Assembly: GCF_009646115.1 (NCBI RefSeq)
Contig: NZ_CP045720.1
Coordinates: forward strand, 310,001-374,000
Source: Pantoea eucalypti
GTDB lineage: Bacteria; Pseudomonadota; Gammaproteobacteria; Enterobacterales; Enterobacteriaceae
DNA length: 64,000 bases
Direction: 5' to 3'
Part shown: piece after piece, positions 1 to 64,000 of the stretch
Layout: every line of letters starts with the position of its first letter
How positions within the stretch are numbered: the first letter of the stretch is position 1
Notes under the pieces: model-generated
Seen by the model: the letters and a program-made list of their open reading frames with translations, nothing else
The model's database searches: none
What the model was told of the DNA's origin: nothing
Made by a program: the position numbers and the translations under genes

Positions 1-296
1 TACCGTTTTTGTGTGATATCTGTCATGTTTGAGCTAATGCTGACCTGTTCCGGCAATCTTTATGACTGTTTAGCACCGCAAAAAAATTATCACGCTGCGT
101 GACGACAGCCGTTTTTTTCAGCAGATTGTCTGCGCAAGTGATGTTTATTTGCGCTTAACGGGAGGGATCCCTGTCCGACGGTTCAGTGCGAAGGGTCGGG
201 GGCTGGACATTATTCGTCGGTGAACGAGCTGGCGCAAGAGCCGCGGGTGGCAATCCCGGTTTCGGTGTCGTCCGGTTTTCGATGTGCTGCGGAGGT
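1..296. other. Left-edge non-coding stretch
   Basis: This stretch lies downstream of the EAL-domain gene, which ends at 297 on the minus strand. I see no convincing gene here. An open frame that crosses into the EAL gene on the plus strand is a shadow with no ribosome site and no family resemblance. I also see no strong terminator hairpin with a T-run, so how the EAL transcript ends is unclear. Confidence 0.5.
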
Positions 297-1883
297 TCAA
301 ACGTGACACGGGTCAGCCAGCACACGCTGATCCCCCTGACGCGCCAGCCACTCTGCCAGCGATGTGTTATCCATCGGGCGGGCGTAATAAAAACCCTGAA
401 TAAACACGACGCCGCGCTGTTGGAGATAGCAAAATTGCAGCTCCGTTTCCACACCTTCACCCAGCACCTCCAGCGCCAGACTGTGACTGAGATTGATGAT
501 CGCATCCAGCACTGGCGTTTCGCCTTCCAGCGATTCGATAGCGTTAATGAATCCACGATCGATTTTCAGATAATCCAGCGTGAAGGTCTGTAAGTAACTC
601 AGTGAGCAGTGGCCGGTACCAAAATCATCAATCGCAACCTTCATACCCGCATGGCGTAACTGCTCCAGCTTACGCGCCACCGCTTCACCCTCTTTAATCA
701 GACTGCGCTCAGTCAGCTCAAGCGTAATGACAAACTGCTTATCTTTTATTTTGTCGGCGAATTGCAGCATATCGCGAACAAAATCAGGATGCTGCAGATG
801 CTCCGCCGCCACGTTAATCGCAAGGTGAAAATGGGGATCCACCTGCCAGCTCTGCACATCCTCTGCAATCAAATCGAGCAGGTGGCGGGTCAGCGGCACA
901 ATCATCCCTTCCGCTTCTGCTGCACCAATAAAAATATCAGGCCGAACGCCGTTACCGTCGGACGTTGTCCAGCGCAGCAGCACCTCTGCACCGCTACAGC
1001 GTTGCCGCCGGTTATCATAGACTGGCTGATAGTGCGCCCTGAACTGGCCGCAGATGATGGCCCGGCGAATCTCATCGCGCCATGAAATACGCCGTCGCAG
1101 CCAGTTCGCCGTCAGCATCATCAGCAGAACAGAAAAGATCGCCGCCATCGGCATGATAATAAAAATCACCTGGCGCCAGGCAGAGATCAGCTCAGTGGGC
1201 GAGGCAATCAGAGTGACAGAGAGCGGGTAGCGGTTTGAACGGGCCTCATAAATCAGAGGCTCAAACCAGCCGGATGCAGCAATTTGTGGGTCACCAAACG
1301 AGATGGGGGCGCCGTCGCTGAATGCCATGCTGAAATGATAGCGGTGAGTGCTGCTGATAGCGCGCATCAGATCAAGCAGATACTGGCCATCAACCACTGC
1401 CCAGAATCCCACGCCATCAGGCAGGTCACGCAAAAAAATCACGGCCGGGCGATCCGGCACACCGGAGGTGCCGGCAATTGACAGGCTCCACCAGGCTTTT
1501 CCGGTGACCGGCGCATCGCGCATGATCATATCTTTCAGTAAACCCGGCATGGTTCCATATGCTGACGAACAGCCAATTCTGTTTTCTTCAATTTTACCGA
1601 CTGCGCGGAAATAGGGATTCAGTGAGCCGATGCGCTGTAACTGATTCTGAATCTGACTGCAGGGCTGATACTGAAACTGGCGCAGCGTATTAATCATATC
1701 CCAGGCGCTGTCACTCATTCTTTCAGCCTGAGAGAGCAGGGTATTGGCTGCATTCACCTGATGCTGCTGGACGGTGTGGCGCGCATCCAGAGCAGTAAAA
1801 AAAAGGCCAATAAGCAGAGGCAGCACACCGGAGAAAATAATCACCAGCCTGGCATAGTCGCGTTTTCGTTTCAGTAGCGGCAC
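297..1883 (-). CDS. CSS-motif / EAL cyclic-di-GMP phosphodiesterase
   Basis: This 528-residue inner-membrane protein probably hydrolyses c-di-GMP. A membrane segment at about residues 13-31 is followed by a periplasmic CSS-motif domain, with the Cys-Ser-Ser triplet at 105-107 and a second cysteine at 75. A second membrane segment lies at about 238-262, and a C-terminal EAL domain runs from about 275 to 515. The catalytic set looks complete: the signature Glu at 300 (as EVL rather than EAL), Asn357, Glu389, the Asp-Asp pair 419-420, Lys440 and Glu477. In this family (E. coli PdeB/PdeC/PdeD/PdeG type) the redox state of the periplasmic cysteines controls activity, which is family knowledge. There is no GGDEF domain, so synthesis is not expected. 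The gene stands alone on the minus strand. Which paralogue it matches cannot be decided by eye. Confidence 0.9.
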   Translation of the reverse strand: MPLLKRKRDYARLVIIFSGVLPLLIGLFFTALDARHTVQQHQVNAANTLLSQAERMSDSAWDMINTLRQFQYQPCSQIQNQLQRIGSLNPYFRAVGKIEENRIGCSSAYGTMPGLLKDMIMRDAPVTGKAWWSLSIAGTSGVPDRPAVIFLRDLPDGVGFWAVVDGQYLLDLMRAISSTHRYHFSMAFSDGAPISFGDPQIAASGWFEPLIYEARSNRYPLSVTLIASPTELISAWRQVIFIIMPMAAIFSVLLMMLTANWLRRRISWRDEIRRAIICGQFRAHYQPVYDNRRQRCSGAEVLLRWTTSDGNGVRPDIFIGAAEAEGMIVPLTRHLLDLIAEDVQSWQVDPHFHLAINVAAEHLQHPDFVRDMLQFADKIKDKQFVITLELTERSLIKEGEAVARKLEQLRHAGMKVAIDDFGTGHCSLSYLQTFTLDYLKIDRGFINAIESLEGETPVLDAIINLSHSLALEVLGEGVETELQFCYLQQRGVVFIQGFYYARPMDNTSLAEWLARQGDQRVLADPCHV

Positions 1884-2156
1884 CGCTGAATCCTCTGAGT
1901 ATTATTCGTTTTATGCAGGGGCTGAACAGTTGCGCAGCATAGCATTTCTCCGGGCCAGGCAGATTAGCGTTTTTGCGAGCAACAGAACTGACTCAGGTCA
2001 ATTATCGACCCGACACAGCCTTAATTGAGGGGGTTGTTTTGCTTTCATTTGAATTCGGCAGAAATCAGGCAGGGATAAGTAACGCGGAGGAAAACATCTC
2101 ATTGCGGCCAGCAGAGACCCTGGCCCGTCAGAATCGGGCACAGGGTAGCCGTTGAC
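1884..2156. other. Intergenic region, EAL gene / uxuA
   Basis: It should hold the promoter of the EAL gene on the minus strand. An imperfect hairpin at about 2117-2146 (arms ACCCTG-CCCG and CGGGC-CAGGGT) lies just beyond the uxuA stop codon but lacks a T-run in the uxuA direction, so it is only a weak terminator candidate. No gene is apparent. Confidence 0.4.
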
Positions 2157-3341
2157 TTAATGAGCAAAATAGATCTGTTTCAAGGCGACTTCAACGCCGC
2201 GCAGTTCAGCAAGACCTTTAAGACGTCCAATGGCTGAGTAACCCGGATTCGTGCGTTTATGCAGGTCGTCCAGCATCTGATGACCGTGATCGGGACGCAT
2301 AGGTATTGCCCGCAGGTTGCCTGCACGGCGACGGCGCTGCTCTTCCGCCAGAATGACTTTGATCACGCCGACCATATCGACATCGCCCGCCAGATGCGCC
2401 GCTTCATGGAAGCTGGCGGGATTAGCTTCGCGCTTCGTGGCGCGCAGATGGACAAAGTTGATGCGGTCGGCATAGGTTTCCGCCATCTCAACCAGCGCAT
2501 TATCGGCACGCACACCATAAGAGCCGGTACAGAAGCAGAATCCGTTGTGCAGGCTGTCCACGGTTTCTTTCAGCCACTGCATATCTTCCTGCGTGGAGAT
2601 AATGCGTGGCAGACCCAGAATAGGACGCGGTGGATCGTCCGGATGCACCGCCAGTTTAACGCCCGTCTCTTCCGCAACCGGCACGATGGCGCGCAGAAAC
2701 GTTGCCATATGCTCGCGCAGTTTCGCTTTATCAATACCGTCATACTGTGCCAGTTGCGCCTGAAACTGCGCCAGGGTGTAACCCTCTTCAGCACCTGGCA
2801 GACCGGCGATAATATTGCGCACCAGGGTGTTTTTCTCTTCTGCGCTCATGGCGGAAAAGCGCTGCGCTGCGGCCTGCTGCTCGGCAGCGCTGTAATCCTT
2901 CTCCGCGCCCGGGCGCTGTAGCAGATAAAGCTCAAAGGCGGCAAACGCATCAGCGTCGAAGCGCAGCGCTTTTGCGCCATCTGGCAGCGTCCAGGCGAGG
3001 TCGGTGCGCGTCCAGTCCAGCACCGGCATGAAGTTGTAGCAGACGGTATCAATGCCGCAGGCAGCCAGATTGCGTATCGACTGCTGGTAATTGGCAATGT
3101 AGCGAAGGTAGTCACCCCGCTGAGTTTTGATCGCCTCATGGACCGGGATACTTTCGACCACCGACCAGACCAGACCTTTTTCAGCCAGCAGGGCCTGGCG
3201 TGCTTTAATCTCTTCAACCGGCCACACCTCGCCGTTAGGGATATGGTGCAGCGCCGTTACAATGCCGGTCGCACCCGCCTGACGCGCATCATCCAGGGAT
3301 ACCGGGTCGTTTGGGCCGTACCATCGCCATGTATGTTCCAT
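2157..3341 (-). CDS. uxuA: Mannonate dehydratase
   Basis: UxuA dehydrates D-mannonate to 2-keto-3-deoxy-gluconate in the cytoplasmic hexuronate (glucuronate) pathway. The 394-residue length equals that of E. coli UxuA, and the sequence is close throughout. It opens with [16 protein letters not shown], carries the metal-site segment [14 protein letters not shown], and has [11 protein letters not shown] near the C-terminus. The start is supported by an AGGAG sequence just upstream. The usual partner uxuB (fructuronate reductase) and the isomerase uxaC are not in the window, so the rest of the pathway must lie elsewhere. The divergently placed GntR-type regulator at 3490 is the natural candidate for its control. 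Confidence 0.96.
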
Positions 3342-3361
3342 TATTACTCCTTAGTGTGATG

Positions 3362-3388
3362 TGGCCCAGTGGTCAGGCCGCTGGGCCA
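3362..3388. promoter_or_regulatory. Inverted repeat in the uxuA / GntR-regulator divergent region
   Basis: Two perfect 8-bp arms, TGGCCCAG and CTGGGCCA, flank an 11-base centre that contains GGTC and GGCC. FadR-type GntR proteins often bind short TGGTnnnACCA-like dyads, so the region may hold the operator of the adjacent regulator. That assignment is inference. The element is only about 20 bp from the uxuA start codon, which would suit repression. Confidence 0.4.
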
Positions 3389-3489
3389 AGAGTATGATAG
3401 TGGACAAAACAGGGCCGTGATCCGGATCGCAGCATCACAAACTGCATCAGCGATGTGATCGGTTTTAAGCGGACGAAGAGGAGAGGGTG

Positions 3490-4167
3490 ATGACGCTACC
3501 CGTTATTAAAACTGAGCGACTGTATCGTCAGATCGCCAACGTCATTATGGCCGGCATTACGCGCGGTGACTTTGCGGCAGGAGGCTTACTGCCGCCAGAG
3601 CGCGAGCTGGCAAAACAGCTGGGTGTCAGCCGCTCGTCAGTGCGTGAAGCATTGATTGCGCTGGAAATGACCGGCTGGGTCGATATCCGCACGGGCAACG
3701 GCGTCTACGTCGCGCAGCCACTGCCGCAGGCCGCCGTTCCGCAGGAGAGTTGCAGTCTGCAGGACCTGCTGCAGGCGCGGGAAGCCTTTGAAGGGATGCT
3801 GGCGGGATTTGCCGCACGTAACGGCACCGCCGTTCAGCGCGCGGCACTGCTGGCGCTGACCGCTGAACTGCAGCAGTACAATGCAAACGATGCGGCTTTC
3901 CTGGAGCAGGACAAACGCTTTCACCTGCTCATCAGCGAGATGAGCGGCAATGATGTGTTACGCGACCTGCTGGAGCAGTTATGGAACCGGCGGCACAGTC
4001 CGCATGTGCAGCGACTGGAGCGCCATTATGCTGATAATAACTTCGCACGCGAGATGAATGCTGACCATCAGCAGATCGCCGAGGCCATCGTGGCGGGCGA
4101 TGAAGCGGCTGCCCGTCAGGCGATGGAGAACCATCTGCAGCACGTGCAGCAGCAGCTACTTGGTTAA
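3490..4167 (+). CDS. FadR-subfamily GntR transcriptional regulator (UxuR/ExuR-like)
   Basis: This is a 225-residue cytoplasmic DNA-binding regulator. An N-terminal winged helix-turn-helix at about residues 8-75 contains LPPERELAKQLGVSRSSVREAL, the GntR signature (split here as LPPERELAKQ and LGVSRSSVREAL). It is followed by an all-helical FCD ligand-binding domain with the LHLLISEMSGN-type segment. I chose the ATG at 3490 over the GTG just before it because a GAGGAGAGG ribosome site is correctly spaced. It is divergent from uxuA, so control of hexuronate genes is likely, but it is shorter than E. coli UxuR (about 257 residues) and need not be its orthologue. Its 3' end overlaps the convergent yhhT gene by 12 bp. 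Confidence 0.85.
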   Translation: MTLPVIKTERLYRQIANVIMAGITRGDFAAGGLLPPERELAKQLGVSRSSVREALIALEMTGWVDIRTGNGVYVAQPLPQAAVPQESCSLQDLLQAREAFEGMLAGFAARNGTAVQRAALLALTAELQQYNANDAAFLEQDKRFHLLISEMSGNDVLRDLLEQLWNRRHSPHVQRLERHYADNNFAREMNADHQQIAEAIVAGDEAAARQAMENHLQHVQQQLLG

Positions 4168-5211
4168 TCCCCGCGCCCGCTTAGGTCGTCCGGTGCCCAG
4201 CATAATCGCCAGACGACTGCCGCCTGGCGTAGTTTCCATCAGGATTTTGGTAATGCTGGTCAGCGGCACCGAGAGCAGCATGCCGACCGGCCCGAGCAGC
4301 CAGCCCCAGAACACCAGCGACAGGAACACCACCAGCGTTGATAAGCCCAGACCGCGACCCATCAGTCGCGGTTCCAGCATATTGCCGAACACCATGTGAA
4401 TCGCGGTAAACAGCGCCGCCACCATCGCGGCATCAAACAGACTGTTCAGTAACAGCGCCTGAAGTAAGGGCGGGATACCGGCGATAATCGGACCAATATT
4501 GGGAATGAAATTGAGGATAAATGCCACGACACCCCAGAGCAGCGCGAACTTCACATCCAGCAGATAAAGACTCAGCCAGACCGCGATGCCGGTAATCAGA
4601 CTCACCAGCGTTTTCAGCGCCAGATAGTGCGTGACCCCTTTCAACGCTTTATGCAGCCCGGCGATGCGGATTTTAGGATTCACCAGCGCGTTACGCATTT
4701 TATAGGGCAGGTGATGAACCTCAAACAGCATAAAGACCACGGTCAGCACCAGCAGCACAGTATTGGTCATCGCACCGGAAAAGCCGCTCAGCGCCACGCT
4801 TGCCAGGTTCATCATAGTGTTAGGATCGAAACGCTGTACCAGCGCATCTGTTGAGATATTGATATGAAAGCCTGCCGCCAGATGTTGCAGCACCGTCATC
4901 TTCTGCTCCATCGTGGCACGTAGTTGCGGGTAGAGGTCGGAAAACTCGCTCATTGAGCTGGCGATGATGGCGCCCAGCAGCACAAGTGCGCAGAAGATCA
5001 CCGTGATAACCAGGCCAATGGCCAGTCCACGGCGAAAGCCCCGGCGCATCAGCATCGTCACCAGTGGGTTGAGTACAATTGCAAAGAACGCCGCCAGCAA
5101 AAGCGGAACCAGAATATCGGACGCTGCCCGAACCCCGGCGAGGATGATGACCAGCATCGCCAGTTTTATCAGAATATTTTGTCCGATCTTTTCCCGTTGC
5201 AGCTCGCTCAT
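4156..5211 (-). CDS. yhhT: AI-2E family (PerM-like) inner-membrane protein YhhT
   Basis: YhhT is a 351-residue multi-pass membrane protein of the AI-2E/PerM transporter family. Its substrate is not established. Recognisable segments include AFFAIVLNPLVTML near the N-terminus, VVFMLFEVHHLPYKMRNAL in the middle and LVFWGWLLGPVGMLLSVPLT near the C-terminus, all close to E. coli YhhT (349 residues). Two upstream Met codons exist in frame (5268 and 5223). I chose MSELQREK at 5211 because of its match to the E. coli length and a GAGAGA sequence just upstream. The gene converges with the GntR regulator, overlapping it by 12 bp, and is divergent from yhhS, as expected for this conserved block. Confidence 0.88.
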   Translation of the reverse strand: MSELQREKIGQNILIKLAMLVIILAGVRAASDILVPLLLAAFFAIVLNPLVTMLMRRGFRRGLAIGLVITVIFCALVLLGAIIASSMSEFSDLYPQLRATMEQKMTVLQHLAAGFHINISTDALVQRFDPNTMMNLASVALSGFSGAMTNTVLLVLTVVFMLFEVHHLPYKMRNALVNPKIRIAGLHKALKGVTHYLALKTLVSLITGIAVWLSLYLLDVKFALLWGVVAFILNFIPNIGPIIAGIPPLLQALLLNSLFDAAMVAALFTAIHMVFGNMLEPRLMGRGLGLSTLVVFLSLVFWGWLLGPVGMLLSVPLTSITKILMETTPGGSRLAIMLGTGRPKRARGLTK

Positions 5212-5511
5212 TCTCTCTCTCATAACGTAAATTGGCTGTTGAAAGTGTAGCTGAAAGAAAATTAACAATCTGATTTATCAGAGAAACGGTAAAGCGCGGC
5301 GGCAAAGTGGCGAGAGTATTAGCGCCACAGCACTCAGCTATAGCAACAGAACAGCCACTCTCCCTTGTGGCTGTTTTCATCCGGTTATCTGCAGCATGTC
5401 CGCGCTGTCGTGTTCGCCAGATAACCGTGCCATTGTGATGCGCAGGAGGCGAAAGCGGGTATAGTTAAGGGATAAACCTTATCATTCAGCCAAATACGAT
5501 CGTGAGGACGC
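5212..5511. other. Divergent promoter region yhhT / yhhS
   Basis: This 300-bp region must contain the promoters of both divergent genes. A short GC-rich sequence CAGGAGGCG occurs near 5442 but is not followed by a credible start codon in frame. I see no clear operator or RNA structure. Confidence 0.35.
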
Positions 5512-6735
5512 ATGCCTGAACAGCCTGCAGCGGAACCGACTACCCCACATGGCAACCTGAATATCTCTCTGCTGATCCTCTCTATTGTGGCCTACAACTT
5601 TGCCAGCTATCTCACCATTGGTCTGCCGCTGGCGGTATTGCCAGGCTGGGTGCATGACCAGCTGGGCTTCAGCGCGTTCTGGGCCGGCCTGGTGATCAGC
5701 CTGCAATATGTTGCGACGCTGCTGAGCCGGCCACATGCTGGGCGCTATGCCGATCTCTGGGGACCCAAAAAAGTGGTGGTCACGGGCCTGGTAGGCTGTC
5801 TGATCAGCGGATTGTGTATTCTGCTGGCGGCCCTGATCGCATCACCGATGTGGAGCCTGATCCTGCTCTGCGTGGGCCGGTTGATTCTGGGCGTGGGCCA
5901 GAGTTTTACCGGCACCGGCACCTCGTTGTGGGGAGTGGCAAGGGTGGGTTCACTGCACATTGGTCGGGTAATATCCTGGAACGGGATCGTCACCTATGGC
6001 GCGATGGCCATTGGCGCACCGCTCGGCGTAGTGATCTTCCAGGCAGGCGGTTTGCTGTGGCTGTCACTGGTCATTGTTGCCATCTGTGTCGTGGGCATCG
6101 TCTGCGCCGTGCCGCGTCCGGCTGTAAAAGCCAGCCGCGCCAGACCGCTGCCGTTTCGGGCTGTGCTGGGAAAAATCGCCGGTTTTGGTGCGATTCTGGC
6201 GATGGGATCGGCGGGTTTTGGCGTTATCGCCACCTTTATCACGCTGTTCTATCAGGATAAAGGCTGGCAGGGAGCCGCTTTTGCGCTTTCCCTGTTCAGC
6301 ATGGCTTTTGTTGGCGCACGCCTGCTGTTTCCCAATGCGATTAACCGCCACGGCGGTCTGCGGGTCGCCAGCGTTTGTCTGGCGGTTGAAGCGGCCGGAC
6401 TGTTTCTGGTCGCCGCCGCGGGTAATCCCTGGATGGCAAACGCGGGTGCCTTTCTGACCGGGGCAGGTTTTTCTCTGGTGTTCCCGGCGCTGGGCGTGGT
6501 GGCGGTAAAAGTGGTGCCGCAGCAGAATCAGGGCAGCGCCCTGGCAACCTATACCGCCTTTATGGATCTGTCGCTGGGGATAACCGGGCCACTGGCCGGA
6601 TTCATCATGAATTATGCGGATGTCTCACGCGTCTATCTGCTCACGGCGCTGCTGGTCTGTGTCGCGTTTTTCTGCACGCTGCGGCTGCTGAAGCGTCAGG
6701 CATCGCAGTCAGCAGCAGACGGTTCTTCAGAATAA
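5512..6735 (+). CDS. yhhS: MFS transporter YhhS
   Basis: YhhS is a 407-residue twelve-segment major facilitator protein of the inner membrane. It matches E. coli YhhS along its length, for example NFASYLTIGLPLAVLPGWVH, then SRPHAGRYADLWGPKKVVV (the conserved loop 2-3 motif) and GAGFSLVFPALGVVAVKVVP. Its physiological substrate is uncertain. In E. coli yhhS is next to dcrB; here the inositol cluster separates them, so this gene marks the left border of the insertion. Confidence 0.92.
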   Translation: MPEQPAAEPTTPHGNLNISLLILSIVAYNFASYLTIGLPLAVLPGWVHDQLGFSAFWAGLVISLQYVATLLSRPHAGRYADLWGPKKVVVTGLVGCLISGLCILLAALIASPMWSLILLCVGRLILGVGQSFTGTGTSLWGVARVGSLHIGRVISWNGIVTYGAMAIGAPLGVVIFQAGGLLWLSLVIVAICVVGIVCAVPRPAVKASRARPLPFRAVLGKIAGFGAILAMGSAGFGVIATFITLFYQDKGWQGAAFALSLFSMAFVGARLLFPNAINRHGGLRVASVCLAVEAAGLFLVAAAGNPWMANAGAFLTGAGFSLVFPALGVVAVKVVPQQNQGSALATYTAFMDLSLGITGPLAGFIMNYADVSRVYLLTALLVCVAFFCTLRLLKRQASQSAADGSSE

Positions 6736-6740
6736 AAAAA

Positions 6741-6760
6741 ATGGCCCAGCAGCGGGCCAT
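6741..6760 (-). terminator. Intrinsic terminator of iolI
   Basis: The 7-bp arms ATGGCCC and GGGCCAT enclose a 6-base loop and, read on the minus strand, are followed by an eight-T run. This fits the end of the iolI transcript. The plus-strand tail is poor in T, so it is a weaker terminator for yhhS. Confidence 0.8.
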
Positions 6761-6810
6761 AACGTCTTTTCAGACACAGATAAACGGATAAATGCGGGAT
6801 GCAGCAGGAT

Positions 6811-7626
6811 TCAGGCCTGCAGCAGTTCAATACTGTGGCGGATCTGGCGTTCAATCTCCGCCGGGGTCCAGCTGTTGAGCTGACCGGAGAACGGCTCAAA
6901 GGCGTAGACGCCCTTATAGCCAAGCATCTCCAGCCGTTTAACCTGCACCACGCTCTTCAGCACATCATTGTCATTCAGCATGATGCGTTCTTCGTCGGTC
7001 AGTTCGGCGGTCGGACGTTGATCTTCCACGCCTGAAAGGTGCACCAGTCCAATCTGGTCAATATCGATACCCACCGGGAATTCCTGTTCAGCCTTCTCAT
7101 AGAGATGATGATGAAAAGTATCCAGCAACAGCTTAAAAGGCACACCTGCCGCAGCGATCAACGCCTGCGCCTGCACGATCGAACGCAGTGAGCTGACCGG
7201 GAAACCCAGTGGCTCCACCAGCCCCAGAATGCCATAGTGGGCAAAGCGCGGCGCCAGCGCCTGCATCGCCGCCTGTGTCTGCTGAGGCGACACGGTAATC
7301 CCCTCATTCAGCGGACACATCACCAGCGCTTTTGCACCAATCTGTTGTGCTGTCTGTAACAGCGCCTCGGCCCGGCTCAGCAGCGCATCATCAATATGGT
7401 TAAACGGATAGAGCGCATTAATGCTGATGATATCAATGTGGTATCTGTCGGCCAGGGCGCGCAGTTGATCGGTGCTGAGATCGTCAGTGACGCTGCCGCC
7501 GGGCATATCATTACGCAGTTCAACCTTGCTCAGGCCCAGACGCTGAACCAGCTGAAAGAAGGCTTCCAGCGAGAGCCGGGGCGCAATTTTGCGGTTGATA
7601 CAGAAACGGGTTGGGTCGATGGCCAT
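6811..7626 (-). CDS. iolI: Sugar-phosphate-isomerase-like TIM barrel protein, probable inosose isomerase IolI
   Basis: This 271-residue protein of the xylose-isomerase-like TIM barrel superfamily most likely interconverts 2-keto-myo-inositol and 1-keto-D-chiro-inositol. The probable metal ligands are visible in order: Glu138 (LVEPLG), Asp169 (LLLDTFHHH), His196 (GLVHLSG) and Glu244 (AFEPFSG). The length is close to B. subtilis IolI (278). It stands at the left end of the iol cluster, divergent from iolA, and shares with it a region containing a perfect inverted repeat that is a likely IolR operator. Its exact reaction is inferred from family and neighbourhood. Confidence 0.82.
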   Translation of the reverse strand: MAIDPTRFCINRKIAPRLSLEAFFQLVQRLGLSKVELRNDMPGGSVTDDLSTDQLRALADRYHIDIISINALYPFNHIDDALLSRAEALLQTAQQIGAKALVMCPLNEGITVSPQQTQAAMQALAPRFAHYGILGLVEPLGFPVSSLRSIVQAQALIAAAGVPFKLLLDTFHHHLYEKAEQEFPVGIDIDQIGLVHLSGVEDQRPTAELTDEERIMLNDNDVLKSVVQVKRLEMLGYKGVYAFEPFSGQLNSWTPAEIERQIRHSIELLQA

Positions 7627-8047
7627 GCGCTAACTCCGGAACATGAGAATGTTGCAACCAAAGAAAACATTTATTTCATAATTAGTGAATTATGAAATAT
7701 ATTTTATTAGATCAGCCTCGCATTAATTTCATATTTCGTTTCACGCTGATGCGTCAACGCTGGATCGACTTCGCAGAAACAGACGTAATCCACGCCGCGG
7801 TAATTCCCCTGTTACGCTAAGGCTGACCGGTAATATTGCTCTGCTGCTCTCATCACGCGGTCAGACAGGGGTGGACAATAAAAATGCGATCTGTGCCGCT
7901 AAAATCAAATTTTCCAAAAATAACTATTTGAAAAATTTATTCCACTGTAATAGCTTCATAGCACGCTTTCAGGTTTGCCTGGTCAGGCAGTGTGGCAGGC
8001 CACAGGGCCCGTCTGCAGGGAACTTAACCATCTTAAGAGGCAACATC
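7627..8047. other. Divergent iolI / iolA control region
   Basis: This AT-rich 420-bp region contains the inverted repeat at 7673-7698. It also has further TTTCATATTTCGTTTCA-like and TTCCA/ATTCCA sequences around 7725-7745 and 7909-7945 that resemble half-sites of the same motif. The iolA reading frame stays open upstream to 7871, but that segment (about 59 codons) has no family resemblance and is treated as untranslated leader. Confidence 0.5.
7673..7698. promoter_or_regulatory. Perfect inverted repeat, candidate IolR operator
   Basis: Two 10-bp arms, ATTTCATAAT and ATTATGAAAT, flank a 6-bp centre. The same arm core (ATTTCAT/ATGAAAT with 6-bp spacing) recurs at 11537-11556 upstream of the RpiR-type regulator gene. 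Sharing between two iol promoter regions is the evidence that it is the regulator's binding site. Confidence 0.65.
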
Positions 8048-9553
8048 ATGACAACCATAGGTAACTTTATTGGCGGTAAAATCACGTTCAGCGCCAGCAA
8101 CGAAACCATTCCTGTTTACGATCCGGCAACCGGCAAAGTGGTTCGTGAACTGACGCAAAGTACCGCTGATGAAGTGGCTCAGGCGATTGGTGTCGCGCAT
8201 GACGCATTTTCAGCCTGGTCTAAAACTTCGCCGCTGCGTCGCGCCCGCGTTCTGTTTAACTTTAAAGCCCTGATGGAGCAGCATCGTGATGAGCTGGCAG
8301 CGCTGATTGTCTCTGAGCATGGCAAAGTCTGGTCCGATGCACTGGGTGAACTGACGCGTGGCATTGAAGTGATTGAGTTTGCCTGCGGGATCCCTCATTT
8401 GCTCAAAGGCGAATATTCCCCGAACGTCGGCGGCGGCGTTGACAGCTTCTCGCTGATGCAGCCGGTTGGCGTCGTGGCGGGCATTACGCCGTTCAACTTC
8501 CCGGCGATGGTGCCATTGTGGATGTTCCCGATCGCACTGGCCTGCGGTAACACCTTTGTCCTGAAGCCACCGGCGCTGGATCCGTCTGCGGCCGTGCGTA
8601 TGGCCGAGCTCCTGACCGAAGCGGGCCTGCCGGATGGCGTATTCAACGTGGTGCACAGCTCTAATGAAGATGCTGAGCAGCTCTATAAGGATCCGCGCAT
8701 TGCCGCGGTGAGCTTTGTCGGCTCTTCAGGCGTAGCTGAGCATATCTATAAGACCGCCAGCGCCCACGGCAAGCGAGTGCAGGCATTTGGCGCGGCGAAA
8801 AACCACGCTATCGTTATGCCGGATGCCGATCTGGATGCCACCGTCAACGCCATCATGGGCGGTGCGTTTGGTTCTGCCGGTGAACGCTGTATGGCTCTGC
8901 CTGTTGTTGTCGCCGTGGGTGATGACACCGCTGACAAGTTGATTGCCCGCCTGACACCGCTGGTGAAAGCACTGCGTATCGGCCCGGGAATGAGTCAGGG
9001 TGCCGAAGAAAATGAGATGGGTCCGGTTGTCTCCGCTGCGCACCAGAAGAAGGTGCTGGGTTACATCGATAAAGGCGAGCAGGAAGGTGCGAAGCTGGTG
9101 GTGGATGGCCGTAACGTGCAGGTTGCGGGTCACGCAGAAGGTTACTACGTTGGCGGCACGCTGTTTGATAACGTCACCTCTGAGATGGTGATCTGGCGTG
9201 AAGAGATTTTTGGGCCGGTGCTGAGCATCATGCGCGCACCGGATTACGACAGCGCACTGCAACTGGTTAACAGCCATGAGTTTGGCAACGGCAGTGCGAT
9301 TTTCACCAGCAACGGTCACACCGCGCGTGAGTTTGTGCAGAACGTTGAAGCGGGCATGGTGGGTGTCAACGTGCCGGTTCCGGTGCCGATGGCATTTCAC
9401 AGCTTTGGCGGCTGGAAGCGTTCCGTGTTTGGCGCGCTTAATGTCCACGGGCCGGACGGCGTGCGCTTCTATACGCGCATGAAAACCGCCACCGTGCGCT
9501 GGCCATCCGGTCAGCAGACCGTGTCTGAATTCAGTATGCCAACCTTAGGCTAA
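8048..9553 (+). CDS. iolA: CoA-acylating methylmalonate-semialdehyde / malonate-semialdehyde dehydrogenase
   Basis: IolA (MmsA family) oxidises malonate semialdehyde to acetyl-CoA with NAD and CoA in the last step of inositol breakdown. The 501-residue protein has the aldehyde dehydrogenase fold, with the oxyanion Asn150 in ITPFNFPAMVP and the catalytic Cys281 in SAGERCMA. The usual general-base glutamate motif ELGG is replaced by AFGAAKNH, as expected for the CoA-dependent branch. The start at 8048 follows AAGAGG with good spacing; the frame is open further upstream without homology. A strong terminator follows at 9586, so iolA is probably transcribed alone or with some read-through into iolB. 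Confidence 0.95.
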   Translation: MTTIGNFIGGKITFSASNETIPVYDPATGKVVRELTQSTADEVAQAIGVAHDAFSAWSKTSPLRRARVLFNFKALMEQHRDELAALIVSEHGKVWSDALGELTRGIEVIEFACGIPHLLKGEYSPNVGGGVDSFSLMQPVGVVAGITPFNFPAMVPLWMFPIALACGNTFVLKPPALDPSAAVRMAELLTEAGLPDGVFNVVHSSNEDAEQLYKDPRIAAVSFVGSSGVAEHIYKTASAHGKRVQAFGAAKNHAIVMPDADLDATVNAIMGGAFGSAGERCMALPVVVAVGDDTADKLIARLTPLVKALRIGPGMSQGAEENEMGPVVSAAHQKKVLGYIDKGEQEGAKLVVDGRNVQVAGHAEGYYVGGTLFDNVTSEMVIWREEIFGPVLSIMRAPDYDSALQLVNSHEFGNGSAIFTSNGHTAREFVQNVEAGMVGVNVPVPVPMAFHSFGGWKRSVFGALNVHGPDGVRFYTRMKTATVRWPSGQQTVSEFSMPTLG

Positions 9554-9585
9554 TTTATTTCAACGTCGATCACGGATCACGGTGT

Positions 9586-9613
9586 GCGACCGGCAGGATA
9601 GTCTGCCGGTCGC
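9586..9613 (+). terminator. Intrinsic terminator after iolA
   Basis: Two perfect 11-bp arms, GCGACCGGCAG and CTGCCGGTCGC, surround a 6-base loop and are followed by TTTGTT. It separates iolA from iolB. Confidence 0.8.
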
Positions 9614-9679
9614 TTTGTTCGCTGGCATTGCGTCCGCGTGACTCTCGCCGTGTTAATCGTGACAGAGAGGAGGATCGGG

Positions 9680-10498
9680 ATGTCTTTACTGTCGAAAGCA
9701 CAGGCCCCTGACGCACAGGGCCGTATTCAGCATGTCACACCTGAGCGTGCTGGCTGGCGTTATGTAGGGTTTGATGCTTATCTGCTGAAGAAAGGGGAAA
9801 CCCTGCGCCTCAACAGTGGTGATAAAGAGCTGTGTCTGGTGCTGGTGGCCGGGCTGGCCTCGGTGAAAACCCGCCATGCTGAGTTTCCCGGTATCGGTAA
9901 GCGCATGTCGCCTTTCGAACGCGTGCCGCCTTATTCCGTTTATGTGCCGCATGATGATGAAGTGGAAGTGTATGCAGACAGCGATCTTGAACTGGCGGTC
10001 TGTAACGCGCCCGGTCAGGGAAATCTGCCTGCACGACTGATTGCACCAGCGGATGTGGGTGTTGAGCATCGCGGAAAAGGGCGCAATCAGCGCCTGGTGC
10101 ATAATATCCTGCCTGACACTGAACCGGCTGACAGCCTGCTGGTGGTTGAGGTTTATACCAACGAGGGCGATACCAGCTCGTATCCCAGCCACAAGCACGA
10201 TCAGGAGGAGAGTGAAAACGAAACCTACCTGGAAGAGACCTACTATCACCGTTTCGATCCGGAGCCTGGCTTTGCCATGCAACGCGTCTACACCGACGAC
10301 CGCTCACTGGATGTCTGCATGGCACCCTATAATCGCGACGTGGTGATGGTGCCGCGCGGCTATCATCCGGTGGCGACGCTGGCAGGTTACAACAACTACT
10401 ATCTGAACGTGATGGCGGGGCCGGTGCGGTTGTGGAAATTCAGCTGGGAGAAAGATCACGCCTGGGTGAACAGCGACAGCTATCCGCGCAACGCGTAA
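9680..10498 (+). CDS. iolB: 5-deoxy-glucuronate isomerase
   Basis: IolB converts 5-deoxy-D-glucuronate to 2-deoxy-5-keto-D-gluconate in the inositol pathway. The 272-residue protein shows the IolB/KduI-type double cupin, with SYPSHKHDQ at about 182-190 containing the metal-binding histidines and the YLEETYYHRFDPEPGFAMQ segment. The start at 9680 is fixed by AGAGGAGGATC, and the upstream in-frame Met at 9638 has no ribosome site. It is placed after the iolA terminator and ends just before the shared terminator with the convergent iolR gene. Confidence 0.94.
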   Translation: MSLLSKAQAPDAQGRIQHVTPERAGWRYVGFDAYLLKKGETLRLNSGDKELCLVLVAGLASVKTRHAEFPGIGKRMSPFERVPPYSVYVPHDDEVEVYADSDLELAVCNAPGQGNLPARLIAPADVGVEHRGKGRNQRLVHNILPDTEPADSLLVVEVYTNEGDTSSYPSHKHDQEESENETYLEETYYHRFDPEPGFAMQRVYTDDRSLDVCMAPYNRDVVMVPRGYHPVATLAGYNNYYLNVMAGPVRLWKFSWEKDHAWVNSDSYPRNA

Positions 10499-10542
10499 AT
10501 CACGGCGGTTTTATCAGGCGTGCATAGTGCGTGGATAGCCTC

Positions 10543-10573
10543 AAAAAGGGCAGCCGATTGGGCTGCCCTTTTT
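10543..10573. terminator. Bidirectional terminator between iolB and iolR
   Basis: The arms GGGCAGCC and GGCTGCCC carry A5 before and T5 after the stem. It therefore works in both directions between two convergent genes. Confidence 0.88.
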
Positions 10574-10590
10574 ACTGTGCGGAACGCAGG

Positions 10591-11442
10591 TTACTGAGCG
10601 GAACTCTCGGCGTTGTTCAAAGCCAGTGACACCGCAAGCGTCTGTGCCAGGCAGAGTGAGGCAACCTGCGAACGGAAGCCATCGACCTGCGCTTCACGCA
10701 CCACAAAGCAGACATCACTAAAGGCGGCCAGCGGGCTAACCTGACTGTCGGTAATAGCAATCTGATGCGCGCCACGTTTAGCACCCATTTCGACCACTTC
10801 GACCGCTTCACGCGCATAAGGCGAGTAGCTGATCGCAATCACCACATCTTTCGGGTTTACCAGGCTGAGCTGCTCAGTAAACATCCCGCCCAGGCCATCA
10901 ATCAGAAACGCGCGACGCTCCAGGTGACGCAGCGCGTAAACCAGATAGGAGGCGACGCTAAAGGAGCGACGCAGGCCGATGACATAGATGTTCTCAGCCT
11001 CATTCAGCAGTTTCACTGCCTTGTTCAGCTGCTCAGGATTAACCTGCATCGCCAGTTGCTGCAACGCCTGGCTGTTCACCATCGTAAAGACGTTGAGGAT
11101 CTCCGCTGGGCTTTCAGGGGCACTGGCGCTGTCGTCCGTTGAGGTCTGACGAAACAGGCGAGCGCGCTCGGTATAGTTGACCGTCTCCTCCATCAGGTGC
11201 TGACGAAAAACCTGTTTCATTTCGTTGAAACCGCTGAAGCCAAACGCATTCGCAAAACGGATCAGCGTCGACGGCGGCACATCGGCCTGCTGGGCAATCG
11301 AAGCGACGGTATCGAAAGCAATACTGTTACTGTTATCAAGGATGTAGCGCGCAACCTGTTTAAGACGCTTGCTCAGTGTTTCATAGCGGCGACGAATATC
11401 GTCCTGCAAGAGAGAAAGTTGGGTGGGATTATTGTTCATCAC
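10591..11442 (-). CDS. iolR: RpiR-family transcriptional regulator, probable inositol repressor IolR
   Basis: This is a 283-residue regulator with an N-terminal helix-turn-helix of the RpiR type (about residues 15-85, including IAQQADVPPSTLIRFANAFGF, here read as two segments IAQQADVPPS and TLIRFANAFGF). A SIS sugar-isomerase-like domain at about 130-265 binds a phosphosugar-type ligand. In other Proteobacteria an RpiR protein inside the iol cluster represses the iol genes until an inositol intermediate binds. The location here, and shared inverted repeats in front of iolI/iolA and of this gene, point to the same role. The exact effector is unknown. Confidence 0.85.
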   Translation of the reverse strand: MMNNNPTQLSLLQDDIRRRYETLSKRLKQVARYILDNSNSIAFDTVASIAQQADVPPSTLIRFANAFGFSGFNEMKQVFRQHLMEETVNYTERARLFRQTSTDDSASAPESPAEILNVFTMVNSQALQQLAMQVNPEQLNKAVKLLNEAENIYVIGLRRSFSVASYLVYALRHLERRAFLIDGLGGMFTEQLSLVNPKDVVIAISYSPYAREAVEVVEMGAKRGAHQIAITDSQVSPLAAFSDVCFVVREAQVDGFRSQVASLCLAQTLAVSLALNNAESSAQ

Positions 11443-11536
11443 TTCTGCCCGTATAATTAGAATAATGGCTGCATAATGAGCGCTATATTACCAGATGGAT
11501 GGAAAATTTCATTTCTTTGCGTTAACGGCGCAGTTT

Positions 11537-11556
11537 ATTTCATGGCTTTATGAAAT
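11537..11556. promoter_or_regulatory. Inverted repeat upstream of iolR, candidate IolR operator
   Basis: Arms ATTTCAT and ATGAAAT are separated by 6 bp, matching the core and spacing of the 7673-7698 site. A further GGAAAATTTC element lies near 11501. Autoregulation of the RpiR gene is the likely purpose. Confidence 0.6.
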
Positions 11557-11720
11557 GGTTCACAGATTAGCTTTAGCGCCCGAGGCGTGACTCTTCGCGG
11601 GCAATGTCAGGCTGAAAACCGGGATGAAATGCCAGCAGGCTGGGAGGGTAACCAGTAAAAAACGCCATCCCGGTTGGGATAGCGTGATGAAAGAGTCTGT
11701 CTCTGCGTGCTATGAGTTCG

Positions 11721-11884
11721 CGCAGGCTCAGGTAACATGGTCAGATCGGAAAGTCGCTTAAGCCATCCATGGCCGCTCGGCCCGCCCCGTCCCTGGCGCG
11801 GGACGCTTTCCTCCTCTGACCATGTTACCTGCGCGTTGAGCTTATTTGTTGCTGCAACCTTCACCCTGCCTTGAGTAAGTCAGC
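11721..11884 (-). repeat. Dispersed imperfect palindrome, copy 1
   Basis: This is the first of three related copies, in reverse orientation. In the repeat's own direction it reads GCTGAC ... GCAACAAATAAGCTCAAC, then the left arm, a GC-rich centre with AGCGTCCCGCGCC, and the right arm ending GCCTGCG. Its arms GGTAACATGGTCAGA are identical when paired. It lies between iolR and iolC, both on the minus strand. Confidence 0.88.
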
Positions 11885-11930
11885 CGTCTGAGGCCATCGC
11901 GGTTGAGACAGTCTATAGCAGAGCATGAAA

Positions 11931-13844
11931 TCAGGCGCGGGCAGCACGCCAGTACTCAATCAGCCGCAGATAATTGCCTTTAACGGTCTCAATCAGCGCC
12001 TGATCGTCCAGTTCACCCTGCAGCCACTGGCGCGAAGGCTGACCAAAGATGGTGCGACCCACCGCAAAGCCTTTCACCCAGGGCGCGTTGGCCGCCGCGG
12101 CAAAGCCCGCTTTAAGCTTCTCTTCAGGCGCATCCAGACCGAGCAACAGAATGCCGCGACAGTGGGGATCCTGCTGCTCAATCAGCGTGCTGATCGCCTG
12201 CCAGCTTTCCGCGGACAGCGGTGGCAGTTTCCACCAGTCAGGCTGGATGCCCAGACTGTAGAAATGCGCCAGCATATTAAGGTAATAGGCTTCATTTTTA
12301 TCCGGGTTGCTCTCCGGCAGAATCACTTCCAGCAGCAGCTCATGCCCGCTTTTGTTACAGCCATTCCAGACGTCGAGCACCACGTCATCCTGCTCTTTAC
12401 GCAGTTCAGCACTGTCGTGAGGATGATAAAACACCAGACATTTCACGACGTGCTCGGCGGGCCAGTCGATCAGCTGCGAGCCAATGTTGCCATGCTCCAG
12501 GCGCAGCGGACGTGAGCTCGGCAGCTCAATCGGACGGCCAATCCACCAGTTCTTCCCGGTGATGGCATTCAGCGCTTTCTGACCATAGGTGGTATCCGCC
12601 AGAATACCGCTCTTATTCTCTAATCCCGCCTCTCTGGCGGCCTCCTGAGCGGCTTCCAGCAGCAGCAGTTTCAGCTGTGGAATACGGCTTTCATCCACGC
12701 CCGCTTCCTCCGCCATGTCCGCCAGTTGTTTGCGATGATCAAAAGCGAAAACGTTCAGCTCCGGCCACGCCTGCTTGCGGGTGGTCACGCGGTGCAGGTG
12801 GTTGAGACGACTGTCGAGATCGGGACGTTTCACCTCTTTGTCGCGGCTCAGGAAATCATCCAGTTCCGCTTTGGTTGGCATGGCCGGGGCACAGCCGTGG
12901 CGTGAAACCACCAGCGCCCCACAGGCGTTGGCGTAACGGCACGCCTGCTCCCAGCCTTCATCATTCAGCCAGCCGCGCAGCAGGCCAGACATAAAGGCAT
13001 CACCCGCGCCCAGCACGTTGAGCACGTCAACGCGCACGCCGGTGTGCAGCTGAGTCTCTTCCCAGCTATCCGGGATATCCCCTTCAAATACCACGCAACC
13101 CAGCGGACCGCGTTTGCAGACAAGCGTTGCCAGGCTCGCCTTGCGAACGTTCTTCAGAGCAGTCAGGGTATCGGTGCTGCCACCGGCAATGTGAAACTCC
13201 TCTTCGGTGCCGACGATCAAATCGAAATAGTGCACCACTTCCTGCAACTGTTGCGTAACCTGGGAAGACTCAATGAAACGCGTTTCACCATCACCCAGAG
13301 AGGTCAGCCCCCACAATACCGGGCGATAATCAATATCCAGCGCCGTTCGCAGACCGTTGCGGCGGGCGATATCCAGCGCTTTCAGCACAGCTTCACGGGT
13401 TTGTGGATGCGATAAGTGAGTACCGGTTACCGCTACCGCGCGGGAAGAGGTAATAAAGGTTTCATCAATATCTTCCGGCACCAGCCCCATGTCAGCGCAG
13501 TTATCACGGTAGAAAATCAGCGGAAAAGTCTCTTCGTCTTTGATGCCCAGGATCACCAGAGCCGTCAGACGCCGCGGATCGGTGATCAGCGCATCGGTAT
13601 TACAGCCGACGCGCTGCAACGCTTCACGCAGAAAGCGACCATTATGCTCATCTCCCACCCGCGCCAGCATCGCTGATTTCAGCCCCTGAATCGCGGTGCC
13701 ATAGGCGACGTTGCCTGAGGAACCGCCCAGATATTTCGCAAAGGAGGTGACATCTTCCAGCCGCGCTCCAATTTGCTGGCCATAAAAATCAACGGCAATT
13801 CGCCCGATACAAATCACATCAAGCGGCTTCTGTTGTGTACTCAT
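11931..13844 (-). CDS. iolC: Bifunctional 5-dehydro-2-deoxygluconokinase / DUF2090 aldolase
   Basis: This 637-residue protein joins two pathway steps. Residues 1 to about 325 form a PfkB-type kinase with CIGRIAVDFYG, YLGGSSGNVA and the catalytic-base segment NVLGAGDAFMSGLL. Residues from about 335 to the end form a DUF2090 domain (for example NVFAFDHRKQLADM and KGFAVGRTIF). Proteins of this architecture are annotated as phosphorylating 2-deoxy-5-keto-gluconate and cleaving the product to dihydroxyacetone phosphate and malonate semialdehyde. The aldolase role of DUF2090 is family knowledge. No separate iolJ aldolase gene occurs here, which fits the fusion supplying it. It is divergent from iolDGE. 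Confidence 0.92.
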   Translation of the reverse strand: MSTQQKPLDVICIGRIAVDFYGQQIGARLEDVTSFAKYLGGSSGNVAYGTAIQGLKSAMLARVGDEHNGRFLREALQRVGCNTDALITDPRRLTALVILGIKDEETFPLIFYRDNCADMGLVPEDIDETFITSSRAVAVTGTHLSHPQTREAVLKALDIARRNGLRTALDIDYRPVLWGLTSLGDGETRFIESSQVTQQLQEVVHYFDLIVGTEEEFHIAGGSTDTLTALKNVRKASLATLVCKRGPLGCVVFEGDIPDSWEETQLHTGVRVDVLNVLGAGDAFMSGLLRGWLNDEGWEQACRYANACGALVVSRHGCAPAMPTKAELDDFLSRDKEVKRPDLDSRLNHLHRVTTRKQAWPELNVFAFDHRKQLADMAEEAGVDESRIPQLKLLLLEAAQEAAREAGLENKSGILADTTYGQKALNAITGKNWWIGRPIELPSSRPLRLEHGNIGSQLIDWPAEHVVKCLVFYHPHDSAELRKEQDDVVLDVWNGCNKSGHELLLEVILPESNPDKNEAYYLNMLAHFYSLGIQPDWWKLPPLSAESWQAISTLIEQQDPHCRGILLLGLDAPEEKLKAGFAAAANAPWVKGFAVGRTIFGQPSRQWLQGELDDQALIETVKGNYLRLIEYWRAARA

Positions 13845-14389
13845 ACCTGTGGTTTCCTCTTGTGATTAGCAGGGCTGGCGGGCGAAAAGGTCGACGCTAT
13901 ATTCGCTCTGCATCCGGGTCTGTGGGTGTCTGACTGACAATGGGAGAATTATGAGGAATAAAAATTCCATATTCAATACGAAATGAAATATCCATCGCAA
14001 TTTTGTGAACCAGGTAAAACTCCTGATTCTCTTCCGTCTGCGCAGTCTTCGTCGGCACGATGTCCGGTATGCCAGGGTTGTGAAGGGGATCGCAGGAATC
14101 CGCACGCCAGTCAGGCATGCTGCTGCATTGAAATAAATTTTTTCATCATGTGCCACTCTCTTTTAAACGTTCCAGATTTCCCCTCTGCAATCCCCCGTCA
14201 GACCTGAAGCCGCCATTAAATTTGATCTCACTCGCAAAATGAAATGTTTCTTCTGTAATCGTGTTTTATGAAAAAAATATTTGTTTATAATCGCCTCACG
14301 TTTCAGTTATTCCGGTCGCCTTTTCCGCCCAAGACAACGCCTGGCGTGCTGTCGCGGAAGTCGGGGTCCACCAGCATGTAAGGAAGAAT
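13845..14389. promoter_or_regulatory. Divergent iolC / iolD control region
   Basis: This 545-bp region has several regulator-like dyads: GGAAT-AAAA-ATTCC at 13955-13968 and GAAA-TG-TTTC at 14241-14250, with a GAAATGAAATA sequence near 13980. A perfect TATAAT at 14286-14291 is the best -10 for iolDGE. The matching -35 is weak, which suits a regulated promoter. Open frames here show no family resemblance. The similarity of the dyads to those at iolA and iolR suggests that the same repressor acts here. Confidence 0.55.
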
Positions 14390-16330
14390 ATGAGCACTAT
14401 CAGACTGACCACGGCACAGGCGCTGGTTAAATTTCTGGATAATCAATTCATTGATGTCGATGGCGTTGAAACGAAGTTCGTCAAAGGTATCTTCGCGATC
14501 TTCGGCCATGGCAACGTGCTGGGGCTGGGCCAGGCGCTGGAACAGGATAGCGGCGATCTGATGGTTTATCAGGGCCGTAATGAGCAGGGCATGGCCCATG
14601 CTGCCACCGGCTTTGCCCGCCAGTCACTGCGCCGTCAGATTATCGCCTGCAGTTCATCCGTGGGGCCTGGTGCGGCGAATATGATCACTGCCGCCGCGAC
14701 GGCGACAGCTAACCGCATTCCGCTGCTGCTGCTGCCCGGCGACGTCTTCGCTACCCGCCAGCCCGATCCCGTACTGCAACAGATTGAGCAGAGCTACGAC
14801 CTCAGCATCAGCACCAACGACGCCTTCCGCGCCGTCAGCAAATACTGGGATCGCGTCAGCCGCCCGGAGCAACTGATGTCCGCCTGTATCAATGCCATGC
14901 GCGTACTCACCGATCCGGCTGAAACCGGCGCGGTCACGCTCTCTCTTCCGCAGGATGTGCAGGGCGAAGCCTGGGATTATCCGGACTACTTCTTCCAGAA
15001 ACGTGTGCACCGTCTGGATCGCCGTCTGCCGGTGGCGGCGCAGCTGGCAGATGCCCTGACGCTGATTAATCGTAAGCGCAAGCCGATGATTATCTGCGGC
15101 GGCGGTGTGAAATACTCCGAAGCGGGCGAGGCGCTGCGCCAGTTTGCTGAGCGTTATCAGATTCCCTTTGCCGAGACGCAGGCGGGCAAAGGCACGCTGG
15201 TTTCTGACCATCCGCTGAACGTCGGCGGCGTGGGTGAAACCGGCTGTCTGGCCGCTAACCTGCTGGCAAAAGAGGCCGATTTAGTGATCGGCATCGGCAC
15301 CCGCTACACCGATTTCACTACTGCATCGAAATGGATTTTCCAGCATCCCGATGTCAGCTTCCTGAACATCAATGTCAGCAACTTCGACAGCTACAAGCTG
15401 GATGGCGTGCAGCTGCTGGCCGATGCCCGCGAAGGGCTGACCGCGCTCACTGCCGCGCTGGCCTCACAGCACTACAGCAACGACTGGGGCAACCAGATTG
15501 AGCAGGCGCAGAGTCAGCTGTTGAAAGAGACGCAGCGCGTCTACCAGGTGGAATATCACGATGGCGACTTTGTGCCGGAGATTGCTGACCATCTCGACCG
15601 CGAAGCGGTGTTCGCTGAATTTAACCGCCTGACCCAGTCGCTGCTGACGCAAAGCAGCGTACTCGGCACGCTGAACGAGCAACTGCCAAAAGATGCGGTG
15701 GTCGTGGCAGCGGCAGGCAGTCTGCCGGGTGACCTGCAGCGCGTCTGGCGCACCAAAGATTACAACGCCTACCACGTTGAATATGGCTACTCCTGCATGG
15801 GCTATGAAGTGAATGCCGCGCTGGGTGTGAAGCTGGCGCAACCGCAGCGCGAGGTCTATGCGCTGGTCGGTGATGGCTCCTTTATGATGCTGCACTCAGA
15901 GCTGGTCACCTCGATTCAGGAAGGGGCGAAAATTAACGTGGTGCTGCTGGATAACATGACCAACGGCTGCATCAATAACCTGCAGATGGAACACGGCATG
16001 GACAGCTTCACCACCGAGTTCCGCTTCCGTAACCCGGAAGGCGGCAAGCTGGACGGCGGTTTTATCCCGGTCGATTTCGCCGCGATTGCTGCCGGTTATG
16101 GCTGCAAAACCTATCGTGTCACCACGCTGGAGCAGCTCAAAGCGGCGCTGGAAGATGCCCGCACCCAGACGGTTTCCACCCTTATCGACATCAAAGTGCT
16201 GCCTAAAACCATGATCCACAAATATTTCAGCTGGTGGCATGTCGGTGTGGCGCAGGCGTCGAAGACCGAACGCGCTCAGGCGGTGGCGGACAAGCTCAAC
16301 AGCCATCTGGATCAGGCGCGCAAATATTAA
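14390..16330 (+). CDS. iolD: 3D-trihydroxycyclohexane-1,2-dione hydrolase
   Basis: IolD is a cytoplasmic thiamine-diphosphate enzyme that opens the ring of the trihydroxycyclohexane-dione to give 5-deoxy-glucuronate. The 646-residue protein has the acetolactate-synthase-like three-domain fold: an N-terminal pyrimidine-binding domain ([14 protein letters not shown]), a central domain, and a C-terminal domain with the diphosphate and magnesium motif [15 protein letters not shown] running to NNLQMEHGM. The start is supported by GTAAGGAAG upstream. It is first in the iolD-iolG-iolE operon. Confidence 0.96.
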
Positions 16331-16334
16331 TTTC

Positions 16335-16357
16335 CGGGCCGTGCTGCGGCCCGTTTT
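16335..16357 (+). terminator. Attenuator-like hairpin between iolD and iolG
   Basis: The 6-bp all-GC arms CGGGCC and GGCCCG are followed by TTTT. The stem is short, so partial termination or 3'-end protection of iolD mRNA is more likely than a full stop. Confidence 0.45.
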
Positions 16358-16392
16358 CCTCTTCTCCGTACGAACCCTACACAGGTGTAATT

Positions 16393-17403
16393 ATGACTTT
16401 GAAACTTGGTGTCATCGGTACAGGTGCAATTGGTCAGGAACATATTCGCCGCTGCAGCCATGTGCTGCAGGGTGCCCAGGTGGTTGCCGTCTCTGACATC
16501 AATGTCGAAGGCGCGCGTGCTGCACTGCAGCGCCTGAACATTGAGGCGGAGGTGTTCGAAAATGGCCACGATGTGATTCAGTCACCGAATGTTGATGCGG
16601 TGCTGGTCACCTCATGGGATCCAACCCATGAAGAGTTCACCTTAGCGGCGATTGCCGCCGGTAAACCGGTGTTCTGTGAGAAGCCGCTGGCGATGAGCGC
16701 CGAGGGCTGCCGCCGGGTGGTGGATGCAGAGATCCAGGCCGGTAAACGCCTGGTGCAGGTCGGCTTTATGCGTCCTTACGATGCGGGCTATCGCGCCCTG
16801 AAAAAAGTGATTACCGATGGCGATATCGGTGAGCCGCTGATGCTGCACTGCGCGCACCGCAACCCGACCGTGCCAGAGAACTACACCACGCCGATGGCGA
16901 TCACCAACACCCTCATCCACGAGCTGGATGTGCTGCGCTGGCTGACAAACGACGACTATAAAACCGTGCAGGTCATCTTCCCGCGCGTGACGTCGAAGTC
17001 GCATGGTCAGCTGAAAGATCCGCAGATCGTCCTGTTCGAAACCCACAAAGGGGTGCGTATCGACGTTGAGATTTTTGTTAACTGCGCTTACGGCTATGAC
17101 ATTCAGTGTGAAGTGGTCGGTGAAGAGGGGATTGCTCGTCTGCCGGAGCCTTCATCAGTACAGCTGCGCAAAGATGCGCGCCTGTCGAACACCATTCTGG
17201 TGGACTGGAAAGATCGCTTTATCGAAGCGTATGACGTTGAGCTGCAGGCGTTTATCAACGACATCAAAGCGGGCCAGCTTACCGGACCTTCTGCATGGGA
17301 TGGCTTTGCCGCCTCCGTGGCCGCCGATGCCTGTATCAAAGCGCAGAACAGTGGTGCGATTGAGCCGGTAGAGATGCCGCCACGTCCTGCTTTCTATAAC
17401 TGA
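16393..17403 (+). CDS. iolG: myo-inositol 2-dehydrogenase
   Basis: IolG oxidises myo-inositol to 2-keto-myo-inositol with NAD, the first pathway step. The 336-residue protein has an N-terminal Rossmann domain with GTGAIG at residues 9-14, the catalytic Lys97 in CEKPLA, and His176 in [11 protein letters not shown]. Position 172, which is Asp in the B. subtilis catalytic triad as I recall it, is Asn here (TNTLIH). The start at 16393 gives [11 protein letters not shown], typical of the family; upstream open frame is discarded. It follows iolD after a small hairpin. Confidence 0.95.
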
Positions 17404-17450
17404 TTCAGCTGTCTATGCGGCCTGGCCGCTCTCCGCCTGGGAATGAGAAA

Positions 17451-18347
17451 ATGAACAAAGAGAACGTAAAACTGGCTATCGCGCCGATCGGCTGGACCAA
17501 CGATGACATGCCGGATCTCGGCAGTGAAAATACTTTCCAGCAGACCGTGAGTGAGATGGCGCTGGCTGGCTTTACCGGCAGCGAAGTGGGCAGCAAATAC
17601 CCGCGCGATCCGGCGATTCTGAAACCGATGCTCGACATTCGCGGCATCCAGATCTGCAACGCCTGGTTCAGCACCTTTTTCGCCAACGGTGACAAAGAGA
17701 AAACCATCGAACAGTTCATCGAGCACATGAACTTCCTGCATGCGATGGGCGCGCGGGTGATCGGCTGTTCTGAGCAGAGTAAAAGTATTCAGGGCACCGG
17801 GCTTGCGGTGTTTGAAGAGAAAGCGATTTTCAGCGATGAAGAGTGGCAGTTAACGGCAGAAGGCTACAACGAACTCGCCCGCATTGCAGCGGAGAAAGGG
17901 ATGCGCGTGACGCTGCATCACCACATGGGTACTGGCATTCAGACCACGGAAGAGATTGACCGGTTTATGGCGATGACTGACGAGCAGGTGGGTTTGCTCT
18001 ATGACACTGGCCACGTCTACTACTCCGAAGGCTCCCAGCAGAAGATGCTGGCGGTACTGGAAAAATATCTGCCGCGCATCTTCCACGTTCATCTCAAGGA
18101 TGTGCGTGATGAGGTGGTCGCTGAGGTGCGGGAGAATCATCTCTCATTCCTGGAAGGCGTGAAAAAGGGCACCTTTACCGTGCCTGGCGATGGCGTGATC
18201 GACTTCAAACCGGTGTTTAAAATTCTGGATGATTACGGCTACAAAGGCTGGATGGTGGTGGAAGCGGAGCAGGATCCGGCGCTGGCCAATCCTTTTGAAT
18301 ATGCCGTGAAAGCGCGGAAATATATCCGGGAAAATACAGGTTTATAA
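17451..18347 (+). CDS. iolE: Inosose dehydratase (2-keto-myo-inositol dehydratase)
   Basis: IolE removes water from 2-keto-myo-inositol to give the trihydroxycyclohexane-dione used by IolD. The 298-residue TIM barrel carries [14 protein letters not shown] at the N-terminus, [12 protein letters not shown] in the middle and [11 protein letters not shown], then the C-terminal [14 protein letters not shown]. The start at 17451 follows GGGAATGAG. It is the last gene of the iolDGE operon and is followed by a strong terminator. Confidence 0.95.
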
Positions 18348-18360
18348 TCTGCTCTGAATA

Positions 18361-18398
18361 AAGGCTGGCTTCCCCGTGGGAAGCCAGCCTTTTGTTTT
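18361..18398. terminator. Bidirectional terminator iolE / dcrB
   Basis: Two perfect 14-bp arms, AAGGCTGGCTTCCC and GGGAAGCCAGCCTT, enclose a 3-base loop, with TTGTTTT downstream of iolE. It marks the right border of the inositol cluster. Confidence 0.92.
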
Positions 18399-18951
18399 AC
18401 TTCAGCGTAATGCTTTTCACAATGTTGTCTGCATCGCTCTGCGCCTGCTGCTGATTATCGCCTGGCAGCGTAATCTGCAGTGTCACCAGCTTGCCATCGA
18501 CTTTAGCCAGCACCACAGAAGACCATGAGGTCTGATTGTTGGCAGAAATCACCGTATCCAGCTGCTGTGCGGGCTGATCTTTCAGCGTCACAGATTTGTT
18601 CGACACCACCTGCAGCTGCGGGTCGCGGTTACGCTGCTGCTGTTCCATGCGCTTCGACAGCACATCCAGCCCATCACTGGTCGGGTCGCCGGCAATCACA
18701 ATGATGGCGCGGGCACCGGTTTCATCTGCGTAAACGTGCATGTTCGTGGTCTGCGAACCCAGTTTACCGCTTTTATCTGACATGCCTGGTGGCAGTGAGA
18801 AGCTCAGTTTGCCATCCATCAGCGTGACAGTCTGCGCCGACTGACTGGCGCTGACGCCGTTGTCATTCGCCGCTTCATCTTTCTTCTGGTCACAGGCGGC
18901 TAAGCCCAATACCAGTAAACCCATTCCTACATATTTCACCAGATTGCGCAT
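18397..18951 (-). CDS. dcrB: DcrB family lipoprotein
   Basis: DcrB is a 184-residue lipoprotein. Its signal peptide MRNLVKYVGMGLLVLGLAAC ends in the lipobox LAAC, so Cys20 is probably lipidated. The rest is a DcrB domain with LMDGKLSFSLPPGM and RDPQLQVVSNK, very close to E. coli DcrB (185 residues), which is known as a host factor for phage C1/C6 infection and in envelope homeostasis. It is convergent with iolE. In E. coli it adjoins yhhS. Confidence 0.93.
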   Translation of the reverse strand: MRNLVKYVGMGLLVLGLAACDQKKDEAANDNGVSASQSAQTVTLMDGKLSFSLPPGMSDKSGKLGSQTTNMHVYADETGARAIIVIAGDPTSDGLDVLSKRMEQQQRNRDPQLQVVSNKSVTLKDQPAQQLDTVISANNQTSWSSVVLAKVDGKLVTLQITLPGDNQQQAQSDADNIVKSITLK

Positions 18952-19273
18952 CAGAATCCCTTTTTAAGTTTCCAGTCAGGCAGTAATACAACAGGAATCA
19001 GGCTGCAAACGCAACCTGATGATTGTCAGAAGATCTTAGCGGGTAATGGCGGAAATGGTATGGGCTCTTAGCGCCTGGCCAATCAGACTATTTTTTTGTC
19101 ATTCTGAACCTGGGCAGTGCTCACACAGGCTGCTTTAGCAACCTGAACGCCCGTCAGGGCGGCCCTGAAGGGGCGAGCGCAGCGAGTAATCCTCACGAAC
19201 TACGTGTACTACGGATTGTTCCGCGCTGTCCGTGTCCAGACTGCCTGCAACAATAACGTCTGATAAACCCGGC
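18952..19273. other. Intergenic region dcrB / yhhQ with a dispersed repeat
   Basis: The stretch 18952-19118 should hold the dcrB promoter. From about 19145 to 19256 the sequence is a structured repeat-like element (see the family B copy). No gene is seen. Confidence 0.5.
19173..19251 (+). repeat. Family B dispersed intergenic element, copy 1
   Basis: The segment with AATCCTCACGAACTACG, then GTACTACGGATT, GCGCTG and ACTGCCTGC resembles 35293-35353 in order and spacing. It has an AATCC/GGATT pair enclosing a CACGAACTACGTGTACT core. Similarity between the two copies is moderate, so this is a candidate repeat family only. Confidence 0.45.
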
Positions 19274-19939
19274 TCAGCCGAAATTGACCTGGCGGGCGGT
19301 CTGGCGTTCCGCCAGACGCTTCAGCGCGGCGTTGAGCAGTACGCCGTAGGCGGGCAGGAAGAAGACCATGCAGATAAGCACTTTGAAGCTGTAATCCACC
19401 AGTGCAATCTCAACCCAGTGCTGCGCCATAAAGGCATCAGGACTTTTGTAGAAGGCGATGAAGAAGAAGGCCAGCGTATCGCTGATATTTCCCAGGAACA
19501 TGGCACAGCCGGGTGCTATCCACCACTGTGGCAGACGACGCAGACGGTTGAATACATGAACGTCGAGGATCTGACCCAGCGCGTAAGCCATGAAGCTGGC
19601 GCAGGCGATACGGGCAACAAAGAGATTCATGACTTCCAGTGCCTGCCAGCCCTGCCATTCACCCTGATAAAACAGTGCCGAAACGCCGTAAGAGATAAAC
19701 AGCGCCGGGATCATCACAGCCAGAATAATGCGTCGGGCCAGCGGTGCGCCAAAAATACGCACGGTGAGATCGGTCGCCAGGAAGATAAAGGGAAAGCTGA
19801 ATGCACCCCAGGTGGTGTGGAAGCCAAAGACAGAAATTGGCAGCTGTACCAGATAGTTACTTGATGTGATCACCAGCAGGTGAAACAGCGACAACCAGAA
19901 AAGCGCATGCATGCGCTGACGTGAAGAAAATGCGAGCAT
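19274..19939 (-). CDS. yhhQ: Queuosine precursor transporter YhhQ
   Basis: YhhQ is a 221-residue inner-membrane protein of the VUT-1 family that imports queuosine precursors preQ0/preQ1. Distinct segments are LFWLSLFHLLVITSSNYLV, WGAFSFPFIFLATDLTVRIF and SFMAYALGQILDVHVFNRLR, nearly the same as in E. coli. I chose MLAFSSRQ at 19939, which gives exactly the E. coli length and has AAAGGTTG upstream, rather than the Met 12 codons earlier. It is divergent from tusA, as in E. coli. Confidence 0.93.
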   Translation of the reverse strand: MLAFSSRQRMHALFWLSLFHLLVITSSNYLVQLPISVFGFHTTWGAFSFPFIFLATDLTVRIFGAPLARRIILAVMIPALFISYGVSALFYQGEWQGWQALEVMNLFVARIACASFMAYALGQILDVHVFNRLRRLPQWWIAPGCAMFLGNISDTLAFFFIAFYKSPDAFMAQHWVEIALVDYSFKVLICMVFFLPAYGVLLNAALKRLAERQTARQVNFG

Positions 19940-20143
19940 ATTCAACCTTTTTATTGTTGGGGTGAGGGAACCCATTGCGGGACGCCGTTCGGGCAGCGCC
20001 TGGCAGTTTTATGAGCAAAAAGCGGCGGCATCTTACCGCGTTGTGCTTTTTATGCAATGGTTAATTTTAACGCAATCGTTATCGCCTTGCTTCACCGCCA
20101 GCACGCGCTAGAATAGGCGCCCTTTTGCTGAACCGAGTTGATT

Positions 20144-20395
20144 ATGAGCGATGCTTTTTCCTCTGCCGATCATCAGCTGGATGCCCGTGGCCTGCGTTGC
20201 CCGGAGCCGGTGATGATGGTGCGCAAAACCGTACGCGGCCTGCAGGATGGCGAGACGTTGCTGATTATCGCCGACGATCCGGCGACGACGCGCGACATTC
20301 CCGGCTTCTGCCGCTTTATGGAACATGGCCTGCTGGCGCAGCAGACCGACACGCTGCCTTATCAGTTTCTGATTCGTAAAGGCATGGCGGGTTAA
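20144..20395 (+). CDS. tusA: Sulfur carrier protein TusA
   Basis: TusA is an 83-residue cytoplasmic sulfur-relay protein. It takes sulfur from IscS and passes it to TusBCD for 2-thiouridine in tRNA. The sulfur-carrying Cys19 is in LRCPEPVM, and a second Cys lies in PGFCRF. I selected [10 protein letters not shown] at 20144, two codons inside the longest frame, because it aligns with the E. coli start. The gene is followed by a dyad that includes its stop codon. Confidence 0.96.
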
Positions 20396-20421
20396 CGACA
20401 GCCGTTCGGGCCGTCGTTAAC
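20391..20421. terminator. Convergent hairpin tusA / zntA
   Basis: Perfect 9-bp arms GTTAACGAC and GTCGTTAAC include the tusA stop codon. The following TTTACT is a short T-run, so it is a modest terminator. Confidence 0.5.
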
Positions 20422-20448
20422 TTTACTCATCGATCAGAAGCCTCACAC

Positions 20449-22734
20449 TCAGGCGCGACGACGCAGTAACCGCAAGGCGTTGGCAGTGACCAGCGCGGTC
20501 GCACCGGAATCTGCCAGCACCGCCAGCCACAGTCCGGTCAGGCCCATCAGGGTAGTGACCAGGAAAATCGCCTTCAGACCCAGCGCAATACCGATATTCT
20601 GGCGGATGATGCGCCGTGTCCGGCGTGCCAGCGCAATCATCGGGGCCAGATTGCTGAGCTGATTTCGCGTCAGGGCCGCATCGGCCGCTTCCAGCGCGAC
20701 ATCAGTGCCGCTACCCATGGCAATGCCCAGCGTCGCCGCTTTCATCGCCGGGGCGTCGTTAATACCATCTCCGACCATCGCCAGCGGCTGCTGCTGACTC
20801 AGTTCACGGATGGCCGCCACCTTATCGGCGGGCAGCAGGCTGGCGCGATAATCGATATCGAGCTGGCGGGCAATGGTTGCTGCGGCGCGAGGATTGTCAC
20901 CCGTCAGCATCAGGCTCTCAATGCCCAGCTTTTTCAGCGCCTTTAACGCCTCCACGGCGTCGTCGCGCAGTTGATCGCGCAGGGCCAGCGCACCCAGCGC
21001 TTCGCCATCGCGCATCAGCACTACCAGCGTTTCACCTTCGGCTTCCTGTTGCGCTATCTGCGCATTTTGCTTCGGCGTCAGACCGGGAGCATGGCCTGGC
21101 GTCAGCAGCTGAATCTGCTGGCCTGAGACCTGCGCACGGATACCACGTCCGGCCTGCACCTGCTGATCCTGCGCGTCAGGAGTCACCAGCTCACGCGCCT
21201 GCGCGGCCGCCACGATAGCGCTGGCCAGTGGATGGGTCGCACCCTGTTCCGCAGCGGCGCTCAGCGCCAGCATCTCTGATTCGCTGGCCTCGCCAAATCG
21301 CAGGATCTGCGTCAGTTGTGGCTTGCCCAGCGTCAGTGTGCCGGTTTTATCAAACGCCATTCTGCGCAGCGAACTCAGCCGCTCCAGCGCCGCACCGCCT
21401 TTAATCAGCGCGCCCTGTCGCGCCGCCGCCGCCAGCCCGGAGGTAATCGCGGCGGGCGTGGAGATCACCAGCGCACAGGGGCAGCCAATCAGCAGCAGCG
21501 TCAGACCTTTGTAGATCCACGGCTGCCAGTCGCCTGCGAAAAGCAGGGGCGGCACCACCATCACCAGCAGCGACAGTAGCATCACCAGTGGCGTATAGAA
21601 GCGACTGAACTGATCGATAAAGCGTTCTACCGGCGCACGGTGCGTTTCCGCCTCTTCAATCAGCTGCAGGATACGGTCAATCGCGCTTTCACCCGGCTTC
21701 GACACCACTTCCAGCATTACCTGCCGATCCACGCTGGTGGCGCCGGCGAGAATCTTTTCGCCGCTGGCCCGCGTGACCGGTAATGATTCTCCGGTCAGCG
21801 CGCTCTCATCGAAACTGGCAAGCGGGCTGATTAAACGGCCGTCGACCGGCAGGCGGCTGCCCGCCGCGACTTCAATCACATCGCCGGGTTGCAGCGCCGC
21901 CAGCGGTACTTCACGACGTTTGCCCTGTTCAAGGCGAATAGCCGACTCAGGCCGCAAGGCCATCAGGCTGGTGACGCCGCTGCGCGCCCTGGAAGCGGCA
22001 TAGCTTTCCAGCTGTTCGCCCAGTTGAAACAGCACCAGCACCATCGCGGCTTCAGCGTGCGCGCCAATAATCAGCGCACCGGCTGACGCCAGTGTCATTA
22101 ATGTCTCAATGGTAAAAGGCGATCCGCTGCGAATGCGCTGCCATGCACCGCGCGCGACCGGGATCAGGCCGACCAGCGTGGTCAGCACAAACAGCCGATC
22201 GCCCCAGGCGGGCGCGAACTGGCTGACGACGCTGCTGACGAGTACCAGCAATGCCAGCAAAATCAGCATCCGGTTCTGTTGCCAGCCCGGAGTGGCTGCC
22301 GTGGCGGGTGACGAGGCTGATGGAATGGCGAGCTGAAAACCGGCTTTTTTCACCGCCTGTTCAACGGCGTTTTGCACATCCTGATCGGCGTTGACGACCA
22401 GCTTTTCGCTGCTGAACAGCACGCGGGCGTCGGTCACGCCTTTTACCTGACGGACGGCGGTTTCAATGGTGCGGGCGCAGCTCGGGCAATCCATCCCGCT
22501 GACCTGCCAGCTAAAGGGCCAGGAGCCTCGCCGGTCACTTTCCTCAGCGGCGTCGGCGTCATTGCCAGGGCTGCTGTTACTGTCACAGCAACAGCCCGCT
22601 GTATCCGCCGTTACGGGTGTAGCAGCATGAATAGAAAGGGAGAGGGGACGGGCCTGACGAACCTGGCACAGCGGTTTCGCTGCGGCGTGGCTGGCACGCG
22701 GTTTGCCGCAGCCACAGGCGTGATGTTGATGCAT
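20449..22734 (-). CDS. zntA: Zn(II)/Cd(II)/Pb(II)-exporting P-type ATPase
   Basis: ZntA pumps zinc, cadmium and lead out of the cytoplasm. The 761-residue P1B-type ATPase has an N-terminal metal-binding domain with GMDCPSCA (Cys83, Cys86). A CCCD sequence at 48-51 resembles the extra cysteine motif of E. coli ZntA. The core shows TGES, the intramembrane CPC in GCPCALVIS, the phosphorylated Asp in DKTGTL and GDGINDAPAM. The first 20 residues are rich in His and Cys (MHQHHACGCGK), which may add metal affinity. It is about 29 residues longer than the E. coli protein, with the excess at the N-terminus. A classic ZntR-type promoter precedes it. Confidence 0.97.
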   Translation of the reverse strand: MHQHHACGCGKPRASHAAAKPLCQVRQARPLSLSIHAATPVTADTAGCCCDSNSSPGNDADAAEESDRRGSWPFSWQVSGMDCPSCARTIETAVRQVKGVTDARVLFSSEKLVVNADQDVQNAVEQAVKKAGFQLAIPSASSPATAATPGWQQNRMLILLALLVLVSSVVSQFAPAWGDRLFVLTTLVGLIPVARGAWQRIRSGSPFTIETLMTLASAGALIIGAHAEAAMVLVLFQLGEQLESYAASRARSGVTSLMALRPESAIRLEQGKRREVPLAALQPGDVIEVAAGSRLPVDGRLISPLASFDESALTGESLPVTRASGEKILAGATSVDRQVMLEVVSKPGESAIDRILQLIEEAETHRAPVERFIDQFSRFYTPLVMLLSLLVMVVPPLLFAGDWQPWIYKGLTLLLIGCPCALVISTPAAITSGLAAAARQGALIKGGAALERLSSLRRMAFDKTGTLTLGKPQLTQILRFGEASESEMLALSAAAEQGATHPLASAIVAAAQARELVTPDAQDQQVQAGRGIRAQVSGQQIQLLTPGHAPGLTPKQNAQIAQQEAEGETLVVLMRDGEALGALALRDQLRDDAVEALKALKKLGIESLMLTGDNPRAAATIARQLDIDYRASLLPADKVAAIRELSQQQPLAMVGDGINDAPAMKAATLGIAMGSGTDVALEAADAALTRNQLSNLAPMIALARRTRRIIRQNIGIALGLKAIFLVTTLMGLTGLWLAVLADSGATALVTANALRLLRRRA

Positions 22735-22750
22735 ATGACCTCCAGAGTGT

Positions 22751-22787
22751 AAAAAAAAGCGGGATGAGCAACCCGGCTCATCCCGCT
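22751..22787 (-). terminator. Strong hairpin with T8 in the zntA leader (yhhN terminator)
   Basis: Read on the minus strand, perfect 12-bp arms AGCGGGATGAGC and GCTCATCCCGCT with a 6-base loop are followed by eight T. It ends the upstream yhhN transcript. The stem touches the zntA -10 element and covers the expected start site, so it overlaps the first bases of the zntA message. Confidence 0.85.
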
Positions 22788-22819
22788 ATCCTACACTCTG
22801 GAGTGAACTCCAGAGTCAA
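22788..22819 (-). promoter_or_regulatory. ZntR-type promoter of zntA
   Basis: On the minus strand a TTGACT -35 (22814-22819) and a TAGGAT -10 (22788-22793) are 20 bp apart. This overlong spacing is typical of MerR-family activated promoters. A perfect dyad with 10-bp arms ACTCTGGAGT and ACTCCAGAGT around 2 bp occupies the spacer (22795-22816). It matches the E. coli zntA operator closely. The regulator gene zntR is not in the window. Confidence 0.93.
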
Positions 22820-22829
22820 GGCTATTTTC

Positions 22830-23459
22830 TCAGACGACCCACAATGAGCGCACGATCATAAAATGACCGGCAAAGTAGCAGGCGGCGACGATCGCGCTGT
22901 CAGCGGTGAAGCGACGGCGATAGTGCGAGATAAACCAGACGGCGTTTGCCAGCAGCAGCAGGCCGGCACCGACCATGATAGAGAAGCTGTAATCGGTTGG
23001 ACGGAAGAAGTACTGCTCGGTCGCTATCCAGGTCATCACCAGCGTCATGCCGATAAACGTACAGACAGGCCAGCGAAGATCTTCCAGTCGGCTCCAGATG
23101 ATGCCAGTAAGGGCGGCACCGATAATGAGCAACGTTAGCGGAATCGGCCAGAAGAAGGTCATGGTCATGCTGGCGGCGAAGCAGAGCGTATAAAGCAGGT
23201 GCGACAGGAAGAAAGCCCCGACGGCATAGAGCATCTGCTGACGCGGCAGCAGCGTTAACGCATCACCGACCAGTGTCGCGACCAGACCGGCCAGAATCAG
23301 GTAGTCCGTGGTCTGCAGCACCGGCGCCTGCCAGGCCAGCCCGACAAGCAGCAGCAGTGTGACCGGTTTAAACAGCCAGCGTTGCCACTGAGGGCCGCGA
23401 TAGGTGGCGTCGACATAGAGCCAGCCGGAGAAAAGTACAGCGAGGAAAGACCAGAGCAT
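22830..23459 (-). CDS. yhhN: YhhN family membrane protein
   Basis: This 209-residue protein with about seven or eight hydrophobic segments belongs to the YhhN/TMEM86 family. Eukaryotic members are lysoplasmalogenases; the bacterial role is not established. Visible segments include [17 protein letters not shown] and [16 protein letters not shown]. It lies upstream of zntA on the same strand but is separated from it by a strong terminator. Confidence 0.85.
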
Positions 23460-23604
23460 TGTTTCTCCCTTTTTTACTCAAAGTGGTGAAAGATCCCAAA
23501 ATATCCCTTCCAGTTTAGGTTAAGCCCCTGAGATGTGACAATCGGTCAACTCTGGTTGTATGCTTTACCGCCTGATTAATTTTCCCCGCAGGCACAAGAG
23601 CACT

Positions 23605-23961
23605 ATGAGCAAACCGCCGCTAATCTTTATCATTGTCCTGGCGATAATCGCCGTGCTGGCGACCCGTCAGTTCATTAAGCAACGCCGTGAAGTGGCGGTC
23701 AATGATGCCTCACCGGTGCGTTCTCTGCAGGCCGAGGTCAAAACTAAACGTGAATTTCCTTCTCCCAATCGCCGTTCACGGCAGCGTGAGGTGATCGCCG
23801 GAGAAGAGATGCGGTATGAGGTGCTGTTTCATCCACTGAACGGGGCCAGCGACATCAAGGTGCAGCTGAAGGAGGCGGAATATCATCAGCTGGATAAAGG
23901 CGCGAGAGGCGAGCTGAAGATGCAGGGCACGCGCTTTATCAGCTTCACGCCCCTGCAGTAA
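23605..23961 (+). CDS. yhhM: DUF2500 membrane-anchored protein YhhM
   Basis: YhhM is a 118-residue protein with one N-terminal membrane segment (LIFIIVLAIIAVLATRQFI) and a basic then mixed soluble domain. It matches E. coli YhhM at MSKPPL, NRRSRQREV, EEMRYEV and KMQGTRFISF-like segments. Function is unknown. The start at 23605 was chosen by this match; the longest frame begins 15 codons earlier without a ribosome site. It is divergent from yhhN and convergent with yhhL. Confidence 0.85.
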   Translation: MSKPPLIFIIVLAIIAVLATRQFIKQRREVAVNDASPVRSLQAEVKTKREFPSPNRRSRQREVIAGEEMRYEVLFHPLNGASDIKVQLKEAEYHQLDKGARGELKMQGTRFISFTPLQ

Positions 23962-23987
23962 CGGGCGGGCATAGCGCCCGCACGACA

Positions 23988-24260
23988 CTATTTCTTGCGT
24001 GGGAAGTTTTTCTTCTGCCAGGCGACCAGTTCGAACACCCCGAACAGAAACACTTTGGCCTGGGTGACGCGGTCAATTGGCGGCGCATCTTTGGTCTGCG
24101 TGGTGCGCAGTAAAACCAGCTGCAGGCCATGCATCAGGATCATGAAAATCAGCGCAACGTTGATAAAATACGTCAGCGGTTTCGGGTAGGGATGAACCAG
24201 ATTAGCCAGTAAAAATCCCCACACGCATAGCATCAACAGACGCCCCAAATTAAGTAACAT
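23988..24260 (-). CDS. yhhL: DUF1145 membrane protein YhhL
   Basis: YhhL is a 90-residue protein with two hydrophobic segments (LLMLCVWGFLLANLVHPYP and YFINVALIFMILMHGLQLVLL, each about 19-21 residues) and a basic tail. It belongs to the uncharacterised DUF1145 family. It overlaps the end of rsmD by 11 bp, so the two are translationally coupled, as in E. coli. Confidence 0.85.
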   Translation of the reverse strand: MLLNLGRLLMLCVWGFLLANLVHPYPKPLTYFINVALIFMILMHGLQLVLLRTTQTKDAPPIDRVTQAKVFLFGVFELVAWQKKNFPRKK

Positions 24261-24858
24261 CCTGCGTCTCCTGTTGACGTTGATACAAACGATAAGCCAC
24301 TTGTCCGGCTATTTTCTCGCGATAAAGATCCCACTCGGGCGGCACCGGCGGTGCGCCATTTTCCACTTCACTTTCGACGTAAATCAGTGCCTGGTCGGCC
24401 AGCCAGTGATTCTGCTCCAGCAACTGCAACGTCTGCTCCAGCAATCCCTGACGAAACGGCGGATCAATAAACACCACATCGAACGGGGTACCCGGCTGTG
24501 CCAGCCAGTTTAACGCATTGGTCTGAATCACAGTGCCATTGCTCGCGCGCAGCGTCTGCAGATTTTTTGTCAGCTGTTGTGCCACAGGCCGTTCCAGCTC
24601 CAGTAGCGTAGCCGATCCCGCGTAACGCGATAGCGCCTCCAGTCCTAATGCACCGCTACCGGCAAAGCAGTCGAGGCATCGCGCCTCTGGCAGCACCGGG
24701 GCCAGCCAGTTAAACAGTGTCTCACGCACCCGATCGGTGGTCGGGCGGAGTCCGGCACTGTCCGGCACCGGCAATTTACGTCCGCGCCACTGGCCGCCAA
24801 TGATGCGAATCTGCCCGGCACCGCCTGTACTGCGGGGGTTTTTATTCATCTTGCTCAC
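24250..24858 (-). CDS. rsmD: 16S rRNA m2G966 methyltransferase
   Basis: RsmD methylates G966 of 16S rRNA in the 30S subunit. The 202-residue protein starts with a basic tail and RIIGGQWRGRKLPVPD. It has the SAM-binding LDCFAGSGALGLEAL motif and the catalytic NPPY-like DPPF in VVFIDPPFRQGL. It is first in the rsmD-yhhL pair and divergent from ftsY. Confidence 0.95.
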   Translation of the reverse strand: MSKMNKNPRSTGGAGQIRIIGGQWRGRKLPVPDSAGLRPTTDRVRETLFNWLAPVLPEARCLDCFAGSGALGLEALSRYAGSATLLELERPVAQQLTKNLQTLRASNGTVIQTNALNWLAQPGTPFDVVFIDPPFRQGLLEQTLQLLEQNHWLADQALIYVESEVENGAPPVPPEWDLYREKIAGQVAYRLYQRQQETQDVT

Positions 24859-25081
24859 AACTCGTCATAATTTGTTGCGTAGTTTAACGGGCGAATCGGT
24901 GAGAAGAAACGTTAAAAAAGGGTGCTGTGGTGAGCTGGCTGGAAAGTGTTAGACTACTGAGTTGCTGAAGTCATGCATTATTCTGCGGTTTACGCCGGTC
25001 TGGCGCTGACCGACTTTCATTGATTTACCCCTGGAAACCACGCGCGACCGGGACAAAGCCATCGAGGAGTGTCGTCACACA

Positions 25082-26782
25082 ATGGCAAAAGAGAAAAAAC
25101 GTGGCTTTTTTTCCTGGCTGGGATTTGGCAAAGAGGAAGAGAAACAACCTGTAGCGGAGGAGCAGACACACGAGGTCGCAGAACCCGCACAGCAGCAGAC
25201 TGAACAGGAAGCGCCGGCATTAAGCCAGGCTGAAGCGCAAGCGGAAGAGACTGTCGCTATCACCGAAACGGTGGCCGAACAGCAGCGTGAGGCGGACGTC
25301 ACCGCGGCTGCGCCGCACGAATCAGCACCGGCGGTGCTGGATGAGGCTGAGCCGATTGAGGCCGATCCTGAAGCATTACTGGACGTCTCCGCACCTGAAC
25401 ATGACGCGACGCCGGTTATCGATGCCGACGACGTGGTCACGCCGATCGCGGACGACGCATCAGCAGACGCGCCGTTAAGCGAAGAAGAGCTGACCGCGCT
25501 GGCGCTGGGCGACGCTCCGATCATTGAAATCCCGGACGCATCAGCAGACGCGCCATTAAGCGACGAAGAGCTGACTGCGCTGGCACTGGGCGACGCCCCG
25601 ATCGTTGAAACGCCACACAGTGAAGCAGACGCGCCATTAAACGACGAAGGGCTGGCCGCGCTGGCACGGGATGACGCACCCACCGCTGAAATCTCTCACA
25701 GTGAAGCGGAATCACCGCTGACCGAAGAAGAGCTGACCGCGCTGGCACTGGGCGAAGCCGACGTCACTGACGCGGAACCGGCAGACACATTATCCGACAC
25801 CGTCAGCGATCTTCCGCTGGCCGCCGCGCCACTCATCGTGCAGGAGCAGGAACGTCCCAGCAAAGAGGGCTTCTTTGCCCGCCTGAAGCGCAGCCTGGTC
25901 AAAACCCGTCAGAACCTCGGTTCCGGTTTTATCAGTCTGTTCCGTGGCAAAAAGATTGATGATGACCTGTTTGATGAGCTGGAAGAGCAGCTGCTGATTG
26001 CGGATGTCGGTGTGGATACCACGCGCCGCATCATTACCCATCTTACTCAGCAGGCAAACCGCAAGCAGCTGCGTGACGCCGAAGCGCTCTACGGCCTGCT
26101 GAAAGCGGAAATGGCCTCGATTCTGGCAAAAGTGGATGCGCCACTGGAAGTCTCAGGCAAAACGCCGTTTGTCATCCTGATGGTTGGCGTCAATGGCGTG
26201 GGTAAAACTACGACCATCGGTAAGCTGGCGCGCCAGTATCAGGCCGAAGGCAAAACGGTGATGTTAGCGGCTGGTGATACCTTCCGTGCAGCGGCGGTTG
26301 AGCAGCTGCAGGTGTGGGGCCAGCGTAATAACATTCCTGTGATTGCTCAGCACACGGGTGCAGATTCGGCGTCGGTGATCTTCGATGCCATTCAGGCAGC
26401 GAAATCGCGCGGCGTTGACGTGCTGATTGCTGATACGGCCGGTCGTCTGCAGAACAAATCGCACCTGATGGAAGAGCTGAAGAAAATCACCCGCGTGATG
26501 AAAAAACTGGATGATTCAGCGCCACACGAAGTAATGCTGACGCTGGATGCCAGCACCGGACAGAATGCGGTCAGCCAGGCCCGACTGTTTAACGAAGCGG
26601 TTGGCGTGACCGGTATCGCGCTCACCAAGCTGGATGGCACCGCTAAAGGCGGCGTCATCTTCTCGGTGGCCGATCAGTTCGGTATTCCGATTCGCTACAT
26701 CGGCGTCGGTGAAGGCATTGAAGATTTACGGCCGTTTAAGGCGGAAGATTTTATTGAGGCATTGTTTGCCCGAGAGGACTAA
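25082..26782 (+). CDS. ftsY: Signal recognition particle receptor FtsY
   Basis: FtsY is the GTPase receptor for the signal recognition particle at the inner membrane. The 566-residue protein opens with the basic membrane-targeting MAKEKKRGFFSWLGFGK. An acidic A domain of about 240 residues follows, then the N and G domains from about residue 260. GTPase motifs are GVNGVGKTTT (about 367-376), DTAGR (about 450) and TKLDGTAKGG (about 513). The A domain contains tandem copies of a 27-residue unit of the form ASADAPLSEEELTALALGD. The protein is longer than E. coli FtsY (497), and the excess lies in this domain. A GAGGAGTG sequence sets the start. It leads the ftsYEX operon. Confidence 0.97.
   Translation: MAKEKKRGFFSWLGFGKEEEKQPVAEEQTHEVAEPAQQQTEQEAPALSQAEAQAEETVAITETVAEQQREADVTAAAPHESAPAVLDEAEPIEADPEALLDVSAPEHDATPVIDADDVVTPIADDASADAPLSEEELTALALGDAPIIEIPDASADAPLSDEELTALALGDAPIVETPHSEADAPLNDEGLAALARDDAPTAEISHSEAESPLTEEELTALALGEADVTDAEPADTLSDTVSDLPLAAAPLIVQEQERPSKEGFFARLKRSLVKTRQNLGSGFISLFRGKKIDDDLFDELEEQLLIADVGVDTTRRIITHLTQQANRKQLRDAEALYGLLKAEMASILAKVDAPLEVSGKTPFVILMVGVNGVGKTTTIGKLARQYQAEGKTVMLAAGDTFRAAAVEQLQVWGQRNNIPVIAQHTGADSASVIFDAIQAAKSRGVDVLIADTAGRLQNKSHLMEELKKITRVMKKLDDSAPHEVMLTLDASTGQNAVSQARLFNEAVGVTGIALTKLDGTAKGGVIFSVADQFGIPIRYIGVGEGIEDLRPFKAEDFIEALFARED
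25454..25777 (+). repeat. 81-bp tandem repeats within the ftsY acidic domain
   Basis: About four copies of an 81-bp unit occur in frame. The first two share the 20-mer starting GACGCATCAGCAG exactly 81 bp apart (25454 and 25535). Later copies have diverged (HSEADAPLNDEGLAALARDD, HSEAESPLTEEELTALALGE). The unit encodes a conserved PL-x-x-E-x-L-x-A-L-A core. Confidence 0.9.
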
Positions 26783-26787
26783 TTAGG

Positions 26788-27456
26788 ATGATTCGCTTTG
26801 AAGAGGTCAGTAAGGCATATCTCGGCGGACGTCAGGCGCTACAGGGAGTAGATTTCCGTCTGCGTCCTGGCGAAATGGCGTTTCTGACCGGCCACTCCGG
26901 TGCCGGTAAAAGTACCTTGCTGAAGCTGATTTGTGGCATTGAGCGCCCGAGTGCCGGAAAAATCTGGTTCAGCGGCCATGACATTTCCCGCCTGCGCAAC
27001 AGTGAGGTGCCTTTCCTGCGTCGTCAGATTGGCATGATCTTCCAGGATCACCACCTGCTGATGGATCGCTCTGTTTACGACAATGTGGCCATCCCACTGA
27101 TTATTTCCGGTGCCAGCGGCGAAGATATCCGTCGTCGCGTCTCGGCGGCGCTGGATAAAGTCGGCCTGCTCGACAAAGCGAAAAGTTATCCGATTCAGCT
27201 TTCGGGTGGTGAACAGCAGCGTGTGGGCATCGCCCGGGCGGTGGTGAACAAGCCAGCCGTGCTGCTGGCAGATGAACCGACCGGTAACCTTGATGACGCG
27301 CTGTCAGAAGACATTCTGCGCCTGTTCGAAGAGTTTAACCGCGTTGGCGTCACCGTTCTGATGGCAACGCATGACAGCGGCCTGATCGCCCGGCGTAATT
27401 ACCGGATGATGACGCTGAATCAGGGACGTCTGCACGGAGGCCACGATGGTCAATAA
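26788..27456 (+). CDS. ftsE: Cell division ATP-binding protein FtsE
   Basis: FtsE is the ATPase of the FtsEX complex, which controls amidase activation at the division septum through EnvC. The 222-residue ABC protein has Walker [10 protein letters not shown], signature LSGGEQQR, Walker [10 protein letters not shown] and the switch histidine in ATHDSG. It begins 5 bp after ftsY and overlaps ftsX by 11 bp, so the three genes are one transcription unit. Confidence 0.97.
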
Positions 27457-28429
27457 ACGCATTAAACGTCCGGCTGCACCGAAAGCGAAGCAGCCATCGA
27501 AGAGTAAAGCGCTGAAGGGCGGCTGGCAGGAGCAGTGGCGCTATGCACTGCGTGGTACGCTCTCAGACATGTGGCGTCAGCCGCTGGCCACGCTGCTGAC
27601 GGTGATGGTTATTGCCATCTCCCTGACGCTGCCCAGCGTCTGCTACATGGTGTGGAAAAACGTTAGCCAGGCGGCCACGCAATGGTATCCGGCGCCGCAG
27701 TTAACCGTTTATCTCTCCAAAACGCTTGATGACACGGCAGCAGAAAACGTCGTGGCGCAGCTCAAGCAGGTCGAAGGCGTGGATAACGTTAACTACCTGA
27801 CACGGGAAGAGGCGCTGAATGAGTTCCGCAACTGGTCAGGCTTTGGCGGCGCAATGGATATGCTGGAGCAGAATCCGCTGCCTGCGGTAGCCATCATTAC
27901 GCCGAAACTCAATTTCCAGAACTCTGACACCATGCAGAGCCTGCGCGATCGGGTCACCAAAGTGCAGGGCGTGGATGAAGTGCGGATGGATGACAGCTGG
28001 TTTGCGCGGCTGGCCGCACTGACCGGACTGGTGGGGCAAATCGCGTCGATGATTGGTGTGCTGATGATCGTGGCGGTGTTCCTGGTGATCGGTAACAGTG
28101 TTCGTCTCAGTATCTTTGCCCGACGCGACACGATTAACGTGCAGAAGCTGATTGGTGCGACTGACGGCTTTATCCTGCGTCCTTTCCTCTACGGCGGGGC
28201 GCTGCTGGGGTTCAGCGGCGCGGTGCTGTCGCTGCTGCTGTCGGAAGTGCTGGTGCTGCGTCTCCAGTCTGTCGTCGCCAGTGTGGCGACCGTATTTGGT
28301 ACCACTTTCTCGCTGGAAGGCTTCTCCTGGGATGAGGCGCTGCTGCTGTTACTGATTGCAGCAATCATCGGCTGGGTGGCTGCGTGGCTGGCAACGGTAC
28401 AACATTTACGTCGATTTACGCCGCAGTAA
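27446..28429 (+). CDS. ftsX: Cell division protein FtsX
   Basis: FtsX is the membrane partner of FtsE. The 327-residue protein has a basic cytoplasmic N-terminus ([14 protein letters not shown]), a first membrane segment ([19 protein letters not shown]), a periplasmic loop that in E. coli contacts EnvC, and three more membrane segments. [23 protein letters not shown] and [18 protein letters not shown] segments closely match E. coli. Its N-terminal tail is shorter than in E. coli (352 residues). Confidence 0.96.
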
Positions 28430-28668
28430 ACGCCTGCAACATTTTTTTGTTATAATGGTCCTCTGCTACCGATGGTGGGTGCAGAGGATTTCTCCCTCTT
28501 CCCTTCCTGTCATCTGTGTGTAAAATATTCACCGCTATAATTGAACTTGTGGATAACTTTAGCACTCTAAGTAGCACAGATTGCTTTCGGATTTCGCGCG
28601 ACGTTGACGTAATGTATCGTCTGCGCAGGGAAATGTGCGGCAATTCCACTAAATTTGTGAGGGTTTGA
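28430..28668 (+). promoter_or_regulatory. rpoH promoter region with sigma-E promoter and DnaA box
   Basis: A TATAAT at 28451-28456 is followed at once by a hairpin (arms TCCTCTGC 28459-28466 and GCAGAGGA 28481-28488). Further down, GAACTT (28543-28548) and TCTAA (28566-28570), 17 bp apart, match the sigma-E consensus and correspond to E. coli rpoH P3. A perfect DnaA box, TTATCCACA on the minus strand (28548-28556), overlaps this promoter, as reported for E. coli. The layout predicts sigma-70, envelope-stress and DnaA control. Confidence 0.75.
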
Positions 28669-29526
28669 ATGACCAAAGAAATGCAAACTTTAGCTATTGC
28701 TCCTCTTGGCAACCTGGAGTCTTACGTCCGGGCTGCGAATACCTGGCCGATGCTCTCGGCTGAAGAGGAAAAAGCGTTGGCTGAACGGCTGCATTACCAG
28801 GGCGATCTGGAAGCAGCAAAGACGCTGATCCTGTCTCACCTACGCTTTGTAGTTCATATCGCTCGTAATTACTCCGGCTACGGTCTGCCACAGGCTGACC
28901 TGGTCCAGGAAGGCAACATCGGTCTGATGAAAGCGGTGCGTCGCTTCAATCCTGAAGTGGGCGTGCGTCTGGTTTCATTTGCCGTGCACTGGATTAAAGC
29001 GGAGATTCACGAATACGTGCTGCGTAACTGGCGTATCGTGAAAGTCGCGACCACCAAAGCACAGCGTAAGCTGTTCTTTAACCTGCGTAAAACCAAGCAG
29101 CGTCTGGGCTGGTTCAATCAGGACGAAGTCGAGATGGTTGCGCGTGAGCTGGGCGTAAGCAGCAAAGATGTGCGTGAAATGGAATCGCGTATGGCCGCGC
29201 AGGACATGACCTTTGATATGTCTGCCGACGATGAGAGCAGCGAAGGCCGTTCGATGGCGCCGGTGCTTTATCTCCAGGATAAAACCTCTGACTTTGCTGA
29301 CGGCATTGAAGAGGATAACTGGGACGCGCATGCCGCTGACAAGCTGAGCTATGCGATGGAAGGTCTGGATGAGCGCAGTCAGCACATCATTCGCGCCCGC
29401 TGGCTGGATGAAGACAACAAAACCACGCTACAGGAGCTGGCCGATCAATACGGCGTATCAGCGGAACGTGTCCGGCAGCTGGAAAAGAACGCCATGAAGA
29501 AACTGCGTATGGCGATCGAAGCGTAA
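28669..29526 (+). CDS. rpoH: RNA polymerase sigma-32 factor (heat shock)
   Basis: RpoH directs RNA polymerase to heat-shock promoters. The 285-residue protein carries region 2 ([18 protein letters not shown] and [21 protein letters not shown], each under 22 residues), the RpoH box QRKLFFNLR at 132-140 that governs chaperone/FtsH control, and region 4 with [19 protein letters not shown]. Length and sequence are close to E. coli (284). The 5' end of its mRNA in E. coli forms a thermosensor that includes the start codon; I did not fold this one. Confidence 0.98.
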
Positions 29527-29545
29527 CGCACTTCGACACCTCAAG

Positions 29546-29576
29546 GGGCGACAGATGATGTCGCCCTTTTTGTTTT
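29546..29576 (+). terminator. Intrinsic terminator of rpoH
   Basis: Arms GGGCGACA and TGTCGCCC with a 5-base loop are followed by TTTTTGTTTT. Confidence 0.9.
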
Positions 29577-29586
29577 CTGCGTCAGG

Positions 29587-29982
29587 CTACTCTACCGCCA
29601 GTATCCACCCATCACTCTGAGCCCTGAAACCACACGCCTGCATAAATGCCGCCCGCACCTGCTGATCGTCACTGCCATCATCGGCAATCCACCAGTCTGA
29701 TATCGACCCGTTCTGCCTGATCGTCTCCTCAAGCAAATATTGTCCCACACCGCGTCGCCGGGTGACATCGCGCACCGTCAGCCGGTGGACCTTGCCATGC
29801 ATCCCTGAGATTTCCAGCTGCAGACCCGCCAGCAGCCGATCGTTAAAGCGTGCGGCATAAAGACGATGACGCTCATCCAGGTGCTGCTCCAGTTTTTCAA
29901 TCTCCAGATCCGGCCAGACTTTGCCCAGATCGATGCGGTCCTGCGCGGTCAGCGTGGTTAAACGCTGAATAGTGAGCTTCAT
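29587..29982 (-). CDS. panM: Aspartate decarboxylase maturation factor PanM (PanZ)
   Basis: PanM is a GNAT-fold protein that binds the aspartate decarboxylase proenzyme PanD, triggers its cleavage and senses CoA, so it controls pantothenate synthesis. The 131-residue protein has the acetyl-CoA-binding segment VRDVTRRRGVGQYLLEE and a WWIADDGSDD loop, like E. coli PanM (127). I chose MKLTIQRL at 29982; the frame is open for 28 more codons upstream without homology. In E. coli livJ lies between rpoH and panM; here it does not. Confidence 0.92.
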   Translation of the reverse strand: MKLTIQRLTTLTAQDRIDLGKVWPDLEIEKLEQHLDERHRLYAARFNDRLLAGLQLEISGMHGKVHRLTVRDVTRRRGVGQYLLEETIRQNGSISDWWIADDGSDDQQVRAAFMQACGFRAQSDGWILAVE

Positions 29983-30377
29983 AACAAAAACCTCTGTAAT
30001 AGGGGAAAGTGCAGCGAAAGTATACAACCAGAGTGCCACCACATTTTCATCAATAAAACAGGTCAAAAGATGGCCTGGATGCCAGGATGATAGTTGTAAA
30101 CAGGGAAATCAGACGATCAATCCAGCACAACGCGCTGGCAAAATGGTGAAAAACCGGCCATTGCCTCCAGTGTATTATGCTGTTTCACTCAGTCAATTCT
30201 GAATATGTCAGTTGATTTAAAGAAGAAAATTCCTGTTTAATAACCTGAAAAATAAAGCCTTATTATCAAAAAATACCGGAAAAGTGCGCTAAGCCATTCA
30301 TAAACATCATTTTTCGGCTTTATCCGGTAGCAACAGCAAACCACAACTCACAGTCACAACAAGATGGGGAAGTCCGC
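29983..30377. other. Divergent control region panM / livK
   Basis: This 395-bp AT-rich region must hold the promoters of panM and of the liv operon. From about 30230 to 30290 it is particularly A/T-rich, as expected for Lrp-type control of liv genes, but I cannot name a definite Lrp site. No leader peptide or small RNA is evident. Confidence 0.4.
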
Positions 30378-31505
30378 ATGAAAATGAGTAAAGGCCGCGC
30401 ATTACTGGCGGGTTGCGTTGCGCTGGCAATGAGCCACGCCGCCCTGGCTGCCGACATTAAAATCGCTATCGTTGGTGCCGTAACTGGCCCGGTCGCGCAG
30501 TACGGTGATATGCAGTTCACTGGTGCCGCGCAGGCGATTAAGGACATTAACGCCAAAGGCGGCATAAACGGCAACAAGCTGGTCGGCGTAGAGTATGACG
30601 ATGCCTGCGATCCGAAACAGGCCGTGGCGGTGGCAAACAAGGTTGTTAACGACGGCATTAAATACGTTATCGGCCATCTTTGCTCCTCTTCTACCCAGCC
30701 TGCGTCCGACATCTATAACGATGAAGGTGTGCTGATGATTACCCCGGCAGCCACGGCACCGGAGCTGACGGCACGCGGTTACGAAACCATTATGCGTACA
30801 ACCGGCCTGGACTCCGATCAGGGCCCGACTGCCGCGAACTATATTCTTGATCAGATCAAGCCTAAGCGTATCGCCGTGGTGCATGACAAGCAGCAGTATG
30901 GTCAGGGTCTGGCGGAATCAGTACAGAAAACGCTGAAAGCGAAAGGCGGCAACGTGGTGCTGTTTGAAGGCATCACTGCAGGCGATAAAGATTTCTCTAC
31001 GCTGATTACGCGCCTGAAGAAAGAGAACGTCGACTTCGTTTATTACGGTGGCTACTACCCGGAAATGGGTCAGATTCTGCGTCAGGCGAAAGCGGCTGGC
31101 CTGAAAGCGGGCTTTATGGGACCGGAAGGCGTGGGTAACGCTTCACTCTCCAATATCGCGGGTGATGCATCAGAAGGTATCTATGTGACGCTGCCGAAGC
31201 GCTACGACCAGTTGCCGGAGAACAAGGCGATTGTTGAGGCCATCAAAACCAACAGCGCACAGAATCGCAAGGATCCGACCGGCCCGTTCGTCTGGACCAC
31301 TTATGCGGCAATCCAGTCGCTGGTAGCGGGTATCGAACGCAGTAAGAGCGACGAGCCAGACGCGATCGCGAAAAACCTGAAAACCGGTGAGCCGGTACCA
31401 ACAGTGATGGGCAACCTGAGCTGGGATCAGAAAGGCGATCTGAAAGGCTTCGAGTTCGGCGTATTCAAATGGCACAAAGACGGTTCGTCTACCGCAGTTA
31501 AGTAA
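30378..31505 (+). CDS. livK: Branched-chain amino acid periplasmic binding protein (LivJ/LivK)
   Basis: This is the periplasmic receptor for leucine, isoleucine and valine. The 375-residue precursor has a signal peptide that ends ASHAALA-like (MSHAALA) before ADIKIAIVG. The mature protein shows [17 protein letters not shown] and [15 protein letters not shown], which include the disulfide cysteines. It mixes features of E. coli LivJ ([15 protein letters not shown]) and LivK ([30 protein letters not shown]). It is the only binding protein in this cluster, whereas E. coli has both livJ and livK nearby, so the symbol follows its position next to livH. The start has GGGGAAG upstream. Confidence 0.9.
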
Positions 31506-31523
31506 TCGTTCCATCGACAGACC

Positions 31524-31552
31524 AATCCTCTGCCGCGTCGGCAGAGGATTTT
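31524..31552 (+). terminator. Attenuating hairpin between livK and livH
   Basis: Perfect 12-bp arms AATCCTCTGCCG and CGGCAGAGGATT with a 3-base loop run into TTTT. It should stop part of the transcripts, giving more binding protein than membrane components. Confidence 0.7.
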
Positions 31553-31576
31553 CCCGTTCTCATGCAGGTCTTCACT

Positions 31577-32503
31577 ATGTCCGAGCAGTTTCTTTATTTC
31601 ATTCAGCAGATGCTTAACGGGGTCACTCTCGGCAGCACCTACGCGCTGATCGCCATTGGTTACACCATGGTTTACGGCATTATCGGCATGATCAACTTCG
31701 CCCACGGCGAAGTCTATATGATCGGCAGCTATGTCTCTTTTATCGTGATTGCCGCCCTGATGATGATGGGTATCGACACGGGCTGGCTGATGATTGCCGC
31801 TGGCTTCGTGATGGCGATACTGATCTCCAGCGCCTACGGCTGGAGCATAGAGCGCGTCGCCTATAAGCCGGTGCGATCGTCGAAGCGTCTGATCGCACTG
31901 ATCTCCGCCATCGGCATGTCGATCTTTCTGCAAAACTACGTCAGCCTGACGCAGGGTTCACGCGACCTGGCGCTGCCGAGCCTGATCACCGGACAGTGGA
32001 CGGTAGGCGAGAGCAACGGTTTTGCCGCCACAATTTCTACCATGCAGGTTGTGATCTGGGTGGTGACGTTCCTGGCGATGCTGGCGCTGACCACCTTTAT
32101 CCGTTATTCCCGCATGGGCCGCGCCTGTCGCGCCTGCGCTGAAGACCTGAAAATGGCCAGCCTGCTGGGAATTAACACCGACCGCGTCATCTCGCTGACC
32201 TTTGTGATTGGTGCTGCCATGGCGGCGGTAGCGGGCGTGCTGCTGGGCCAGTTCTACGGCTCCATCAACCCCTTCATCGGCTTTATGGCGGGCATGAAAG
32301 CCTTTACCGCTGCCGTGCTGGGCGGCATTGGCAGTATTCCGGGCGCGATGATTGGCGGCCTGGTTCTGGGCATTGCTGAAGCACTGACCTCCGCATATCT
32401 CAGCACGGAATACAAAGATGTGGTGTCGTTTGCTCTGCTGATCGTGGTGTTGCTGGTAATGCCGACCGGGATTCTGGGTCGCCCGGAGGTTGAGAAAGTA
32501 TGA
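31577..32503 (+). CDS. livH: Branched-chain amino acid ABC transporter permease LivH
   Basis: LivH is one of the two permeases of the LIV transporter. The 308-residue protein has the same length as in E. coli and nearly identical core segments ([57 protein letters not shown]). The start MSEQFLYF at 31577 is five codons inside the longest frame and agrees with E. coli. Its end overlaps livM by 4 bp (ATGA). Confidence 0.97.
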
Positions 32504-33771
32504 AATCTTCCTTTATCAACGCGCTGCTCTCTTCTGTCATGCTGCTGGTGCTGGCCAGCTTCTTTATGGGCATGCGTCTCGGCCTCGACGGCACCCGACT
32601 GGTGGTGCAGAGCGCGGGTGACGTGCGCTGGAACTGGATTTTCGTCGGCTGTGCCGTGGTCTTTCTGTTTCAGCTGCTGCGTCCGTTCTGGCAGCGCGGT
32701 CTGAAAAAGATTTCCGGTCCGGCGCTGGTGCTGCCTGGCATCGACGGCTCAACGCCGAAGCAGAAGCTGTTTATGCTGGCGCTGATCCTGGTCGCTGTGG
32801 CCTGGCCCTTTTTCGTGTCGCGCGGCACGGTAGACATCGCCACGCTGACGCTGATCTACGTGATGCTCGGTCTGGGCCTGAATGTGGTGGTCGGCCTGTC
32901 GGGGCTGCTGGTGCTCGGCTATGGTGGCTTCTATGCCATTGGCGCTTACACCTTTGCTCTTCTGAACCACTATTTTGGTCTCGGCTTCTGGGAGTGTCTG
33001 CCGCTGGCGGGCATTGTCTCGGCGCTGTTCGGGCTGCTGCTCGGCTTTCCGGTGCTGCGCCTGCGCGGAGACTATCTGGCGATCGTCACGCTGGGCTTCG
33101 GCGAGATTGTGCGTATTTTGCTGCTGAATAACACGGCGATTACCGGCGGTCCCAACGGCATTGCGCAGATCCCCAAACCGTCACTGTTCGGCCTTGAGTT
33201 TGGCCGCAAAGTCTCTGAAGGGGGCTGGAACACCTTCCACGATTTCTTTGGCCTGAAATACGATCCCAGCGACCGCGTGATTTATCTCTACCTGGTGGCG
33301 CTGCTGCTGGTGGTGCTGACGCTGTTCGTGATCAACCGGCTGCTGCGGATGCCGCTGGGCCGTGCCTGGGAAGCATTGCGTGAGGATGAGATTGCCTGCC
33401 GTTCACTGGGCCTGAGCCCGACCCGCATCAAGCTGACCGCCTTTACCATCAGTGCCGCGTTTGCTGGTTTCGCGGGCACGCTGTTTGCTGCGCGCCAGGG
33501 CTTTGTCAGCCCGGAGTCCTTTACCTTTGTCGAATCGGCTTTTGTGCTGGCGATTGTGGTTTTGGGCGGAATGGGTTCGCAGTTTGCAGTGATTCTGGCG
33601 GCCATTCTGCTGGTGGTGTCGCGCGAGCTGATGCGTGATCTGAATGAATACAGCATGCTGGTGCTGGGTGGCCTGATGGTGCTGATGATGATCTGGCGTC
33701 CGCAGGGATTATTGCCGATGAAGCGTCCGCATCTGAAGCTCAGAACCGGTAAAAAAGGAGAGCAGGCATGA
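32500..33771 (+). CDS. livM: Branched-chain amino acid ABC transporter permease LivM
   Basis: LivM is the second LIV permease. The 423-residue protein has an N-terminal extension with about three hydrophobic segments, then the permease core with [20 protein letters not shown] and [19 protein letters not shown]. Its length is close to E. coli LivM (425). It overlaps livH and livG by 4 bp each (ATGA), which indicates coupled translation. Confidence 0.96.
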
Positions 33772-34535
33772 TCCAGCCTTTATTAGCCGTTGAAGGCCTG
33801 ATGATGCGCTTCGGCGGTTTGTTAGCCGTGAACAATGTGGCGCTGGAGCTGCGTCCGCAGGAGATCGTTTCGCTGATTGGCCCTAACGGTGCCGGTAAAA
33901 CCACCGTGTTTAACTGCCTGACCGGTTTTTATAAGCCCACTGGCGGCACGATTAAACTGCGTGAACAGCATCTGGAAGGATTGACGGGTCAGAAGATTGC
34001 GCAGATGGGCATTGTGCGTACTTTCCAGCATGTGCGTCTGTTCCGTGAGATGACGGTAATTGAAAACCTGCTGGTCGCTCAGCATCAGCATCTGAAAAGC
34101 GGCGTGTTTTCCGGCCTGCTGAAAACACCTGCGTTTCGCCGTAGTGAGAGCGAGGCGCTGGATCGCGCGGCGACCTGGCTGGAGCGGGTCGGTCTGCTGG
34201 AGCTGGCTAACCGTCAGGCGGGCAATCTGGCCTATGGTCAGCAGCGTCGGCTGGAGATTGCACGCTGCATGGTGACGCGCCCGGAGATCCTGATGCTGGA
34301 TGAACCGGCAGCAGGCCTTAACCCTAAAGAGACCCACGAGCTGGATGCGCTGATTGCGGAGCTGCGTGGCGAACATAAGGTATCAGTGCTGCTGATTGAA
34401 CATGATATGAAGCTGGTGATGGGCATTTCTGACCGTATTTATGTGGTTAATCAGGGAACGCCGCTGGCTAACGGAACGCCGGAAGAGATTCGTAATAATC
34501 CGGATGTCATCCGTGCCTATTTAGGAGAGGCCTGA
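33768..34535 (+). CDS. livG: Branched-chain amino acid ABC transporter ATPase LivG
   Basis: LivG is one of two ATPases that drive the LIV transporter. The 255-residue protein has Walker [10 protein letters not shown], the Q-loop region [10 protein letters not shown], signature [13 protein letters not shown] (an unusual LSGGQ variant typical of LivG), Walker [14 protein letters not shown] and LLIEHDM. It overlaps livM by 4 bp and ends 1 bp before livF. Confidence 0.97.
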
Positions 34536-34536
34536 G

Positions 34537-35250
34537 ATGGCAAATGCGATGTTAACCATTGAGAACGTCAGCGCCCACTACGGCAAAATTCAGGCGCTGC
34601 ACAATGTCAGCCTCTATATCAATCAGGGTGAAATCGTTACCCTGATTGGCGCTAACGGCGCCGGAAAAACCACGCTGCTGGGTACGCTGTGCGGTGAGCC
34701 ACGCGCCACGCAGGGCACCATTACCTTTGATGGCAAAGCCATCACCGACTGGCAAACGGCGCGCATTATGCGTGAAGCGATTGCCATCGTGCCGGAAGGC
34801 CGGCGGGTGTTTTCACGCATGACGGTGGAAGAGAACCTGGCGATGGGCGGTTTTTTTGCCAGCCGTCCGGATTATCTGACGCGGATCAAACGCGTTTATG
34901 AACTCTTCCCGCGTCTGGAAGAGCGTAAAATCCAGCGCGCTGGCACCATGTCAGGCGGCGAACAGCAGATGCTGGCAATTGGCCGTGCACTGATGAGCCA
35001 GCCGCGACTGCTGCTGCTGGATGAGCCGTCACTGGGGCTGGCACCGATCATTATTCAGCAGATCTTCGACACTATTGAGCAACTGCGTAGCGAGGGGATG
35101 ACGATCTTCCTGGTGGAGCAGAATGCGAACCAGGCGCTGAAGCTGGCGGACAGGGGCTATGTGCTGGAGAACGGGCATGTGGTGCTCGAAGACACAGGTG
35201 CAGCGCTACTCTCCAACGAAGCCGTCCGCAGCGCTTACCTCGGCGCTTAA
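34537..35250 (+). CDS. livF: Branched-chain amino acid ABC transporter ATPase LivF
   Basis: LivF is the second ATPase of the LIV system. The 237-residue protein has Walker A GANGAGKTT, signature MSGGEQQMLAIGR, Walker B LLLLDEPSLGLAP and the switch region FLVEQNANQAL. It is the last liv gene; no clear intrinsic terminator follows, and the downstream space carries dispersed repeats. Confidence 0.97.
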   Translation: MANAMLTIENVSAHYGKIQALHNVSLYINQGEIVTLIGANGAGKTTLLGTLCGEPRATQGTITFDGKAITDWQTARIMREAIAIVPEGRRVFSRMTVEENLAMGGFFASRPDYLTRIKRVYELFPRLEERKIQRAGTMSGGEQQMLAIGRALMSQPRLLLLDEPSLGLAPIIIQQIFDTIEQLRSEGMTIFLVEQNANQALKLADRGYVLENGHVVLEDTGAALLSNEAVRSAYLGA

Positions 35251-35292
35251 GGTTTAGAGGCCTGGCTTACTTGCCATTTCGACACCGGGCAG

Positions 35293-35353
35293 TGCTCGCA
35301 TTCCTCACGTACTTCAGTACGCTCCGGATGCTGTGCGCTGGCCGGTGCCGAAC
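35293..35353 (+). repeat. Family B dispersed intergenic element, copy 2
   Basis: ATTCCTCACGTACTTCAGTAC is followed by CTCCGGAT, GCGCTGGCCGG and ACTGCCTGC (segments listed separately, each within 21 bases). An internal hairpin has arms CGTACT and AGTACG. Order and spacing of these blocks match the element near 19190-19251. Confidence 0.45.
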
Positions 35354-35510
35354 TGCCTGCGACGCCGACGGCCTTGAGTGTCGGTGTGGGTGGTGGTGCC
35401 GACGGCCTTCAAATTTGCCTGAAAGTAGGGGCAAGTTCTGCCATTGCCAGAGGCCGTTGCAGCTTCTGGTAATAAATTCGACGTAATAATGATGTATAGC
35501 AGCTCAGGTT

Positions 35511-35675
35511 GCTGACAAACTCAAATCAGGTGAATCTGGCCGCAACACATAAACTTAACGCGCAGGGAACACGGGCAGAAGAGGAAAGCGTCCCGCGCCA
35601 TGGACGGTGCGGGCCGAGCGTGTCATGGATGACGGATTTTGCGTCTTTCCGATCTGACCGTGTTCTCTGCGCAGG
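35511..35675 (+). repeat. Dispersed imperfect palindrome, copy 2
   Basis: It runs from GCTGACAAAC to CTGCGCAGG and aligns over its whole length with copy 3 (43030-43194) and with copy 1 in reverse. The arms are GGGAACACGGGCAGA on the left and, read in reverse complement, GAGAACACGGTCAGA on the right. Confidence 0.9.
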
Positions 35676-35751
35676 GCACAGTCTTAAAGCAAGCCAGACT
35701 TTGTCAACAATCTCAACAATAGTTAGCTGCTCCGCTTTTCCTCTTTTTCGC

Positions 35752-35791
35752 CTGTCATCCGGCTGTCATCTCCCTGTTATTAATCCGTCAT
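35752..35791 (+). promoter_or_regulatory. Tandem Pho boxes upstream of ugpB
   Basis: Four heptamers CTGTCAT, CTGTCAT, CTGTTAT and CCGTCAT start at 35752, 35763, 35774 and 35785, an exact 11-bp period. Two such repeats make one PhoB site, so two adjacent PhoB dimers are expected. This predicts phosphate-starvation induction of ugp. Confidence 0.92.
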
Positions 35792-35864
35792 TTCCCCGTG
35801 TCATGTTACTTCGCGAAACAGAAATCCGTGATTTCACGCGTATTTACCTGCACAGGAAAATTCT

Positions 35865-37181
35865 ATGTCCGTCGTTACCTTTCGTCGTAGCCTGATGAGC
35901 GCGCTGCTCGGTCTGATGCTCAGCAGCCATGCCATGGCCGCCACTGAGATCCCTTTCTGGCACTCCATGGAAGGCGAGCTTGGCAAAGAAGTGGATTCGC
36001 TGGCACAGCGTTTTAACGAGACGCATCCCGATTACAAAATTGTTCCGACCTACAAAGGTAACTACGAGCAGAGCCTGGCAGCAGGGATTGCGGCCGTGCG
36101 CAGCGGCAAAGCGCCAGCGGTGCTGCAGGTCTATGAAGTCGGTACGGCGACCATGATGGCCTCAAAGGCGATTGTGCCGGTGCATCAGGTATTCAAAGAC
36201 GCCGGCATTCCCTTCGATGAAAAACAGTTCGTGCCAACGGTGGCGGGCTACTACAGCGACAGCAAAGGTCAGCTGATCTCTCAGCCGTTCAACAGCTCGA
36301 CGCCGGTGCTCTACTACAACAAAGACGCTTTTAAAAAAGCGGGCCTGAACCCGGACCAGCCGCCTAAAACCTGGCAGGAGCTGGCGACAGATGCCGCCGC
36401 ACTGCGTAAATCGGGCATGAGCTGTGGCTACGCCAGCGGCTGGCAGGGCTGGATCCAGATTGAAAACTTCAGTGCCTGGCATGCTCTGCCGGTCGCGACG
36501 GAAAACAACGGATTTGACGGACTCGATGCGGTGCTGGAGTTCAACAAGCCGGTGCAGGTTCGTCATATCGAACTGCTGGAAGCGATGAACAAGAAAGGGG
36601 ACTTCACCTACTTTGGCCGCAAAGATGAATCCACCGCCAAGTTCTACAACGGCGACTGCGGTATCACCACTGCCTCATCGGGTTCGCTGGCCGATATCCG
36701 TCACTACGCCAAATTCAACTTCGGCGTTGGCATGATGCCGTATGACGACACTGTACCGAATGCGCCGCAGAACGCCCTGATTGGCGGAGCCAGCCTGTGG
36801 GTAATGAAAGGCAAAGATGCAGCAACGTACAAAGGCGTAGCTGAGTTCATGCAGTTCCTGGCTAAACCGGAAATCGCTGCGGAATGGCACCAGAAAACCG
36901 GCTATCTGCCGATTACGACCGCCGCCTACGAGCTGACGAAACAGCAGGGCTTCTACGACAAAAATCCGGGTGCGGATATCGCGACCCGCCAGATGATGAA
37001 CAAGCCGCCATTGCCCTTCACTAAAGGCATGCGTCTGGGCAACATGCCGCAGATTCGTACCGTGATCGACGAAGAGCTGGAAAGTGTCTGGACCGGCAAA
37101 CAGTCGCCACAAAGCGCACTGGATAACGCCGTGAAACGCGGCAACGAGCTGTTGCGCCGCTTTCAGCAGCAGGTGAAGTAA
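35865..37181 (+). CDS. ugpB: sn-glycerol-3-phosphate periplasmic binding protein
   Basis: UgpB is the periplasmic receptor for glycerol-3-phosphate and glycerophosphodiesters. The 438-residue precursor has a signal peptide ending SSHAMA before [15 protein letters not shown]. The length and segments ([35 protein letters not shown]) match E. coli UgpB (438). It is the first ugp gene, placed behind the tandem Pho boxes. Confidence 0.97.
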
Positions 37182-37190
37182 TCTCTTCCT

Positions 37191-37214
37191 GCGGGCCCGC
37201 TCAGGCTGGCCCGC
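37191..37214 (+). other. Hairpin between ugpB and ugpA
   Basis: Arms GCGGGCC and GGCCCGC with a 10-base loop are followed by TCTTTCT. It probably reduces expression of the permease genes relative to the binding protein or protects the ugpB mRNA end. Confidence 0.5.
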
Positions 37215-37236
37215 TCTTTCTGACGCCAGGTATGCC

Positions 37237-38124
37237 ATGTCTTCATCCCGTCCGGTCTTTCGCACCAGCCTGTTGCCCTATCTTCTGGTACTGCCGCAAC
37301 TGCTGATTACCGCCATCTTCTTTCTCTGGCCTGCGGGTGAAGCGTTGTGGTACTCGCTGCAAAGCCTCGATCCCTTTGGCATCTCCAGCAGCTTTGTCGG
37401 GCTGGAAAATTTCAGACGGCTATTTGCCGATCCTTACTATCTCGATTCGTTCTGGACTACCATCAAATTCAGCGGCATGGTCACGGTGTTCGGCATGGTC
37501 TTCTCGCTGCTGCTGGCGGCGCTGGTGGATTATGTGGTACGACTCCGCCGCCTCTATCAGACCCTGCTGCTGCTGCCTTACGCCGTTGCGCCGGTGGTGG
37601 CTGCGGTGCTGTGGATGTTTCTGTTTAACCCTGGCCTGGGTCTGTTCAGCTACCTGCTGAACCACGTCGGCTACAACTGGAACTTCGCGCAGAACAGCGG
37701 TCAGGCGATGTTCCTGGTGGTGCTGGCCTCGATCTGGCAGCAGATGAGCTACAACTTCCTGTTTTTCTTTGCCGCACTGCAATCTATCCCTAAATCGCTG
37801 GTGGAAGCCGCTGCCATCGACGGAGCCGGACCGGTGCGTCGCTTCTTCAACCTCTCACTGCCGCTGATCACGCCGGTCAGCTTCTTCCTGCTGGTGGTGA
37901 ACCTGATCTACGCCTTCTTCGATACCTTCCCGGTGATCGATGCCGCAACCGGCGGCGGGCCGGTGCAGGCGACCACCACGCTGATCTACAAAATCTATCG
38001 CGAAGGCTTTACCGGTCTGGATCTCTCCTCTTCCGCGGCGCAGTCGGTGGTGCTGATGTTGCTGGTGATCGGGCTGACGGTGCTTCAGTTCCGCTTTGTT
38101 GAACGTAAGGTGCAATACCAATGA
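37237..38124 (+). CDS. ugpA: sn-glycerol-3-phosphate ABC transporter permease UgpA
   Basis: UgpA is an inner-membrane permease of the Ugp system. The 295-residue protein has six predicted segments and the MalF/G-type EAA loop [23 protein letters not shown] (given as [12 protein letters not shown] and [11 protein letters not shown]). Its length equals that of E. coli UgpA. It overlaps ugpE by 4 bp (ATGA). Confidence 0.97.
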
Positions 38125-38966
38125 TTGAGAATCGACGCGGGCTGGATATCTTCAGCCACATCGTGCTGGTGCTGGGCGTGCTCACTATCCTCTTTCCGCT
38201 CTATGTCGCCTTTGTGGCGGCAACGCTGGATAACGAGGCGGTCTATCAGGTGCCGATGACCCTGGTGCCCGGCACGCACCTGTGGGAGAACATCTCGCGC
38301 ATCTGGACGCAGGGCGTCAACGGCAGCGGACCAGCGTTTGGCCTGATGCTGCTCAACAGCATGATCATGGCGCTGGGTATCACCTTCGGCAAAATTACCG
38401 TCTCAATGCTGTCGGCGTTTGCGCTGGTCTGGTTTCGCTTTCCGCTGCGCACGCTCTTTTTCTGGCTGATCTTCATCACCCTGATGTTGCCGGTTGAAGT
38501 GCGTATCTTCCCCACGGTGCAGGTGATAGCCGACCTTAATATGCTCGACAGCTACAGCGGATTAACTCTGCCGCTGATGGCGTCGGCCACCGCGACTTTC
38601 CTGTTCCGTCAGTTTTTTATGTCGCTGCCGGATGAGCTGGTAGAAGCGGCGCGTATCGACGGTGCCAGCGCAATGCGCTTCTTTATCGACATTGTTCTGC
38701 CGCTGTCGAAAACCAATCTGGCGGCGCTGTTTGTCATCACCTTTATCTACGGCTGGAACCAGTATCTCTGGCCGCTGCTGATCATCAATGACGCCAGCCT
38801 CGGCACAGCGGTGGCGGGGATCAAAAGTATGATCTCCACCAGTGGATCGCCGACCCAGTGGAATGAAGTGATGGCGGCAATGTTATTAACCCTGATCCCG
38901 CCGCTGGTGGTGGTGTTAGTCATGCAGCGTGCCTTTGTGCGCGGTCTGGTTGAGAGTGAGAAATAA
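38121..38966 (+). CDS. ugpE: sn-glycerol-3-phosphate ABC transporter permease UgpE
   Basis: UgpE is the partner permease of UgpA. The 281-residue protein contains [19 protein letters not shown] at the N-terminus and the EAA loop [17 protein letters not shown]. The length matches E. coli UgpE. It overlaps ugpA by 4 bp and ends 1 bp before ugpC. Confidence 0.97.
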
Positions 38967-38967
38967 G

Positions 38968-40041
38968 ATGGCAGGCGTAACCCTTCAGGCAGTAACCAAG
39001 TCCTACGATGGCAAAAATCAGATCATTCAGCCGCTGAACGTCACCATCAATGACGGCGAGTTTATGGTGATGGTGGGGCCATCCGGCTGCGGTAAATCGA
39101 CGCTGCTGCGCATGGTAGCCGGACTGGAGCGCGTCAGCTCCGGTGATATCTACATCGACAACCGGCGCGTCACTCAGGAAGAGCCAAAAGATCGCGGCAT
39201 TGCGATGGTGTTCCAGAATTACGCGCTTTATCCCCACATGTCGGTGGAGGAGAACATGGCCTATGGCCTGAAAATCCGCGGCATGGGCAAAGAGCAGATT
39301 CGCCAGCGGGTGCTGGACGCAGCGCGCAGCCTGGAATTGGATCACCTGCTGATGCGTCGGCCTCGCGAACTCTCGGGCGGTCAGCGCCAGCGCGTGGCGA
39401 TGGGACGCGCCATCGTACGTGAACCGGCGGTGTTTCTGTTCGATGAGCCGCTGTCGAATCTTGATGCCCGCCTGCGGGTGCAGATGCGGCTGGAGCTGCA
39501 GCAGCTGCACCGCCGCTTACAGACCACCAGTCTCTATGTGACGCACGATCAGGTCGAGGCGATGACGCTGGCACAGCGGGTGATGGTGATGAACAAAGGC
39601 GTGGTCGAGCAGCTTGGCACGCCGGTCGACGTATATGAACGTCCGGCCAGCCAGTTTGTGGCCTCGTTTATCGGTGCGCCCGCCATGAACCTGCTGAAAG
39701 GACAGTTCAGCAGTGACGGCTCGCGCTTCCAGCTTGATGCCTCACACGCGCTGCCACTCAGCGACACAAAAGCGAAATGGGCTAACCGCCCGGTGGTGCT
39801 GGGCATCCGGCCAGAGCATATTCAACTCAGTAGCCGCGAGCAGGGCGGCGTGCCTTTGCGGGTCGATACACTGGAGATGCTGGGTGCCGATAATCTGGCA
39901 CATGGTCGCATCGGGGAGACGCCACTGGTGGTACGCTTAGCCCACAGCGAACGGCCGCAGCCAGGCAGTACGCTGTGGCTGCATCTGCCGTCAGATGCGT
40001 TACACTTCTTCGATTCAACCCATGGAAAGCGTCTGGAATGA
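38968..40041 (+). CDS. ugpC: sn-glycerol-3-phosphate ABC transporter ATPase UgpC
   Basis: UgpC is the MalK-like ATPase of the Ugp transporter. The 357-residue protein has Walker [10 protein letters not shown], signature [14 protein letters not shown], Walker [12 protein letters not shown], the switch in [10 protein letters not shown] and a C-terminal OB-fold regulatory domain from about residue 235. The start MAGVTLQAV at 38968 matches E. coli; 13 upstream codons within ugpE are not used. It overlaps ugpQ by 4 bp. Confidence 0.97.
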
Positions 40042-40781
40042 GCACACAACACTGGCCTTATCCCCGCATCGTCGCTCATCGCGGCGGCGGTAAACTGGCA
40101 CCGGAAAATACCCTGGCAGCCATCGACACGGGTGCGAAATATGGCCATCAAATGATTGAGTTTGATGCCAAATTATCAATGGATGCCCAAATCTTCCTGC
40201 TGCATGACGACACACTGGATCGCACCAGCAACGGCTGGGGCGTGGCAGGTCAGTTGCCCTGGGAGAAGCTGTCGCAGCTCGATGCAGGCAGCTGGTTTGA
40301 CAAGGCGTTTACCGGCGAGAAGCTGGCGCGGCTGGATGAGGTGGCAGCACGCTGCCGTCAGCATCAGATGATGGCAAACATCGAAATCAAACCGACCACC
40401 GGCAGTGATGCCGAAACCGGACGTGCGGTGGCGCAGGCAGCCGCAATCCTGTGGCAGGGACAGACCGCGCCGTTGCTCTCTTCATTCTCGTTTGAGGCGC
40501 TGGAGGCAGCAATGCAGGCCGAACCACAACTGCCGCGTGGTCTGTTGTCGCACAGCTGGGATCCCGAGTGGCAGGCAAAAACAACAGCGCTGGCCTGCGT
40601 CTCGATCCATCTGAATCACAAGGTGCTGACCGCTGAGCGGGTCGCCGAACTGAAAGCGGCCGGACTGAAAATTCTGGTTTATACCGTGAACAACCCGGAT
40701 CGGGCGCGGGAATTGCTGAAATGGGGCGTCGATGCCATCTGTACTGACAGCATCGACATCATTGGCCCCGATTTTCATTAG
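40038..40781 (+). CDS. ugpQ: Cytoplasmic glycerophosphodiester phosphodiesterase UgpQ
   Basis: UgpQ hydrolyses glycerophosphodiesters brought in by the Ugp transporter to glycerol-3-phosphate and an alcohol. The 247-residue GDPD TIM barrel has the catalytic [12 protein letters not shown] motif, [22 protein letters not shown] (as EFDAKLSMD and LLHDDTLDR), and NIEIKPT. No signal peptide is present, in line with a cytoplasmic site. The start overlaps the ugpC stop (ATGA). Its stop region overlaps the convergent yhhA gene by 4 bp. Confidence 0.96.
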
Positions 40782-41059
40782 TTCTGGTTTTGATTCTGCT
40801 GGCCCGGCTGCGAGGTAATAACCCGCTGCTGGGCGCTATTTCGCTGTTCCTGCATTTTGCGCTGCATATCCTGCGTCTGACGCTGCTGATCCTGGCGCAG
40901 CTTCAGCTGCTGCTGCTGCTGATCGGTCTGCATCTGCGACTGCATCCGCTGCTGGCTCGGGTTATAGCCCGGTTTATTGGGATCATTGGTGCTGTTGAGC
41001 GTGTTCGCCTGGCTGGCGAATGGCAGCAGGGCCGCTAAAACAATTATCCACTTTTTCAT
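40778..41059 (-). CDS. yhhA: DUF2756 glutamine-rich secreted protein YhhA
   Basis: YhhA is a 93-residue precursor with a signal peptide ([20 protein letters not shown]). The mature part is dominated by Gln, Arg and Met, for example [18 protein letters not shown], and probably forms one helix or is disordered. Function is unknown. The start has a very strong GGAGGAG ribosome site. It lies between ugpQ and ggt, as in E. coli, and its end overlaps ugpQ by 4 bp. Confidence 0.85.
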
Positions 41060-41266
41060 CACTCCTCCTTCCGTAAACGCGACAGGGTTTTGGGTGCACA
41101 ATCGCGCACCCCGATATCAGGGTCGCATCCATAAGTTTACCCGATATCACAGACCTTACTTTCAGATGTATTCCTGATTTGACTTAACCCCGGTTATTTT
41201 GCTGTATTTGTAGAGACTTGCAGAAATGATAAAAAAATGTAAATAACTATACGGGATGGTGGCAGG

Positions 41267-43018
41267 ATGAAAATGCAGCAAACAGTGCGTCAGCTTAGCT
41301 GGTCGCTGGTGATGAGTTTCACCGTGGTGGCAGGGGCGAACGCCGCACCCACTCAGGCACCGCCGGTCTCTTACGGCGTGGACAGTGACACCTTTCATCC
41401 GGTAAAAGCGCAGCACGGCATGGTGGCGTCGGTGGATGCGATGGCAACCCAGGTCGGCGTGGAGATCCTGCGTCAGGGCGGGAATGCAGTGGATGCCGCG
41501 GTCGCTGTGGGCTTTGCGCTGGCCGTGACCCATCCGCAGGCAGGCAATCTGGGCGGCGGCGGGTTTATGCTGCTGCGCACCGCATCGGGACGCGCGACGG
41601 CTATTGATTTCCGTGAAATGGCACCGGGCCACGCGTCGCGCGATATGTTCCTGGATAAGCAGGGTAATGCCGACAGTAAGCTGTCGCTGACATCACATCT
41701 TGCCTCAGGTACGCCGGGCACTGTGGCCGGACTGGCGCTGGCTGCGCAGAAATATGGCACCCTGCCGCTGAGCACTCTGCTGGCACCGGCGATCAAACTG
41801 GCGCGTGACGGTATTCCGGTCAATGACGCACTGGCGGATGACCTGAAAACCTACGGCAAAGAGGTCCTGATTACCCATCCCAACAGCAAAGCGATCTTCT
41901 ATAAACCGGACGGCACGCCGTGGCAGAAGGGTGACCGGCTGGTGCAGAAGAACCTGGCGCACAGCCTGCAATTGATTGCCCGTCAGGGACCGGATGCCTT
42001 TTACAAAGGTGAAATTGCAGATGAGATCGCCGGAGAGATGGCGCAACACGGCGGCCTGATCAACAAAGCTGATCTGGCAGCCTATCGCGCGGTCGAGCGT
42101 AAGCCCGTCAGCGGGACATACCGTGGCTATGAAGTCTTCTCAATGCCGCCTCCGTCATCCGGTGGTGTCCATATCGTGCAGATTCTGAATATCCTGGAGA
42201 ACTTCGATCTGGCGAAGATGGGCTTTGGCAGTGCAGACGCCATGCAGGTGATGGCTGAAGCGGAAAAATATGCCTACGCGGACCGCTCGGAATATCTCGG
42301 CGATCCCGATTTCGTGAAGGTACCGTGGCAGGCGCTGACCAGTAAAGCCTATGCTAAAAGCCTGGCACAGCAGATCGATGTGGCGAAAGCGCGGCCTTCC
42401 AGTGAGATCAAACCCGGCAAGCTCGAACCTTATGAAAGCAATCAGACGACCCATTTCTCGGTGGTCGACAAGCAGGGAAATGCGGTTGCGGTGACTTACA
42501 CGCTGAACACCTATTTCGGCAGCGGAATTGTGGCGGGCAAAAGCGGCATCCTGATGAATAACGAGATGGATGACTTCTCTGCCAAGCCAGGCACGCCAAA
42601 TGTCTACGGACTGGTGGGCGGTGAGGCGAATGCGGTGCAACCGGCGAAGCGTCCGTTGTCATCGATGTCACCGACCATCGTCGCCAAAGGCGGCAAAACC
42701 TGGCTGGTCACCGGCAGTCCTGGCGGCAGCCGCATTATCACTACGGTGTTGCAGATGGTGGTAAATAGTATCGATTTCGGGATGAATGTGGCGGAAGCCA
42801 CTAATGCGCCGCGCTTCCATCATCAGTGGCTGCCGGACCAGCTGCGAGTGGAGAAGGGCTTCAGTCCTGATACGTTGCGTCTGCTGGAAGCCAAAGGTCA
42901 GCATGTGAAGGTGCTGCCATCGATGGGCAGTACGCAGAGCATCATGATTGGGCCGGATGGCATGCTGTATGGCGCGTCTGATCCGCGTAGCATTGATGAT
43001 TTGAGTGCGGGTTATTAA
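41267..43018 (+). CDS. ggt: Gamma-glutamyltranspeptidase
   Basis: Ggt is a periplasmic enzyme that hydrolyses glutathione and transfers the gamma-glutamyl group. The 583-residue proenzyme has a signal peptide (about residues 1-27, ending VVAGANA). It cleaves itself before the N-terminal nucleophile Thr394 in SNQTTHFSVVD, equal to E. coli Thr391. The large-subunit motif QGGNAVDAAVAVGFAL and the small-subunit GTPNVYGLVGGEAN-like segment and PLSSMSPTIV are present. It stands alone between yhhA and a palindromic repeat. Confidence 0.96.
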   Translation: MKMQQTVRQLSWSLVMSFTVVAGANAAPTQAPPVSYGVDSDTFHPVKAQHGMVASVDAMATQVGVEILRQGGNAVDAAVAVGFALAVTHPQAGNLGGGGFMLLRTASGRATAIDFREMAPGHASRDMFLDKQGNADSKLSLTSHLASGTPGTVAGLALAAQKYGTLPLSTLLAPAIKLARDGIPVNDALADDLKTYGKEVLITHPNSKAIFYKPDGTPWQKGDRLVQKNLAHSLQLIARQGPDAFYKGEIADEIAGEMAQHGGLINKADLAAYRAVERKPVSGTYRGYEVFSMPPPSSGGVHIVQILNILENFDLAKMGFGSADAMQVMAEAEKYAYADRSEYLGDPDFVKVPWQALTSKAYAKSLAQQIDVAKARPSSEIKPGKLEPYESNQTTHFSVVDKQGNAVAVTYTLNTYFGSGIVAGKSGILMNNEMDDFSAKPGTPNVYGLVGGEANAVQPAKRPLSSMSPTIVAKGGKTWLVTGSPGGSRIITTVLQMVVNSIDFGMNVAEATNAPRFHHQWLPDQLRVEKGFSPDTLRLLEAKGQHVKVLPSMGSTQSIMIGPDGMLYGASDPRSIDDLSAGY

Positions 43019-43029
43019 TTTCCAGGACT

Positions 43030-43194
43030 GCTGACAAACCTAAACCCAGGTGAATCTGACAGCAATAAATAAGCTCAATGTGCAGGGAACTGGGTCAGAA
43101 GAGGAAAGCGTCCCGCGGCAGGACGGCGCGGGACGAGCGTGTCATGGATGACAGCTTTTGCGTCTTTCCGATCTGACCCTGTTTCCTGCGCAGG
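43030..43194 (+). repeat. Dispersed imperfect palindrome, copy 3
   Basis: It runs from GCTGACAAACC to CTGCGCAGG and aligns with copy 2 over 165 bp. Arms are GGGAACTGGGTCAGA and, in reverse complement, GGAAACAGGGTCAGA. It lies just past the ggt stop codon. Confidence 0.9.
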
Positions 43195-43227
43195 CGCTAA
43201 CTGACAGCGAATCCTGGCAGGTTTATC

Positions 43228-43260
43228 AGCATAAAGGGCACCTTCGGTGCCCTTTATGCT
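43228..43260. terminator. Convergent terminator ggt / yhhY
   Basis: Perfect 15-bp arms AGCATAAAGGGCACC and GGTGCCCTTTATGCT enclose a C(UUCG)G tetraloop. The T-run is inside the stem only, but the stem is very stable and lies between convergent genes. Confidence 0.75.
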
Positions 43261-43268
43261 TCCAATCG

Positions 43269-43763
43269 TCAGGCTTTAACCCGCGCCATATAATGCGCGT
43301 CGATCAGTTCACCGTGTCGCATAGCGAAGCCTTTAGCCGTTCCCTCAATCTCAAAACCGAAACGCTGATAAAGGGCGATGGCCGGGCCATTATCGACAAA
43401 CACCGTCAGCTCCATCCGGCTCACCTGCAGCCAGTTGTCGCACAACGAGACCATCTCACGCATCAGCGCCGTGCCGACGCCGCGCTGCCGGTAGCGATCA
43501 TCCACGCCCATCCCTAAAGAGGCAGCGTGACGGCGTCTTGCTCGCTCTTCTGTGTGCAGCGCACACTGACCAACAACCTCTTCGTCGATACAGGCGACCA
43601 GCAGATGCGCATTGGGCTGAGGCGTAGCGAGACGGGTATGCCACATCTGCAGGGATGCGTGAGGCAGATGCAATGTGCTGGCCTGAGTATCTGGCTGACC
43701 ATAAATTCTGTGCAGTGCAGCGGCATCTTCTGGCGTAACGTGGCGGATAACGATGTCACTCAT
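43269..43763 (-). CDS. yhhY: GNAT family N-acetyltransferase YhhY
   Basis: YhhY is a 164-residue GNAT acetyltransferase; the E. coli protein acetylates some free amino acids. It shows the acetyl-CoA-binding RYRQRGVGTALMREM and the C-terminal ELTVFVDNGPAIALYQRFGFE. The start MSDIVIRHVTP at 43763 follows AAAGGAGAG and equals the E. coli start; the 20 upstream codons in frame are not used. It is divergent from ryhB, as in E. coli. Confidence 0.93.
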   Translation of the reverse strand: MSDIVIRHVTPEDAAALHRIYGQPDTQASTLHLPHASLQMWHTRLATPQPNAHLLVACIDEEVVGQCALHTEERARRRHAASLGMGVDDRYRQRGVGTALMREMVSLCDNWLQVSRMELTVFVDNGPAIALYQRFGFEIEGTAKGFAMRHGELIDAHYMARVKA

Positions 43764-43845
43764 GTGCTCTCCTTTTGCCGATAAAAACCCTTTAAACATC
43801 AAGGTATTCACCACAATAATCAAGCGAAAAAAACGTGAAAACAGC

Positions 43846-43879
43846 TTTACAGATACGAATGATAATGATTATTATTGTC
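43846..43879 (+). promoter_or_regulatory. ryhB promoter with Fur box
   Basis: TTTACA (43846-43851) and TATTAT (43870-43875) lie 18 bp apart in front of the presumed start at 43882. The 19-mer at 43861-43879 agrees with the Fur consensus at 16 of 19 positions and covers the -10 element. This predicts repression by iron-loaded Fur. Confidence 0.9.
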
Positions 43880-43881
43880 AT

Positions 43882-43976
43882 GCGTTCCCGGGCAGTCATC
43901 GACAGTCTGAGAAAGCACGACATTGCTCACATTGCTTCCAGTATTATTTAGCCAGCTTATCCGCTGGCTTTTTTTT
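43882..43976 (+). ncRNA. ryhB: Small regulatory RNA RyhB
   Basis: RyhB is an Hfq-dependent RNA made during iron limitation that represses mRNAs of iron-using proteins. The core from GAAAGCACGACATTGCTCAC through ATTGCTTCCAGTATTATTTA is almost identical to E. coli RyhB. It is followed by the terminator GCCAGC-TTATCC-GCTGGC with eight T. The first 30 or so bases differ from E. coli, so the 5' stem has diverged while the pairing core is kept. The gene lies next to yhhY, as in E. coli. The end points are estimated from the -10 element and the T-run. Confidence 0.95.
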
Positions 43977-44263
43977 GCCTGCCACTCACTGACTGGAAAA
44001 GAGAGGCGGTAAGCTCACTCATCATTTGGTTTTAAGCCGGTAATATGAGCCTGACCGACAGCGGAACAGGTTTCCCTTTTCGCCCCTTTTCAGACATAGC
44101 CATAATTCAATAAAAATAAAGCCTGAAGGTTATATTTCATCGCTTACGTTGTTAATAAATAACTTACTTTGATGCAGGTGCTGTTATTTTAAAATTATCT
44201 TCTTTATTTGCCGGCGGGTTTACTCAATAATTTATTCTGTATATCCCGCAATGAGATATTGCT
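43977..44263. other. AT-rich region upstream of the XRE regulator gene
   Basis: The first half is near average composition. From about 44100 to 44260 it is strongly AT-rich, unlike its surroundings, which suggests H-NS-type silencing or foreign origin. It must contain the promoter of the regulator gene; I cannot point to a clear -10/-35 pair. Confidence 0.4.
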
Positions 44264-44707
44264 ATGCGTTTTAATACTCTTTCCGATGGCGCAATAATTG
44301 CTGAATTGTGCTGCAGAATTAAAGAAACCCGTATGCAGCTTGGGATCTCTCAGATTGAACTGGCTGAACGTGCACGCGTTGGTACGGCCACCATTAAACG
44401 GGCAGAGTTAGGTGAGTCCGTTACGCTGAGCACCTTAATAGGAATATTGCGGGGTCTTGGACGGTTGCATCAGCTGGAGTCCATTTTGTCCGATTCTCAT
44501 ATGCGAACCTTTAATGCGCAGTTTACCGACTCGCCACCTGCACGTATTCGCATCCGAAAAAAACAGCGCAGCCAGTCACCGGCGGCGAATAACACTGAAG
44601 CTGTTGCTGAGCAGTCTGTCAGCGCAACGATAAATGAGTGGTACACCTCCTCTGAAATGCGGAGTATGGTCTGGTCCAGTCTGCCCCGCGAAAACGAATC
44701 AAAATAA
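44264..44707 (+). CDS. Orphan XRE / HipB-like helix-turn-helix regulator
   Basis: This 147-residue protein has an N-terminal XRE helix-turn-helix (about residues 14-68), with RIKETRMQLGISQIELAERA, then ATIKRAELGESVTLSTLIGIL. A basic, probably flexible tail (RIRIRKKQRSQSP) and a tail without known domain follow. HipB-type antitoxins look similar, but no hipA toxin is adjacent, so a toxin-antitoxin role is not supported. It sits between ryhB and sdaB at the place where E. coli has yhhX, after an AT-rich stretch. Its targets are unknown. Confidence 0.75.
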   Translation: MRFNTLSDGAIIAELCCRIKETRMQLGISQIELAERARVGTATIKRAELGESVTLSTLIGILRGLGRLHQLESILSDSHMRTFNAQFTDSPPARIRIRKKQRSQSPAANNTEAVAEQSVSATINEWYTSSEMRSMVWSSLPRENESK

Positions 44708-44785
44708 TCCTGCTCAAAGCCCATCTTCAGCAAAACCGGAGCAATGAAGAAACCGCCAGCCTCACAGCCAGCGGTTTTCAGATCG

Positions 44786-46153
44786 TTACGATTCACATAT
44801 CGCCACTTTGATCGCCAGACCGCCGCGGGCGGTTTCACGGTATTTGGCGTTCATGTCTTTGCCGGTTTCAAACATGGTTTCGATAATCTTATCCAGTGAC
44901 ACTTTGGGATCGCTGGTGCGGTACATCGCCATACTGGTTGAGTTAATGGCTTTGACGGCAGCAATCGCATTCCGCTCAATACAGGGCACCTGGACCTGAC
45001 CCGCTACGGGATCGCAGGTCAGACCAAGATTATGCTCCATGCCAATTTCAGCGGCGATGCAGACTTTCTCCGCATCGGCCCCCAGCAGTTCAGCCAGTCC
45101 CGCCGCCGCCATGGAACAGGCCACGCCGACCTCTCCCTGACAGCCGACTTCAGCGCCAGAAATCGACGCATTCATCTTATAAAGAATGCCGATTGCGCCT
45201 GCTGTGAGGAAATAGCGCATATAGAGTTCAGGCGTTACCGGCTTGATGAAGCGATCATAATAAGTCAGTACCGCCGGAATAATCCCGCATGCGCCATTGG
45301 TGGGTGCGGTGACCACACGTCCTCCAGCGGCATTCTCTTCACTCACTGCCATCGCGAACATATTCACCCAATCCATGGCACTCAGGGGATTAATGGACTG
45401 GCTCAGTGGCGCCAGGATGCGATGCAGGGAAGAAGCCCGCCGTGGCACCTTCAGCGGACCGGGTAAGACGCCCTCAGTGCTGATGCCACGTGTTATCGCA
45501 TTGCGCATGGTTTGCCACAGTTGTGCCATGTTCTCTTCGACCTCACGGCGACCATGACGCGCTATCTCGTTCTTCATCATGACGGCCGAAACCGAAAGGT
45601 TATTGCTATGGCAATGTGCCAGCAGGTTACGGGCGGAATAGAAGGGGAAGGGAATATCGATTTCGCTATCCAGGCTTTTACCAAAATCGTCTTCGGTGAC
45701 AATAAAGCCGCCTCCGACAGAATAATAGGTCTGGGTGTAAACGCTTTTTCCATCACAAAAGGCGGTTATGCTCATGCCATTTTCATGTAACGGCAGAAAC
45801 TCGCTGTGAAAGCGTATGCACTCTGCCACCGGGAAGGCAATCTCCCGGTGCCCTTCTTCGATACGTAACTGTTGCTGCGTATTCACATCGCGAATGATGG
45901 CGGGGATCTGATCGATATTTACCGTGTCAGGCAGATAACCACTCAGGCCGAGAATAATCGCAATATCTGTATGGTGGCCTTTTCCCGTCAGGGAAAGAGA
46001 GCCATAAATATCCACGACCAGCCGGCTCACACTATCCAGCAGGCCTTTTTCCTTTAGCGTATCAACAAAATGTTTACCCGCTTTCATGGGGCCCACCGTA
46101 TGCGAACTGGATGGCCCGATGCTGATTTTAAAAATATCGAAAACGCTAATCAT
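44786..46153 (-). CDS. sdaB: L-serine dehydratase (iron-sulfur type), SdaB-like
   Basis: This enzyme deaminates L-serine to pyruvate and ammonia with a [4Fe-4S] cluster. The 455-residue single-chain protein has the same length as E. coli SdaB. It shows the N-terminal [43 protein letters not shown], and the cluster cysteine regions [13 protein letters not shown] and [16 protein letters not shown]. It lies 60 bp downstream of sdaC on the same strand, the E. coli sdaCB arrangement, although in E. coli that operon is elsewhere. Confidence 0.93.
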
Positions 46154-46213
46154 GATTCACCCATGCGGATTGCAATATGAAAGAGGCGCTGACCAGTATG
46201 GCAAGCGACGGCA

Positions 46214-47497
46214 TCAGTTAAGTAAAGAAAAGGCGATGGCGGAGATAGCAATCAGGCCAATGATGACGACGAAAAGATTGCTCAAATGACCGCTATATTT
46301 ACGCATCGCCGGGACTTTATTAATGGCGTACATCGGCATCAGGAACAGGATCATGGCGATAACCGGTCCGCCCAGGGTTTCAATCATGCCCAGAATGCTG
46401 GGGTTTAGGGTGGCGACAATCCAGGTGGTGATCAGCATAAAAAGGGCGGTGATGCGGTTCAGTTTATTGATTTCTATCGACTTGCCTTTGCTGCGAAGCG
46501 ATTTGATCACCATGCCATTGAAACCTTCACGCGCCCCCAGATAGTGGCCGAGAAAAGATTTGGTGATCGCGATAATTGCGATGATGGGGGCCATCCAGGC
46601 AATTAACGGCGCGTTAAAATGGTTAGCGAGGTAGGAAAGGATAGAAATATTCTGCGCCTTTGCCTCCGCCAGGTGTTCCGGAGAGAGACTCAGCACACAA
46701 CTGAAAACGAAAAACATGACGGTGAGCACCATCATGATATGAGCACAGGCCAGAATGCGTGAACATTTTGACGCCGCCTGATCGCCGTACTCCTGACGCT
46801 TGGCTACTGCAAATGATGAAATAATGGGAGAATGATTAAAGGAGAAGACCATGACGGGAATAGCCAGCCATAGTGTGAGCCATAATCCGCTACCGGTCGT
46901 TTCAGAACCCCTCATTGAGAGCGTATCCAGAATAGCGCCGTTCCATTGTGGAATCAGATACAGCGCGAGCAGCATCAGTGCGGCCACGAACGGAAACACC
47001 AGAATACTCATCGCCTTCACGATAGCTTTTTCGCCGAAGCGTACGATAGCCATCATGCCGACAATAAGAATGAAAGCCAGTACCGCACGCGGCGGCGATA
47101 TCAGATGAAGCTGGTGAGTGAGAAAACTGTCGACGGTGTTGGTAATCGCGACGCTATACACCAGCAGGATAGGGTATATAGCAAAAAAGTAGAGCAGAGT
47201 GATGAGTTTTCCCGCGCCGATACCAAAATGTTCTTCCACCACTTCAGTAATATCTCCCCCCGGATTTTTGCCGGAAAGAACAAAACGGGTGAGCCCGCGA
47301 TGGGCAAAGAATGTCATCGGAAAAGCCAGCACAGCCATAATGATTAACGGCAGCAAACCGCCAGTGCCTGCATTTATCGGCAAAAACAAAACGCCAGCAC
47401 CAATTGCAGTTCCATATAATCCCAGCATCCAGACGGTATCACTTCTTCTCCAGCGTGGCGTTTCATCTGATATCAGCGTATTTTGAACGGCATCCAT
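46214..47497 (-). CDS. sdaC: Serine:proton symporter SdaC
   Basis: SdaC imports L-serine with protons. The 427-residue protein of the HAAAP family has about eleven membrane segments. It is very similar to E. coli SdaC, for example WMLGLYGTAIGAGVLFLPIN, FGIGAGKLITLLYFFAIYP and SFNHSPIISSFAVAKRQEYG. The start has AGGAG at good distance. It is the first gene of sdaCB and supplies the dehydratase with substrate. Confidence 0.95.
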   Translation of the reverse strand: MDAVQNTLISDETPRWRRSDTVWMLGLYGTAIGAGVLFLPINAGTGGLLPLIIMAVLAFPMTFFAHRGLTRFVLSGKNPGGDITEVVEEHFGIGAGKLITLLYFFAIYPILLVYSVAITNTVDSFLTHQLHLISPPRAVLAFILIVGMMAIVRFGEKAIVKAMSILVFPFVAALMLLALYLIPQWNGAILDTLSMRGSETTGSGLWLTLWLAIPVMVFSFNHSPIISSFAVAKRQEYGDQAASKCSRILACAHIMMVLTVMFFVFSCVLSLSPEHLAEAKAQNISILSYLANHFNAPLIAWMAPIIAIIAITKSFLGHYLGAREGFNGMVIKSLRSKGKSIEINKLNRITALFMLITTWIVATLNPSILGMIETLGGPVIAMILFLMPMYAINKVPAMRKYSGHLSNLFVVIIGLIAISAIAFSLLN

Positions 47498-47995
47498 AAT
47501 CGGGCTCCTGATAATAATTTAAAATAAAATGAATCGGAGGGTGTTTAAAACGAAAGGTTTTTATTTATCGGCTATTTTAGTGGGATTTATGAAGGTGGGT
47601 TATTTACGGCGATCACATTCTTTAATTTACAGGTGAAGTTTTAAAGCATCAAAAGTAATACCTTATTGACTCTATTTTTTAAGGTATCATTTTTAATGCG
47701 TTAATCACGTTGTGTGTGTCAAATCCAGAGGCTAAATTAGCCTGGGATGATGACACGGAAAATAAAGTAACCGCGGATTATCCGGCTTTCATTATTTTAC
47801 GGGTTTATCAGATTAACCTTTATTTCAGGCTTTCCCTTAATATCTTTCATTCCTGCATCACCTCCTTTTCCTTCGATCTGTTTCAGTGAGAAGCCCGATT
47901 TTGTTCAACGAATTTGAACAGAGAAGTGAAGTTTTTCAGCTATCAATCATACCGCCTCGGGAACACACTATAAAAAACATTGAGGAGAATTAAAC
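47498..47995. other. Divergent control region sdaC / yhhW
   Basis: This AT-rich 498-bp region contains an inverted repeat at 47658-47687 (arms ATACCTTA and TAAGGTAT, 14-base centre) and a second dyad near yhhW, listed separately. I see no gene. A GATCACATTC half-site near 47610 hints at CRP but its partner half is poor. Confidence 0.5.
47902..47920. promoter_or_regulatory. Inverted repeat upstream of yhhW
   Basis: Perfect 7-bp arms TGTTCAA and TTGAACA flank a 5-bp centre about 75 bp before the yhhW start. The size and symmetry are those of a dimeric repressor site. The regulator is not known; none of the regulators in this window is an obvious match. Confidence 0.6.
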
Positions 47996-48691
47996 ATGAT
48001 CTATGTACGCAAAGCTGAAGAACGCGGTCACGCAAACCATGGCTGGCTGGATAGCTGGCATACCTTCTCTTTCGCCAGCTATCACGATGCGAACTTCATG
48101 GGTTTCTCCGCGCTGCGTGTCATCAATGAAGATGTGATCGATGGTGGTCAGGGGTTTGGCACCCATCCTCATAAAGATATGGAAATCCTGACCTACGTGC
48201 TTTCCGGTACCGTTGAGCATCAGGACAGCATGGGTAACAAAGAGCAGATCCCGGCAGGGGAGTTCCAGATCATGAGCGCCGGCACGGGTGTACGTCACTC
48301 TGAGTACAACGCCAGTGAAAGCGAGCCATTGCACCTTTATCAGATCTGGATCATTCCTGAGCGTACCGGCATTGAGCCACGCTACGATCAGCGCCGCTTC
48401 CCGGATGTTACAGGGCGTCAGCTGGTGTTAAGCCCGGATGCCCGTGAAGGGTCGCTGAAAGTTTATCAGGACATGACCTTATCGCGCTGGGTACTGGCTG
48501 CTGGTGAGCAGGACAATGTCGCCGTTGAGGCAGGACGTCGTATCTGGATTCAGGTGGTCAAAGGCAATGTGACTGTTAACGGTAACGCGGTGACAACCAG
48601 TGACGCCCTGGCGATCTGGGACGAAAGCGCGCTGACGATTGAAGCCAGCACGGCTGCAGAAGTCCTGCTGTTTGATCTGCCACCGGTCTAA
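47996..48691 (+). CDS. yhhW: Pirin-like quercetin 2,3-dioxygenase family protein YhhW
   Basis: YhhW is a 231-residue bicupin of the pirin family; the E. coli protein cleaves quercetin in vitro but its natural role is open. The metal-binding histidine region FGTHPHKDMEILTYVLSG and the HQDSMGNKEQI segment are present. Length equals E. coli YhhW. A GAGGAG ribosome site supports the start. It precedes gntR on the same strand, as in E. coli. Confidence 0.94.
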   Translation: MIYVRKAEERGHANHGWLDSWHTFSFASYHDANFMGFSALRVINEDVIDGGQGFGTHPHKDMEILTYVLSGTVEHQDSMGNKEQIPAGEFQIMSAGTGVRHSEYNASESEPLHLYQIWIIPERTGIEPRYDQRRFPDVTGRQLVLSPDAREGSLKVYQDMTLSRWVLAAGEQDNVAVEAGRRIWIQVVKGNVTVNGNAVTTSDALAIWDESALTIEASTAAEVLLFDLPPV

Positions 48692-48793
48692 GCAGATTAC
48701 GGGCGCGCATCATCGCGCCCGGTTGGCAATTTTGTGACAGAAAAGTGATAGACTCATCGTACTTTAGCTTTCAGGGCGATCCCAGGCGCTACG

Positions 48794-49789
48794 ATGAAGA
48801 AGAAAAGACCGGTATTACAGGATGTTGCCGATCGCGTCGGCATTACTAAAATGACCGTCAGCCGTTACCTGCGTAATCCTGAGCAGGTCTCTGTTGCCCT
48901 GCGGGACAAGATTGCAGTGGCACTGGATGAGCTGGGTTATATCCCCAATCGCGCCCCCGATATGCTTTCTAACGCCACCAGTCGCGCCATTGGCGTGCTG
49001 CTGCCGTCACTCACCAACCAGGTTTTCGCCGACGTATTGCGCGGCATTGAAGCCGTCACCGACGAAGCGAACTATCAGACGCTGGTCGCCCACTTTGGTT
49101 ACAACCCGCAAAAAGAGGAGCGGCAACTGCGCTCGCTGCTGGGCTGGAACATCGATGGCGTGATTCTCACCGAACGTACCCATACGCCAGGCACGCTGCG
49201 CATGCTGGAAGTGGCCGGTATTCCGGTGATAGAGATGATGGACAGCGTCACACCCTGCCTGGATATGGCCGTCGGCTTTGATAACGTTGAAGCAGCCCGG
49301 CAGATGACGCGGACTATCCTGAGTAAAGGCCATCGTCACACTGTCTACCTCGGCGCACGCCTTGATGAACGTACGTTGCAGAAGCAGCAGGGTTATGAAA
49401 TCGCCATGCGCGAAGCGGGACTGACGCCACGCAGCGTGATGATGGAAGAGGCTTCTTCATTCAGCGCCGGTGGCGATCTGCTGCGTGAGGCGCAGCGTCT
49501 TTATCCTGAAACGGATAGCCTGTTCTGTACCAATGACGATCTGGCGGTCGGGGCGATGTTTGAGTGCCAGCGGCAGGGATTACAGGTGCCCTCGCAGATG
49601 GCCATTGCCGGTTTCCACGGCCATGACATCAGCCAGGTGGTGACGCCACAACTGGCGACCGTGCTCACGCCACGTGACCGCATGGGGCGTGAAGCGGCGA
49701 CGCGGCTACTGGCGCGCATTGCCGGTGAAAGCAGCGATAATCGGCTGCTGGATGTCGGTTTTGAAATCAGTGAAGGTGGCAGCATCTGA
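48794..49789 (+). CDS. gntR: Gluconate operon repressor GntR
   Basis: GntR is the LacI-family repressor of gluconate uptake and phosphorylation. The 331-residue protein has the N-terminal helix-turn-helix VLQDVADRVGITKMTVSRYL and a sugar-binding periplasmic-protein-like core, with the same length as E. coli GntR. It lies upstream of gntK/gntU, with a GntR-type operator between them. The regulator releases DNA when gluconate is bound (family knowledge). Confidence 0.95.
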   Translation: MKKKRPVLQDVADRVGITKMTVSRYLRNPEQVSVALRDKIAVALDELGYIPNRAPDMLSNATSRAIGVLLPSLTNQVFADVLRGIEAVTDEANYQTLVAHFGYNPQKEERQLRSLLGWNIDGVILTERTHTPGTLRMLEVAGIPVIEMMDSVTPCLDMAVGFDNVEAARQMTRTILSKGHRHTVYLGARLDERTLQKQQGYEIAMREAGLTPRSVMMEEASSFSAGGDLLREAQRLYPETDSLFCTNDDLAVGAMFECQRQGLQVPSQMAIAGFHGHDISQVVTPQLATVLTPRDRMGREAATRLLARIAGESSDNRLLDVGFEISEGGSI

Positions 49790-49801
49790 TTGTGGCGTTT
49801 T

Positions 49802-49817
49802 TATGAGTCAGCTCACA
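49802..49817. promoter_or_regulatory. Candidate CRP site upstream of gntK
   Basis: TATGA, 6 bp, TCACA agrees with the CRP consensus halves at 9 of 10 positions. It lies about 70 bp upstream of the GntR operator, the usual order in gnt promoters. Confidence 0.5.
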
Positions 49818-49883
49818 CTTTCATGCTTTTCCTGGTAAAAAGGTTGCCAGGCTGTTAACCGGCCAGGAGAATGAGAAACGACA

Positions 49884-49899
49884 TTGTTATCGGTAACAT
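49884..49899. promoter_or_regulatory. GntR operator upstream of gntK
   Basis: The 16-mer TTGTTATCGGTAACAT is the reverse of ATGTTACCGATAACAA, one base off the E. coli GntR operator as I recall it. It lies 31 bp before the gntK start. Confidence 0.8.
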
Positions 49900-49929
49900 T
49901 GGCAAATTCTCACCTGCCGGAGCAGAAAA

Positions 49930-50466
49930 ATGACAACGCAATCCCCGTCACATCACGTCTTCATCCTGATGGGCGTTTCAGGCAGCGGAAAGTCTGCCGT
50001 CGCCAACCAGGTTTCTCACCAGCTCAACACGGCCTTTCTTGACGGTGATTTTCTCCACCCGCGTGCCAACATCCTGAAAATGGCCGATGGTCATCCACTG
50101 GATGACAGCGATCGTCAGCCGTGGTTACAGGCGCTGAACGATGCCGCGTTTGCCATGCAGCGCACCCAGGCGATCTCTATCATTGTCTGTTCAGCCCTGA
50201 AGAAAAGTTATCGCGACATTCTGCGTCAGGGAAATGACAACCTGCGTTTTGTTTACCTGAAAGGCGATTTCGACACTATCGAAGCCCGTCTGAAAGCGCG
50301 TAAAGGCCACTTCTTCAAGCCGCAGATGCTGGTAACTCAGTTTGCCACGCTGGAAGAGCCAGGCAGCGATGAGTCGGATGTACTGGTGGTGGATATCGCG
50401 CATTCACTGGACGATGTGGTGGCAGCTACGGTTGCCACTATCCAGGACGCTATCAGCCAGGGTTAG
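49930..50466 (+). CDS. gntK: Gluconate kinase GntK
   Basis: GntK phosphorylates D-gluconate to 6-phosphogluconate for the Entner-Doudoroff and pentose phosphate pathways. The 178-residue protein has the P-loop GVSGSGKSAVAN near the N-terminus, FLDGDFLHPRANILKM and CSALKKSYRDILR. The frame ends 2 bp before gntU starts, so the two form an operon. Confidence 0.95.
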   Translation: MTTQSPSHHVFILMGVSGSGKSAVANQVSHQLNTAFLDGDFLHPRANILKMADGHPLDDSDRQPWLQALNDAAFAMQRTQAISIIVCSALKKSYRDILRQGNDNLRFVYLKGDFDTIEARLKARKGHFFKPQMLVTQFATLEEPGSDESDVLVVDIAHSLDDVVAATVATIQDAISQG

Positions 50467-50468
50467 AG

Positions 50469-51809
50469 ATGAATACCGCAACACTCGTTTTGACCGCAGC
50501 AGGCTCTGTCCTGCTGCTGCTTTTTCTGGTGATGAAGGCGCGCATGCACGCTTTTGTCGCGCTGATGTTAGTCTCCATTGGTGCCGGACTTTTCTCCGGC
50601 ATGCCACTCAACAAAATCGCGGAAACCATGCAAAAGGGGATGGGCGGCACGCTCGGTTTCCTTGCCATTGTGGTTGCGCTGGGCGCGATGTTCGGCAAAA
50701 TCCTGCATGAAACCGGCGCCGTCGATCAGATTGCTATCCGGATGCTGAAAACCTTTGGTCAGAGTCGTGCCCATTATGCGATGGGCATTGCCGGTCTGAT
50801 CTGCGCGCTGCCGCTCTTCTTTGAAGTTGCCGTGGTGCTGCTGATCAGCATCGCGTTTGCGGTGGCGCGGCGTACCGGCGGCAATCTGGTGAAACTGGTG
50901 ATCCCGCTGTTTGCGGGCGTTGCGGCGTCGGCGGCCTTCCTGCTGCCCGGACCGGCCCCGATGCTGCTGGCCTCGCAGATGCACGCGGACTTTGGCTGGA
51001 TGATCCTGCTGGGTCTGTGTGCGGCGATTCCCGGCATGCTGATTGCCGGGCCACTGTTTGGCAACTTTATCGGCAACCACGTCACGTTCAGCGCGCCGCC
51101 GGAAGATCATCAGCCGGATGTCGATGAGAGCAAGCTGCCGTCATTTGGTTTCAGCCTCTCACTGATCCTCTTCCCGCTGGTGCTGGTTGGCCTGAAAACC
51201 ATCGGCGCACGCTTCACAACCGAAGGCACCACGCTGTATGAATGGCTGGAATTTATCGGCCATCCTTTCACTGCGATCCTGCTGGCGCTGCTGGTGGCGA
51301 TTTATGGCCTGGCTTACCGTCAGGGTATGGATAAAGAGCGGGTGATGCAGGTGTGTGGCAGCGCGCTGCAACCGGCCGGGATTATCCTGCTGGTGATTGG
51401 CGCGGGCGGTGTGTTTAAGCAGGTACTGGTGGATTCTGGCGTCGGTCCGGTGCTGGGCAATGCGCTGACCGGCGCAGGACTGCCGATTGCGCTGGCCTGC
51501 TTTATCCTGTCGGGCGCGGTGCGGGTTATTCAGGGGTCGGCGACGGTCGCCTGTCTGACCACCGTCGGGCTAATCATGCCGGTGATTGAACCGCTGCACT
51601 ACAGCGGTGCTCAGCTGGCAGCGCTGTCGATCTGCATCGGCGGTGGCTCAATCATTATCAGCCATGTGAACGATGCCGGCTTCTGGCTGTTTGGCCGCTT
51701 CACCGGGGCCAGCGAAGCGGAAACGCTGAAGACCTGGACGCTGATGGAGACCATTCTTGGCACTGTTGGCGCGGTGGTCGGGATGATTGCTTTCGAACTG
51801 CTTTCCTGA
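50469..51809 (+). CDS. gntU: Low-affinity gluconate transporter GntU
   Basis: GntU is a gluconate:proton symporter of the GntP family. The 446-residue protein has about twelve membrane segments and is close to E. coli GntU throughout, for example VMKARMHAFVALMLVSIGAG, GAMFGKILHETGAVDQIA and VSHVNDAGFWLFG-like ISHVNDAGFWLFGRF. The gene follows gntK by 2 bp. Confidence 0.96.
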   Translation: MNTATLVLTAAGSVLLLLFLVMKARMHAFVALMLVSIGAGLFSGMPLNKIAETMQKGMGGTLGFLAIVVALGAMFGKILHETGAVDQIAIRMLKTFGQSRAHYAMGIAGLICALPLFFEVAVVLLISIAFAVARRTGGNLVKLVIPLFAGVAASAAFLLPGPAPMLLASQMHADFGWMILLGLCAAIPGMLIAGPLFGNFIGNHVTFSAPPEDHQPDVDESKLPSFGFSLSLILFPLVLVGLKTIGARFTTEGTTLYEWLEFIGHPFTAILLALLVAIYGLAYRQGMDKERVMQVCGSALQPAGIILLVIGAGGVFKQVLVDSGVGPVLGNALTGAGLPIALACFILSGAVRVIQGSATVACLTTVGLIMPVIEPLHYSGAQLAALSICIGGGSIIISHVNDAGFWLFGRFTGASEAETLKTWTLMETILGTVGAVVGMIAFELLS

Positions 51810-51814
51810 CCAAC

Positions 51815-51844
51815 CTGACGGGCTAACTGCCCGTCAGTTTTTTT
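51815..51844 (+). terminator. Intrinsic terminator of gntKU
   Basis: Perfect 9-bp arms CTGACGGGC and GCCCGTCAG with a 5-base loop are followed by seven T. The stop codon of the convergent DUF805 gene lies inside the stem. Confidence 0.9.
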
Positions 51845-52157
51845 CCCGCGAGCGGGGGAAGAGTAAAAAAGGGAACAGCAGATAAGGCGCTACTACCAAA
51901 AGGACAATGACGCCGGATGAATAGCCAGCGTCATTTATTCTTCTCACCCCGCAGGAAAAAACAGGCAAAATAAACAGCAGCAGCGCGATTAAGCCAATTT
52001 CATGCAATGGCCCGGTAAACCATTGCAGATAACTGCAGAACCAGGCCAGCTGGAACAGCAGGAAAATAAAATAGCTCGTCCTGCCTTCACGCCCTTGATA
52101 ATTAAAGGTGCGCAAAAAACAGCTTTTGATGATCTGCAGCAGACTGTTCATGCCCAT
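51834..52157 (-). CDS. DUF805 family membrane protein
   Basis: This 107-residue protein has the DUF805 signature: an N-terminal CFLRTFNYQGREGRTSYFIF, then GVRRINDAGYSSG and about three hydrophobic segments. Relatives in E. coli are YhaH and YhaI; function is unknown. The start may be MGMNSLL (52157) or the Met two codons later (52151). The second overlaps the stop codon of the small membrane gene upstream in the arrangement ATGA, which points to translational coupling. Confidence 0.82.
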   Translation of the reverse strand: MGMNSLLQIIKSCFLRTFNYQGREGRTSYFIFLLFQLAWFCSYLQWFTGPLHEIGLIALLLFILPVFSCGVRRINDAGYSSGVIVLLVVAPYLLFPFLLFPRSREKN

Positions 52158-52309
52158 TTTCTTCTTATCAGAGCAAAAAGAACCAGCGTGATGGCGGCGG
52201 CAGATAAGTAAACCCAGGCAAAATCAGTAACGTCAACCTGCATCAGCTGCGCGTCATTCAGCGCCGCTTTCTGGCCCGGGAAGGATAGTACGGTCAGGCC
52301 CAACCTCAT
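52148..52309 (-). CDS. Small single-span membrane protein (53 residues)
   Basis: The frame reads MRLGLTVLSFPGQKAALND, then AQLMQVDVTDFAWVYLSAAA and ITLVLFALIRRKWA. A clear C-terminal membrane segment (about residues 30-48) is followed by a basic end, so the C-terminus is probably cytoplasmic. A GGGGGA sequence lies about 8 bases before the ATG, and a stop codon just upstream limits the frame. Its stop overlaps the DUF805 start codons by up to 10 bp, which supports a real coupled gene. I do not recognise a family. Confidence 0.55.
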   Translation of the reverse strand: MRLGLTVLSFPGQKAALNDAQLMQVDVTDFAWVYLSAAAITLVLFALIRRKWA

Positions 52310-52489
52310 TACATTTCCCCCGCGTTTTCAGACGCTGCATCTAATTTTCGATACTGCCTGCCATGGATATCTCTTTTTGCGGCATTATATAAATATTATT
52401 ATTCATTTCAATGCCGTAACGTTGTGATAAGCCGGCTGAATGAAGGCGGCAGCCTGCTCGCCTGCCAGGATAAAAGGACACAGGTGCGC

Positions 52490-53083
52490 TTACAACTTCA
52501 GATAAGCCCGAATGCCATCCAGGAACATCTGGGTGGCCAGCATAATCAGTATCAATCCCATCAGCCGCTCCAGCGCATTCACGCCTTTATCACCCAGCAG
52601 ACGCAGGAACAGTCCTGACATCAGCAGAATGCCGACCGTCACGCCCCAGGCGATCAACAGCGCACCGACCAGATGCGACATCTGATGTGGATACTGATGC
52701 GATAGCAGCATCAGCGTTGCCAGCAGCGATGGCCCGGCGACCAGCGGAATCGCCAGCGGTACCAGGAATGGCTCTTCACCCGCCGGTAAGCCTGAACTGC
52801 TGCTTTCCGCCGACGGAAAAATCATTTTGATGGCGATCAGAAACAGAATGATCCCGCCAGAAATCGATACCGTTTCGGTGCGCAGATTTAAAAATGCCAG
52901 AATGCGTTCGCCGGTAAACAGGAACAGCAGCATGATGATCAGGGCAATCAGCATTTCACGGATTAGCACAACCCGCCGCCTTTTCGGCTCCAGATGCTTT
53001 AAAACCGACATAAAAATCGGCAGATTGCCCAGCGGATCCATAATTAACAACAATAATATTGTCGCCGAAATCATTTCAGTCAT
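52490..53083 (-). CDS. yhgN: MarC/UPF0056 family membrane protein YhgN
   Basis: YhgN is a 197-residue inner-membrane protein of the MarC family with six predicted segments. It shows ATILLLLIMDPLGNLPIFMS, ISGGIILFLIAIKMIFP and LIMLATQMFLDGIRAYL. Function is unsettled. The length equals E. coli YhgN. It is divergent from asd, as in E. coli. Confidence 0.93.
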   Translation of the reverse strand: MTEMISATILLLLIMDPLGNLPIFMSVLKHLEPKRRRVVLIREMLIALIIMLLFLFTGERILAFLNLRTETVSISGGIILFLIAIKMIFPSAESSSSGLPAGEEPFLVPLAIPLVAGPSLLATLMLLSHQYPHQMSHLVGALLIAWGVTVGILLMSGLFLRLLGDKGVNALERLMGLILIMLATQMFLDGIRAYLKL

Positions 53084-53224
53084 CGGTTTTACGCCATGTT
53101 GTTCGCGAAAAAGCAGAGTTATTAGTTACGCTGCTGAAAAAGTTAGCGTAATCGAATTAATTCACTTGCTACCCGGCCTGCATTTTGTAGAGTGAGGGGA
53201 CACAGGTAAATCTTATTATTACGC

Positions 53225-53253
53225 AGAGCGGCGTGAAAATAGCACGCCGCTCT
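53225..53253 (+). promoter_or_regulatory. Stable hairpin in the asd leader
   Basis: Perfect 11-bp arms AGAGCGGCGTG and CACGCCGCTCT with a 7-base loop end 47 bp before the asd start. There is no T-run, so it is not a standard terminator. A leader control or mRNA-stability role is possible. Confidence 0.5.
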
Positions 53254-53300
53254 CTCCTCTGAAATGAAAAGCAGGTGTAACTGCCTTAGACGGACACGAC

Positions 53301-54410
53301 ATGAAGAATGTAGGTTTTGTTGGTTGGCGCGGCATGGTCGGCTCAGTGCTGATGTCCCGCATGAGTGAAGAGCGTGATTTTGATGCAATCAATCCGGTCT
53401 TCTTCTCGACGTCGCAGCATGGTCAGGCGGCACCCGCGTTTGCGGGCAAACAGCAGGGCACACTGCAGGATGCGTTTGATATTGAGGCGCTGCGCGCGCT
53501 GGATATCATTATTACCTGCCAGGGTGGCGACTACACCAGTGACGTCTATCCTAAGCTGCGCGCCAGCGGCTGGCAGGGATACTGGATTGATGCGGCCTCC
53601 ACGCTGCGCATGAAAGAGGATGCCATCATCATCCTCGATCCGGTTAACCACGCGGTTATTCGTGACGGCATCGACCGTGGCATCAAAACCTTTGTTGGCG
53701 GTAACTGTACCGTCAGCCTGATGCTGATGTCACTGGGCGGTTTGTTTGCTCAGGATCTGGTTGAGTGGGCCTCAGTTGCCACCTATCAGGCAGCCTCGGG
53801 TGGCGGTGCGCGCCACATGCGCGAATTGCTGACCCAGATGGGCATGCTGCACGATCACGTTGCGCCTGCATTGCAGAACCCGGCTTCCGCCATTCTCGAC
53901 ATTGAGCGTAGCGTGACCGACTTCACCCGTTCCGGCACGTTACCGACCGACAACTTCGGCGTACCGCTGGCGGGCAGCCTGATTCCGTGGATTGATAAGC
54001 AGCTGGACAACGGCCAGAGCCGCGAAGAGTGGAAAGGCCAGGCAGAGACCAACAAAATCCTTGCCACCTCTAAAGTCATCCCGGTTGATGGCTTGTGCGT
54101 ACGTGTCGGTGCGCTGCGCTGTCACAGCCAGGCCTTTACGCTGAAACTGAAACGCGATCTGCCGCTGGCGGAAATCGAACAGCTGCTGGCCTCTCACAAT
54201 GAGTGGGTCAAGGTGGTGCCAAATGACCGTGAGCTGACGATGCGTGAACTGACGCCTGCCGCTGTCACCGGCACGCTCACCACACCCGTTGGCCGGTTAC
54301 GGAAACTCAATATGGGGCCGGAATATCTCTCGGCCTTCACGGTGGGCGACCAGTTGTTATGGGGCGCAGCCGAACCGCTACGTCGCATGCTGCGGTTGTT
54401 AATCAGCTAA
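53301..54410 (+). CDS. asd: Aspartate-semialdehyde dehydrogenase
   Basis: Asd reduces aspartyl phosphate to aspartate semialdehyde, the branch-point step for lysine, threonine, methionine and diaminopimelate. The 369-residue protein has the N-terminal NADP-binding [15 protein letters not shown], the nucleophile Cys136 in [10 protein letters not shown], and [15 protein letters not shown]. It closely matches E. coli Asd (367). The GGA ribosome site is weak. Confidence 0.97.
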
Positions 54411-54424
54411 ACAGAAATAGCACC

Positions 54425-54456
54425 AAAGGCCGGATTTACCCGGCCTTTTTTGTTTT
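54425..54456 (+). terminator. Intrinsic terminator of asd
   Basis: Arms AAAGGCCGG and CCGGCCTTT with a 6-base loop are followed by TTTTGTTTTTG. Confidence 0.9.
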
Positions 54457-54768
54457 TGTCGTATGCAAAACAACCTGCCGTTTCGCTTACTCAGTGATCA
54501 GCTTCCCTTTTTTGCCAGCCGTTAAAGAATATTTTGCTTAAGTCCATAGCAACTGCCGTGACCAAGCTATGATTTAACCATGATGTGCCACAGGTAACCC
54601 TTGTGCTTTCCGGATTAAATGGTTGTGGTACGCGACAAAACACTTTTCCCATGGAATGGCCTGACTGCTTTGTCGTTGTACGTATGGCTCAATGAAGAGC
54701 AGCGCAGGTGAAGCGCGACAGGCTATGTTGCGTTCATTTCGGCTGCCAATTATCACAGGAAGAAAGTC
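54457..54768 (+). promoter_or_regulatory. glgB leader and promoter region
   Basis: A TATGAT at 54568-54573 is a possible -10 with a poor -35. An extended dyad, GTACGCGACAAA (54628-54639) against TTTGTCGTTGTAC (54669-54681), would form a stem with small bulges around CCCATGGAATGG. Such a leader could be a target of RNA-level control, but that is inference. No gene is evident. Confidence 0.35.
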
Positions 54769-56952
54769 ATGTCAGAGCTTCCCGATCGCGATGCGATCAA
54801 TGCCCTGTTTGCGGGTAATTATGCCGACCCTTTTTCGTTACTAGGGATGCACCGAACTCAGCAAGGCCTTGAGGTCAGGGCATTGCTCCCCGAAGCGCTT
54901 GAAGTGTGGGTCATTGAAACCTCCACCGGGCGTAAACTGGCTCAGCTGGTGTGTGAAGATGCACGCGGCTTCTTCAGTGGCGTCATTCCACGCCGTAAAA
55001 ATCCATTCCGTTATCAACTGGCGGTCAACTGGCATGGTCAGCAAAACCTCGTCGATGATGCCTATCGTTTCGGGCCACTGCTGCAGGAGATGGATCTGTG
55101 GCTGCTGGCGGAAGGGACGCATCTGCGCCCTTATGAGACGCTGGGCGCGCACGGCGACGTGATTGATGGCGTCTTCGGCACCCGCTTCTGCGTCTGGGCA
55201 CCCAATGCCCGTCGCGTTTCCGTGGTTGGCGATTTCAACTTCTGGGATGGCCGCCGTCATCCGATGCGTCTGCGTCAGGAGTTAGGTATCTGGGAACTGT
55301 TTGTGCCAGGTGCGGTTAACGGCCAGCTCTACAAATATGAAATTATCGATGCCAATGGTGAGCTGCGCATCAAAGCGGACCCGTACGCCTTTGAGGCACA
55401 GATGCGTCCGCAGACGGCGTCGATGATTTGTGGTCTGCCGGAGCCGGTTGAGATGAAAGAGGAGCGCAAGGCCGCCAACGCTTTCGACGCGCCCATCTCA
55501 ATCTATGAAGTCCACCTGGGTTCCTGGCGTCGTCACACCGACAACAACTTCTGGCTGAGCTACAAAGAGCTGGCTGAACAGCTGGTGCCTTACGTTAAAG
55601 AGATGGGCTTTACCCATATCGAACTGCTGCCCGTTAACGAACATCCGTTTGACGGCAGCTGGGGCTATCAGCCGCTGGGCATGTATGCGCCGACCCGCCG
55701 TTTTGGTACGCGTGACGAGTTTCGCGCCTTCATTGATGCTGCCCATGAAGCGGGCCTCAACGTGCTGCTCGACTGGGTGCCAGGCCACTTCCCCAGCGAT
55801 GATTTCGGTCTGGCGAAGTACGACGGAACAGAGCTCTATGAGCACAGCGATCCGCGTGAAGGCTTCCACCAGGACTGGAACACTCTGATCTACAACTTTG
55901 GCCGCCGCGAAGTGAGCAACTACCTGTCGGGTAATGCGCTCTACTGGACGGAGCGCTTTGGCATCGATGGCCTGCGTGTAGATGCGGTCGCGTCGATGAT
56001 TTACCGCGACTACAGCCGCAGTGAAGGGGAGTGGGTGCCAAATCAGTACGGTGGCCGTGAGAACCTGGAAGCGATTGAGTTCCTGCGCTACACCAACCGC
56101 ACGCTCGGCACGGTAGCATCCGGGTCGGTGACAATGGCTGAAGAGTCTACAGACTATCCTGGCGTGACGCGTCCAACCGAAGGTGGCGGGCTGGGCTTCT
56201 GGTTCAAATGGAATCTGGGCTGGATGCACGACACCCTCGACTACATGAAAGTCGATCCCATTTACCGCAAGCATCATCACAATTTGATGAGCTTCGGCAT
56301 GATGTACAACTACACTGAAAACTTTGTGCTGCCGCTATCGCATGATGAAGTTGTGCACGGTAAACGCTCGATTCTGGATCGTATGCCGGGCGATGCCTGG
56401 CAGAAGTTCGCCAACCTGCGTGCTTACTACGGCTGGATGTGGGCCTTCCCGGGCAAAAAACTGCTGTTCATGGGCAATGAATTTGCCCAGGGCCGTGAGT
56501 GGAACCATGACGTCAGTCTCGACTGGCATTTGCTGGAAGGGGAGGATAACTGGCACAACGGCGTTCAGCGTCTGGTGCGTGATCTCAACCATACCTATCA
56601 ATATTACACGCCGCTGCATCAGCTCGACTTTGATCCGGCAGGCTTTGAGTGGTTAGTGGTAGACGACGCAGAGCACTCCGTCTTCGCCTTTGTGCGCCGC
56701 GATCGTGAAGGCAACGAAGTGATCGTGGTCAGTAACTTTACGCCGGTGCCGCGCCCGGGTTATCGCTTTGGCGTCAACCAGCCGGGCTACTGGCGCGAGG
56801 TGCTGAATACCGACCAGCATGATTATCACGGCAGTGACGTGCGAAATCAGCGGGTACATACCGATGAGCAGGAGAGCCACGGACGACCGCAGTCGCTGAG
56901 TCTCAATCTGCCACCGCTGGCAACAGTATGGCTGGTGCGGGAGGCTGAATGA
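54769..56952 (+). CDS. glgB: 1,4-alpha-glucan branching enzyme
   Basis: GlgB makes the alpha-1,6 branches of glycogen. The 727-residue GH13 protein has two N-terminal beta-sandwich modules (to about 220) and the catalytic barrel. Visible motifs are [25 protein letters not shown] (nucleophile Asp), the acid/base Glu in [11 protein letters not shown] and [10 protein letters not shown]. Length agrees with E. coli (728). It is the first gene of the glg operon and overlaps glgX by 4 bp (ATGA). Confidence 0.97.
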
Positions 56953-58931
56953 CCATCACTGCCGGCGATCCCGAACCGCTGGGTGCCAGTTACGATGGCA
57001 AAGGCGTTAACTTCACCCTGTTCTCACAGCATGCAGAGCGCGTAGAGCTCTGCCTGTTTGATGAACAGGGCGCAGAACAGCGTCTTGACCTGCCTGGCCG
57101 CAGTGGGGATATCTGGCACGGTTATGTTCCGGCGTTAAAACCGGGACAGCGCTACGGTTACCGGGTGCATGGCCCCTGGGCGCCGCAGCAGGGGCATCGT
57201 TTTAATCCGGCGAAGGTGCTGGTTGACCCCTGCGCCCGCGCCGTAGAAGGCGATGTGCCTGATGATCTGCTGTTTCATGGCGGTGAAGCGCAGCCCGATC
57301 CGCATGACAACGCAGCGATTGCGCCGAAGTCCCGGGTCGTCGCGGAGGATTTTGACTGGCAGGGTGATGTCGCACCACGTATCCCGTGGGGTAACACAGT
57401 GATTTATGAAGCCCACGTGCGCGGCCTGACGCAGCAGCATCCGGAAATTCCGGAAACGTTACGCGGGACTTACGCGGCGCTGGGTCATCCTGTTATGGTG
57501 AATTACCTGCGCGATCTGGGGATTACCACCCTTGAGCTGCTGCCGGTTGCCCACTTTGCCAGTGAACCGCGACTGCTGCAGCTTGGCCTGAGTAACTACT
57601 GGGGCTACAACCCCTTTGCACTTTGGGCGGTGGATCCCCGCTACGCCTCCGGTCAGCCGGGCGTAACACCGCTTCAGGAGTTCCAGCAGGCGGTTAAAAA
57701 CCTGCATGCTGCGGGTATCGAAGTGGTGCTGGATGTGGTGTTTAACCACACAGCCGAACTGGATGTGATTGGCCCGACGATTTCAATGCGCGGCATCGAT
57801 AACGCCAGCTACTACTGGCTGGATGAGCAGGGTGAGTACCAGAACTGGACCGGCTGCGGCAACACACTGAATATCCACCATCCGCAGGTGATGACGTGGG
57901 CCCTGGAGGCGCTGCGCTACTGGGTGCGGGTCTGCCACGTCGACGGCTTCCGCTTTGACCTTGCGCCGGTGCTGGGCCGCACGCCCGATTATCAGCGTGA
58001 TGCGCCCTTTTTTGACGCGATACGCGCCTGTCCGCTGCTCTCTCAGGTCAAGCTGATTGCGGAACCCTGGGATATCGGCCCTGACGGCTATCAGGTTGGC
58101 CGCTTTCCGCCACCGTTTGCCGAATGGAACGATAAGTTTCGCGACACCGCGCGTCAATACTGGCTCCATGGCGGCTTAAGCAATGGCGAGTTCGTTCGCC
58201 GCTTTGCCGCCTCCAGCGATCTCTACCAGCACGACGACCGGCCGCCACACGCCACGGTTAATCTCATCACCGCCCACGACGGCTTTACGCTGTGGGATGT
58301 GGTGAGCTTTGAACGTAAACACAATGAGGCGAACGGGGAAGATAACCGCGATGGCCATGGTGATAACTACAGTCACAACCACGGCAAAGAGGGGCTGAAC
58401 GTCAGCTTTGACGTCATTGAACGCCGTCGCCGCAGCGTACGGGCACTGCTGACGACGCTGCTGCTGTCACAGGGCACGCCGATGCTGCTGGCAGGTGACG
58501 AGCGTGGCCACACCCAGCGCGGTAATAACAACGCTTACTGTCAGGACAACGCGCTGAGCTGGCTTGACTGGCAGGCGGATGAGAAAGGATTAGTCGGATT
58601 CACCGCAGCACTGATTGCTCTGCGCCAGCGCATTCCGGCGCTGACCGCAGATCGCTGGTGGCAGGACGGTGACGGCAATGTGCAGTGGCTCAATGCCGGT
58701 GGCCAGCCACTGCAACACGATGAATGGGCACAGGGAATGCACAGATTGCAGATCCTGCTGTCCGGCCGCTGGTTAATAACAATAAACGCCACGGATACGG
58801 TGAATGACATCGTGTTACCAGACGGAGAATGGCGTGCCCTTCCTCCTTTCGCCGGGGACGACAACCCCATCCTGTTAACTGTCTGGCATGGTCCCGCACA
58901 CGGTGTGTGCGTGTTCCAAAAGCAATCATAA
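56949..58931 (+). CDS. glgX: Glycogen debranching enzyme GlgX
   Basis: GlgX cleaves the alpha-1,6 linkages of phosphorylase-limited dextrin. The 660-residue GH13 protein has an N-terminal carbohydrate-binding sandwich module, [29 protein letters not shown] (nucleophile Asp), the acid/base Glu in [10 protein letters not shown] and [12 protein letters not shown]. Length is close to E. coli GlgX (657). The ATGA overlap with glgB indicates coupled translation. Confidence 0.96.
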
Positions 58932-58941
58932 GGAGTCAGAC

Positions 58942-60234
58942 ATGGTTAAGTTAGATAGAACAGATCACCTGATGCTGGCCCGCCAGCTCCCTACACAGAC
59001 GGTTGCTCTGATCCTCGCCGGCGGACGCGGCACGCGACTGGTCGATTTAACGGCTAAGCGTGCCAAACCTGCGGTGCATTTCGGCGGCAAGTTCCGCATT
59101 ATCGACTTTGCCCTCTCCAACTGCGTTAACTCCGGTATCCGACGGATTGGCGTAATTACGCAGTATCAGTCCCATACCCTGACTCAGCATATCCAGCGTG
59201 GCTGGTCCATCTTCAATGAAGAGATGAATGAGTTTGTCGATTTGCTGCCAGCGCAGCAGCGCTTTTCGACCGAACAGTGGTATCGCGGTACGGCCGATGC
59301 CGTGACGCAAAACCTTGATGTGATTCGCCGCTATCAGGCGCAGTACATCGTGATCCTTGCCGGGGACCACATTTATAAGATGGATTATTCACGCATGCTG
59401 CTGGATCACGTGGTCAACGAGGCGAAATGTACCATTGCCTGTTTGCCCGTGCCGGTACATGAAGCCACGGCGTTTGGTGTGATGGCGGTGAACGAAGAGA
59501 ACATGGTGATCGACTTCGTGGAGAAACCTGCGAAGCCGCCTACCATGCCAGGTGATGACACGCAGGCGCTGGCCAGTATGGGGATCTACGTTTTTAACGC
59601 GGACTATCTCTATGCGCTGCTGGAGGAAGATCTGCAGACGCCAGGCTCTAACCATGACTTTGGCAAAGATATTCTGCCGAAAATTGTGGCAAGCGGCGAA
59701 GGCTATGCACACTCTTTCGCGCTCTCCTGCGTTCAGAACGACGACAACGCGCCACCTTACTGGCGTGATGTCGGGACGCTGGAAGCTTACTGGCGCGCCA
59801 ATCTCGACCTGGCATCGGTGATGCCGGAACTCGATATGTATGACGTCACCTGGCCGATTCGTACCCATATGGAGCCGTTGCCGCCAGCCAAATTTGTTCA
59901 GGATCGTTCCGGCAGTCACGGGATGACCATGAATTCATTGGTTTCAGGCGGCTGCATCATCTCCGGTTCGGTGGTGGTCAACTCGGTGCTGTTCCCACGG
60001 GTACGCGTTAACTCGTTTTGCAATATCGATTCAACTGTACTGCTGCCTGATGTGGTCGTTGGCCGATCGTGTCGTCTGCGTCGCTGCGTGATTGATCGCG
60101 CCTGCGAACTGCCGGAAGGCATGGTGATTGGCGAAAACCCCGATGAAGACAGTCGCCGGTTTCATCGTTCGGATGAAGGGATCGTACTGGTAACCCGCGC
60201 CATGCTGGCCAGACTGGCCAAAGCGGGGCTGTAA
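58942..60234 (+). CDS. glgC: Glucose-1-phosphate adenylyltransferase
   Basis: GlgC makes ADP-glucose from glucose-1-phosphate and ATP, the controlled step of glycogen synthesis. The 430-residue protein has the N-terminal [12 protein letters not shown] motif, [19 protein letters not shown] and a C-terminal left-handed beta helix from about 320. The start [10 protein letters not shown] at 58942 equals that of E. coli and follows AAGGAG; the frame is open 18 codons upstream inside glgX. The GGA in the ribosome site is where CsrA binds in E. coli glgC, so similar control is plausible. Confidence 0.97.
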
Positions 60235-60297
60235 GCGATAAGCGGAACTTACGCAATCGGCACGCGGAGCGTGCCGGATAACTTAATGAGGTCGAGG

Positions 60298-61731
60298 ATG
60301 CAGGTTTTACATGTCTGTTCAGAACTTTTCCCGCTGCTGAAAACGGGCGGACTGGCTGATGTAGTCGGGGCATTACCTCAGGCGCAAATTGCGGGCGGTA
60401 CGGATACGCGGGTGCTGTTGCCTGCTTTTCCCGCATTGCGCAAAGGCATACCTGATCTCCAGGTAGTGACGGAGCGAGAGACATTTGCTGGTCATATACG
60501 TCTGTTATTTGGTGAATTTAACGGTGTGGGCATCTACTTAATTGATGCGCCCGGCCTCTACGATCGTCCTGGTAGTCCTTATCATGATGAGTCGCAGTTT
60601 GCGTATGTCGACAACTATCTGCGCTTTGCGCTGCTGGGCTGGGTTGGCTGCGAACTGGCGTGTGGCATGGATTCCATGTGGCGTCCCGATATCGTGCACG
60701 CGCACGACTGGCATGCAGGCCTGACCTGCGCCTATCTGGAAGCGCGAGGACGTCCGGCTAAGTCGGTGTTCACGGTGCACAACCTGGCGTATCAGGGCCT
60801 GTTCATGGCGCATCATATGGATGAGATTGGCCTGCCATGGTCATTCTTTAACATGCATGGGCTGGAGTTCTTCGGTCAGATCTCTTTCCTGAAAGCGGGG
60901 CTCTTTTACGCCGACCATATCACGGCGGTCAGTCCGACTTACGCCCATGAAATTACCTCTGCTGAATATGCTTACGGCATGGAAACCCTGCTGGCGCAGC
61001 GGATGCGGGAAGGTCGTCTTAGCGGGATTCTTAATGGCGTTGATCCCTCTATCTGGGATCCGGCGCACGACCTGCTGCTGAGCGCACGCTATAACCGCGA
61101 CACGCTGGAAGCAAAAGCAGAAAATAAACGTCAGCTGCAGGTTGCGATGGGCCTGAAAGTGGATGATAAAGCGCCGGTGTTCTGCGTGATCAGCCGCCTG
61201 ACTAAACAGAAAGGTCTGGACCTGGTTTTAGAGGCGCTGCCTGGCTTGCTGGCGCAGGGCGGACAGCTGGTGCTGCTGGGTCAGGGCGATGCCGAACTGC
61301 AACAGGGATTCCTGGCGGCGGCGGCAGAACATCCCGGAAGTGTAGGCGTGCAGATTGGCTATCACGAAGCATTTTCACACCGCATTGTGGGTGGCGCGGA
61401 CGTCATTGTGGTGCCGAGTCGCTTTGAGCCCTGCGGTCTGACACAACTTTATGGCCTGAAGTATGGTACGTTGCCGTTAGTGCGACGTACGGGTGGACTG
61501 GCCGATACCGTTAATGATAGCTCGTTAGAGAATCTGGCCGACGGTATCGCCAGTGGATTCAGTTTCGAAGATGCCAATGCCTGGTCGCTGTTACGGGCCA
61601 TCCGACGTGCGTTCGTATTGTGGTCCCGTCCTTCGTTATGGCGCTATGTTCAGCGCCAGGCGATGGCAATGGACTTTAGCTGGCAGGTGGCAGCAACAGC
61701 CTACCGTGATCTCTACCAACGTTTGATGTAA
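60298..61731 (+). CDS. glgA: Glycogen synthase
   Basis: GlgA elongates alpha-1,4-glucan with ADP-glucose. The 477-residue GT5 enzyme has the same length as in E. coli and the N-terminal [22 protein letters not shown] and the C-terminal [20 protein letters not shown] (E-x7-E type motif). The start [10 protein letters not shown] at 60298 follows GAGGTCGAGG; nine upstream codons are dropped by comparison with E. coli. Confidence 0.97.
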
Positions 61732-61750
61732 CGGATTGGGAAAACTGGAT

Positions 61751-64000
61751 ATGAATGCACCTTTCACTTACGCCTCACCAACGTTGACGGTTGATGCCTT
61801 AAAGCATTCGATTGCCTACAAACTGATGTTTACCATCGGCAAAGATCCCTCTATTGCCAACAAGCACGAGTGGCTCAACGCCTCGCTGCTGGCAGTGCGC
61901 GACCGGATGGTTGAGCGCTGGCTGCGTTCCAGCCGTGCCCAGCTCTCTCAGGATGTCCGCCAGGTTTATTACCTGTCGATGGAGTTCCTGATGGGCCGCA
62001 CCCTCGGCAATGCGCTGCTGGCGATGGGGATTTATGACGATCTCAACCAGGCGCTGGATGAGATGGGTCTGGATCTGGCCGAGTTGATGGAAGAGGAGAA
62101 CGATCCGGGACTGGGCAACGGCGGTCTCGGTCGCCTGGCGGCCTGCTTCCTGGATTCGCTGGCGACGCTGGGCATGCCGGGTCGTGGCTACGGCATCCGC
62201 TATGATTACGGCATGTTCAAACAGAACATCGTGGAAGGTGAGCAGAAAGAGTCTCCGGATTACTGGCTTGAGTATGGTAATCCGTGGGAATTCCAGCGTT
62301 TCAATACCCGTTACAAAGTGCGTTTCGGCGGTCGCGTGCAGCATGAAGGCACGAAAGTGCGCTGGCTGGAGACCGAAGAGATTCTGGCGATGGCTTATGA
62401 CCAGATCATCCCGGGCTTCGACACCGACGCCACCAACACCTTACGACTTTGGGGTGCGCAGGCCAGCAACGAAATCAACCTCGGTAAGTTTAACCAGGGT
62501 GATTATTTTGCGGCAGTGGAAGATAAAAACCACTCTGAGAACGTGTCGCGCGTACTCTATCCGGATGACTCTACCTATTCCGGCCGTGAACTGCGTCTGC
62601 GTCAGGAATATTTCCTGGTCTCCGCGACGGTGCAGGACATCCTGAATCGTCACTGGCGGATGCATCAGACCTGGGACAACCTGGCGGACAAAATCGCCAT
62701 TCACCTCAACGATACCCATCCGGTATTGGCGATCCCTGAACTGATGCGCCTGCTGATTGACGACCATAAGTTCAGCTGGGACAGCGCCTTTGATGTCTGC
62801 TGTCAGGTCTTCTCCTATACCAACCATACGCTGATGACCGAAGCGCTGGAGACCTGGCCGGTTGATATGATCGGTAAGATCCTGCCGCGTCACCTCAGCA
62901 TTATTTTCGAGATTAACGACTTCTTCCTCAAGACCATTCAGGATCACTACCCGGATGATTTGGATCTGCTGTCGCGCATTTCGATCATTGATGAGAACGA
63001 CGGCCGCCGGATTCGCATGGGCTGGCTGGCGGTTGTAGTCAGTCACAAAGTGAACGGCGTGTCTGAGCTGCACTCCAATCTGATGGTGCAGTCTCTGTTT
63101 GCCGATTTCTCGCGTCTGTTCCCGGGCCGTTTCTGTAATAAAACCAACGGCGTGACGCCACGTCGCTGGCTGGCGCTGGCCAACCCGGCGCTGTCAGAGG
63201 TGCTGGATGAGGAGATTGGTCGTAACTGGCGCACCGATCTCAGTCAACTGAGCGAACTGAAAGCGCAGATCGACTATCCGGCGTTTATTGAAAAAGTGGC
63301 GGTCGCCAAGCATCAGAATAAGCGCCGCCTGGCTGACTGGGTCGCGAAGAATCTGGACGTGGTGCTCGACCCGAACGCGCTATTCGATGTGCAGATCAAG
63401 CGTATTCACGAGTACAAACGCCAGTTACTCAATGTGCTGCATGTGATCACCCGCTACAACCGAATCAAGGCCGATCCGCAGGCGAACTGGGTGCCGCGCG
63501 TGAATATCTTTGCCGGTAAAGCGGCATCAGCGTATTACGTTGCCAAGCACATTATTCACCTGATCAACGATGTCGCGAATGTGATCAACAATGATCCGCA
63601 GGTGAAGAACAAGCTGAAGGTCGTTTTCATCCCGAACTACAGCGTGAGTCTGGCGCAGATCATCATTCCGGCGGCCGATCTTTCTGAACAGATCTCCACC
63701 GCAGGCACTGAAGCCTCCGGCACCAGTAACATGAAGTTTGCGCTGAATGGCGCGCTGACTATCGGTACGCTGGATGGGGCTAACGTTGAGATGCTGGATC
63801 ACGTTGGTGAAGAGAACATCTTTATCTTCGGGAATACCACGCCACAGGTCGAAGCGCTGCGTAAGAACGGCTATAACCCGCGTGACTATTACGAAGGCGA
63901 TGAGGAACTGCACCAGGTGCTGACCCAGATTGCTTCAGGTCTGTTTAGTCCGCAGGATCCGGGCCGCTACCGCAATCTGTTCGATTCACTGGTTAACTTC
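61751..64000 (+). CDS. glgP: Glycogen phosphorylase (3' end outside the window)
   Basis: GlgP releases glucose-1-phosphate from glycogen. The window contains the first 750 codons, all in frame to the edge; E. coli GlgP has 815 residues, so about 65 are missing at the right. The GT35 protein shows [37 protein letters not shown] and the pyridoxal-phosphate Lys662 in [16 protein letters not shown]. It starts 19 bp after glgA and closes the glgBXCAP order. Confidence 0.95.

Follow-up and report, generated by a model that had tools for sequence, protein, structure and literature searches.

The window analysed here, a 64,000-nucleotide stretch of the Pantoea eucalypti genome, carries three copies of an imperfect palindrome that the initial annotation had placed between genes and measured at about 165 bp. 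All three were located again at the same positions, with a mean column identity of 83%, and all are intergenic according to our gene calls. The length has to be revised, as the full element spans 207-212 bp in the window once its terminal inverted repeats are counted. The annotation had noted neither these repeats nor the conservation of the GGA loops and the targeting of terminators. The repeats are clear in copy 2, while the 3'-end repeat is degenerate in copies 1 and 3. Between terminal inverted repeats that are degenerate, the element holds a long variable stem and two inner hairpins.

Copy 2 (~35504-35715, forward strand; covariance-model core 35557-35676, 136.5 bits) is bounded by the terminal repeats TCAGGTTGCTGACAAA ... 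TTTGTCAACAATCTCA. Its inner hairpin 1, CCCGCGCC-ATGGAC-GGTGCGGG, lies at 35592..35613 (sequence and fold), and hairpin 2, GTC-ATGGAT-GAC, at 35622..35633; the latter is taken from the consensus structure, since this stretch pairs differently in the minimum-energy fold of the single copy. Copy 1 (~11685-11891, reverse strand; core 11722-11837, 121.3 bits) carries the loops AGGGAC (11789..11794) and ATGGAT (11765..11770) of hairpins 1 and 2 on the same strand, both from the sequence and the predicted fold. Directly past its 3' end is an intrinsic terminator (11657..11684, reverse strand), and alignment of the flanks places a diverged partial copy of that terminator on the opposite side (~11893-11905; CAACCGCGATGGC / CAACCGGGATGGC). 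Copy 3 (~43023-43231, forward strand; core 43077-43195, 129.1 bits) sits between the stop codon of a gamma-glutamyltranspeptidase gene (43018) and an intrinsic terminator that abuts its 3' end (43230..43258, forward strand, from the sequence). Its hairpin 1 is capped by the pentaloop AGGAC (43120..43124, read from the sequence) and hairpin 2 by ATGGAT (43144..43149, sequence and predicted fold). Copies 1 and 3 each have a stop codon on one side and a terminator on the other. In all window copies the GGAs of the two loops are 24-25 nt apart. As had been claimed, the two arms of a copy are complementary to each other and differ in sequence from those of the other copies; copy 3 has one T-T mismatch (AACTGGG/CCCTGTT).

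Using copy 2 as a query retrieved 51 blastn HSPs in the 4.8-Mb host genome, and the covariance model gave 56 hits at E<=0.01, two of which are reverse-strand echoes; the repeat is thus not a chance one, and the further copies whose absence would have spoken against the annotation exist. Against the published 168-bp RU-2, copies 1, 2 and 3 gave E-values of 2e-12, 5e-13 and 3e-9 (six subject sequences) and global identities of 64, 71 and 63%; copy 2 shuffled 30 times averaged 43%, with a maximum of 51%. The ends of copy 2 align to RU-2 as short pieces (E 0.47 and 0.13). Judged from this homology, the window element is almost certainly YPAL/RU-2 in its Erwiniaceae form; this MITE, the Yersinia palindromic sequence, is known from Yersinia (Delihas 2007, PMC2759123; PMC2229807). 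The proposal of a genus-level, unnamed miniature element or structured RNA stands as regards the miniature element, which may also be a structured RNA; it is neither confined to a genus nor unnamed, and it is also the reverse strand of the Rfam entry Ysr224.

The model found hits in 21 of 40 relatives, the host genome included, with patchy counts of 0-64 within the genus. Ningiella, a member of the Alteromonadales, and some related genomes also carry many copies. The 29 plasmid records with the element all belong to Pantoea. Phages gave no match, and E. coli genomes gave none at E<=1e-3; three YPALs have been counted in E. coli elsewhere (PMC2847712). Comparison of orthologous intergenic regions, which the annotation had proposed, revealed both filled and unfilled sites: copy 2 is absent from the same site in three relatives (G015, G007 and G009), and the copy 3 site is filled in G015 and G019 and empty in G009. 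Among 12 site pairs compared between species, after exclusion of two poorly aligned pairs (L344/L462 and L347/L467), the element has the opposite orientation in five. Sequences were taken for 20 of the 62 hits in G019, and 14 regions from the 62 in G015. Unfilled sites, terminal repeats and target duplications bear out the view of a miniature mobile element, ERIC-like in kind.

We then analysed the insertion sites. In the host genome, 35 of 48 insertions (46 of the 56 model hits, at E<=1.6e-6, plus two partial copies) lie between convergent gene pairs and none between divergent pairs. A terminator was found in a flank at 25 of the 35 convergent sites, compared with 7 of 400 random 90-nt windows; this comparison is rough, because the terminator finder was strict and missed plain ones such as that of copy 3, and the flanks ranged from 12 to >1000 nt. 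Repeats shared by the two flanks of a copy exceed those between flanks of different copies (0 of 10,000 permutations). Several copies have terminator-spanning repeats of ~16-25 bp, and 7 of 45 same-copy scores reach the 99th percentile of cross-copy scores, one of them owing to a tandem array rather than a duplication. On a P. agglomerans plasmid (L382), an identical 28-bp terminator sequence is present on both sides of the element. The preference for convergent pairs in the host genome, with target duplications that span the terminator at some sites, is new here. Where the terminator is duplicated, some copies would be shielded from being transcribed.

The orientation of the element relative to genes shows no bias. 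At tandem-gene sites of the host genome 6 copies are sense and 7 antisense; Ningiella has 7 sense and 13 antisense copies, with 3 of 25 between convergent genes; and in seven Ningiella relatives, gene calls on both sides were available, on short flanks, for 21 of 43 copies, of which 6 are sense, 6 antisense, 5 divergent and 4 convergent. A sense 3'-UTR element, as the window copies had suggested (3 of 3 sense), was ruled out by the genome-wide count. A simple role in mRNA 3'-UTRs is likewise disfavoured by the lack of orientation bias together with the listing of Ysr224 on the opposite strand.

A thin search of the host genome for the mobilising enzyme revealed no transposase that is encoded by the element or matched to its ends. 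The scan for an autonomous partner used a 15-base end pattern with up to three mismatches, which proved too degenerate (at least 178 forward and at least 192 reverse matches, against at least 63 and at least 48 for the reversed-pattern control); among the matches listed, two with one mismatch lie away from the element, both in coding sequence. A link to IS1202, which makes long target duplications, is only a thought. CGTC-tagged REPs, described as single hairpins of 20-40 bp (PMC3733652), were ruled out by size.

The paired changes from which the annotation had deduced a maintained long hairpin exceed both controls. Across 18 host-genome copies, double-sided change affects 19 of the 39 pairs, compared with 6.3 in shuffled alignments and 5-8 with partners slid, and 93.5% of cells are paired as against 38.6-44.2% when slid. 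In 75 copies there are 1241 double-sided pair changes versus 348 in shuffles; further pair types show no excess (141 versus 141.3). Arms of the copies in G050 and G051 are related and, by eye, diverge through paired changes with G-U intermediates. In Ningiella the 25 copies fall into 25 outer-arm clusters, yet these arms are 95% self-complementary, which suggests old copies that were each kept in shape, unless the arms were made anew at insertion, perhaps as copies of the target.

Above these variable stems both inner hairpins end in near-invariant C-A(N)GGAN-G loops, a further new observation. The A, the GGA and the closing C of hairpin 1 are each present in 75 of 75 copies, and in hairpin 2 the A, G, G and A are present in 74, 74, 75 and 75, counts to be read with the caveat that retrieval by the covariance model rewards GGA loops and that one retrieval pattern demanded the second loop. 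The columns just under the closing pair hold only 0.05-0.14 bits in hairpin 1; the short stem of hairpin 2 is less free (0.35-0.94 bits). Hairpin 1 has the pentaloop AGGAC in 6 of 18 host-genome copies. The junction, AAAGCGTC ... CGAGC ... GCGTCTTT, is also conserved. A brute-force hairpin search chose competing hairpins and was set aside in favour of counts of arm mismatches and loop columns.

Which strand folds was assessed from arm mismatches in 162 entries (35 from the host genome, 52 others with 3 reverse-strand duplicates removed, 25 from Ningiella and 50 of 51 of another set), or 161 copies, as one Ningiella copy was entered twice (L247 = L364). Read on the GGA strand, 88 arm clusters hold 108 G-U and 39 A-C mismatches (p = 1.1e-8), with the same direction in 9 of 10 groups; this excess, too, is new. 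The ratio is 66:13 inside the stem scored by the model and a weak 42:26 outside it (p = 0.07); since the covariance model favours G-U, part of the excess may be ascertainment. The inner-hairpin stems have too few mismatches for such a test (4 G-U, 2 A-C). The GGA strand is thus probably the selected fold, a conclusion that is supported but not settled.

The form of these loops points to CsrA. An ANGGAX hexaloop on a stem is described as a high-affinity CsrA/RsmE site, and the form without N (AGGAC) as one of lower affinity (PMC4005645); the SELEX consensus is RUACARGGAUGU, and CsrA bridges sites 10-63 nt apart with an optimum of >18 nt (PMC7652899). The element has an ANGGAX hexaloop directly on a stem and two sites within 10-63 nt, with the N-less form in hairpin 1 of the 6 host-genome copies above. 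We found csrA in 19 of 19 carriers of the element, a weak test because csrA is, to our knowledge, near-universal in Gammaproteobacteria. From loop form and spacing, the chances that CsrA binds the loops appear evenly balanced.

Taken together, these results are best explained by a dispersed, non-coding and non-autonomous YPAL/RU-2 element. In Pantoea it moves as one piece, bounded by terminal inverted repeats of ~16 bp, and its insertions fall on or close to the hairpins of intrinsic terminators, for the most part where two genes converge; at times the terminator is duplicated. What is conserved is probably a fold of the top strand, in which a long stem of unconstrained sequence leads to a junction and to two hairpins, both with C-A(N)GGAN-G at the end. 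The top strand may be transcribed by read-through or from a promoter of its own, one CsrA dimer could then clamp both loops, and the outcome would be titration of CsrA, a changed stability of the carrying RNA, or both. For the whole reading, from mobile element to CsrA docking, we put the chances just short of even; that the host benefits is doubtful. Much of the same evidence would also be accommodated if the fold served the element itself, the top strand being recognised, as ssDNA or RNA, through its GGA loops and junction by a putative moving enzyme, so that copies losing the loops stop spreading. REP hairpins are thought to be recognised by tyrosine transposases. The signs of mobility (sites without the element, insertion at terminators, duplicated targets and terminal repeats), the lack of gene-orientation bias with opposite orientation at 5 of 12 shared site pairs and the patchy counts of 0-64 all agree with this, and so does the G-U excess, as G-T is the best tolerated mismatch in ssDNA. 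However, loop, closing pair and spacing match a CsrA site in detail, the private but 95% self-complementary arms of the 25 Ningiella copies suggest old copies each kept in shape, unless arms are made anew at insertion, and the thin search of the host genome revealed no element-encoded or end-matched transposase; we consider it rather unlikely.

Two further readings dispense with a protein at the loops. One description has YPALs produced jointly with the genes upstream of them ('co-translated' in print) and possibly affecting RNA stability (PMC2229807), and the position of copies 1 and 3 between stop codon and terminator would suit transcribed copies that act as RNase III substrates or as 3' stabilisers of the neighbouring mRNA, roles that have been discussed for YPAL and ERIC. 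Such a plain hairpin leaves unexplained why loops are near-invariant over variable stems in 75 copies, and is improbable. Templated correction of quasi-palindromes could keep a functionless DNA palindrome perfect, giving paired changes without selection and an unbiased orientation, and the mismatches outside the modelled stem (42:26) are not clearly unequal; it nevertheless predicts equal G-U and A-C, against the 108 and 39 seen overall, and would conserve neither loops nor junction, which makes it very improbable. Bringing YPAL, a mobile repeat, together with the sRNA entry Ysr224 and with TwoAYGGAY, an RNA whose function is not known, as one candidate family raises the question of which strand folds and offers CsrA as a testable ligand. 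Should CsrA bind, the sites of a global regulator would be spread around genomes by a transposable element.

The Pantoea form resembles YPAL/RU-2 in its core homology, the ends of copy 2, GC-richness, unfilled sites and variable target duplications at dyad symmetry, and has the internal inverted repeats and the ends without TA described for YPAL (PMC2229807). Duplications of 3-26 bp in YPAL cover the ~16-25 bp seen here, the 28 bp of L382 being slightly over. The lengths differ (~167-168 bp in YPAL, ~210 bp in Pantoea); since homology covers core and ends, we take the Pantoea form as a length variant. Aligned to RU-2, it has ~22 additional nt to the left of the stem and more on the right, and the hairpin 1 loop can hold an optional module of 78 bp; terminators are named here as its targets. 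The Ysr224 entry (RF02770) describes an sRNA gene and lies on the strand that lacks the GGA loops, whereas here it is a repeat: YPAL copies from Y. similis (L205, 133.9 bits) and Pectobacterium (L212, 90.2 bits) exceed its gathering threshold of 70, and window copy 2 scores below it (44.2 bits, E 3.3e-9). One survey places Ysr224 with the sRNAs that are most abundant in bacteria (PMC9029176), a ranking to be treated with caution for a multi-copy repeat. TwoAYGGAY (RF01731), proposed earlier to bind CsrA (PMC4333381), likewise has two hairpins with ANGGAN loops inside a long outer stem. In 15 genomes, picked as carriers of Pantoea-model hits, all 11 full-length above-threshold TwoAYGGAY matches coincide in place and strand with such hits, and Pantoea-model copies in four genomes (G040, G049, G057 and G059) pass its gathering threshold of 43 bits; five of the 15 gave no RF01731 match at E<=0.1. 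That the Pantoea model finds copies in Ningiella and some of its relatives, coinciding with TwoAYGGAY matches, is new here. Window copy 2 (18.3 bits, E 2.8) and the best host-genome element (34.9 bits) fall below that threshold, and for this reason we do not assign the window copies to RF01731; by way of the shared loci in other genomes, the Pantoea element has the same kind of fold. Both loops of copy 2 fit AYGGAY, while hairpin 1 of copies 1 and 3 fits A(N)GGA only, with G at the Y position in copy 1 and that base missing in copy 3. We found no paper linking YPAL, Ysr224 and TwoAYGGAY. That all three form one gammaproteobacterial family of mobile CsrA-binding hairpins, in which a transposable element has spread two-site hairpins over dozens of intergenic loci and selection, as private, well-paired stems with conserved loops would indicate, then keeps individual copies in shape as a dispersed sponge or a MITE-wired regulon, is a speculative extension that we think unlikely. 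ERIC (RU-1) is likewise an intergenic enterobacterial palindromic MITE, but it ends in TA (PMC2229807) where the Pantoea element has TCAG/CTGA, and the lengths differ. Judged by ends and length it is not ERIC, and the initial statement that the repeat is neither ERIC nor REP holds. Finally, the sponge RNAs CsrB, CsrC and RsmZ also present GGA in hairpin loops (PMC7652899, PMC4005645), but they are sRNA genes with many sites, whereas the Pantoea element is a dispersed repeat with two, or three where the 78-bp module is present.

The three hairpin repeats of the initial annotation are all present as described (copies 1-3, at about 11685-11891 on the reverse strand and about 35504-35715 and 43023-43231 on the forward strand), with 83% mean column identity in alignment. 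The extent of ~165 bp given there proved too short, each copy being bounded further out by inverted ends, which are clear in copy 2 (TCAGGTTGCTGACAAA at 35504-35519 on the left, TTTGTCAACAATCTCA at 35700-35715 on the right); a further copy in the genome (C1:3511858) has almost perfect ones. The enclosed part comprises a left segment (~50 nt), a ~20-pair stem and an internal loop, followed inward by a short stem (GGAAAGCG/CG-CTTTCC) and hairpins 1 and 2, separated by CCGAGC. Some copies carry an optional 78-bp module at the hairpin 1 loop, in tandem in two of them (C1:1051445 and C1:2808971), which contributes one extra AGGGAT hairpin loop. This module is both present and absent at two P. agglomerans plasmid sites in different strains (L380/L381 and L382/L383), and thus either moves independently or spreads by gene conversion. 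A separate dispersed repeat of ~115 bp (35259-35375; query positions 310-426), just upstream of copy 2, has matches of ~79-95% elsewhere in many relatives, several of them clustered in genome G023; an RyhB sRNA (43911-43976, forward strand; Rfam, 83.5 bits) lies ~700 bp beyond copy 3.

The element is YPAL, an already known kind of repeat, in a new and longer Erwiniaceae variant. The published Yersinia sequence of RU-2, another name for YPAL (Table 1b of PMC2759123), matched copy 1 at E = 2e-12, copy 2 at 5e-13 and copy 3 at 3e-9 in a six-sequence search; short pieces of it also align with either end of copy 2. The opposite strand of YPAL is listed in Rfam as the family Ysr224, whose model scored 133.9 bits in Y. 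similis, 90.2 bits in Pectobacterium and 44.2 bits, below threshold, on copy 2. The P. eucalypti genome also holds a diverged sister family with an AAAGCAT core, GGGAGC...GCTCCC arms and the same two GGA loops (C1:3148165-3148281, 431555-431673, 2048807-2048925 and others); its members sometimes adjoin a YPAL-like copy, and one contains the 78-bp module (C1:2636311).

Further copies abound in the same 4.8-Mb genome, with 51 blastn HSPs for copy 2 as query and 56 matches at E <= 0.01, including two reverse-strand echoes, for R1, a covariance model built from 18 of its copies. The proposed co-variation of the arms was borne out in these 18 copies: both sides had changed in 19 of 39 pairs (6.3 in shuffles, 5-8 with slid partners), and 93.5% of cells could pair versus 38.6-44.2% with partners slid. 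R1 matches occurred in 21 of 40 relatives, the P. eucalypti genome counted; within the genus there were 0-64 copies per genome, with zero in 5 of 23 other members. Genomes picked since each already held a match gave 89 in Y. similis, 20 in Pectobacterium, 23 in Mixta, 29 in Ningiella (Alteromonadales), 11 in one Bisbaumannia (Halomonadaceae) and 8 in one Halomonas. Among 40 Ningiella relatives, Ningiella itself counted, 16 had matches, as did at least 12 of 274 genomes in a class-wide draw, P. eucalypti counted; with scoring confined to 13 candidates per genome, the latter count is a minimum. A pattern scan that reached beyond enterics found at least 119 stretches, and R1 matched at 50 of 80 loci among the matches listed. 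L218, titled Enterobacter ludwigii EnVs2 (G043), has match places and scores identical to those of G022 from the genus studied here; its species name is therefore probably wrong, and it was left out as an Enterobacter occurrence. Different genomes hold tandem arrays, each with two to four copies spaced ~190-255 bp apart (G000:C1:1328578-1329071 and 2349407-2349719; G059:C4:362534-363038; G085:C8:206901-207772).

The Pantoea element is a mobile, terminator-seeking repeat whose fold retains two hairpins with conserved loops. The neighbouring genes are convergent for 35 of 48 copies in P. eucalypti and divergent for none, and the remainder sit in tandem contexts (6 sense, 7 antisense); 25 Ningiella copies include 3 convergent, 7 tandem-sense and 13 tandem-antisense, and its relatives showed no site preference among 21 copies with both neighbours called. 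Flank repeats were stronger within the same copy than across copies (0/10000 permutations), and several span terminators; the cleanest target duplication, at a P. agglomerans plasmid site, places an identical 28-bp terminator sequence on either side. The copy 2 site is occupied in G019 and without the element in G015, G007 and G009; the copy 3 site is occupied in G015 and G019 and without it in G009. Sites also occupied in P. eucalypti made up 10 of 20 regions examined in G019 and 9 of 14 in G015. Orientation at 12 compared site pairs was the same in 7 and opposite in 5, and one stem pair at the copy 3 site reads T-T, A-T and G-C across three species.

Eight genomes, those of Ningiella and seven relatives, supplied 75 copies, whose alignment was fitted to the covariance model and hence leans to structure; in it, 96.8% of 2829 cells paired (40.3-45.8% slid) and double-sided changes numbered 1241 versus 348.5 shuffled, with no excess of pair types over shuffles. 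The model also favours GGA loops; A, GGA and the closing C of hairpin 1 were each found in 75/75, and the A, G, G and A of hairpin 2 in 74/75, 74/75, 75/75 and 75/75. Information content was 0.05-0.14 bits in columns directly under the hairpin 1 closing pair, 0.35-0.94 bits in the short stem of hairpin 2 and 0.15 on average in the outer left arm. Of stem-closed A(N)GGA loops, one or more were present in 160 of 162 entries (161 copies) and two in 120; after single-base shuffling, ~7 entries had any. When copies were grouped by outer arm into 88 distinct sets, mismatches on the GGA strand, which carries these loops, comprised 108 G-U versus 39 A-C (p = 1.1e-8; G-U excess in 9 of 10 genome groups), where a strand-blind process should yield equal numbers. 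Inside the model-scored stem the ratio was 66:13, but arm positions outside it gave 42:26 (p = 0.07); because covariance models prefer G-U, copy retrieval may account for some of the excess. These results support, but do not prove, folding of the GGA strand, as RNA or single-stranded DNA.

The Ningiella arms can be read in two ways. Between-copy similarity is 0.66 in the middle part (0.40 shuffled) and 0.43 in the outer arms (0.38 shuffled), which are near unrelated (25 copies in 25 clusters) and 95% self-complementary within each copy. Either these are old copies in which every stem drifted via paired changes under selection, as suggested by related arms in G050 and G051 that diverge, judged by eye, through such changes, or the arms were produced at insertion. 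The recogniser of the fold likewise has two candidates. CsrA may be the ligand of the two hairpin loops, since a stem-borne ANGGAX loop is a high-affinity CsrA/RsmE form (excerpt of PMC4005645), the C-G closing pair and GGAU agree with the CsrA SELEX consensus (excerpt of PMC7652899), the two GGAs are spaced 24-25 nt apart, inside the CsrA bridging range, csrA was found in 19 of 19 carriers tested, and CsrA binding was proposed before for the Rfam family TwoAYGGAY (RF01731; excerpt of PMC4333381). Counting against a CsrA role, orientation relative to genes shows no bias, duplicated terminators would insulate some copies and the Ysr224 entry sits on the opposite strand. In the main competing reading, the fold would be recognised by a putative enzyme that mobilises the element.

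Three aspects merit specialist attention: the link to TwoAYGGAY, the choice of folding strand and the loops of CsrA type. In 15 genomes chosen mainly as R1 carriers, RF01731 gave 22 matches above cut-off. The 11 full-length ones, from Ningiella and three relatives, all (11/11) share place and strand with R1 matches, so that the Pantoea YPAL model and an independent Rfam model converge on the same loci. A simple identity of YPAL with TwoAYGGAY is argued against by the window copies, which score under the RF01731 threshold, and by the R1 carriers G041, G045, G051, G053 and G086, without a match at E <= 0.1. The other 11 matches, partial and from two Pantoea genomes, are part of a different GGA-loop-rich repeat (best 50.6 bits, above the gathering score), non-coding by the gene caller, which occurs as inverted pairs and clusters in P. 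eucalypti (C1:1651668-1653096, 765470-765822, 1709800-1710802 and 1586322-1586968; L476, L477, L480, L481) and G019 (L478, L479) and may be another dispersed CsrA-type RNA repeat. A literature search covering few subscription papers found none connecting TwoAYGGAY, Ysr224 and YPAL with one another, nor any connecting YPAL with Pantoea. An earlier analysis had reported that YPAL has a conserved consensus fold (RNAz score 1.00; excerpt of PMC2267715). PMC2229807 describes YPALs as having non-TA ends, targets of dyad symmetry with duplications of variable length, and empty sites, and the Pantoea element shares all of these traits.
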